Of a stretch of 29,976 nt of DNA, positions 1-29,976 are shown one piece after another (position 1 is the first letter of the stretch; every line of letters begins with the position of its first letter). A program made the position numbers and the translations under genes. Source of the stretch: a virus; IMG/VR virus record IMGVR_UViG_3300005527_005325, positions 1 through 29,976 of that record. One strand, written 5' to 3'. The notes beneath the pieces were generated by a model, which saw only the letters and a list, made by a program, of their open reading frames with translations, ran no database searches and was not told where the DNA came from.

Positions 1-215
1 GTATCTTCCCCGCCTATTTCAAAATCATCTTCGGATCCACCTTCAGTTTCTTCGTTTTCTTCTTCAGTTTCCTCATCTCCCATTACATCATCAGATCCAC
101 CGTCAAAATCCATTGAATCATCTTCTGGTGATTCTTCTTGTGGAAGATCTTGGTCGAGAGTTCCTTCTGCATATCGCTTAGAAAACTCTTCAAAACTTAA
201 TATCTTTTTTTCCAT
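1..215 (-). CDS. Acidic protein with capsid-targeting-like N-terminus (partial, C-terminus off window)
   Basis: The gene starts with ATG at 215 and runs off the left edge after about 71 codons. The N-terminus MEKKILSFEEFSKRYAEG has the hydrophobic-x-x-F-x-x-F pattern shared by several proteins in this window and resembles the leader of T4 internal proteins (MKTYQEFIAE). YAE|G would be an imperfect protease site. The rest of the visible part is very rich in Asp, Glu and Gly (from about residue 20 on) and probably disordered. A consensus late-promoter motif lies 13 bases upstream of the start, and no Shine-Dalgarno is present. Function is unknown; a packaged internal protein is an inference from the leader. 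The CDS call is supported by the promoter, start and codon-clean frame. Confidence 0.75.
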   Translation of the reverse strand, partial: MEKKILSFEEFSKRYAEGTLDQDLPQEESPEDDSMDFDGGSDDVMGDEETEEENEETEGGSEDDFEIGGED

Positions 216-228
216 TGTATTCGTATTT

Positions 229-240
229 TATTTATATATC
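229..240 (-). promoter_or_regulatory. Late-type promoter GATATATAAATA
   Basis: On the minus strand this reads GATATATAAATA and contains the exact T4 late promoter box TATAAATA. It lies 13 bases before the start codon at 215. The same 12-mer or close variants recur before many genes in the window at a similar distance, which is the main reason to call it. The start of transcription is inferred, not seen. Confidence 0.7.
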
Positions 241-254
241 TTTTTTTCTGGAAA

Positions 255-515
255 TTATTCAGTTGCATCACCCATATTGGATGCCATTCCAGACTCCTGA
301 GATCCTTTTCCTGGATAGTCTATTTTAGAAGTTTGATTAAAAACACCATCCTTATATCCCACATAATCATAAGGCTGTTCTGGCTTTATTTTATGAAATG
401 GAGACCTGTTTTTAACTTCTTTGTTAAAATTTTTGGAATTCCATGGATCGTTTACAACTTTAAGAAATTGCTTAAAGTCTAATACTTCTCTCTTTTTTAT
501 GTCTTTTGTATGCAT
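255..515 (-). CDS. Small protein of unknown function (86 aa)
   Basis: An 86-residue ORF starts with ATG at 515 and fills the space between two better supported genes on the same strand. The N-terminal part (residues about 8-22) contains VLDFKQFLKVV, which fits the F-x-x-F leader pattern of its neighbours but lacks a clear [LI]xE cleavage site nearby. The rest is polar, with Pro, Tyr and Gly and no recognisable domain. A weak late-like motif (532-543) lies 16 bases upstream. No family recognised. It could be a head-associated protein like its neighbours, but that is context only. Confidence 0.65.
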   Translation of the reverse strand: MHTKDIKKREVLDFKQFLKVVNDPWNSKNFNKEVKNRSPFHKIKPEQPYDYVGYKDGVFNQTSKIDYPGKGSQESGMASNMGDATE

Positions 516-525
516 TTTTAAAGTA

Positions 526-1179
526 TTATATACCTAATATATCCAGAATACCGCCGCTTTTCTCTTTTCCCATAGCAGCATTTTCTATATCTTTTTCTGA
601 GAATTTACCTCCGAATATGTTGGTAAAAGAAGTTCCCTGACCACAAACTACACCCTCAAGTTTATCACTCAAAGATTCCACAAATTGTGTTGAGTTTATA
701 TAATTAGTTAAAGCCTCTCTCATTGATCCGGCAAGTGTTCCCATAAAACCTCCGCTCATGTTAATGTCTATTCCAATTCCTCTGGATAAGATAACGGCAA
801 GCGCTTTTTCTTCTAGTGTCTCCAATAGTCCTTTTCCGATGGCATCTATCCAATATTTACAGGATCCTTCTCCGAAATATCTTCCTATATTTCTAAAACT
901 TACTTGTTCGATAATGTTCTTTGCAAATTCACTTAAAAAGTTGTTATCTGAGGGAAGACCCAATTGCTTCAAAAGCCATCCAGCAGCATAGTTTTTCATT
1001 CGGTCAGTAAATCCTGCACCTAGTGATCCTACTAAATCCCATATACCCTCATCGATCTGATTCTGACTATATCCATTTTCAACCATGTTTTGATAATGAG
1101 CATCTAGTCCTTCTAAGAGCTTAAAGTACTCCTCATGAGATTCGTTTAAACTAAATTCCGAATACCTTAGTACCTTCAT
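526..1179 (-). CDS. Candidate head-internal protein with cleavable leader (217 aa)
   Basis: The start is placed at ATG 1179, giving MKVLRYSEFSLNE. A 40-residue upstream extension to 1299 is open but would run through the promoter at 1191-1202. The leader matches the T4 internal-protein type (x-YxEF-x-x-E). LNE13|S14 fits the T4 prohead protease rule ([LI]xE then small residue), with further candidate sites at LLE23|G24 and IDE44|G45. After the last site comes an amphipathic or hydrophobic stretch, GIWDLVGSLGAGFTDRM, and the body (about residues 95-180) is moderately hydrophobic and Gly-rich with two Cys. No known domain recognised. Packaging in the head and injection with DNA is an inference. 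A consensus late promoter is 11 bases before the start. Confidence 0.85.
   Translation of the reverse strand: MKVLRYSEFSLNESHEEYFKLLEGLDAHYQNMVENGYSQNQIDEGIWDLVGSLGAGFTDRMKNYAAGWLLKQLGLPSDNNFLSEFAKNIIEQVSFRNIGRYFGEGSCKYWIDAIGKGLLETLEEKALAVILSRGIGIDINMSGGFMGTLAGSMREALTNYINSTQFVESLSDKLEGVVCGQGTSFTNIFGGKFSEKDIENAAMGKEKSGGILDILGI
532..543 (-). promoter_or_regulatory. Weak late-type promoter candidate
   Basis: The minus strand reads GATATATTAGGT, 16 bases before the start at 515. It keeps the GATATAT core but not the AAATA half, so it is a weak match, and it lies inside the end of the upstream gene. A second AT-rich element, TATAATAC (523-530), is even closer to the start. Confidence 0.3.
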
Positions 1180-1190
1180 CTTTACTTTTT

Positions 1191-1202
1191 TATTTATATA
1201 TC
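1191..1202 (-). promoter_or_regulatory. Late-type promoter GATATATAAATA
   Basis: This is an exact copy of the consensus on the minus strand, containing TATAAATA, 11 bases before the ATG at 1179. It faces away from a plus-strand variant at 1224-1235, forming a divergent promoter pair only 21 bases apart. Confidence 0.7.
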
Positions 1203-1223
1203 TCTTCTTGCAGGGGAAACGTT

Positions 1224-1235
1224 GATATATAGATA
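1224..1235 (+). promoter_or_regulatory. Late-type promoter variant GATATATAGATA on plus strand
   Basis: The plus strand reads GATATATAGATA, one base from the consensus, 13 bases before the GTG start at 1249. It is the only plus-strand copy noted and sits before the only plus-strand gene, which supports both calls. The TATAGATA variant also occurs upstream of the gene starting at 6998. Confidence 0.55.
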
Positions 1236-1248
1236 AACAAATAAGGTA

Positions 1249-2715
1249 GTGATTACAGAACAAGAAGAATTCGTATTTCAGGGGGGTAAACCAAATCAAG
1301 GGAAACCAATATCTTTAATAATTTTAACAACCAAGCTAGAGTCCAAAGAAAACTCATATGCCCCAACTGTTAAAAAAATGATGGCTAAATCCTCTGCTAT
1401 GAACTTTAAATGTGTTGTTGTTGATACATCACAAGGGGAAATAGAAAAAACAGAATCTGGAAGCTTTTATATAAGAAATAAAGGAAGTAAAAACAAGTAT
1501 GAAATAGAACCTAAAAGCTCCATCATTCTTGCTAGAAGATCTAGCATAAACTCCACCGCTGCTGTTAAATTCTTTGAGAAATTAGAATCTCTGGGCTTTG
1601 TTTCAGTAAACTCATTAAAATCTGTGCTTCTTTGTGAAGATAAATTAGATACAGTTCAAAAACTTCAAGAGAAAAAAATATCAACGCCAAAAACTTCTCT
1701 TATATCATCGGAGGAAGATATCGAAAGCTCCGTTTCTAGAATAGGAGGAAAATATCCGGTAATTGTAAAGCTCCTCAGCGGAACAAAGGGAATAGGTGTA
1801 TTTCAGGCAGATTCACAGGAATCTTTACTTTCTACATTACAAACAATTTGGAAATTATCACCGGATACTGAGCTTATTGTACAAGAAAAAATTGAAGCGG
1901 ACCACGACCTGAGAATCCATGTACTTGGGACCAAGAACGAGAGAACGGGAACTGATTATACGGTTATAGCTGCAATGAAAAGGATCAAGATTGAAAAAGA
2001 TTTTAGAACCAATGTCTCATTAGGCGGCAGAGCAGAAGCTATCGAAATATCTCCAGAAATAGAACATCTTGCTATAGAAGCAGCAAAAGCTACTGGATGT
2101 TCCTGGTGTGGAGTTGATATTATCATAGAAAAGGATACAGGTTTACCTTATGTTCTAGAGGTAAATGCATCTCCCGGAACTGATGGCATAGAAAAAGCAA
2201 CAGGTTTAGATGTCACATCAATAGTTTTAGATTTCATCTTAAATAAAAAGAACTGGAACTATCCAAGAAAAGTAGCAGGATTTAGAGAGATCTTTGATGT
2301 AAAAGGTGTTGGTAAATTTATAGGTAAACTTGACACCGGGAACGGAGCAATGGCATGTTCTTTACATGCAGACTATTCAATCCAAGAGGATGAATTTATA
2401 AATTGGACAATTGGGGGTAAATCCTTTAGTAACAGAATAGTAGATTACTCTCATGCTGAGGTTGGTGATCAAACAGAGAAGAGACCAGTAATTCTCATGG
2501 ATGTAGAATTCAATGGAATGGTCTATAAGAAGATAAAATTTTCTCTAGTGGATAGAACCTATAAAAGCACCCCGATGTTAATTAACAGAACATTTATGGA
2601 GGAAGCTGGTCTAATAGTAGATTCAAGTAAAACTTTCTTGCTGACACAAGAACCTATGAAATATTCTCCTCTTAAAGCTAAGGGAGATTCTACAGCAGGT
2701 ATAGATCTATTTTAA
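1249..2715 (+). CDS. RimK-like ATP-grasp ligase fused to RimB-like retropepsin domain
   Basis: Residues about 95-330 form an ATP-grasp fold of the RimK type (carboxylate-amine ligase, e.g. glutamate addition): YPVIVKLLSGTKGIGVF, LIVQEKIEADHDLRIHV, RTNVSLGG, and the metal-binding end LEVNASPG. Residues about 350-470 match the DUF785/RimB retropepsin-like domain: KLDTG with D362-T363-G364, SLHA, KRPVI, LVDRTYKSTPMLINRTFM. In bacteria RimK adds glutamates to ribosomal protein S6 and RimB acts with it as a protease, so host protein modification is a plausible role here; the true substrate is unknown. The start is GTG 1249, preceded by AAGG and a late-like promoter. It is the only plus-strand gene and overlaps the asparagine synthetase gene tail-to-tail by 9 bases, so it may be a later acquisition. 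Confidence 0.88.
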   Translation: MITEQEEFVFQGGKPNQGKPISLIILTTKLESKENSYAPTVKKMMAKSSAMNFKCVVVDTSQGEIEKTESGSFYIRNKGSKNKYEIEPKSSIILARRSSINSTAAVKFFEKLESLGFVSVNSLKSVLLCEDKLDTVQKLQEKKISTPKTSLISSEEDIESSVSRIGGKYPVIVKLLSGTKGIGVFQADSQESLLSTLQTIWKLSPDTELIVQEKIEADHDLRIHVLGTKNERTGTDYTVIAAMKRIKIEKDFRTNVSLGGRAEAIEISPEIEHLAIEAAKATGCSWCGVDIIIEKDTGLPYVLEVNASPGTDGIEKATGLDVTSIVLDFILNKKNWNYPRKVAGFREIFDVKGVGKFIGKLDTGNGAMACSLHADYSIQEDEFINWTIGGKSFSNRIVDYSHAEVGDQTEKRPVILMDVEFNGMVYKKIKFSLVDRTYKSTPMLINRTFMEEAGLIVDSSKTFLLTQEPMKYSPLKAKGDSTAGIDLF

Positions 2716-4125
2716 AAGATAGTTTTCGTATCCCTTTACAAAGTAATTAATAGCTTCAACCCTATAATCATTGGGATCTTTTACTATTTTGTCGTTCTTT
2801 AAAGGATGTTTCTTTCTTTCTATAACAGAATCTGGAACTAGCCCTTTGAAAGTTTTTTTCAAAATTGTCTTATTCTTCCGGTATTCAAATGGAAGCCACA
2901 TTGCAAGCTGAATTAGTTCTAAATTTAAAAACGGGTTTCTTAACTCCAAAGTATGTGCCATACTCATTTTATCTAATCTAGGAAGGTGATAATATGTGAG
3001 TTCATGGAAAATATCGGATTGCTGGGAATCATATTCGTTTATTCTCCGATACCCCCCAAACATTTCATCCGCCCCATCACCGGATAAAACTATTCTGGTA
3101 TTTGTTCCTTTTTTAATAGCATCAAAGAGATGATATTGGGGTACCACACTTCCCATATCAACGGGGGATTCGTTCCACCTAAAATAAATCTCGTTTAGAT
3201 CCAAATCTACCTCATTCATGTTGTATTCTAGGCGATTTACTTTTATTCCCCAGTAATCCTCGCATTCTCTAACATATTCGTCATCTGGACCATTATTGAT
3301 AGTGTACCAGCTAACGTCTGCCCCAAGTTTAAGAAGTAACCCTCCTATGATAGAAGAGTCCAATCCACCGGATAGTAAGATGGAGATAGGATAATCCAAG
3401 CTTAATAGCCTGTTTTTTGTTGCCAGCTCGAGTTTATTCCAAACCCAATCTAGTAACATGTCTTCAGAATCAAATTGAAATTTGGGGGGTTTAAATGCGA
3501 AATAAGGACCATATTCTTGCTTAAAGTCCGGAGCATTAAAATTCCATTTGTAGATGAAATTAGGTTTTAATTTTTGGACGTTTTCGAAGGGGGTAGATTC
3601 GTTAGCAACATACCCCCATTTCCTCACACCGCCCATAAATCCTGAGCTAATTATAGAATTTTCATTCAGTAAACCTTTCATCTCTGAACAGATCTCACCT
3701 AATTCGTTGGTATAAAGGCACTTCTTACCTAGAGGATCTGTAAAGCAAATCACATCTTTCTTGGACATATCAACCAAGCAAATAGCCCAAAACCCATCCC
3801 AGCTTTTAATATGTGGTTCATATAGAGAGATAAACATCTCCAAGGAGGAAAATTCAAAGGTGCTAAAAAGATCTTTGAGGTATTCTGTATCTGATCCATA
3901 ATGTAAGGGGTAATTAAAAATTTCCCCGTTAAATAGGAGATAACGGTTATTAGATAACTCTACTGGCTGAATCCAGCCGTCACCAACTGCAGTCTGAATA
4001 GGCAATCTATGGTGGCATAGAGTCAGTCCAGAAGCATCTGAATGAGTGTAATATTCAATACCTCTATGAGAAATGGATTTTATCCTTTCCTCTGAGGGAT
4101 TATGAGCAATTAGTATTCCGCACAT
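2707..4125 (-). CDS. asnB: Asparagine synthetase (glutamine-hydrolysing)
   Basis: It makes asparagine from aspartate, ATP and glutamine. The class II glutamine amidotransferase domain starts with the catalytic Cys2 (MCGI) and has HRG (20-22) and FNGEIFN (65-71). The synthetase half has the PP-loop SGGLDSS at 252-258 and LSGDGADEMFGGYRR further on. At 472 residues it is shorter than the usual 550-630, apparently through compact loops, since all key motifs are present. Its ATG overlaps the stop of the upstream kinase gene (TAATG), so the two are translationally coupled. Amino-acid supply, or ligation to a different acceptor, are both possible roles. The fold and chemistry are secure, the exact acceptor less so. 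Confidence 0.93.
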   Translation of the reverse strand: MCGILIAHNPSEERIKSISHRGIEYYTHSDASGLTLCHHRLPIQTAVGDGWIQPVELSNNRYLLFNGEIFNYPLHYGSDTEYLKDLFSTFEFSSLEMFISLYEPHIKSWDGFWAICLVDMSKKDVICFTDPLGKKCLYTNELGEICSEMKGLLNENSIISSGFMGGVRKWGYVANESTPFENVQKLKPNFIYKWNFNAPDFKQEYGPYFAFKPPKFQFDSEDMLLDWVWNKLELATKNRLLSLDYPISILLSGGLDSSIIGGLLLKLGADVSWYTINNGPDDEYVRECEDYWGIKVNRLEYNMNEVDLDLNEIYFRWNESPVDMGSVVPQYHLFDAIKKGTNTRIVLSGDGADEMFGGYRRINEYDSQQSDIFHELTYYHLPRLDKMSMAHTLELRNPFLNLELIQLAMWLPFEYRKNKTILKKTFKGLVPDSVIERKKHPLKNDKIVKDPNDYRVEAINYFVKGYENYLLK

Positions 4126-4664
4126 TATTTTAAGTTCTTAATTATAGTCTGAAATCCGGATAGCGATTCAAGATCAAACTTGTTTTCAACCTTGTGAATC
4201 TTAACACCGGCTAACGAAAGATAAGCTATGATCTCATCAAAGATTTCTATTTCCTTCGGGATCATTTTATCCATGTGGTCCCAAACGTCTTTTTTTCTTT
4301 CTCCTTGGTATGTTCCATAAACATAAAAGAAAAAGACATCTTTAAAAAGATTATTTTTTACCATGTAAGCCAATTCCTGATAAACTGTATCGCGGGATAC
4401 CCGGTTGTTAAGTATTCCCCAGACGGAATTGGTAATTACCCCCCGATCCATGATTAAATCGGGTAAAAAAGAATCTCTATTCAATTGATGAACCATTAAT
4501 TCCTTGCCTAATCCGATACCATGAGTTATCTCTCCACCCTCTGGGAGTTCTAAATTTGTATAAGCTCCGTTAAAATCGAACTTAAAAACTGGAAAGGTAT
4601 TTTGGGAGCTGACAAAAAAAGTTTTACCTGACTTTCTGGCTCCCTCTACAACAAAAAGGGACAT
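4125..4664 (-). CDS. P-loop kinase, nucleoside/nucleotide kinase-like (179 aa)
   Basis: A Walker A motif GARKSGKT is at residues 8-15, directly after the first beta strand (LFVVE). A DRG segment in DLIMDRGVITNSVWG resembles the DR motif of deoxynucleoside and thymidylate kinases. The size also fits that superfamily. The phosphate acceptor cannot be told from the sequence. It forms an operon with the asparagine synthetase (stop and start share a base). The start ATG lies inside the 3' arm of a strong inverted repeat (4658-4684) whose 5' arm carries a late-like promoter. Confidence 0.75.
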   Translation of the reverse strand: MSLFVVEGARKSGKTFFVSSQNTFPVFKFDFNGAYTNLELPEGGEITHGIGLGKELMVHQLNRDSFLPDLIMDRGVITNSVWGILNNRVSRDTVYQELAYMVKNNLFKDVFFFYVYGTYQGERKKDVWDHMDKMIPKEIEIFDEIIAYLSLAGVKIHKVENKFDLESLSGFQTIIKNLK

Positions 4665-4684
4665 AAATTTTAAATTTATATCCC
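4658..4684 (-). promoter_or_regulatory. Inverted repeat combining late-like promoter and start codon
   Basis: On the minus strand the arms are GGGATATAAATTT and AAATTTATGTCCC with a single central base. They pair throughout, with one T-G wobble. The 5' arm contains GATATAAAT, a shortened version of the late motif; the 3' arm contains the ATG of the kinase gene (4664). RNA reading through would fold the start into the stem, whereas RNA starting inside the repeat would lack the 5' arm. The folding consequence is inferred. Confidence 0.6.
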
Positions 4685-4727
4685 TAAAAGTACTAAAAAT
4701 TCCGTATTTATTAAAATGTCATTACAG

Positions 4728-6998
4728 CTAGAACTTCTTTACCCCTGATGGAAGGTATCCATTCAGTAAGGCTTTTTGAGAGTTGTCAAAATAAAATTGA
4801 ACTAGGTTTCTTAATCCGAATCCACTTTTATCCTTTTTATATTCCATAAATTTCGTTATTTCGTCCACTGACATTTTATTATAATAAGAAGGAGCATTCA
4901 TCATTTGTCTTTGTGAAGGCCACCATTTATTATTCCAAAAGGTCTCGACCGCTTTAAACATTTCTGGAGTTGTGACCTCGTCTCTAAATACTGCAGCAGC
5001 CTCTTCTTCTCTCTCGTTTGCTCCGGACATCTTAACTAAAATCTTTTTACATATCTCACCCGCCTTAACTTGAAGATCTGCAGCTGCTTTTGCCACTGCG
5101 TCTGCTTTTGCTTTCTCAGCTTGGTCCATGTTACTTTTCCAGTCCATTACTCCTGGTGTTCCGTAGAACGTGTCCTTATCGGAATCTGTATAAGCTTCAA
5201 ATCCCTCTGGGGTGCATTTCCATGTTCCTTTAAGTGTTTCGTTTTTTGATGCATAGAAAAAAGAATAAGTCCCATCTGCATTAAAAGTGTGCTTGTTTTT
5301 ATTTTCTCTTTCTATGGTTGCCTTACCTCCCGAGATTTTTGTTGTGTTGTCTGCAGACCTAATGCAATTAAAAGTGCTGGATTTTTTTTCTCCTCCTGAT
5401 CCAGATCCCGATGATCCCGATTTAGAACCCGACGAAGAGAAAGAATTTGATTTTGCGGTATATGCATCCCAATCGAAGTTCTCTCTAACAGAGTAAAGTG
5501 ATTCAAATACCTCGGAGGAAAGTTTATCCACTAATTCTTGGGTAATATCAGAAGAAGTATCCTTTAATCCCAATCCTGCCTTAATAGAGGATATAAGATT
5601 TCCTGTGTTTTGTCCAAATTTTCCGTCTGCCCCATACTTGGAAAATTTCTTATAAAGTTCACTGTCTTTTCCCTTGCTTGACTTTCCGATTTTATCGATA
5701 ATTAATTGTTGAACTTTTTTAACGTCATCATTTACACTCCCCCTCTTTTTAGCATCATATTTAACAGTATTTTCTAATTTAAAAGGTGCTGAAGCTCCAG
5801 CGCTACCTGCTGTTCCTGCTGTTCCTGCAGTACCTGAATCTCCTGTTGGTTTAGGTTTCTTTCTTTCTATTGCAGCTTGATTGGCAGCATTTTGAGAAAG
5901 CATAGGAAGTGTGCTAAAAGCGTTATCACCATCTTGTTTGTATTTTTCGACTTCAGGGGTTGCAATTGATAGTGTTTTAAAACTTCTAAGAGTCTTTGAT
6001 TCCTCATCGTATGCTTTATCAAAAGCATCTTTTTTAGATTTGAATAGAGATTCTAAATTCGAAATTGTTTTACCGACCTGTTTAAAATCTATATCTTTCT
6101 TCTGCTCGTCATCAACTGATAATTCTGCTCTAACCTCGGCAACGCTCTTTATAAGGGAGACAAATTCTCCGTTCATTGCTAGGGATTTAAAATTCTTCTT
6201 GGAGGGATCACCAGATCTCATTGCTATAAGTTCAAGAACCCCCTTAACAGATCCTTCTAAGGTTTCAACTCTAGCAGATTCTGCCCTGGCATTTCTTCTA
6301 GCAACCCTATCTTCTTTAGCCTCGTTTACTATCCTATTAAAAGAATTAAAATCGATAGCTATTTTATTATGGATGAGTTGTTCCATAACTTGGCCTCTAG
6401 TTGAAAATTCTTCCGGAATAAAGGACTTACTTTCCCCTGCTAATGTTGCCTTTGTTTGCATTTCGTCTTTAAGCTTTGCTAAGCCTCCAGAAACAAGTTT
6501 TTTTAACAACTCCCAGTCAGAATCTTCCATTCTGGCTTGTCCTGATTCGTCCTGTTGTTTAACATAAACCATAGCTTTATCAATTGCTACTTTGTAATTT
6601 TTAAAACCGGAGGAAAGATTTTTTCTCCATTCATCTAGTAGATTAACATATTCTGTGTCACCCTTAGATGCACTTAAAAAATTGTTTACCTCTTGTCTTA
6701 AAGCATTATAAAAATCTTCTAATTGTGGTCCTATTGTTTTTTTAGTATCAATAGCATCAACTGCTGCTTGAATTTTTGCTGGTAAATTTGCAATATACTC
6801 ATCTTTAAACTTAGATGGCTCTGGATAGCTATTAACAGCAATAATAAAGTTTGCAGCTAGATCGTTACCTAATTTTGCAAGGGATTTAACATAATCAGAA
6901 AAAACCGTTCCGGGTTGAGGTTTGTCCTGTTCGTTAAGAAACGGGTTTTTATATGAATTAGCCCTATTAACTAAGCTTTCAAAAAGAGGATTTCTCAT
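4728..6998 (-). CDS. Large virion-like protein with peptidoglycan-binding-like module (756 aa)
   Basis: The N-terminus MRNPLFESLVNRANSYKNP contains LFE7|S8, a T4-type protease site, and FLNE23|Q24. Residues about 30-380 are largely helical and charged. A Gly/Thr/Ala linker (386-404) leads to a module at about 409-500 like PG_binding_1: DDVKKVQQLI then YGADGKFGQNTG. A Ser/Gly linker (about 518-536) leads to a beta-rich domain (about 543-620, two Cys, GTYSFF, GTWKC) and a helical C-terminus. The 851-aa gene at 12950-15505 has the same NP[LV][FY]ESL opening and a related module, so the two are likely functional relatives. A head-internal or injected cell-wall-interacting protein is inferred; a baseplate or tail role is possible. 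Confidence 0.85.
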   Translation of the reverse strand: MRNPLFESLVNRANSYKNPFLNEQDKPQPGTVFSDYVKSLAKLGNDLAANFIIAVNSYPEPSKFKDEYIANLPAKIQAAVDAIDTKKTIGPQLEDFYNALRQEVNNFLSASKGDTEYVNLLDEWRKNLSSGFKNYKVAIDKAMVYVKQQDESGQARMEDSDWELLKKLVSGGLAKLKDEMQTKATLAGESKSFIPEEFSTRGQVMEQLIHNKIAIDFNSFNRIVNEAKEDRVARRNARAESARVETLEGSVKGVLELIAMRSGDPSKKNFKSLAMNGEFVSLIKSVAEVRAELSVDDEQKKDIDFKQVGKTISNLESLFKSKKDAFDKAYDEESKTLRSFKTLSIATPEVEKYKQDGDNAFSTLPMLSQNAANQAAIERKKPKPTGDSGTAGTAGTAGSAGASAPFKLENTVKYDAKKRGSVNDDVKKVQQLIIDKIGKSSKGKDSELYKKFSKYGADGKFGQNTGNLISSIKAGLGLKDTSSDITQELVDKLSSEVFESLYSVRENFDWDAYTAKSNSFSSSGSKSGSSGSGSGGEKKSSTFNCIRSADNTTKISGGKATIERENKNKHTFNADGTYSFFYASKNETLKGTWKCTPEGFEAYTDSDKDTFYGTPGVMDWKSNMDQAEKAKADAVAKAAADLQVKAGEICKKILVKMSGANEREEEAAAVFRDEVTTPEMFKAVETFWNNKWWPSQRQMMNAPSYYNKMSVDEITKFMEYKKDKSGFGLRNLVQFYFDNSQKALLNGYLPSGVKKF

Positions 6999-7012
6999 GA
7001 TTTTATTTATTT

Positions 7013-7024
7013 TATCTATATATT
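7013..7024 (-). promoter_or_regulatory. Late-type promoter variant AATATATAGATA
   Basis: The minus strand reads AATATATAGATA, 14 bases before the ATG at 6998, sharing TATAGATA with the plus-strand promoter at 1224-1235. It overlaps the stop codon of the upstream gene. Confidence 0.55.
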
Positions 7025-7864
7025 CTTTAGCCTATTCCTTAAGATGGTAATTTTTTGATTTATGGAATTACTATTTCTGCGGTATTCGTCTTTCAGATCT
7101 TCATTTCTGCTTTTTGCCATTTGAAAAGTTTGAATATCTCCGGATCTGTAAGAAATAGCTCTTAGTTCTTTAAGCTCTTCTGTTTTCTTTTTGTAATCCC
7201 TATCCATCTCATATTTCAAAGCTGCGATATCTTCTAGCATCTCAGCAATATCTGCTTTAGGGAGTCCGCTAATTTGATTAGTAAATTCCCTTAGAGGCAA
7301 ATCATACATGCCCCAATTTCCTTCATCCCTTAGATAAGTTTCTTCCCTGTATGGGGTTTCGGTTTTGTACTTTTTAGATTCTGCTTCTAACCCTTTCCAT
7401 TGATTATAAAATTGATTCTCGTATTCATAATCTTTGAATCTTCTTGCCTTTTCATATGCATATTGAGCTATTTGAGAATCCGCTGCAATTTTATTTTTCT
7501 GATAAAAGTTTATTAAAGATGTGTCATCACCACATATTTCTTTAATTTCTTTTATTATAAAATTCATTTCGGAATTTTTTGCTATTTTCATAGCATCTAA
7601 AGCTCTTTTACTCATTAATGCCTTTTGTCTGGCATTATTCATCATCACAGGATCTTGCATCTTTTTAGATTCACTATAAAAGATATCATAGTTAAGCTCG
7701 TCCGATTTATCAATAAAGTCTTTTTCTATCTGCACCATCTTATTGATCTTGTCCTGAATTTTAGGTTTACTCCCGGAAAGAAAAGATCCCACTCTGTTTA
7801 CTAGATTTTTAAAAAAACCTTCGTTCATGTGGCTTTCAGATATAAATTCGGAATACTTTTTCAT
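7016..7864 (-). CDS. Candidate head-internal protein with cleavable leader (282 aa)
   Basis: The leader MKKYSEFISE|SHMNE|GFF is the closest match in the window to the T4 internal-protein leader MKTYQEFIAE: same length and the same Y-x-E-F-I-x-E pattern. ISE10|S11 and MNE15|G16 fit or nearly fit the T4 protease rule. After the second site comes GFFKNLVNRVGSFLSGS, a likely amphipathic helix. The rest is charged and probably all helical (coiled-coil-like, many Lys and Glu). No enzymatic motif recognised. The ATG shares its A with the stop of the preceding gene (TAATG), so the pair is co-translated from the promoter at 8995-9006. Confidence 0.85.
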   Translation of the reverse strand: MKKYSEFISESHMNEGFFKNLVNRVGSFLSGSKPKIQDKINKMVQIEKDFIDKSDELNYDIFYSESKKMQDPVMMNNARQKALMSKRALDAMKIAKNSEMNFIIKEIKEICGDDTSLINFYQKNKIAADSQIAQYAYEKARRFKDYEYENQFYNQWKGLEAESKKYKTETPYREETYLRDEGNWGMYDLPLREFTNQISGLPKADIAEMLEDIAALKYEMDRDYKKKTEELKELRAISYRSGDIQTFQMAKSRNEDLKDEYRRNSNSINQKITILRNRLKNI

Positions 7865-8982
7865 TAAGCTGCTTTTTGGAATTCTTCTGATATTTTTTGA
7901 ATTACTTTATCCATCCTTTCCTTTTCCTTGTCAAGATCTGTTGAAGGCCATTTTATGTAGCTAATTCTAGACATCTTATTCTTAATATTTATAAGATAGT
8001 CTATTGCTTTATTTTTGTCTTGGACGTTATCATTTTCCTCAGTTTTAACCTGAGCAATTTTAGAAATAGCAACTTCTACCAATCCCACTGCTTTTTCCTT
8101 TTTAGTGTTAAACATATCCTTCATACTAGAATATGCTGAGTTATCTGCTGAATCTTTATCTCTAAGATCTTTTAAAACGCTAATACTTTCATCTGAATGA
8201 CTTTTAATATCTTTGATAGACTTCATTATTTCTTTGTGGTACGTATCAAGGATTGATTCTATTTTCTTAGAAGGCATTTTGGTAACTTCATCTGAAGCAC
8301 CAATTTTGTCTTTCTCCTTGGATAAATTGTCCTGAGCTTTTTCTAGATCCTTCTCAGCATCTTTAGGATTTCCTAGGATCTTTTGAATGTCAGAAAGATA
8401 TTCAGAGCTATCTTCGTCAGTGATTAATTTTTTCTTAAAATCTACTCTTAATTTTTTGGTCTCTACAGAATCTTCAGCTCTTTTTAAATTATAATATTCA
8501 GTTTTTCTTTTATTGTCTTTAATTATAATTCCTACTGATTTTTCCAAATCGTCCATTATGGAATTATGTGAAGAAACAAGATCCTTAATTAATTTTTGTA
8601 CTTTGTTAAGTTTAACTAAAATAGCATCCTGCTCTGTCTTGTCTGCTCTATCTTTCTTAAGTTGTGCTAAAGCAGAGCTAAGTTTGTAAAATTTGGATTC
8701 AGCTTCATGTTCATCTCTGATGAACTTAGTCTCTTCTGATTTCATATCTTCTAGAATTGTGCTGAGTTTTTTAATATCACCTCCAACAATCTTAGAAAAG
8801 AAATTAAGAATTTTATCACCGAGTCCTTCTTTGATTGCAATCAAATTTTCCTCAATAATATATTCATCAAGATCAGAGTTCCGAGAAAGCATTTTCTTTT
8901 TAGCAATCTCTATATCTCCGTAGGATTCGATTAGTGCATCTTTACACTCAGAATACACTTTGAAATTTTCTAGAATCATCAT
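7864..8982 (-). CDS. Candidate head-internal coiled-coil protein (372 aa)
   Basis: It starts MMILENFKVYSE (first or third codon may be the true ATG). LIE19|S20 and IKE52|G53 match the T4 prohead protease rule. The second is followed by GLGDKILNFFSKIVGG, an amphipathic helix very like the segments at the same place in the 282-aa and 217-aa proteins. From about residue 65 on, the protein is highly charged with long heptad-like helices (Lys, Glu, Asp, Leu), typical of coiled coils. No catalytic motif seen. It is transcribed from the late-type motif at 8995-9006 and overlaps the next gene by one base. Confidence 0.85.
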   Translation of the reverse strand: MMILENFKVYSECKDALIESYGDIEIAKKKMLSRNSDLDEYIIEENLIAIKEGLGDKILNFFSKIVGGDIKKLSTILEDMKSEETKFIRDEHEAESKFYKLSSALAQLKKDRADKTEQDAILVKLNKVQKLIKDLVSSHNSIMDDLEKSVGIIIKDNKRKTEYYNLKRAEDSVETKKLRVDFKKKLITDEDSSEYLSDIQKILGNPKDAEKDLEKAQDNLSKEKDKIGASDEVTKMPSKKIESILDTYHKEIMKSIKDIKSHSDESISVLKDLRDKDSADNSAYSSMKDMFNTKKEKAVGLVEVAISKIAQVKTEENDNVQDKNKAIDYLINIKNKMSRISYIKWPSTDLDKEKERMDKVIQKISEEFQKAA

Positions 8983-8994
8983 AGCACAACTTTT

Positions 8995-9006
8995 TCTTTA
9001 TATATC
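8995..9006 (-). promoter_or_regulatory. Late-type promoter variant GATATATAAAGA
   Basis: The minus strand reads GATATATAAAGA, one base from the consensus, 12 bases before the start at 8982. It lies directly after the terminator that closes the capsid gene, as expected for a new transcription unit. Confidence 0.65.
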
Positions 9007-9027
9007 ACTAAACAAATTAAAAGGCAA

Positions 9028-9058
9028 CAAAAAACCCCCGATTTTCATCGAGGGTTTT
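9028..9058 (-). terminator. Rho-independent terminator after major capsid gene
   Basis: Minus-strand RNA has the stem AAACCCTCGAT / ATCGGGGGTTT (11 pairs with one wobble), closed by a GAAA tetraloop and followed by a U run (plus-strand A run 9028-9034). It sits 22 bases past the capsid stop codon and before the next promoter. It is the clearest terminator in the window. Confidence 0.92.
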
Positions 9059-9080
9059 ATAATTGAGTACTTAATTAAGA

Positions 9081-10820
9081 TTAAGCAATACCAGTTGCAG
9101 GTACTTCTACGTGGAAGCAGATGTACATTGTTTGAGGATGGTGACCAGCCTCAACTAGAGCGTATCTAGATTTAACTGCAATCTTAGGTGACATAGTACC
9201 TTCAGAGATAGTCTGAATTGACTCAGCCATCATGTAAGGCATGAACTTAAGACCTGGTTCGTCGTCTCCACCTTTTCTACCTACTAGCACTCTTGTGTCT
9301 CCGAAAGACATGTTCTGGTCAACATAAACTGTCATACCAGCGATAGAACCAACTGGGTAAAGTGTACCGTTGTTCTGAGTAAGAGTGTTTGTGAAAGGAG
9401 CGAAAGTGAACTGAGAGATATCCTGTAAAGCAGAGGCAACTTGAGAGTTAGTAACGATGAAGTTAGCAGGGCCTCTTCTTCCTCTGTTTGCAACCACGTT
9501 AGCAGCAGCAAGGATTCTTGAGAATAGTCTTCTTTGTACAGTTGACTGGTTCTCATAACCACCTGTACCGATAGCAGTACCACCAGCAATTACAAGCTGA
9601 GCGTTATCTTTACCGATGAAGGTTAAGTTAGATCCACCTCCAGTGAATTTCAAGTTCAAGTTAAGGTTAGTACCTTCTGTGTTCTTGAATTCAGCGTGGT
9701 TAGACCATCCAAGAGCAAATGCTCTAGAAAGGATGTGCTTGTTGATCGCCTGAGAAACCTCATTAACAAGTGCGTTTTCGATCATAGAAACTACGTCGAT
9801 ACCGAATTGCTTGTTAAGATCTTGGATTTGCTCAGTTGTCACAGAAGCAGCAACTTGGAAAGTTCCAGCTTCTACGAACTTAGTGAAAGTAGTTAAACCA
9901 AGAGACTTGAAATAAGTACTTTCAGCTGTACCTCTTGACATAGGATCGTAGGCTTTTGTACCGTCTACGTATGGACCTTGCCAAGCGTTTGTGTTGTCAA
10001 GACCAGCACCAGAAGCACCTTGTACGTGATCTTCTAGAGTCTTAACTAATACTGCAGCACCGTTAGCATAGCCTACTGTTGCAGAGATTGTGTAAACGTT
10101 TGTTCCTGTATTGAATGAACCAGAGTAGATAACTGCATCTGCATCGATTGCTTGAGCAATTGAGAAACCAGTTGTTTGAGCTATTACTTGGAAAATTGGA
10201 AAACCATCGATACGAGAGTTACCAACATATTTACCAGCTACAAGAGCACCAACACCAGCACTATCAAGATCTTTTGTTGAAGAAAGACCTGCAGCACCTA
10301 GAAGGTAAGTTGATCCTACAGTTAAACCAGATACTGGAGAAGCTGTTGAGGAAGGAACTTTAATAAGGTCAGGGGAAGAAGCTGTGTAAGGAGATACTGT
10401 GTCAGTACCAGAAAGCTTACCACCAGCATATACATAGTCAAGATAGCTAAGTACTCCTGTAGGACCGCTCATTGGGATAACTGGAACAATGTCAAAACCT
10501 ACTGTCTTAGCAGCTACCTGAATAGCAAGCGGAAGAAGTGAAGGGAATTTGTCACCAGAACCAAGACCTGTACCAGCATAAGAACCACCAGCATAAAAGC
10601 CAGCAGGACCGCCAGAAAGACCTACGTTTGAAGGAGCAGCAATTTGACCCATACCGCCAAGTACGCCAAGAGTGTTGTACGCACCAGCAGATTCGTTTAG
10701 AGAGTGATAATGGCAATATTTGGTTAACCAATCTAATTTGCCTTTCTCTTGAATACCTGTTTTGCTCTCAAGTACTGGAGCCCAGGTTTCATAGATTTCA
10801 TGTTGATTAATTAGTTGCAT
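9081..10820 (-). CDS. 23: Major capsid protein, T4 gp23-like
   Basis: It forms the head shell. Matches to T4 gp23 that I can see include the opening YETWAPVLE (gp23 LNKWKPLLE), VGFDIVPVIPMSGPTG (gp23 IAFDICGVQPMNSPTG), FIVTNSQVASAL, VYVDQNM and KFMPYM. The propeptide probably ends at SLNE43|S44 AGAY, a T4-type protease site, equivalent to gp23 cleavage at E65. Length 579 is in the family range (gp23 is 521), with an insertion at about residues 130-290 where gp23 carries its insertion domain. Codon choice looks more restricted and GC-richer than in neighbours, as in a highly expressed gene. It follows the protease-scaffold gene by 14 bases with no late motif of its own, and ends in a strong terminator. 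Confidence 0.95.
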   Translation of the reverse strand: MQLINQHEIYETWAPVLESKTGIQEKGKLDWLTKYCHYHSLNESAGAYNTLGVLGGMGQIAAPSNVGLSGGPAGFYAGGSYAGTGLGSGDKFPSLLPLAIQVAAKTVGFDIVPVIPMSGPTGVLSYLDYVYAGGKLSGTDTVSPYTASSPDLIKVPSSTASPVSGLTVGSTYLLGAAGLSSTKDLDSAGVGALVAGKYVGNSRIDGFPIFQVIAQTTGFSIAQAIDADAVIYSGSFNTGTNVYTISATVGYANGAAVLVKTLEDHVQGASGAGLDNTNAWQGPYVDGTKAYDPMSRGTAESTYFKSLGLTTFTKFVEAGTFQVAASVTTEQIQDLNKQFGIDVVSMIENALVNEVSQAINKHILSRAFALGWSNHAEFKNTEGTNLNLNLKFTGGGSNLTFIGKDNAQLVIAGGTAIGTGGYENQSTVQRRLFSRILAAANVVANRGRRGPANFIVTNSQVASALQDISQFTFAPFTNTLTQNNGTLYPVGSIAGMTVYVDQNMSFGDTRVLVGRKGGDDEPGLKFMPYMMAESIQTISEGTMSPKIAVKSRYALVEAGHHPQTMYICFHVEVPATGIA

Positions 10821-10834
10821 TTTTGAAAAAAATG

Positions 10835-12916
10835 TTATTTTTTAAATCTAGCTTCTAAAGCCTCTGAAAGGTTCTGTAGATATTCTCTAGAGACTGCCTT
10901 TGGCTGAGAAGCTGAGATTGTTTGATTTTGGGATTCGTCTATTCTTTCCACATTTGCCTTTGGAACTGAAATACCCCTAGTAGCCCAGAAGTTCTGGATT
11001 TGGTAAGGTGTGTCCAGTCTATAGAATTTGCTTTGAGCAATGATAGAGGCTTTTTGACCCTCGTTCATGCTTTCCCAAGCTCCTCTATATTTTTCTGGCA
11101 TCATGTCTAAGAACTTTTCTCCAGATTGATTTTGTTCAACCAGAGCTTTACCCATGATTTCAACTACCTCTTTTTCGGATGAGTAGTTGCTTTCGTTCAA
11201 CGCTTTAGCGACCTTTTGTTTTTGGCCCTCATGCAGGGATAAGAATTGTGTCTGATTTGCTTGGCTCATAAGACCCAAGAAAGGAAAATTCTTAGCTTCT
11301 GCTATTTGTTCCGTTTTTTGTTTACTAACGGTATTTAATAAGTTGTCGATTTTGTTTGAAATTTTGCTGTAATCTCCAGCATATCCAGAAGTATTTGTGT
11401 TCTCTGAAATTGCTTTAGTTACCGCTTCTTTCATTTCCTTAGTGCCGTTTGAAGAATTAACTGTCTCGGCAATATATTCAGCATAGCTAATATTCTTAGA
11501 AAGCTTTTCAGCTAAATAATCGCTGTACTGAACTGTTTTATCAAGATTTTCTCCTAGATAATCAGCATAGGCTAATCCTTTGTCTAGGTTTTCTGCAAGA
11601 TACTCAGAGTATGAAATGTTCTTGTCTAGGTTTTCCGCAAGATACTCAGAGTATGAAATGTTCTTGTCTAGGTTTTCCGCAAGATACTCGGAGTAAGAGA
11701 TGTTCTTATCTACGTTCTCTGCAAGGTATTCCGAATAAGAAATATTTTTATCTAAGTTCTCAGCAAGATACTCGCTGTACTTAATATTCTTATCTACGCT
11801 TTCTGCTACATATTCTGTGTAAGCAATACCTTGATCTAATCTCTCAGATATAGATTTAACTGCTGACATGTTATTGTCAACATTTTCTGCAATGTACTCA
11901 GAGTAAGAAATATTGTTATCTAGATGCTCTGCAAGATACTTAGCATAAGAAATAGATTTATCAAGATTCTCTGCTAAATATTTGGAATAAGAAACAGAAT
12001 CTTCTAGATTCTCAGCTAGGTATTCACCATATTTAATAGAGGCTTCAAGATTTTCTGCCAAATAATCAGCATACTTTTCCAATTTTGCTACTCTTTCTTC
12101 AAGAGAGGAATTCGATTCCTTAACAGGCTCTCCCTTAACAGTTCTTAAAGATTCAATAGATCCTTTAATAGTATCCATCTCCTTTTTAATTAGTTTAGAG
12201 TATCCGTTCATTTCCTCCGCTGTAACGAAATTATTTTCCATGATTAAACTCTTATTTGGCTCCTTATCTAGAAGCTTTTTTATTTTTTCCTGATCGTTTA
12301 TTCTATATATCTTAAAATTTGAATCATTTTCTAATCCAAGACTTTCGTTAACTAAAGGGAGTCCTTTTATGATAGATTCTGCCATGCTTTTTTGCTCAGC
12401 GTTATATCCAAGACTTTCATAAACTCTCTCAAGCTGTGCATTTTCAAAACCAGGATCTGCCACTAAATCATATGTAAAGATCTTTTTAATTTGCACTTTT
12501 TTGTTTTCTAGAACGTTACCAGCTGCTCTCGAAGAAATGGAAACCGGTACACCAGCATCAACTAAAGACTTAGCTATTTTACCGGCTGGAGTATCTAAAA
12601 GTTTAACCTTAATACGAAGTGTTCTGTCGTCCTGATTATAGTTAAGTCCCTCAATGATATGAGAAATGTTTTTAAGAGACACATCAAATTCCTTAGGGTG
12701 ATCTAATTCACCTACTAATCTTTTTTGGTCTATTTTTTCTTTCAAATATTGAAGATGGGGGAGATATTCTCTTTCCTCATAGATTCTTTGATTTGAGTTC
12801 TCCTTACCAAAAACAGCAGCGATTCCTTCTAGGAAATAATCGCTTCCGTTTTTCTCCATCTTCATATTATGTGAAGATTTTTCAAGGACTAAAACGAATT
12901 CGTTATTAAGACTCAT
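10835..12916 (-). CDS. 21: Prohead protease (gp21-like) fused to scaffold-like repeat region
   Basis: Residues about 8-175 match the T4 gp21 prohead protease: GELDHP with His73, VSISSRAAG with Ser128, and DLVADPGFENA. The His-Ser spacing of 55 equals the His85-Ser140 spacing I recall for gp21. It matures the capsid and internal proteins. From about residue 278 to 485 there are some 15 copies of a 14-residue helical repeat (type YSEYLAENLDKNIS), then a C-terminal region with LNES, LHEG and MNEG sites (about 500-693). T4 has separate gp21 protease and gp22 scaffold genes at this place; here one 693-aa protein appears to hold both. The repeat part being the scaffold is inferred from position, helical content and cleavable ends. 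Confidence 0.9.
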   Translation of the reverse strand: MSLNNEFVLVLEKSSHNMKMEKNGSDYFLEGIAAVFGKENSNQRIYEEREYLPHLQYLKEKIDQKRLVGELDHPKEFDVSLKNISHIIEGLNYNQDDRTLRIKVKLLDTPAGKIAKSLVDAGVPVSISSRAAGNVLENKKVQIKKIFTYDLVADPGFENAQLERVYESLGYNAEQKSMAESIIKGLPLVNESLGLENDSNFKIYRINDQEKIKKLLDKEPNKSLIMENNFVTAEEMNGYSKLIKKEMDTIKGSIESLRTVKGEPVKESNSSLEERVAKLEKYADYLAENLEASIKYGEYLAENLEDSVSYSKYLAENLDKSISYAKYLAEHLDNNISYSEYIAENVDNNMSAVKSISERLDQGIAYTEYVAESVDKNIKYSEYLAENLDKNISYSEYLAENVDKNISYSEYLAENLDKNISYSEYLAENLDKNISYSEYLAENLDKGLAYADYLGENLDKTVQYSDYLAEKLSKNISYAEYIAETVNSSNGTKEMKEAVTKAISENTNTSGYAGDYSKISNKIDNLLNTVSKQKTEQIAEAKNFPFLGLMSQANQTQFLSLHEGQKQKVAKALNESNYSSEKEVVEIMGKALVEQNQSGEKFLDMMPEKYRGAWESMNEGQKASIIAQSKFYRLDTPYQIQNFWATRGISVPKANVERIDESQNQTISASQPKAVSREYLQNLSEALEARFKK
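11470..12085 (-). repeat. 42-bp tandem coding repeats (14-aa helical units)
   Basis: About 15 in-frame units of 42 bp encode Y-[SAG]-[EDK]-Y-[LI]-[AG]-E-x-[LV]-x-x-x-[IVM]-x. Central units (about 11590-11760) are nearly identical at the DNA level, which points to recent expansion or gene conversion; outer units have diverged. One unit (AVKSISERLDQGIA) breaks the Tyr pattern. The count may vary between related phages. Confidence 0.9.
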
Positions 12917-12932
12917 TCTTTGTTATTTTATT

Positions 12933-12944
12933 TTTGTATATATC
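12933..12944 (-). promoter_or_regulatory. Late-type promoter variant GATATATACAAA
   Basis: The minus strand reads GATATATACAAA, 16 bases before the start at 12916. GATATATA is intact and the 3' half is diverged. It would serve the protease-scaffold and capsid genes. Confidence 0.45.
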
Positions 12945-12949
12945 TATTT

Positions 12950-15505
12950 TTATAGACCCTTTTTCTTTGTTGCATCTTCTGCAGGAGCTCCTGTATTTTC
13001 TTCACCTTCGATATTTCCTTCCTCATCATATTCTACGAAATTTTGCTCTACGAAGGCCTGAACATAATTATCTGGGAGTTTTCTTAGATTTTCTGCTAAT
13101 GCAGATTCGTTTCTGTCCATTAGTTCTGCAAACCTTTTGGTTTCTGAAGCGGCTATGTCCCAATCAAGGTCTTGAACTGAAGAAAGTGGGGAAAGAGATT
13201 TAATCTTAGGATAACCTTCAACGTCTCCAAATTTAGCCGAAACACTATCGATGTCTGCTGTTAGATCCTCACCTTCTGCTTCTTGATATAGTTTTTTTAA
13301 TTCTCCCCAGGCTGAAACTGGTTTATCTGATTCGTCTGTAGTCCATGCTCCTTTAATAATTGCAAGAACTGTAGTGATTGTTGCCCAATCATCGTCACTA
13401 ACGTAACCATCAATAGTATCAACCATACCGTTTATCGCACCTAGAAGGTTAGTTCTTTCTATATAGCCTTCAGTCACTGTGATTACATAAGAGTTTCTTC
13501 CTGCAAGAAAATCTAATGCCGCCGAACCAACAGTTCCACCGATGAAACCCCCTGCTACTCTTTTAGCAATAGGAATCGCTCCATATTTAGCAAAATATCC
13601 TGCAGATAGGGAACTTAATCTAGCAGCTGTTCTGGCAGTCTGTTGAGCTGCGACTTTACCAACTGCTGTTGCTCCTATTCTTTGAGCTAGTTTTGTCGCA
13701 CCCACTTTAGAAGCTGCTTTAATACCTAGGGCTTTAAGACCGGTACCTCCTGCTCTAATGAGATATGAAGATCCTCCCGAAAAGTATCCTATCACTGCCA
13801 TAGCAACTTCTTTGGTCCATGCACTCAATAAACTTTCGTCAAATGAAACTGGATAAGATCCGCTATTTACATATTTAAGACCCTTCCAATCTTCTCTGGT
13901 TGGTATTTGGTCTCCTGTAGCACCGGTAGCACCGGTAGCACCGGTGCCCCCTGTTCCGCCTGTTATTGGAACAGGAACTGGAGAAAATTTGCATGCGGGG
14001 TCGATTACTCCGTCGGCGTATGTTTTACATATACAACTACCTAATGAAGGTGAAGCAACGTTGGTTGCGACACCATCCTCACTTATCTCATAAGCTGCTT
14101 CAGAAACTATTTCAGAAAAATCGTCAAAAGAAATAACTGGTCCAACCTGATATTCTCTCTCGAATATTTTGTTTTCCATTACTTTTGATATGTCAACTGA
14201 TTCTTTTTTAGGTGTAGCAATATCGTAATAAGGTAGGGGTACTGAACCTCCTGCCATAATGGTGTCAAACATTTCCTTTGTTAAACTTCCTGAAGCGTCA
14301 AAAGTATTTGATCCCCTTAGGTAAGCATAGGTAATATTTGCAAGTTTAGCAGTTACCCTTCCGTATCTCCCATCAGCACCTCCTGCTTTATTAAGAATAT
14401 CAGCGATACAGGAATCCATTGAAATTAACTTGCTTTGTAGATTTGCTACCTCTGAACACTTTTTAGCTCCTATTGCAACAGGGAAAGTACATCCTGTTGG
14501 GGGAACTGGGGGAGTTGGTACCGGAGGTTTAGGTAAGGGTGTAGGTCCTTCCCCTTCTATTCTAGGAGGTTTGGTTACAAAAACGCAAGCATTTTTAGTC
14601 TTATCAAACGCCATTCCTGCTGGACACATTACCACTGGAGTGGGAGGAGCAGGAACATTAGAAAGTCTATATTTTAGTTTCTGAAATTCCTCTCTTTGTC
14701 TGATAATCTCATTTATTAAATTCTGAGCTTTAACTCTATAATCTTTGCCTCTCATAGTGCCTGAGGCAGTTTGAAGTTTTCCTAATTTTAGGATTCCTCT
14801 TCTACCGCTAGTAATAGATAAATCTTTAGCTTGGTCTAAGTATTTTTGTGCTGCCTCAGAAAAAGCAACGATTCCAGCATCACCTGCTAAATTTTTGTTG
14901 CTCATTGCTGCGGATGTTTCACCAGCAAAAGATGTTGCACTGTCTAAAACGTTCTTAGATAATTGTGTATACCATTTATCTGCCAGTCCTTCCTCGGAGC
15001 TAGATTCTTCACCGGTAAGTTCTTCATCTGCTTCAGCAATATATTTAGTTACTAAACTTTCATTTTGTGCTAATTGAGCTTGTACTCCTTGTAAACCAGA
15101 AACCGTGGATCCAACAAAGCCACCCATCATGCCTAATACATCTTTCATCCCCTTTGCGTCTTTACCGACTAATTCGGTCAATTGAGCAAAAAGCTGATCC
15201 AGATAAGTTTTGGATGCATTGATTGATTGTGCCTGAACTTTGTCACTAGCTGCAACCATATCTAGCTTCTTTTGAAATTCACTTCTAATTCCTTCTAAAG
15301 AACTAGATTGTAAAACTCTGTCCATGAAAGCTTTGAAACCATCCGGAGTCTTAATTGCTTCATCTGAGCTATTCATGATAACATTAACGAACGTGTCATA
15401 AATAGTTCTTCCTAAGACACTTAGGTCTACTTTAGATTCTGCTTCAAAAATCTCTCTTTTTAGGGATTCGTATACTGGATTGTATCCTTTGTAAATTCCT
15501 GACAT
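12950..15505 (-). CDS. Large virion-like protein with peptidoglycan-binding-like module (851 aa)
   Basis: It opens MSGIYKGYNPVYESLKREIFE|AES; IFE21|A22 fits the T4 protease rule and NPVYESL parallels the 756-aa protein. Residues about 25-285 are helical. A Cys motif CPAGMAFDKTKNAC (294-307) leads to a Pro-rich linker (about 313-337) and a PG_binding_1-like module (338-418: LQSKLISMDSC then GADGRYGRVTA). SLGSCICKTYADG (488-500) and a GTG/GAT collagen-like linker (515-531) follow. Residues about 565-670 are Gly/Ala-rich with alternating hydrophobic and basic helices (AVIGYFSGGSSYLIRAGGTG, AGGFIGGTVGSAALDFLAG), suggestive of membrane activity. It lies next to the protease gene. A packaged, injected or portal-vertex protein is inferred; tail association cannot be excluded. 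Confidence 0.85.
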   Translation of the reverse strand: MSGIYKGYNPVYESLKREIFEAESKVDLSVLGRTIYDTFVNVIMNSSDEAIKTPDGFKAFMDRVLQSSSLEGIRSEFQKKLDMVAASDKVQAQSINASKTYLDQLFAQLTELVGKDAKGMKDVLGMMGGFVGSTVSGLQGVQAQLAQNESLVTKYIAEADEELTGEESSSEEGLADKWYTQLSKNVLDSATSFAGETSAAMSNKNLAGDAGIVAFSEAAQKYLDQAKDLSITSGRRGILKLGKLQTASGTMRGKDYRVKAQNLINEIIRQREEFQKLKYRLSNVPAPPTPVVMCPAGMAFDKTKNACVFVTKPPRIEGEGPTPLPKPPVPTPPVPPTGCTFPVAIGAKKCSEVANLQSKLISMDSCIADILNKAGGADGRYGRVTAKLANITYAYLRGSNTFDASGSLTKEMFDTIMAGGSVPLPYYDIATPKKESVDISKVMENKIFEREYQVGPVISFDDFSEIVSEAAYEISEDGVATNVASPSLGSCICKTYADGVIDPACKFSPVPVPITGGTGGTGATGATGATGDQIPTREDWKGLKYVNSGSYPVSFDESLLSAWTKEVAMAVIGYFSGGSSYLIRAGGTGLKALGIKAASKVGATKLAQRIGATAVGKVAAQQTARTAARLSSLSAGYFAKYGAIPIAKRVAGGFIGGTVGSAALDFLAGRNSYVITVTEGYIERTNLLGAINGMVDTIDGYVSDDDWATITTVLAIIKGAWTTDESDKPVSAWGELKKLYQEAEGEDLTADIDSVSAKFGDVEGYPKIKSLSPLSSVQDLDWDIAASETKRFAELMDRNESALAENLRKLPDNYVQAFVEQNFVEYDEEGNIEGEENTGAPAEDATKKKGL

Positions 15506-15516
15506 CTTATTGTTTT

Positions 15517-16260
15517 TTATTCACTATAAATTTTTTCGTACGATCTTGATATAAGATCGATTAACTTCTGTATATATCCTTCGTTTCTCAACTTTTTAAA
15601 GACTAGGTTCTCTACTGAGAATTCTCCTCTGGTTTCTAGGCCTTCCTTTCTCATTTTCATGATCTTGGATTTAACCCTTTCTGCGTGCTGATGTACCTCT
15701 CTGGCATCCATTTCGGAGTCTGTTTTAGAAAGTTCTATATCCACACTGTCTATATCGTTTATAATACCATCATATTTCAAATCCACATCTCTTTCGTCTA
15801 TCTGAGGAGGATTATAAGAAGGAATTCTAATCCATTCGTTGTTTTTAAGGGAAAAAAGTCCGGATGCTACATGGGGTTCGTTTATGTCTTGTAGGTAAAG
15901 TTCAACATCATACCCTCTGATAACAATGTTATGCCTTAGATTCCATATGAATCTTTGTCCATCAAAAGCTTTTTTTACAAGCTCTTTATTGGAATCTATC
16001 TGTGAAAAATCGATTAAAACGTGAACATCAAGATCTGATTTTGGGGTCCAGTTATAATTTGCCAGAGATCCGGTTAATTGAATATCATCTATCGGCAGTT
16101 CTATTTTAAAGATCGAGTAGAAATCCTGGGCTATATCTAGAAGTTTTTCTCTTACCCCAGAGTCGAACGAGCCATTCTTCCAAAAAACAGTATTTAGCTC
16201 CTTTTGATAGAAACGATCCTCGTTTAGCGACCAGTCTTTAAAATTTTGTATACGAAACAC
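15517..16260 (-). CDS. Nucleotidyltransferase-fold protein with head-leader-like N-terminus (247 aa)
   Basis: The DNA polymerase beta-type nucleotidyltransferase motif is present: LTGSLANYNWTPKSDLDVHV, with GS at 64-65 and Asp76/Asp78 as metal ligands. The substrate is unknown; such folds transfer nucleotides to RNA, proteins or small molecules. The N-terminus FRIQNFKDWSLNE14|D15 carries the same SLNE ending as the capsid and the 217-aa protein, so this enzyme may be packaged and injected like T4 Alt (inference). The start is GTG at 16260, since in-frame TAA lies just upstream. The GTG is inside the 3' arm of an 11-bp inverted repeat (16257-16296). It is followed after 11 bases by the 851-aa gene. 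Confidence 0.85.
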   Translation of the reverse strand: MFRIQNFKDWSLNEDRFYQKELNTVFWKNGSFDSGVREKLLDIAQDFYSIFKIELPIDDIQLTGSLANYNWTPKSDLDVHVLIDFSQIDSNKELVKKAFDGQRFIWNLRHNIVIRGYDVELYLQDINEPHVASGLFSLKNNEWIRIPSYNPPQIDERDVDLKYDGIINDIDSVDIELSKTDSEMDAREVHQHAERVKSKIMKMRKEGLETRGEFSVENLVFKKLRNEGYIQKLIDLISRSYEKIYSE

Positions 16261-16296
16261 CCTAGGAATATTTTAAAAGTATATATCCTAGGGTGT
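16257..16296 (-). promoter_or_regulatory. Perfect 11-bp inverted repeat enclosing late-like promoter, start codon in arm
   Basis: On the minus strand the arms are ACACCCTAGGA and TCCTAGGGTGT (perfect), with an 18-base spacer. GATATATACTTT (16276-16287), a late-motif variant, begins at the end of the 5' arm. The GTG start of the nucleotidyltransferase gene is in the 3' arm. A simple terminator is less likely because no U run follows and the start codon is inside the stem. Stretch 16297-16317 holds nothing else. Confidence 0.65.
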
Positions 16297-16317
16297 AGTA
16301 CTATAGTTGTAATTAGA

Positions 16318-17013
16318 TTAAAAAGAAAGAGCATCAAAGCACTTCATCAGAACAGTCACATCCATTTCGCAGTACTTTTTAATGTTCTCAATCTTTCCCT
16401 CATAGAAGTATTCATGGACCATTGATCCGTCCATATCGTCTTTAGGGGATTCTATACCCAGAACGCAAGCCATTAAATCAAGTGAAGTGTGAGTTTGTCC
16501 CCATCCTCCAAAAGCAAAAATCTCAGATATGTCTAGGTGTGGAGATTCCCAGGGTTTTCTATTCAGATATGCTACCAAATGGGAAGGCTTAATTTTATTG
16601 ATTATCATTCTCTTTCCAACAAAGGGAATGTCAAAATTTTTAATCGTATGTCCTGCAAGTTTCCATCCTTTTGTAAATGCGTTATTAAAGATCTTGTTGG
16701 AATCCATCAGAATTTGATCCTCTTCACCGGAAAAAGAAACTAGCCTGATTGATTTATCTTCATCATAGCATCCAAAAGTTATGCAAACGATTTTGGAGAA
16801 CTCCGGGTGCAACGAAGATTTAACCTTCCAAAAATCTGCTGGAGAATAATCTTTCATCTCTTCACCTGAATTTTTCAAGAGCCAGGATGATCTTTTTTCC
16901 CACAATTTAGCAAGTCTAGGATTTTCAATTTCAAGCTCTTCGAAAGTATTCGTTATCCCAGCAGTTTCGATGTCGAAATATAGAATTTTTTTAAGGTCTT
17001 CTTTACTTATCAT
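16318..17013 (-). CDS. DnaQ/PolB-like 3'-5' exonuclease
   Basis: The protein has the DEDD exonuclease motifs: ExoI ILYFDIETAG (D14, E16), ExoII GHTIKNFDIPFVGKR, and ExoIII CEMDVTVLMKCF. It resembles the predicted 3'-5' exonuclease family related to DNA polymerase B proofreading domains, without a polymerase. Start is placed at ATG 17013 because it overlaps the stop of the upstream glycosylase gene as ATGA; a start three codons earlier (17022) is possible. With the glycosylase it forms a two-gene repair unit behind the middle-type promoter at 17847-17883. Likely role is trimming DNA or RNA ends in repair or replication. Confidence 0.88.
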   Translation of the reverse strand: MISKEDLKKILYFDIETAGITNTFEELEIENPRLAKLWEKRSSWLLKNSGEEMKDYSPADFWKVKSSLHPEFSKIVCITFGCYDEDKSIRLVSFSGEEDQILMDSNKIFNNAFTKGWKLAGHTIKNFDIPFVGKRMIINKIKPSHLVAYLNRKPWESPHLDISEIFAFGGWGQTHTSLDLMACVLGIESPKDDMDGSMVHEYFYEGKIENIKKYCEMDVTVLMKCFDALSF

Positions 17014-17828
17014 TTTATCCATTTTTTATCCATCCAAAAAGTTCTTTTAGACGAATCTTTAATTGCAATACACCTTTCTTTATGTAAATAGAATTTCATC
17101 CATGCTTGAAATTCTTTACTTTTTTTCTTTTCCAAATCTGCCTGATTGTACCAATCTTTAAATTGTCCTCCTCCTAGGATATAGGATTCCTTAATAACCT
17201 TAGAAAGAATAGCAAAAAATTCAGGTCCATTAAGAAGAATATATTCTCTGGCAGAAGCTGTGGGATCTGAATCGATTCTTCCTAGAATCTCCGCTCTTAA
17301 GTAATTTCCTACGCCGTTAAAATATTTTTGGTTCATTAATACTTCATACACGGGTTTATTAAAAACCCTGTCCGTTTGAATATTCTTGTAAATGTTGTCA
17401 ACGAAAGAATCAAATTCAGTATCTGGGTCCGGACCTCTTTCCGGATTCCATCCTCTCCAGTCCCATCTGGCAAATCTTCTAACGTCATGTAATCCAAGAA
17501 TGCCATACTTGGAATCAACAATTCTTAGATGTGTGTGGTTTGGAATGGAGAAAACATCGTTGGAATAATTCCAATTTCCGCTCATTCCCATAGTAAAAAC
17601 CATATCCCTACTTGATGTTTCCTCATATTTAAAATCAAGATCAATAAATCTCAATCTTAATTCCTTACCCCGGGAATCAGCTCTTAGCTGAAATCTAGAA
17701 AAGGGAAGGATCAAGTTCGTTTTGCTCTTATGCTCTGGATTTTTGGAAATGCTGTGGAAATAATCAACTTCTCCCGCTCTCCTGTTGATAAATTCGGACA
17801 TTATTCTAACCTCACTGATTTCGGGCAT
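17010..17828 (-). CDS. Fpg/Nei-family DNA glycosylase, zincless finger
   Basis: It excises oxidised bases and nicks the strand. Evidence: MPEISEV with catalytic Pro2-Glu3, an internal SRGKELRLRF beta sandwich segment, and the H2TH region LMNQKYFNGVGNYLRAEIL, the best conserved part. The C-terminal zinc-finger cysteines (C-x2-C ... C-x2-C) are missing: only one Cys is found near YLHKERCIAIKDSSKRTFW, so it looks like a zincless finger as in some Nei-like enzymes. Lys and Arg of the finger (KDSSKRTFW) remain. It is preceded by the composite promoter and overlaps the exonuclease start. Nei-like versus Fpg-like specificity cannot be decided. Confidence 0.9.
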   Translation of the reverse strand: MPEISEVRIMSEFINRRAGEVDYFHSISKNPEHKSKTNLILPFSRFQLRADSRGKELRLRFIDLDFKYEETSSRDMVFTMGMSGNWNYSNDVFSIPNHTHLRIVDSKYGILGLHDVRRFARWDWRGWNPERGPDPDTEFDSFVDNIYKNIQTDRVFNKPVYEVLMNQKYFNGVGNYLRAEILGRIDSDPTASAREYILLNGPEFFAILSKVIKESYILGGGQFKDWYNQADLEKKKSKEFQAWMKFYLHKERCIAIKDSSKRTFWMDKKWIK

Positions 17829-17846
17829 AACATTAAAGTTTATTGG

Positions 17847-17883
17847 TAAAAATAATAAAACACCCCGAAAATAAAAAATGTTT
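17847..17883 (-). promoter_or_regulatory. Composite middle/early-type promoter (copy 1)
   Basis: On the minus strand AAACATTTTT is followed by six bases, CGGGG, eight bases and TATTTTTA (17847-17854), 18 bases before the ATG at 17828. A second copy upstream of the DNA ligase (27676-27712) matches 17 of 21 bases in the distal block and has the same 8-base spacing and nearly the same distance to the start. TATTTTTA is a partial match to the Bacteroidota -7 box TAnnTTTG. It overlaps the stop of the upstream gene. Confidence 0.6.
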
Positions 17884-18646
17884 AAGGCTCGGGTAATCTG
17901 TTATCAAAAACAAAATCTAGCTCTAAGCCAAATGGTCTTGTTTGATCGTCCGAAAGCTTAGTGTTTCCCGGAAGGTAAATAAAAATAGGATTGATGTTTC
18001 TTTTCCAGGTAGAAGCTGCTAGGAATAGGGATTCATTGAGTGTTAGATTTCCCTGATTTGTTGGATAAGAGGTAGATCTAAAAACTATAGGAATTTTAAT
18101 CTTGTAAAAAACACCCGGCAATAGATCCTTGACAGAAAAAAGACTCGGCTTCTCGTCATTAATTACTGCAATTCTTTGAATGTTTTCTGTGGACAAAAAG
18201 GATTCTAGTTTTTTACAGAAATCTTCCATAGTTCCTTTTCTGTCTCCCTTTGCTCCACCAACATGAAGTATAAGGGGAAATTCCTGTCCCTCGAGATCAA
18301 ATTCCTTAATAAAATCTAAACAGTGGGATATTTGTGATTTAGCTTGCTCTGTTTCATCTTCAGAGTCGGAAGTTAAATGTTTTTTACCTTTTATATAAAA
18401 AGATAATCTGGTTCCGGATTTTAAATAATCCAAAATGGATTCTTTATCTCCACTCCCCACCGAAAAATCCAAACAATCAAAATCATCATCCGATATCTCA
18501 AATATCAAGCACTTATATCCCAGATTTAATCCTTCTTGGATCTTCCTAAGTATAAAGTCGCTAAATGTGACTTTATATGCGTGTTTTTTCCCTTTTTTGT
18601 GAATAAGAGGGAATCTAATTAATATCCCTGTTTTGTGAGCGTTCAT
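17882..18646 (-). CDS. UV-damage endonuclease (UvdE)-like TIM-barrel protein, active site altered
   Basis: The middle section LILHVGGAKGDRKGTMEDF (126-144) followed by IQRIAVINDEK (156-166) and SVKDLL closely resembles UvdE/UvsE (IHPGGVYGDK ... LENDDK ... FSVEDLL). The end, NLTLNESLFLAASTWKRNINP (200-220), resembles the last UvdE strand-helix. However the Glu of LENDD is replaced (VIND) and the following FDxHHH block reads VFRSTSYP, so several metal ligands seem to be lost. It may be a non-catalytic relative or have changed chemistry. Length 254 is short for UvdE (about 280-320). The neighbour is a base-excision glycosylase, in keeping with repair. Start ATG 18646 lies in an inverted repeat. 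Confidence 0.55.
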   Translation of the reverse strand: MNAHKTGILIRFPLIHKKGKKHAYKVTFSDFILRKIQEGLNLGYKCLIFEISDDDFDCLDFSVGSGDKESILDYLKSGTRLSFYIKGKKHLTSDSEDETEQAKSQISHCLDFIKEFDLEGQEFPLILHVGGAKGDRKGTMEDFCKKLESFLSTENIQRIAVINDEKPSLFSVKDLLPGVFYKIKIPIVFRSTSYPTNQGNLTLNESLFLAASTWKRNINPIFIYLPGNTKLSDDQTRPFGLELDFVFDNRLPEP

Positions 18647-18673
18647 CTAAATTATAACGAAAAGAATTTAGAT
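18645..18673 (-). promoter_or_regulatory. 9-bp inverted repeat spanning stop of one gene and start of the next
   Basis: On the minus strand the arms are ATCTAAATT and AATTTAGAT, perfect, with an 11-base loop. The 5' arm holds the TAA of the upstream gene and the 3' arm runs into the ATG at 18646. A ribosome reaching the stop would open the stem, so translational coupling is a reasonable guess. It is AT-rich, so chance cannot be excluded. Confidence 0.4.
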
Positions 18674-19375
18674 TGTTTCAAATTCTTCCAGGGTCATTTT
18701 AGGCCAGGACTCAATTAAACTCTCTGATGAAAGATTTGCTATTTTAATTCCGCTAGAACTTAAATGCTTTCCTAGATTTGAATATTGCTCCTTTACCTTT
18801 TCAATTTCCCTCATGATTTGATGCTTTCCCGTTTCTCCGAAAAAGTGATTCATAGTAAAGTCTACACCAATTAAAGCTATTTTTCTTGCACCCATCTGGC
18901 AAGCAATTACGATTGCCATATAAGGAGAATTTGTGGTGTAGTCTATGAATCCATGGTTATAGAGATTCAATCCCTCATATTTTCCAAGTTTAACTAGAAC
19001 TGTTCTCTCTCTTTTTTCAATAGGGAGATTCTTTATGTGTGTAAAGGTGTATTCCGAATCATTGTTTTTAACTGATTCCCACCTGCCCCATTTAAACGTG
19101 TGTGGCTCATTTACAACGACCAAATATTTACAGTTTATTTTTTGACCTGCATCATTAACACCAATAGTTACATGCTTATTGAAACTGTCAAACCCGTAAT
19201 CATTCAGCGAAACACCACATCCACAAATAACAAATGATTCTTCTTTGTGAAGATTTATAAATTTTTGAAATTCACCAGGGTCTCCTGTCGGATAATCTGA
19301 ATTTAGATTTTCTGGTTTTTTTAAATTGGACTGCTCCGGAAACGGAATCTTTCTTCTGATTCTTTCTATCGACAT
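18668..19375 (-). CDS. Rossmann-like protein, DUF115/MptE-like (235 aa)
   Basis: A nucleotide-binding-like opening FVICGCGVSLNDYGF (48-62) is followed by HVTIGVNDAG, CKYLVVVNEPHTF and a late segment SPYMAIVIACQMGARKIALIGVDFT (about 145-172). This order is typical of the DUF115/6-hydroxymethylpterin pyrophosphokinase MptE-like group and of some glycosyltransferase-like phage proteins. No transmembrane or signal segment is visible. Substrate unknown; involvement in modifying sugars or surface structures is only a guess. It follows the 298-aa gene after 3 bases and is part of the operon behind the tail fibre. Confidence 0.6.
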   Translation of the reverse strand: MSIERIRRKIPFPEQSNLKKPENLNSDYPTGDPGEFQKFINLHKEESFVICGCGVSLNDYGFDSFNKHVTIGVNDAGQKINCKYLVVVNEPHTFKWGRWESVKNNDSEYTFTHIKNLPIEKRERTVLVKLGKYEGLNLYNHGFIDYTTNSPYMAIVIACQMGARKIALIGVDFTMNHFFGETGKHQIMREIEKVKEQYSNLGKHLSSSGIKIANLSSESLIESWPKMTLEEFETI

Positions 19376-19378
19376 ATT

Positions 19379-20275
19379 TTATAAAAGGTAACCTTCAATT
19401 TCTGAGAATAGCTCATCTAAGGATTCTCCATAAGAAACGCCGTGCTTTTTTTCAAAATTTGATGCTATAATTTTATACGCTTCTTTAAGTCCCTTGTTTC
19501 TTAGGATTTGTGCTGCTAAAATATCTTGTACCCTCCCATCTCTATGATTTTTGGAAAGATTTTTTGCAACTTCTACCGCTTCTATTACAATTAAATGATT
19601 GTCAGTTAATTTTAAGAAATTAGGATCCGACTTGTGAATAAAAAGAGTTTTATTTTCAGGGACCAAATAAACTATTCCAAGTTTTTTAAAATTTTCTATA
19701 TGCTGTTCATAATCTGGAATATTTGTGTCTATTAAAACGATCTTCATAGACGGATCAATGATTCCGGGTCTTTCCATTTTTGAGGTTCCCTCCTGAAGAA
19801 GAATATCAGTTTTAGAATTTAATTTGGATTCTAAAGAACCCCAAATAAAATTCCCGTTATTATATTTTAACCCTGTTAAAAATTTTTGTCTGTTTGAAAT
19901 GGTAGAAGCTCCCATATTTTTCTTAGCTATATTTCCTTGATCGTTAGATAGTTCTAGAGCATAAACCGGAACAGTATAAATCTTATTGTCTGCTAGACTT
20001 TTTATTTTGAAAACAGTTCTTTTACCGTCAGATGTTCTAGCACTTGAAATTATCTCGGCTTTTATTTTATTTCCTAAATTTTTAATTTTAGCCATTACAA
20101 CATCACCCGCTTGAAATTCACTTCCCTTTACGTAATCATATGGATGATCTTCCCTTCCCCTAGCTTGAGAAAGGTCGTCAAAGGATTTATACTTAACTTT
20201 AAATACGCCATTTGAGCTATTAAATCCATCGCCAGCAAATGTCTGAGCAAATTGCTCATTTAGTCTTTTAATCAT
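19379..20275 (-). CDS. Protein of unknown function (298 aa)
   Basis: It begins MIKRLNEQFAQTF. Residues about 50-112 look like a small beta-barrel: EFQAGDVVMAKIKNLGNKIK then VFKIKSLADNKIYTVPVYAL. A middle linker contains ILLQE|GTS (about 157-163). A C-terminal alpha/beta part (about 175-298) starts MKIVLIDTNIPDYEQH and ends with a helical LDELFSEIEGYLL. I recognise no family: an HExxH metalloprotease was considered, but the motif is absent. The start overlaps the previous stop as ATGA, so it is co-translated with the UVR-motif protein. Confidence 0.75.
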   Translation of the reverse strand: MIKRLNEQFAQTFAGDGFNSSNGVFKVKYKSFDDLSQARGREDHPYDYVKGSEFQAGDVVMAKIKNLGNKIKAEIISSARTSDGKRTVFKIKSLADNKIYTVPVYALELSNDQGNIAKKNMGASTISNRQKFLTGLKYNNGNFIWGSLESKLNSKTDILLQEGTSKMERPGIIDPSMKIVLIDTNIPDYEQHIENFKKLGIVYLVPENKTLFIHKSDPNFLKLTDNHLIVIEAVEVAKNLSKNHRDGRVQDILAAQILRNKGLKEAYKIIASNFEKKHGVSYGESLDELFSEIEGYLL

Positions 20276-20817
20276 TTCTTTCTCTTATTTAATTCCTCTA
20301 TTACGTCTCTAATTTTTCCAGCTAAAATATAATCTTCCTGCTCTATGCACTGTTTTAGTCTACCCTCTAGTAGAACTGAATCGTCTATCTCAAAAAAGTT
20401 TTCAGGAATATCTATTTCCTCCTTCACAGTAACACTTTGAGGGACAAAATGCACGTGTAAGGTAGATTCCATTATAGGAATGTCAATTTCTTCTTTTTCT
20501 CCTTCCATATCCGATGAATCTATAGTCTGTGAGATCTCCCATTCACCGTTAGTCCATACTATTACCCAATTTCCATAAGTCATTTCGGGTAAATCGTTTT
20601 CTATAATATATTCCAAAACTTTATTGAGCTCTTCCTTTACAGATTCTGGAGTTACTTTTTCGTCTCTGGAAATACCTTTTATTTTAACCTGTTCATATCC
20701 TATTTTTTTGTTTAGAATCCTATAGAATTTTGCTATTTGATCCCAATCAATTGAGTTAATAACACTCTGTACTAGTCTCTTGTCAACTTCGCTCAATTTA
20801 GGCATATTTTTAATCAT
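20272..20817 (-). CDS. UVR-motif protein of unknown function (181 aa)
   Basis: Most of the protein is not recognised: an N-terminal helical part (1-85), then a WVIVWTNGEWEISQ strand pair and acidic segments. The last 33 residues, LEGRLKQCIEQEDYILAGKIRD plus VIEELNKRKK, fit the UVR motif of UvrB/UvrC and related proteins (helical hairpin used for protein contact; key pattern L..L..AI..EDYE.A..IRD.I..L). No nuclease or helicase motifs are present, so it is not UvrB or UvrC. The gene follows the tail fibre by one base and overlaps the next gene by four. An adaptor role is possible; function unknown. Confidence 0.75.
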   Translation of the reverse strand: MIKNMPKLSEVDKRLVQSVINSIDWDQIAKFYRILNKKIGYEQVKIKGISRDEKVTPESVKEELNKVLEYIIENDLPEMTYGNWVIVWTNGEWEISQTIDSSDMEGEKEEIDIPIMESTLHVHFVPQSVTVKEEIDIPENFFEIDDSVLLEGRLKQCIEQEDYILAGKIRDVIEELNKRKK

Positions 20818-20818
20818 C

Positions 20819-23335
20819 TTATTTTAATTTTGCCTTAAGGATTTCAATCTCTTCTTGCTGCTCTTTTATTGCCTCAATAAGCAACGAAACAAGGTTACCA
20901 TATGCTACCATTAGTGTTCCGTCTTCTTTAGTTGAAACAACCTCTGGCATAACCTTTTCTACCTCTTGAGCGATAACACCCGCTCTTCTACTTTTATCTT
21001 CAGAATCTTTTCTTATGAAAGTTACTCCTCTGATTTGCTTTATTTTTTCTATTGCATTTCCGATAACCTGAACATCCTCTTTAACCGAAATATCTGAGAA
21101 AGCTGCAACATCATGGCTAGCATAGATTGAAATATTAGAAACGTTTCCGTCTACCTCTAAAGGATGTGTTGGATTGGTTCCTGCACCTATACTTAATCTT
21201 TTATTTGTGTTATCCCAGTATAGACCAGAATCGGACCCTAATGTGGTTCCAGCTGTAAAGAATGCAACCTCTGTTGCTGTCCCAGAAGCTCCACCTACTC
21301 CAGATGTCCCAGAAGAACCTGGTGCTCCGTTTGCCCCAGAGGATCCAGATGTCCCAGAAGAACCTGGTGCTCCGTTTGCCCCAGAGGATCCAGATGTCCC
21401 AGAAGAACCTGGTGCTCCGTTTGCCCCAGAGGATCCGGAGGTTCCTGATGATCCAGAGGTTCCTGATGATCCATTTTCCCCCGATGATCCAGATGTTCCC
21501 GAAGAACCTGATGTACCAGTAGATCCGGAGGTTCCTGATGATCCAGATGTTCCTGAAGAACCTGATGTACCAGTAGATCCAGAGGTTCCTGATGATCCAG
21601 AGGTTCCTGATGATCCAGATGTTCCTGAAGAACCTGATGTACCAGTAGATCCAGAAGATCCAGATCTTCCTGAAGAACCCGAAGTTCCTGATGATCCTGA
21701 ACTACCTGCAGATCCCGCGGGTCCTACTGACCCATCCAAGTTCATGAACCATTCCTGTGAAGTACCGTATGTTGAGGTTCCCTCAACATCATTTACTAAA
21801 ATGTCAGCATATCCATTTGGTCCATCGAAAGATTGGATAATACCTGCTATCCAATTATCCTCATCTACCGCAACGACAACATTTTGTGCTACTGTATATG
21901 AAAGATCAAATTCTTCCGTATTAAAATATACTGAAGTTCCTACTAAAGATTGGCTAAGAGTTATGGCAGAAGCGGTATTGTGCGTTACATCATAACTAGA
22001 TGCTCCTGTTGCATATCTGTCCCCATTAAGTCCCGCAGTTCCTGAAGTTCCCATAGATCCAGAAGATCCAGAAGTTCCCGTCGACCCTGATGTTCCAGAA
22101 GCTCCTGATGATCCGGAGGTTCCTGATGATCCAGAGGTTCCCGTCGATCCTGAGGATCCGTTTACCCCTGAAGTTCCGGTAGATCCAGATGTACCAGTAG
22201 ACCCGGAAGTTCCATGTGAACCATCCATTCCAGATCTTCCCGAAGATCCGGAGGTTCCTGATGATCCGTTAACCCCAGATGTTCCATTAGCACCAGGAGG
22301 TCCAGAAGGGCCATCGCCGCCTGAAGTGCCAGAGGATCCAGATTGTCCGGATGTTCCAGATGACCCATTTTGTCCAGATGTCCCTGAAGATCCTGATGTT
22401 CCCATAGATCCAGAACTCCCCGAACTTCCGGAAGATCCCGCTGTTCCTGAAGATCCTCCTGCTGGTCCAGTAGCACCAACAGATCCTGTTGCTCCTGTAG
22501 GACCAGTTGGACCTGTTGATCCAACATATCCTGAAAAATTTACCCACTCAGTAGATCCATCTATACCACCTAACATTTCACCAGATGTTACGTCTGTTAC
22601 AATATTAGAAACTGTTATTGTGATATCTGATCCATTAAAAGAACTAGCATAACCCGGAACAGATTCTATAGTCACGTTCCCTATATGTGAAGATGCTTTT
22701 ACGTTTGGATCACTAAGTGTTCCCTGGAGGGAAAGTATTTCAGAAACTATCTTTTGTGCAGTTTGATATGGTGTACCTTGCCATGTAGCAGTTGCTATAT
22801 TTACTGCATCTAAAGCTACTGTTATGGTTCCACCCGTTGATCCTGAAAGTATTTCAAATGTAAACGAAGAAGCAACCTCCCCCTGGAAAATATATCCTTG
22901 GAAATTATTTCCGACGAATCTAACCTCTCCTGGGACAGGAGGTTTTGTGATTGCACTATTTCTGTCAACCCTAAATCTAACTGCTCCACCTGTACCATTC
23001 TTGTTGTAAAGTTCTATATCTCCGCCAACAAAAACGTTATTTGTAACTGCTATAGAAGCTCCTGTAATTCCGCCGTTATTTCCATCCAATCCTATTTTAA
23101 CTGGACCGGTAGCTGGAAGTTGGATGAGGTCAGATTTTACAAGTTTAAGAAAAAATTGTCCCTGCGTAGAGTTATTGAACTCTGGATAGGGGTCAGCTAT
23201 TTTTATCCCGAATGCTTCTTGCAGATCGTTTATTGCACCAGACAGTTGCTGGAAATTTTGATCTGTGGTTAAATCCTTTTGCTGAGAGGATGAAACTGAC
23301 TGAATAGCACTGGTATATTGCCTTAATTCTTTCAT
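20819..23335 (-). CDS. Collagen-like tail fibre with S74 intramolecular chaperone (838 aa)
   Basis: This is a receptor-binding or tail fibre-type protein. Residues about 1-270 are a beta-rich non-repetitive head that would attach to the virion. Two blocks of Gly-x-y repeats follow (about 271-440 and 540-690), mostly G-S-S, G-T-S and a GSSGANGAP unit, separated by a folded domain (about 441-538). The C-terminus (about 735-838) is a peptidase S74 chaperone: SDISVKEDV, GVTFIRKD, RRAGVIAQEVEKVMPEVV, LVSLLIEAIKEQQ. S74 domains trimerise fibres and then cut themselves off at the Ser-Asp site, here probably SD of AFSDISVKED. Its promoter is of the late type within a small inverted repeat. Confidence 0.93.
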   Translation of the reverse strand: MKELRQYTSAIQSVSSSQQKDLTTDQNFQQLSGAINDLQEAFGIKIADPYPEFNNSTQGQFFLKLVKSDLIQLPATGPVKIGLDGNNGGITGASIAVTNNVFVGGDIELYNKNGTGGAVRFRVDRNSAITKPPVPGEVRFVGNNFQGYIFQGEVASSFTFEILSGSTGGTITVALDAVNIATATWQGTPYQTAQKIVSEILSLQGTLSDPNVKASSHIGNVTIESVPGYASSFNGSDITITVSNIVTDVTSGEMLGGIDGSTEWVNFSGYVGSTGPTGPTGATGSVGATGPAGGSSGTAGSSGSSGSSGSMGTSGSSGTSGQNGSSGTSGQSGSSGTSGGDGPSGPPGANGTSGVNGSSGTSGSSGRSGMDGSHGTSGSTGTSGSTGTSGVNGSSGSTGTSGSSGTSGSSGASGTSGSTGTSGSSGSMGTSGTAGLNGDRYATGASSYDVTHNTASAITLSQSLVGTSVYFNTEEFDLSYTVAQNVVVAVDEDNWIAGIIQSFDGPNGYADILVNDVEGTSTYGTSQEWFMNLDGSVGPAGSAGSSGSSGTSGSSGRSGSSGSTGTSGSSGTSGSSGTSGSSGTSGSTGTSGSSGTSGSSGTSGSTGTSGSSGTSGSSGENGSSGTSGSSGTSGSSGANGAPGSSGTSGSSGANGAPGSSGTSGSSGANGAPGSSGTSGVGGASGTATEVAFFTAGTTLGSDSGLYWDNTNKRLSIGAGTNPTHPLEVDGNVSNISIYASHDVAAFSDISVKEDVQVIGNAIEKIKQIRGVTFIRKDSEDKSRRAGVIAQEVEKVMPEVVSTKEDGTLMVAYGNLVSLLIEAIKEQQEEIEILKAKLK
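21290..22525 (-). repeat. Collagen-like GXY coding repeats including 45-bp tandem triplet
   Basis: Two blocks of 9-bp and larger repeats encode G-x-y triplets. At 21301-21435 a 45-bp unit (15 residues, GSSGANGAPGSSGTS type) occurs three times almost identically. The non-repeat domain at about 21725-22025 separates the blocks. Such repeats are prone to slippage, so length differences between isolates are expected. Confidence 0.9.
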
Positions 23336-23340
23336 TCTTG

Positions 23341-23365
23341 GTGGATACTTTTCTTATATATCCAC
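23341..23365 (-). promoter_or_regulatory. Late-type promoter GATATATAAGAA within 7-bp inverted repeat
   Basis: On the minus strand the perfect arms GTGGATA and TATCCAC flank an 11-base spacer, and GATATATAAGAA (23351-23362) starts in the 5' arm. The 3' arm ends 5 bases before the ATG of the tail fibre (23335). The layout matches the inverted repeats at 4658-4684 and 16257-16296. Confidence 0.55.
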
Positions 23366-23382
23366 AGAAAGAATAAGCATAT

Positions 23383-23781
23383 TTAAGAAAGCAGTTCTTC
23401 TATTGACTTGCAGAAGGATTTAAATTCCTGCGGATAGTATTGACTAAGCTCTTTGATTTCTCTATCCGATATTTCGTATTTGTGCTTTATAAAGGAAGAG
23501 ACCTCATCTGAGGGGTTAAATATCTCCTTTTTATCTTTTTTCTTGGTTGATGTGAAGAACCATCCTGGCGTAGCTTTATATTTTTGATTCAAAGTTGCTT
23601 TCCAAAAATCTATAACAGGAACTGGATCTACTTTGGTATTGTTAAAAGCATTTGCCTGTAGGGGAAAGGATATTGACATGATCCGATTTATCATGAAAAA
23701 ATTTCTAGACTTATCATGTTTAGAGACTTCCTCCCAGTCCTTTTCCGAGAAAAATGATTTTAAAATGTCAAAAAGTTCCAT
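23383..23781 (-). CDS. Protein of unknown function in replication operon (132 aa)
   Basis: A small soluble protein, MELFDILKSFFSEKDWEEV at the start, with NFFMINRIMSISFPLQANAF in the middle and an acidic/Lys-rich C-terminus. No family recognised. It is the last gene of the ligase-gp44-kinase-RNase H operon and its ATG shares a base with the RNase H stop. In T4 the small clamp loader subunit gp62 (187 aa) is encoded next to gp44, so this could be a diverged counterpart; I see no sequence likeness to support that. Confidence 0.75.
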   Translation of the reverse strand: MELFDILKSFFSEKDWEEVSKHDKSRNFFMINRIMSISFPLQANAFNNTKVDPVPVIDFWKATLNQKYKATPGWFFTSTKKKDKKEIFNPSDEVSSFIKHKYEISDREIKELSQYYPQEFKSFCKSIEELLS

Positions 23782-24914
23782 TATCTAAAGCTCTTAAATG
23801 GGTTAAAAGCAGAAGGTGCTTCATAAGAATCCCATCTGGATCTCCCGATCATATTTTTCTTATCAGTCAACACTGACTTAATTTCTGGCTTATTGGAAAC
23901 AAAAGAAAATTCCATATCAGCCAAAACCTTTTCTGGTATAACCTGATCTGATAACCAAACCAATTGTGCATTCTCAGAGTAGTTTTTTGCTACCTCTTTT
24001 CTGTTAGATGCAGTATCAGTATATGCCATGCTCCTTAAAACATATCCGGATATCCAATCCAAAAATTCTTCATCCTTCCACACATCTTCCAGATTTGAAT
24101 TTCCCCATCCGGATTTCTTATAATGCTCATAGATTGATTCCGCCTTAGTCTTAGTTAGCTTAAAAATCTTACCTGGGGTTTTTTCATAAGAAAATACACT
24201 TGGTACATCATCCTTAGCATCTCCTGTAAGGATTTTTTCAAATGTTAATTTTTTTGTGTCAATTTCTTCTAAAGTTGCGGAAGAGCAAATTTTAATCATT
24301 TTCTCTTTTTCTGTGTCTTTTACAAAATCCAGATTGAAAATAGAAGCTTCCTCTTCCTTATCAATGAAATTATTTTTCCATCCATTGCCACAAAATATCT
24401 TATTGTTCTTAGAATTTGCATTCCAGCATATCGTCCATCTATTATCTGTTGATTCTACTAACTGGTGACTGTCTTTATCACCAGAAAAAACCACAACATT
24501 GTGACCTATTTCTTTGAGTTTTTCGTTCCAAAACCAGAGAAGATCGTCACCCTCTGCTCCTGGGGATTTGGAGTAAACGTATCCATTCATTTCTAGAAAT
24601 TTCCCAAATTCGTCCATAAGATCGAAGAAAGAACCCCAATCTACCTTCTCGTCCTTAATTCTAGAACCTTTGTAATCAACCCTTTCTATTTTGAGGTCTT
24701 TTCTCCAGGATCTAGAGTCCTTACAAAAAATAACATGTCCCGTAATCGGAAGCTGGTTTAAAGAATAGCAAAGATCTGTAATGATCTTTCTCATAAACAT
24801 TCCCTGTTCAGCAGGGCTAGAAAGTACCTCTCCAGGTTGCTTGGATCCAAAATCGGAAAATATAGCAAACGTCTTGTGGAATAGGTAATTACCGTCTATT
24901 ATAACACTTATCAT
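23781..24914 (-). CDS. rnh: 5'-3' exonuclease / RNase H (FEN-like, T4 Rnh-type)
   Basis: The PIN/FEN nuclease motifs are present: SVIIDGNYLFHKTF with Asp7, DLKIERVDYKGSR (75-87), SPGAEGDDLLW with E121, D123 and D124, and VVVFSGDKDSHQLV with D146 and D148. T4 RNase H removes RNA primers from lagging-strand fragments together with ligase, which is encoded in the same operon here. It is 377 residues long, against 305 in T4, with extra sequence in the C-terminal half. It follows guanylate kinase after two bases. Confidence 0.9.
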   Translation of the reverse strand: MISVIIDGNYLFHKTFAIFSDFGSKQPGEVLSSPAEQGMFMRKIITDLCYSLNQLPITGHVIFCKDSRSWRKDLKIERVDYKGSRIKDEKVDWGSFFDLMDEFGKFLEMNGYVYSKSPGAEGDDLLWFWNEKLKEIGHNVVVFSGDKDSHQLVESTDNRWTICWNANSKNNKIFCGNGWKNNFIDKEEEASIFNLDFVKDTEKEKMIKICSSATLEEIDTKKLTFEKILTGDAKDDVPSVFSYEKTPGKIFKLTKTKAESIYEHYKKSGWGNSNLEDVWKDEEFLDWISGYVLRSMAYTDTASNRKEVAKNYSENAQLVWLSDQVIPEKVLADMEFSFVSNKPEIKSVLTDKKNMIGRSRWDSYEAPSAFNPFKSFR

Positions 24915-24916
24915 AA

Positions 24917-25396
24917 TTAAAAGTCTTCGTTTTTAATTCTAATATCATAGTCTTTAAAATCCATAAAATCCCTGTCATCAGCCTCTAATCTACGTTCTGC
25001 ACTATCTGCATCATTTCTTTCTGCTAATCTTTTTCTTAGGATTTCTCTGTCAGGATCTATGAAAATAATAAAACACTTTTTTCTGTGCTCTGGTTTTATG
25101 CTTGCAACACCTCTTGGTGTCATAATCAAAAGACTGGATTTTTCAAAGTCCTCTATAGTTCTTCCATACTTCCATCCATTGAAATCATCTATTTCATAAA
25201 ACTTGTGAACGTTATTATTGAAGAAGGTATCGTCTCTAAAGTAGTAATCCCTCCCCTCCTTTTCAGTTTCCCTTTTTGGGCGACTAGTATAGGAAACACA
25301 GTATTTAAATCCTCTTTGTTCGAGCTTTTTTCTCATGAAATCCTTCCCGGATCCTCCTCTACCAACTAAAATTATTTTACTATCCTTAAAAGCCAT
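24917..25396 (-). CDS. gmk: Guanylate kinase-like dNMP kinase (159 aa)
   Basis: It phosphorylates (d)GMP, feeding phage DNA synthesis. Motifs: P-loop VGRGGSGKDF (11-20) and the GMP-binding SYTSRPKRETEKEGRDYYF (35-53), typical of guanylate kinases. The P-loop ends GKD rather than GKS/GKT, an unusual change at the Mg-coordinating residue. Start ATG 25396 is chosen because it shares its A with the gp44 stop (TAATG) and begins the family domain; the in-frame extension to 25546 encodes 50 residues with no family likeness inside the gp44 gene. The length is slightly below the usual 180-210, with a shortened C-terminus. Confidence 0.87.
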   Translation of the reverse strand: MAFKDSKIILVGRGGSGKDFMRKKLEQRGFKYCVSYTSRPKRETEKEGRDYYFRDDTFFNNNVHKFYEIDDFNGWKYGRTIEDFEKSSLLIMTPRGVASIKPEHRKKCFIIFIDPDREILRKRLAERNDADSAERRLEADDRDFMDFKDYDIRIKNEDF

Positions 25397-26340
25397 TATT
25401 GAGTTAATTTTTGAATCGAATAAAAAAGTGATAATAGACTCACTACGGGATCGATGACCTGATGTCTTTGGGATTGGTGTTGTGCAACTAAAATAATAAC
25501 AGCAGGAATTATAGAGATTTTTTCGGGTTTTCTTTCCCTGATCCATTCTATAAAATCTCGTCCAAGTGATTCCATTACCTCACCAACAGAATTAGAATAT
25601 TGTCCGACTATTGTTTGATAACTTTTAAGAGGGTCTAATTTTTGAAAAAGCATTTCATAAAGTTCTTCATAGTCCCAAGCTGTTTCAGATACCTTCTGAT
25701 CTGTTATTTTTTCTGTGCCTTGAATTTGCCACCTTTGAATGCAATTCAGAGCTGATCTCATATCAGGATAATACTTCTTGACGAAAGATTGTAATGCTTT
25801 ATCCTCGATAGAAATTCCTAACTTTCCTAGAATGAGTACTATTCTTTTTTCCCACTGATCCTTGAGATCCTGCTCTTCTTCCTTGTTAACAGGATCAAAG
25901 ACAAAAACCTCAAATCTACTCTTCATCGGATCTGGTACCTTATTGATCCAATTGCAGGTTGCTACGAATCTAGTATTCTTGGCAAATTTTTCGATAACAC
26001 CTCTAAGTGCTTTGTAGAATTGATCAGAAGCCCCGTCAAACTCGTCAAGAACCACGATCTTTGTTGGATTTTCGTCGTTCATGATTGACACAGTCGAACA
26101 AAATCCTGTAATTTTTTCTCGTACGGTATCAACAGAACTTTCATCGGAAACATTGATAAAAAGCCTTGGTGAATTTTCAGACAAAATCTTTGCAAGAGAA
26201 GTTTTACCAGATCCTGGAGATCCAGTCAGTAATACGTTTTGTTGTAAACCGTTCTTGAAAGCATCCTTGATCCTCTCTGGTAAAATCATGTGCTTAAGCT
26301 CTTTAGGCCTAAGCTTTTCTGTTAAAAGCATGTTTATCAT
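25396..26340 (-). CDS. 44: Sliding clamp loader ATPase, T4 gp44-like
   Basis: AAA+ protein that opens the sliding clamp and loads it on DNA. Opening LLTEKLRPKELKHMILP resembles gp44 EQKYRPSTIDECILP. Walker A GSPGSGKT is at 40-47, Walker B is VVLDEFDGA, sensor 1 is ATCNWINKV, and the arginine finger SRF (PMKSRFEVF) is present. Length 314 fits gp44 (319). The start overlaps the ligase stop as ATGA and the stop overlaps the guanylate kinase start, so the operon is tightly coupled. No gp45 clamp or gp62 was identified in the window. Confidence 0.93.
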   Translation of the reverse strand: MINMLLTEKLRPKELKHMILPERIKDAFKNGLQQNVLLTGSPGSGKTSLAKILSENSPRLFINVSDESSVDTVREKITGFCSTVSIMNDENPTKIVVLDEFDGASDQFYKALRGVIEKFAKNTRFVATCNWINKVPDPMKSRFEVFVFDPVNKEEEQDLKDQWEKRIVLILGKLGISIEDKALQSFVKKYYPDMRSALNCIQRWQIQGTEKITDQKVSETAWDYEELYEMLFQKLDPLKSYQTIVGQYSNSVGEVMESLGRDFIEWIRERKPEKISIIPAVIILVAQHQSQRHQVIDPVVSLLSLFYSIQKLTQ

Positions 26341-27656
26341 TTCTTCTTGCTAAATTTTTCTACTAATGATTCAGGTTCACTCTTATCGTTTCTTACCTCG
26401 ATGAATCTGGGTAGAAAAAGAGATTTATTGCCGTTCTTATCCTCGATAGGAACGTTATACTGAATGGCAACGACCTTACCAATTATATCATCAGGGTTGC
26501 GAGAAAGTTCAATCAAATCTTGTTCCGTGAATCCAGATCCAACCTTAACTTCATATTCTCCTGATAAATCCTTACACATAAAACCCCCGATAAATCCTTC
26601 TCTTTTTCCTTCTCCTGGATACCAACCAGTAACTACCAAATCGCAGTCTTGAACCTCCTTGAATTTGATCCAGCTTTTAGATCTTTTGCATTCGTAAAAG
26701 TGTGTAGGATCTTTCATAATCACACCCTCTCCCCCATTAGCAACGATTTGCTCGTAGATAGGCATTAATTCGTCTTTGGTTTTTGCCTCCCACTTCTGAG
26801 CGATCTTAATATTTTCGAAAGATTTGTTCTTAAAAAATTGTTCTAGAAGTTCCCTTCTTTGAGTGTAAACAGTGATACCCTTACCATCTTTAATAGTTTT
26901 TGTGGGCTCAACATCAAAGATATTAAATAGTAGATCGTCACCAATGCTCTCCTTTGGTGAACCCTTCATCATCTGGGTAACCTTACCACTAACACTTTTT
27001 CTATCTAAATCAGTTAATTCCCCGTCGAAGAAAATTCCGTCTATACCATGGGAAAGTTCTAGTATTTGATTTGCTATACGGGCAAGAAATCTAGAATCTA
27101 ATTCGTTAAACGCTCTGGTATAAAATTTTGGATTTTTATTTTCTACCACACAGATAACTCTAACTCCGTCATACTTTTCCTCACAAACTATAGACCCCCA
27201 TTTATCGAGGACTTTATGATCATCCTCCGCAAGCATAAGACTAGGGTCTGGAATTAATTCCTTTCCGACCGCTTTATTGATCATCTTGGCTCCTATACCT
27301 ATGTTCATACGCTTCGTAAGCACCTTAGCAAAGACCTTTTTCAGTTCTATATGATAACCAGTAGATTCTACCAAGCGTTCAGCTACGCCCCTTAAATGAT
27401 CGTTTATAGCAGGTGCTTTTTTAAGTGTCTCACAAAGATCCACGAATTCCTGAAATAATTGAGGGTTTTCCTTGCAATCCTTATCCTCGTAATTTAACTT
27501 GTGAAGTTTTGTAGTGACAAAAGGATCAAAACAAATAGAGAGGATATACTCTAATTCGGGTGTAAGATTTTTTGAAATTAATTCCTGCTTTTTCTTCTGA
27601 GATCCCTCCCCAGTGCAGTTTTCAATTTCTAAAAGGAGTTCCAGTTCTTTCTTCAT
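26337..27656 (-). CDS. 30: ATP-dependent DNA ligase, T4 gp30-like
   Basis: It seals nicks using ATP. The adenylation motif is EEKYDGVRV with Lys161 (T4 gp30 uses Lys159). Others are FYTRAFNELDSRF, GIFFDGELT, GGEGVIMKDP and SWIKFKEV (motifs Ia to V), followed by an OB-fold with GGFMCKD and KVGSGFTEQDLIELS. An N-terminal helical domain (1-150) matches the gp30 type. It heads the replication operon. Start ATG 27656 lies in the 3' arm of a hairpin and downstream of the composite promoter at 27676-27712. Confidence 0.95.
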   Translation of the reverse strand: MKKELELLLEIENCTGEGSQKKKQELISKNLTPELEYILSICFDPFVTTKLHKLNYEDKDCKENPQLFQEFVDLCETLKKAPAINDHLRGVAERLVESTGYHIELKKVFAKVLTKRMNIGIGAKMINKAVGKELIPDPSLMLAEDDHKVLDKWGSIVCEEKYDGVRVICVVENKNPKFYTRAFNELDSRFLARIANQILELSHGIDGIFFDGELTDLDRKSVSGKVTQMMKGSPKESIGDDLLFNIFDVEPTKTIKDGKGITVYTQRRELLEQFFKNKSFENIKIAQKWEAKTKDELMPIYEQIVANGGEGVIMKDPTHFYECKRSKSWIKFKEVQDCDLVVTGWYPGEGKREGFIGGFMCKDLSGEYEVKVGSGFTEQDLIELSRNPDDIIGKVVAIQYNVPIEDKNGNKSLFLPRFIEVRNDKSEPESLVEKFSKKK

Positions 27657-27679
27657 TTGATGTTTTTTTATAACACCAA
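27656..27679 (-). promoter_or_regulatory. Hairpin holding ligase start codon in 3' arm
   Basis: On the minus strand the arms TTTGGTGTT and AACATCAAA (one wobble) enclose loop ATAAAA, and ATG 27656 follows at the end of the 3' arm. The 5' arm overlaps the TAAATTTG element, so an RNA starting from that promoter would lack most of the 5' arm. Confidence 0.45.
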
Positions 27680-27712
27680 ATTTACATGAAATCCCCGATT
27701 AATAAAAATGTT
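27676..27712 (-). promoter_or_regulatory. Composite middle/early-type promoter (copy 2)
   Basis: The minus strand has AAACATTTTT, six bases, CGGGG, eight bases, then TAAATTTG (27676-27683), an exact Bacteroidota TAnnTTTG -7 box, 19 bases before the ligase ATG. The whole arrangement repeats that at 17847-17883. No TTG lies at the usual -33 distance; the conserved distal block takes its place and could bind an activator. Confidence 0.65.
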
Positions 27713-27722
27713 TCAAGAGGTA

Positions 27723-29435
27723 TTATGGAGCTTCAGCTGCTGCTGGCTCTGCTGGGGGTTCAGGGGTAGCTGCCGGCTCCTCTGCTGCGGGTGCTTCTGG
27801 TTCATCCGCCGGAGTTGATTCTGTGGTATCTGCTGCAGGAGGTTCTATAGAGGCTCCCCCTCCTGCTCCGCCGTCCCCTTCAACCTTAATTTCAGCATTT
27901 TCTTCTTCGTCTTTCTTCTTATAGATTTCATTTACCCTACGATCCTCGTTGGTTAATCCGAGGAATTTATCTATTAAGAAGTCTTGACTAAAATAAGGAT
28001 TTTCTTCCTCGCCTTTCTTTTCCTTAATTTCTGAAAGTCCCGCTATAAAATCTATTTTTTTAATCAGCTGTTCAATCTCTTTGGATTCTCCAAATTGATT
28101 ATCAGAGTTCCATTTGATACCTAGCTGAGATCTGAAAACTGCGTCATTTTTCAATTCTGGATGATCTAACGTCATTTGGATCCAAAGAGGTTTAAGCATG
28201 ATCTCTTGATAGATCGATCTGATTCTATTAATGAACTTATTGTATCTGATTTCATCTCTTTCAGCAGATTCAGCACCTATCTTGTAAGTTCCAACTGTTC
28301 CGCCTGATCTAGCAGCAAATCTGTTAAAAGGTATTTTAGAGTCTGCCTTAAGCTTATTGAAAAAGTATACAACAGCATCTATGATATTAAGATTTGGTCC
28401 AGCAGAATTGATGGTCTCAATCTTAGGAGATTCCCCACCTTGAACTGGGAAAAGATAGTTTTTATAAAACTGTAAATTGGGTCTTCCGTTAACACTCAGT
28501 TCGCCTGATTCTGTGTTTAATTTGATATCCTCTTTATACATGGTCATCAATTCACCTAAAGTCTCTTTTGCTTTTTGTGGAGATCTAGATCCAACTGGAA
28601 TTGTCATCTTAATTCTGAAAGAGGCATTCATCACATTCCAGATAATTCTGGTATGCTCCATAATCTTTAAAAGATTATGTGAACGTATCAATCTTTCACA
28701 GTAACTAGTTCTACTAGCGCTATTTCCTTTGGCAAATGAAATATAAATGACTTGAGAATCGTAAAGCCTTCTTTCTCTAGTACTATCTCCATAATATTGA
28801 ATCCAGATAGGAATCGTCTCCCCCGACTGGTTTCTTTCTGTTGTCGGGGTCAATGATGTTGGATCCAATTCTTTAAATCCTACAATTTGCCTTCCATCAT
28901 CAGAATAAACAATTTCGAAAGATAAAAATCCGTCAATTAAAAACTGTCTAAAATATTGCCAAGCGGATATCCCATTATTAAATCCATGGGAGATATACAT
29001 TTTTCTAAAGTTATCTCTTAATGAATCAACAACATCTTCTTTGAGATCCATATTAACAAGAGATAGACTACAACAAAAATTTCTATCATCGTAAACTATA
29101 GCTTCATCAGCAAGAATATCAAGGATCCATTCTATTTCTGCATTTAAAGCAAACCTGCGTAAAAACTCTCTCTTAAAAGGATAGTCTTTATCAAAGTAAG
29201 CAATATACTTTCTGTTACTAGTGTCTTGAGAAGCCAAACTAAAAATGAAATCTTCATCTGAATCGGTAAGACCCATTCTTTCCCTCATCATTGCTTCGGA
29301 AACACCAATGGCCTGTGAATTTTTCACAACAAGATCCTTATACTCCATTCCGAAGCTTCCTATCTTGCTCACACTCTTAAGGATCTTTCCTATATTAGGA
29401 TTCCTTTGTGAAAAATCATCTATAAATCCTGCCAT
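27723..29435 (-). CDS. 20: Portal protein, T4 gp20-like (570 aa)
   Basis: It forms the dodecameric portal at the head-tail vertex. Gp20-like features: NAEIEWILDILADEAIVYDD near the N-terminus, LDPTSLTP, FNRFAARSGGTVGTY, and RDEIRYNKFINRIRSIYQ with KPLWIQM near the C-terminus. The length is close to T4 gp20 (524) plus an extra tail from about residue 505 that is very rich in Ala, Pro and Glu and GC-rich in DNA. The preceding gene encodes a second portal-type C-terminus, so there are two tandem paralogues. The gene starts two bases past the upstream TAA stop codon. Confidence 0.92.
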   Translation of the reverse strand: MAGFIDDFSQRNPNIGKILKSVSKIGSFGMEYKDLVVKNSQAIGVSEAMMRERMGLTDSDEDFIFSLASQDTSNRKYIAYFDKDYPFKREFLRRFALNAEIEWILDILADEAIVYDDRNFCCSLSLVNMDLKEDVVDSLRDNFRKMYISHGFNNGISAWQYFRQFLIDGFLSFEIVYSDDGRQIVGFKELDPTSLTPTTERNQSGETIPIWIQYYGDSTRERRLYDSQVIYISFAKGNSASRTSYCERLIRSHNLLKIMEHTRIIWNVMNASFRIKMTIPVGSRSPQKAKETLGELMTMYKEDIKLNTESGELSVNGRPNLQFYKNYLFPVQGGESPKIETINSAGPNLNIIDAVVYFFNKLKADSKIPFNRFAARSGGTVGTYKIGAESAERDEIRYNKFINRIRSIYQEIMLKPLWIQMTLDHPELKNDAVFRSQLGIKWNSDNQFGESKEIEQLIKKIDFIAGLSEIKEKKGEEENPYFSQDFLIDKFLGLTNEDRRVNEIYKKKDEEENAEIKVEGDGGAGGGASIEPPAADTTESTPADEPEAPAAEEPAATPEPPAEPAAAEAP

Positions 29436-29438
29436 TTA

Positions 29439-29976
29439 TTAAAGTTTAAATTCGTCTCCTCCTTCTGTTCCTGCTCCTTCTGTTCCTGCTCCTTCTTCTG
29501 CCGCTGGAGCCGCCTCTGCTGCTTTTTTAGCTTCCTCTTCAGCGGCTTTCTTCTTTTTCTCAGCATCTCTTTCCTTGGCTTTCTCGTTAGCTACCCTGTC
29601 ATCGTCAGTCATACCTAAGTACTTGTCGAGCACATATCTTAATGAAAAATAAGGTTTACCTTCAGAATCAGTCAATCCTGAAATTTTTGTTACCTGATCT
29701 TTTCTAGCATTTAGAATCTCCATGTATCTTATTTCAGCAAAAGAATTATCTTTCACATAATCCAAACCAAATTGGCTCTTAACCATAAAATCCTTCTTAT
29801 GCTCCGGATAATCCAAACAAAATTGGATCCAAAGGGGTTTTACAAGAATGTCCTGGAAGATAGATCTTAATCTGGTTATAAATTTAAAGAATCTTATTTC
29901 TTCTTGATCCAATCCTTCTGCGTTACCACTAAAAGTTCCTTGTGTTCCTCTATCTTCACGATCAAATCTCGAATAT
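29439..29976 (-). CDS. 20: Second portal-like protein (partial, N-terminus off window)
   Basis: The frame is open to the right edge and covers 178 codons plus stop; an internal TTG at 29912 is not the true start. It aligns with the C-terminal part of the downstream portal: YSRFDREDRGTQGTF against FNRFAARSGGTVGTY, then EEIRFFKFITRLRSIFQ with KPLWIQF, and KYLGMTDDDRVANE against KFLGLTNEDRRVNE. It also ends in an Ala/Glu/Gly-rich tail. It may be a complete paralogue or only a portal fragment; the window cannot show which. Confidence 0.85.
   Translation of the reverse strand, partial: YSRFDREDRGTQGTFSGNAEGLDQEEIRFFKFITRLRSIFQDILVKPLWIQFCLDYPEHKKDFMVKSQFGLDYVKDNSFAEIRYMEILNARKDQVTKISGLTDSEGKPYFSLRYVLDKYLGMTDDDRVANEKAKERDAEKKKKAAEEEAKKAAEAAPAAEEGAGTEGAGTEGGDEFKL

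Follow-up and report, generated by a model that had tools for sequence, protein, structure and literature searches.

Candidate T4-type capsid-targeting leaders on many unrelated proteins of an uncultured phage and its large relatives

The question raised by this locus is whether several unrelated proteins encoded close together are marked by a common N-terminal peptide for packaging into the phage head. The window, the whole stretch of 29,976 nucleotides that was analysed, spans positions 1 to 29,976 of IMG/VR virus record IMGVR_UViG_3300005527_005325. In phage T4 the internal proteins IPI, IPII and IPIII and the protein Alt carry N-terminal propeptides that are cut by gp21. The pair FKEF in the T4 IPI propeptide is followed at some distance by ITE, which fits the propeptide length of 10-19 residues given in PMC9026906. 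The same source reports that ten residues of the T4 capsid-targeting peptide (CTS) are enough for incorporation, and that genetics assigns residues 4 and 7 to targeting and residues 8 and 10 to processing.

Leader candidates in the window

The preliminary description had proposed six leaders, on the genes starting at 16260, 8982, 7864, 1179, 515 and 215. Each of the six peptides could be confirmed, and the minus strand encodes them all. They were scored with a position model for which six relatives, without the window species and its nearest sister, served as the training set (threshold 12.3). The model called 4 of the 25 minus-strand genes of the window, and these were four of the six candidates. 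The genes at 16260, 7864 and 1179 scored 23.0, 21.2 and 21.1, each with a decoy fraction of 0.0000, and the gene at 215 scored 12.8 with a decoy fraction of 0.0017. Three of these genes have predicted leaders of 14-17 residues; that of the gene at 1179 has 13 or 44, according to the cut site.

The highest-scoring leader (FRIQNFKDWSLNE|D, 14 aa, 16219..16260, minus strand) opens with a GTG start a predicted nucleotidyltransferase gene (15517-16260). A lenient pattern, used without decoy control, recognised it in each of the 41 distinct N-termini of orthologues. The body (15517..16218, minus strand), a predicted packaged cargo, matched phrog_36119, with PF01909 just at its cut-off; a search of the PDB gave a best E of 0.027. 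The nucleotidyltransferase match began at residue 17-21, past the leader, in 43 of 45 phage records, and a GS...DxD-type motif was present in 46 of 47 orthologue frames. Seven versions from Maribacter, cyanophage and Caulobacter scored below the leader threshold, and those of Lak-A2 and of a 735-kb phage had no clear leader. The enzyme therefore also has roles for which this way of packaging is not required.

The leader of protein 7016-7864 (MKKYSEFISESHMNE|G, 15 aa, 7820..7864, minus strand) was described earlier as ending at ISE|S. The alignment places the predicted cut elsewhere: M1 and E15 (HMNE|G) show no variation among the 27 sequences aligned. In the predicted structure pLDDT was below 50 over residues 1-29 and the body was helical; Foldseek returned no match under E 0.001. 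A similar correction applies to protein 526-1179, whose leader (1048..1179, minus strand) contains the pair YSEF. The proposed SLNE|S is its first possible cut (residue 13) and is not conserved, and F9 and E44 (QIDE|G) are invariant in 15 of 15 aligned sequences, the assignment of E44 being alignment-dependent. Residues 1-13 had a pLDDT below 50 in a model of low confidence. The fourth leader (MEKKILSFEEFSKRYAE|G, 17 aa, 165..215, minus strand) belongs to a gene truncated by the contig end; besides the same species, two more distinct N-termini were found among those listed (L008 and L011).

The two other candidates were rejected. The gene at 7864..8982 (minus strand, MMILENFKVYSE) scored 1.1 with the held-out model and its 'VYSE' was not conserved in orthologues. 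The VLDFKQF gene (255..515, minus strand) scored -0.1 and had no cut site; its orthologues, among those listed, have a conserved start KREVLDFKQFLKV..DPWNP, likewise without a cut site. Neither tblastn against named phages with 7864 and 12950-15505 as queries nor megablast of window positions 1-24000 gave anything informative.

Leader grammar, census and gene context

The leader is a two-block peptide in which an aromatic pair, [FY]xx[FYW] (block A), precedes a predicted cut site, [LIV]xE (block B). Block A lies no further than about 12 residues from the start, and the residue after block B, as [LIVM]xE, is in most cases S, N, G or A. The spacer between the blocks is 0-5 residues in the model and about 30 in the 1179 family. 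The elements of a CTS are thereby found in a short N-terminal peptide, namely aromatics (T4 positions 4 and 7), a hydrophobic residue (8) and Glu (10), with a spacer allowed. Aligned with MAFFT, 60 cluster representatives gave the consensus MxxxxxFxxFxxE and almost nothing else.

Among 2,191 proteins of eight relatives and the 462-kb phage LR756500, 143 passed, three of them capsids. The leader is modular, and the passing proteins represent 98 unrelated body clusters in the nine genomes. Genes were called with a simple longest-ORF caller, which set some starts wrongly, and contigs G007-G010, G013 and G014 were taken in part. There were 6-22 model matches per contig of 148-250 kb and 34 in LR756500. 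In the 400 kb scanned of the 735-kb phage LR756501, 63 leaders in 60 clusters were found vs about 1.3 expected, a count that drops to 28 under the LR756500-trained model. A strict pattern, written after the first list had been seen, matched 4-14 proteins per clade contig vs 0.2-1.2 expected by chance. Matches to RecA (by homologue comparison) and to SmpB-like, 2OG-oxygenase and pyruvyl-transferase proteins (from their letters or domain start) were judged false. ClpP of contig G003 was rejected as a clear cargo, its G011 homologue being below threshold.

Cross-validation gave 53 of 998 vs 5.0 expected and 46 of 593 vs 3.0 expected. The LR756500 model was trained on LR756500 itself; with the clade-trained model, 34 of 600 passed there vs 3.0 expected. 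Control phages were at or near background, and 180 kb of phiKZ yielded 0 of 188 with the full model and 1 of 188 with the core model. On the other side, it speaks against the reading that few or no leaders were found in the nearest cultured relatives tested (PTm1 and PAU) and in 200 kb of Lak-A2. From T4 the model trained here recovered IPII and IPIII; IPI was missed (score 2.8) and no Alt was returned.

The preliminary description named one result that would refute it, an equally common motif on replication enzymes. The leader is avoided there: 1 of 109 homologues of replication, repair, nucleotide and transcription proteins carried it vs 143 of 2,191 overall. The sole positive was the RecA of LR756500, of which the four clade homologues listed score far below threshold.

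The upstream regions provided a second type of evidence. The T4 motif TATAAATA was weak as an upstream motif, and GATATATA, a putative late promoter, was found instead. In the clade of the window it precedes 48 of 106 leader genes, 20 of 62 T4-late-type structural genes, 0 of 93 replication genes and 132 of 1,330 of the rest; as the motif was selected from leader genes, independent support comes from the other gene sets only. Non-leader genes with an upstream GATATATA were also richer in block A (37 of 152 vs 119 of 1,330, P 1.7e-7). In the window the motif lies on the minus strand upstream of the nucleotidyltransferase gene (16280..16287), of genes 526-1179 (1195..1202) and 1-215 (233..240), of the protease-scaffold gene (12937..12944), and of gene 7864-8982 (8999..9006), which ends where leader gene 7016-7864 begins. 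The leader genes of LR756500 (2 of 33) and of the 735-kb phage (1 of 63) do not use it.

Protease-scaffold and capsid

The window phage carries a gp21-type protease (PF03420/phrog_207), a T4-type capsid (PF07068) and a portal (PF07230). The prohead protease domain (S77/phrog_207; 12242..12886, minus strand) was identified by profile matches (PF03420, 33.5 bits, cut-off 27) and is part of a fusion protein (10835-12916). By eye it shares GELDHP (the His motif) and SSR with T4 gp21, which we take to be catalytic residues. The scaffold part (11444..12073, minus strand) is built of fifteen 14-residue units with the consensus YSEYLAENLDKNIS, of which 14 contain Yxx[YF][LIVM][AGSN]E. Such repeats, 7-15 units each, occur in 56 distinct protease-scaffold proteins, the own species included.

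A blind scan with the leader-trained model over 375,550 internal windows led back to the protease-scaffold. Among the 188 matches, 39 fell in 8 of 1,248 proteins, the protease-scaffolds, where 2.4 were expected, and 36 of these 39 fit the Yxx[YF][LIVM][AGSN]E signature. The spacing of the scaffold repeat (spacer 0) occurs in only 42 of 109 clade leaders, and this form alone was not enriched in contigs G005 (1 of 140, 1.2 expected) and G012 (0 of 123). Strict co-variation of leader and repeat was rejected: LR756500 has 34 leaders, yet its scaffold repeats have decayed and are mostly without the cut Glu.

The signature recurs in the Gp23-family capsid protein (9081-10820, PF07068). Its N-terminal 43 residues (10692..10820, minus strand), ending in YCHYHSLNE|S, are predicted to be removed in maturation. 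That SLNE|S marks the maturation point, as proposed earlier, is consistent with YCH[YF]HSLNE|S being present in every one of the 27 distinct capsid N-termini listed for the clade, and the Glu is kept in 9 of 10 diverse capsids. The capsid protein of T4 loses 65 residues (PMC9958956), and there FGSFLTE closes at residue 65; MAFFT did not place the capsid-site Glu and T4 E65 in the same column.

Interpretation and comparison with known systems

The proposal that a large set of proteins carries T4-like capsid-targeting leaders is supported by cross-validation, the control phages, the 98 unrelated bodies, the upstream motif common to head and tail genes and the blind scaffold match. We consider it about 80% probable that these peptides are capsid-targeting propeptides like those on the T4 internal proteins, greatly expanded in number, and that the cargo is cut, kept in the head and probably delivered to the host. 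Packaging and cutting of the leader proteins are predicted from sequence with confidence; their injection, suggested by analogy with T4, is the less firm part.

An alternative that we regard as rather unlikely, but the strongest of the rivals, is that the leader proteins assist the core or scaffold in the manner of T4 gp67 and gp68; they would enter the prohead, be cut and shape it, and then be degraded or left behind undelivered. Protein 7864, predicted all-helical and encoded near the capsid gene, would suit such a role, as would the recurrence of 7864, 1179 and the nucleotidyltransferase throughout the clade. This explanation fits poorly with the 98 body clusters and with the nature of many bodies. 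A Pfam search covered 85 of the 94 listed cluster representatives of at least 80 aa and 49 of the 63 leader proteins of the 735-kb phage. It assigned no family to 8 of 10 leader proteins in one batch and 8 of 10 in another; among the families listed are adenylate kinase, tRNA nucleotidyltransferase, ATP-grasp ligase, glutamyl-type tRNA synthetase, PPK2 and radical SAM, enzymes without obvious structural use.

It is less likely still that the leader serves chiefly for recognition by the protease, such that any protein with [FY]xx[FYW]..LxE would be trimmed on meeting the prohead protease and other signals would be required for targeting. The occurrence of the signature in the repeats of the scaffold and in the capsid would agree with this, as would the entry of capsid and scaffold without a leader. 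Against it stand the separation of targeting from processing residues in T4 and the sufficiency of ten residues, as described in PMC9026906. Furthermore, the block spacing varies from 0 to 5 residues and is wider in the 1179 family and in T4 IPI, which argues that block A is not merely a fixed protease subsite. Finally, chance or a general bias towards MK-hydrophobic-F starts is hardly credible, for although the regular expression post-dates its examples and individual false matches exist, the held-out model, internal-Met decoys, shuffles, the near-background counts in other phages and the rarity among replication-type homologues all speak against it.

For leaders acting as targeting propeptides, the following mechanism can be proposed. 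Block A would dock the protein onto the protease-scaffold core during prohead formation, and the S77 protease, fused to the scaffold, would cut at block B. Two further substrates of this protease would be the capsid, cut at SLNE|S, and the scaffold, cut at the LAE repeats. The cut cargo would remain in the head with the DNA and then reach the next host, as do T4 internal proteins and Alt; this last step is the least certain. A tentative extension, to which we give somewhat less than even weight, is that the leader imitates one scaffold repeat unit, so that cargo replaces a unit in the core, and that new cargo arises by fusion to any gene, with more than 100 such proteins in the biggest genome (extrapolated from the 63 found in 400 kb of its 735 kb).

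The results suggest that a family of large phages from lakes, along with some of the biggest phages known, load a big protein kit into the head for the next host, and that very large phages may carry metabolic and translation enzymes into the cell beyond encoding them. The kit of the biggest genome, read in this way, would include a tRNA synthetase, a polyphosphate kinase and acetyl- and methyltransferases. With the sequence rule, many genes of uncultured jumbo phages that are so far hypothetical can be predicted to encode virion proteins, each with a predicted cut site. The rule also links the T4 signal to a scaffold repeat, and natural variants separate the targeting and processing halves of that signal, which were known before from mutants.

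Compared with T4 internal proteins, the leaders described here are similar in the short N-terminal peptide, the aromatic pair followed by [IL]xE, the S77 protease and the Gp23-family capsid. They differ in being many more than the handful of such proteins in T4, in having blocks that are often spaced apart, and in that many cargoes are metabolic or RNA enzymes. In phiKZ and SPN3US many head proteins lose N-terminal propeptides to the prohead protease and some are injected (PMC5694885, PMC13282480). Unlike the leaders found here, the propeptides of these inner-body proteins are mostly far longer than 10-20 residues (PMC5694885). The protease-scaffold resembles the fusions of Bacteroidota phages, so annotated for ORF 300 of Tenacibaculum phage PTm1, in being one protein encoded next to the capsid gene. 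The PTm1 protein is, by eye, without repeats, whereas 14-residue scaffold repeats with the leader signature are present here and in three phages of 636-735 kb.

Leader census in the window and related phages

The 29,976-base IMG/VR window comes from a T4-related phage. Its minus strand carries genes for a Gp23 capsid protein (PF07068) and a T4-type portal (PF07230), and a gene whose profile matches indicate a fusion of an S77/phrog_207 prohead protease with a repeat-rich scaffold. The capsid is identical to that of a 219-kb contig (G001); the nearest among named relatives is the 462-kb phage LR756500 (45% identity), followed by Lak phages (39-42%) and 634-735 kb huge phages (30-32%). One study predicts Bacteroidetes as hosts of lake phages in which bS21 is encoded close to head genes of this kind (PMC9723584); the window's clade may be a different one.

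The full portal gene (27723-29435, minus) stands in tandem with a similar gene upstream (29439-29975, minus), of which the contig end leaves only the C-terminal part; nine related genomes encode 15 portal-like proteins, so the duplication may be general. A second, short S77-protease-like stretch lies apart from the main fused protease at 18027-18395 of L144, a relative's record piece (58027-58395 of contig G005), and likewise at 154846-155136 of LR756500. Six places in the 735-kb phage LR756501 were matched by the protease-scaffold protein in tblastn. In the cultured relative Flavobacterium phage MaF61 a very large gene of 4,215 bases near the capsid gene is annotated as prohead scaffold (PQ858689, 113692-117906).

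The preliminary description had proposed six T4-type capsid-targeting leaders, and all peptides it quoted were found, on the minus strand. Leaders follow a common grammar and were scored with a two-block model: block A consists of [FY]xx[FYW] and the four positions before it, block B of [LIV]xE and one further residue, and the spacer is 0-5. Trained on six relatives with the window's species and nearest sister left out, the model called four of the 25 minus-strand genes at a threshold of 12.3, namely 15517-16260 (score 23.0), 7016-7864 (21.2), 526-1179 (21.1) and 1-215 (12.8). The two other proposals, the genes starting at 8982 (1.1) and 515 (−0.1), fell below it; VYSE is not conserved among orthologues of the former, and the listed orthologues of the latter keep the start without a cut site. 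The small protein at 255-515 has an N-terminus that is strongly conserved clade-wide (KREVLDFKQFLKV..DPWNP).

A strict pattern, with the expectation taken from internal-Met windows, occurred in 12/214, 9/241, 14/278, 6/196, 4/140, 7/157, 9/168 and 5/123 proteins of eight clade contigs (0.2-1.2 expected), in 20/551 of LR756500 (1.0 expected) and in 4/211 of T4, IPII and IPIII among them. The counts were 0/248 for PTm1, 1/261 for PAU, 0/76 for crAss and 0/182 for phiKZ (180 kb), and the spacer-0 form alone was not enriched in the clade contigs G005 (1/140, 1.2 expected) or G012 (0/123). Cross-validated models gave 53/998 (5.0 expected) and 46/593 (3.0 expected). The clade model found 34/600 in LR756500 against 3.0 expected, none in PTm1 and crAss, 3 in PAU and 0-1 in phiKZ. 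In the first 400 kb of LR756501 it found 63 leaders (~1.3 expected) in 60 body clusters; the LR756500 model found 28 there and the strict pattern 25/425 (0.7 expected). In 200 kb of Lak-A2 it gave 3 matches (0.5 expected; 0/181 with the strict pattern). T4 IPI scored 2.8 with the clade model, below threshold, and a core-only model matched IPII, IPIII, the capsid N-terminus and a 610-aa T4 protein, which we take to be the terminase and which is probably a false positive.

Leader-bearing bodies and the upstream motif

The leader is modular. The 143 leader proteins, which include three capsids, form 98 body clusters, and alignment of 60 representatives left hardly anything beyond MxxxxxFxxFxxE (MKYIxEYEEFLNE for 25 from LR756500). 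The same bodies occur with and without it: adenylate-kinase-type and ATP-grasp proteins carry the leader in contigs G003 and G011, and the related kinase of G005 lacks it, as do the ATP-grasp proteins encoded by G002 and the window species. One relative of a six-member LR756500 family, with one member shown to be leucine-rich-repeat, also lacks it. Identified leader-bearing bodies include adenylate kinase, RimK-like ATP-grasp, an LRR protein, CHAP hydrolase (a second one falls below the Pfam cut-off) and tRNA nucleotidyltransferase, whose Pfam domain begins at residue 37. One of the domains present in LR756500 leader proteins is a polynucleotide-kinase phosphatase. Such bodies of the 735-kb phage include PPK2, a radical SAM protein and a glutamyl/glutaminyl-type tRNA synthetase, whose domain begins at residue 27 and whose leader score, 11.0, is among the weaker; acetyl- and methyltransferases were present among 49 of its leader proteins that were scanned. 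When two sets of ten leader proteins, from the clade and LR756500, were scanned singly, 16/20 matched no Pfam family.

For the nucleotidyltransferase (15517-16260) a lenient pattern, run without decoys, found the leader in 41/41 distinct orthologous N-termini. Homologues of its body occur in 45 phage records, in 43 of which the match begins at residue 17-21. Seven annotated versions, from phages of Maribacter, Synechococcus and Caulobacter, scored below threshold, and those of Lak-A2 and the 735-kb phage had no clear leader. In 40/41 distinct orthologues the only start codons ahead of the leader were GTG or TTG; this conserved non-ATG start may provide controlled low expression.

The leader avoids replication genes; equal frequency on them was what the preliminary description had named as refuting its proposal. 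Among 109 homologues of replication, repair, nucleotide and transcription enzymes from T4 or the window, one carried it, an LR756500 RecA homologue. In a wider set that took in the portal and uncharacterised neighbours the count was 1/168, versus 143/2,191 overall (hypergeometric P 1e-4 for the wider set). Four clade replication-type homologues scored far below threshold.

Leader genes of the clade share an upstream motif, GATATATA, their most frequent upstream 8-mer. Counted within 45 bases of the gene start, it preceded 48/106 leader genes; since the word was chosen from these genes, this is not an independent figure. The other sets are independent: the motif preceded none of 93 replication/repair genes, 20/62 homologues of genes that we assign to the T4 late region or of the window capsid, protease and portal, and 132/1,330 remaining genes. 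We infer that it is a late promoter word. Among non-leader genes block A was present in 37/152 with the motif versus 119/1,330 without (P 1.7e-7), so the leader census is probably an undercount. The motif was scarce upstream of leader genes in LR756500 (2/33) and the 735-kb phage (1/63).

The window holds 9 copies against 1.85 expected: before three of the four leader genes, before the protease-scaffold, collagen-like fibre and ATP-grasp genes, before gene 8982, which at its end adjoins the fourth leader gene, and at two intragenic sites. The fibre (20819-23335) has an endosialidase-type chaperone domain (PF13884). The RimK-like ATP-grasp gene (1249-2715, plus) runs opposite to the head genes, with the motif immediately upstream at 1224-1231.

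Predicted cut sites and scaffold repeats

Two cuts had been placed differently in the preliminary description (slash, predicted cut). The 7864 family (27 aligned sequences) is invariant only at M1, E15, E47 and F194, and nearly so at N14; since E15 is the Glu of HMNE/G, the proposed ISE/S is not the conserved site. In the 1179 family SLNE/S is not conserved, and the four invariant columns include E44 of QIDE/G and, in the aromatic pair, F9 (15 sequences, alignment-dependent); the targeting pair and the cut may therefore stand far apart. In T4 IPI they are likewise apart, FKEF occupying residues 4-7 and ITE residues 17-19, and T4 propeptides measure 10-19 residues (PMC9026906). AlphaFold gave pLDDT <50 for the first 29 residues of 7864 and the first 13 of 1179 (the latter in a model weak overall, mean 61.5), as a detachable tail would lead one to expect.

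The leader also resembles the scaffold, whose repeat part comprises fifteen 14-residue units of consensus YSEYLAENLDKNIS. Signature-bearing units number 7-15 in each of 56 distinct proteins, own species included, and three 636-735 kb phages have similar repeats. When a leader-only model was run on 1,248 clade proteins, with 375,550 internal windows in all, the eight protease-scaffold proteins took 39/188 matches (2.4 expected), 36 of them repeat-like; they headed the ranking in five contigs and shared the top place in three. The link is limited by the repeat's spacing, found in only 42/109 clade leaders, and by the LR756500 repeats, which retain the aromatic positions and have mostly lost the Glu. 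The window capsid has YCHYHSLNE/S; residue 65 of the T4 capsid, the known maturation point, ends FGSFLTE.

Two large proteins encoded close to the capsid and protease-scaffold genes (12950-15505 and 4728-6998) contain internal leader-like cut signatures, FDDFSEIVSEAA and FNSFNRIVNEAK, and are possibly core proteins cut during maturation.

Proposed packaging and comparison with T4

In the favoured model the leader would dock onto the fused protease-scaffold and be cut at block B once the protease fires, and the cut cargo would be left behind in the head; its injection into the host is the least certain step. None of the literature listings and passages searched described leaders on this scale, enzymes as their cargo or a match with scaffold repeats; this does not prove absence, and to that extent these features appear new. 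The type of signal is already known from T4. For T4 IPIII the first ten residues were all that incorporation required, residues 4 and 7 serving targeting and residues 8 and 10 serving processing; a change of residue 10 to Asp stopped cutting and left targeting unaffected (PMC9026906). These targeting positions correspond to block A here and the processing positions to block B.
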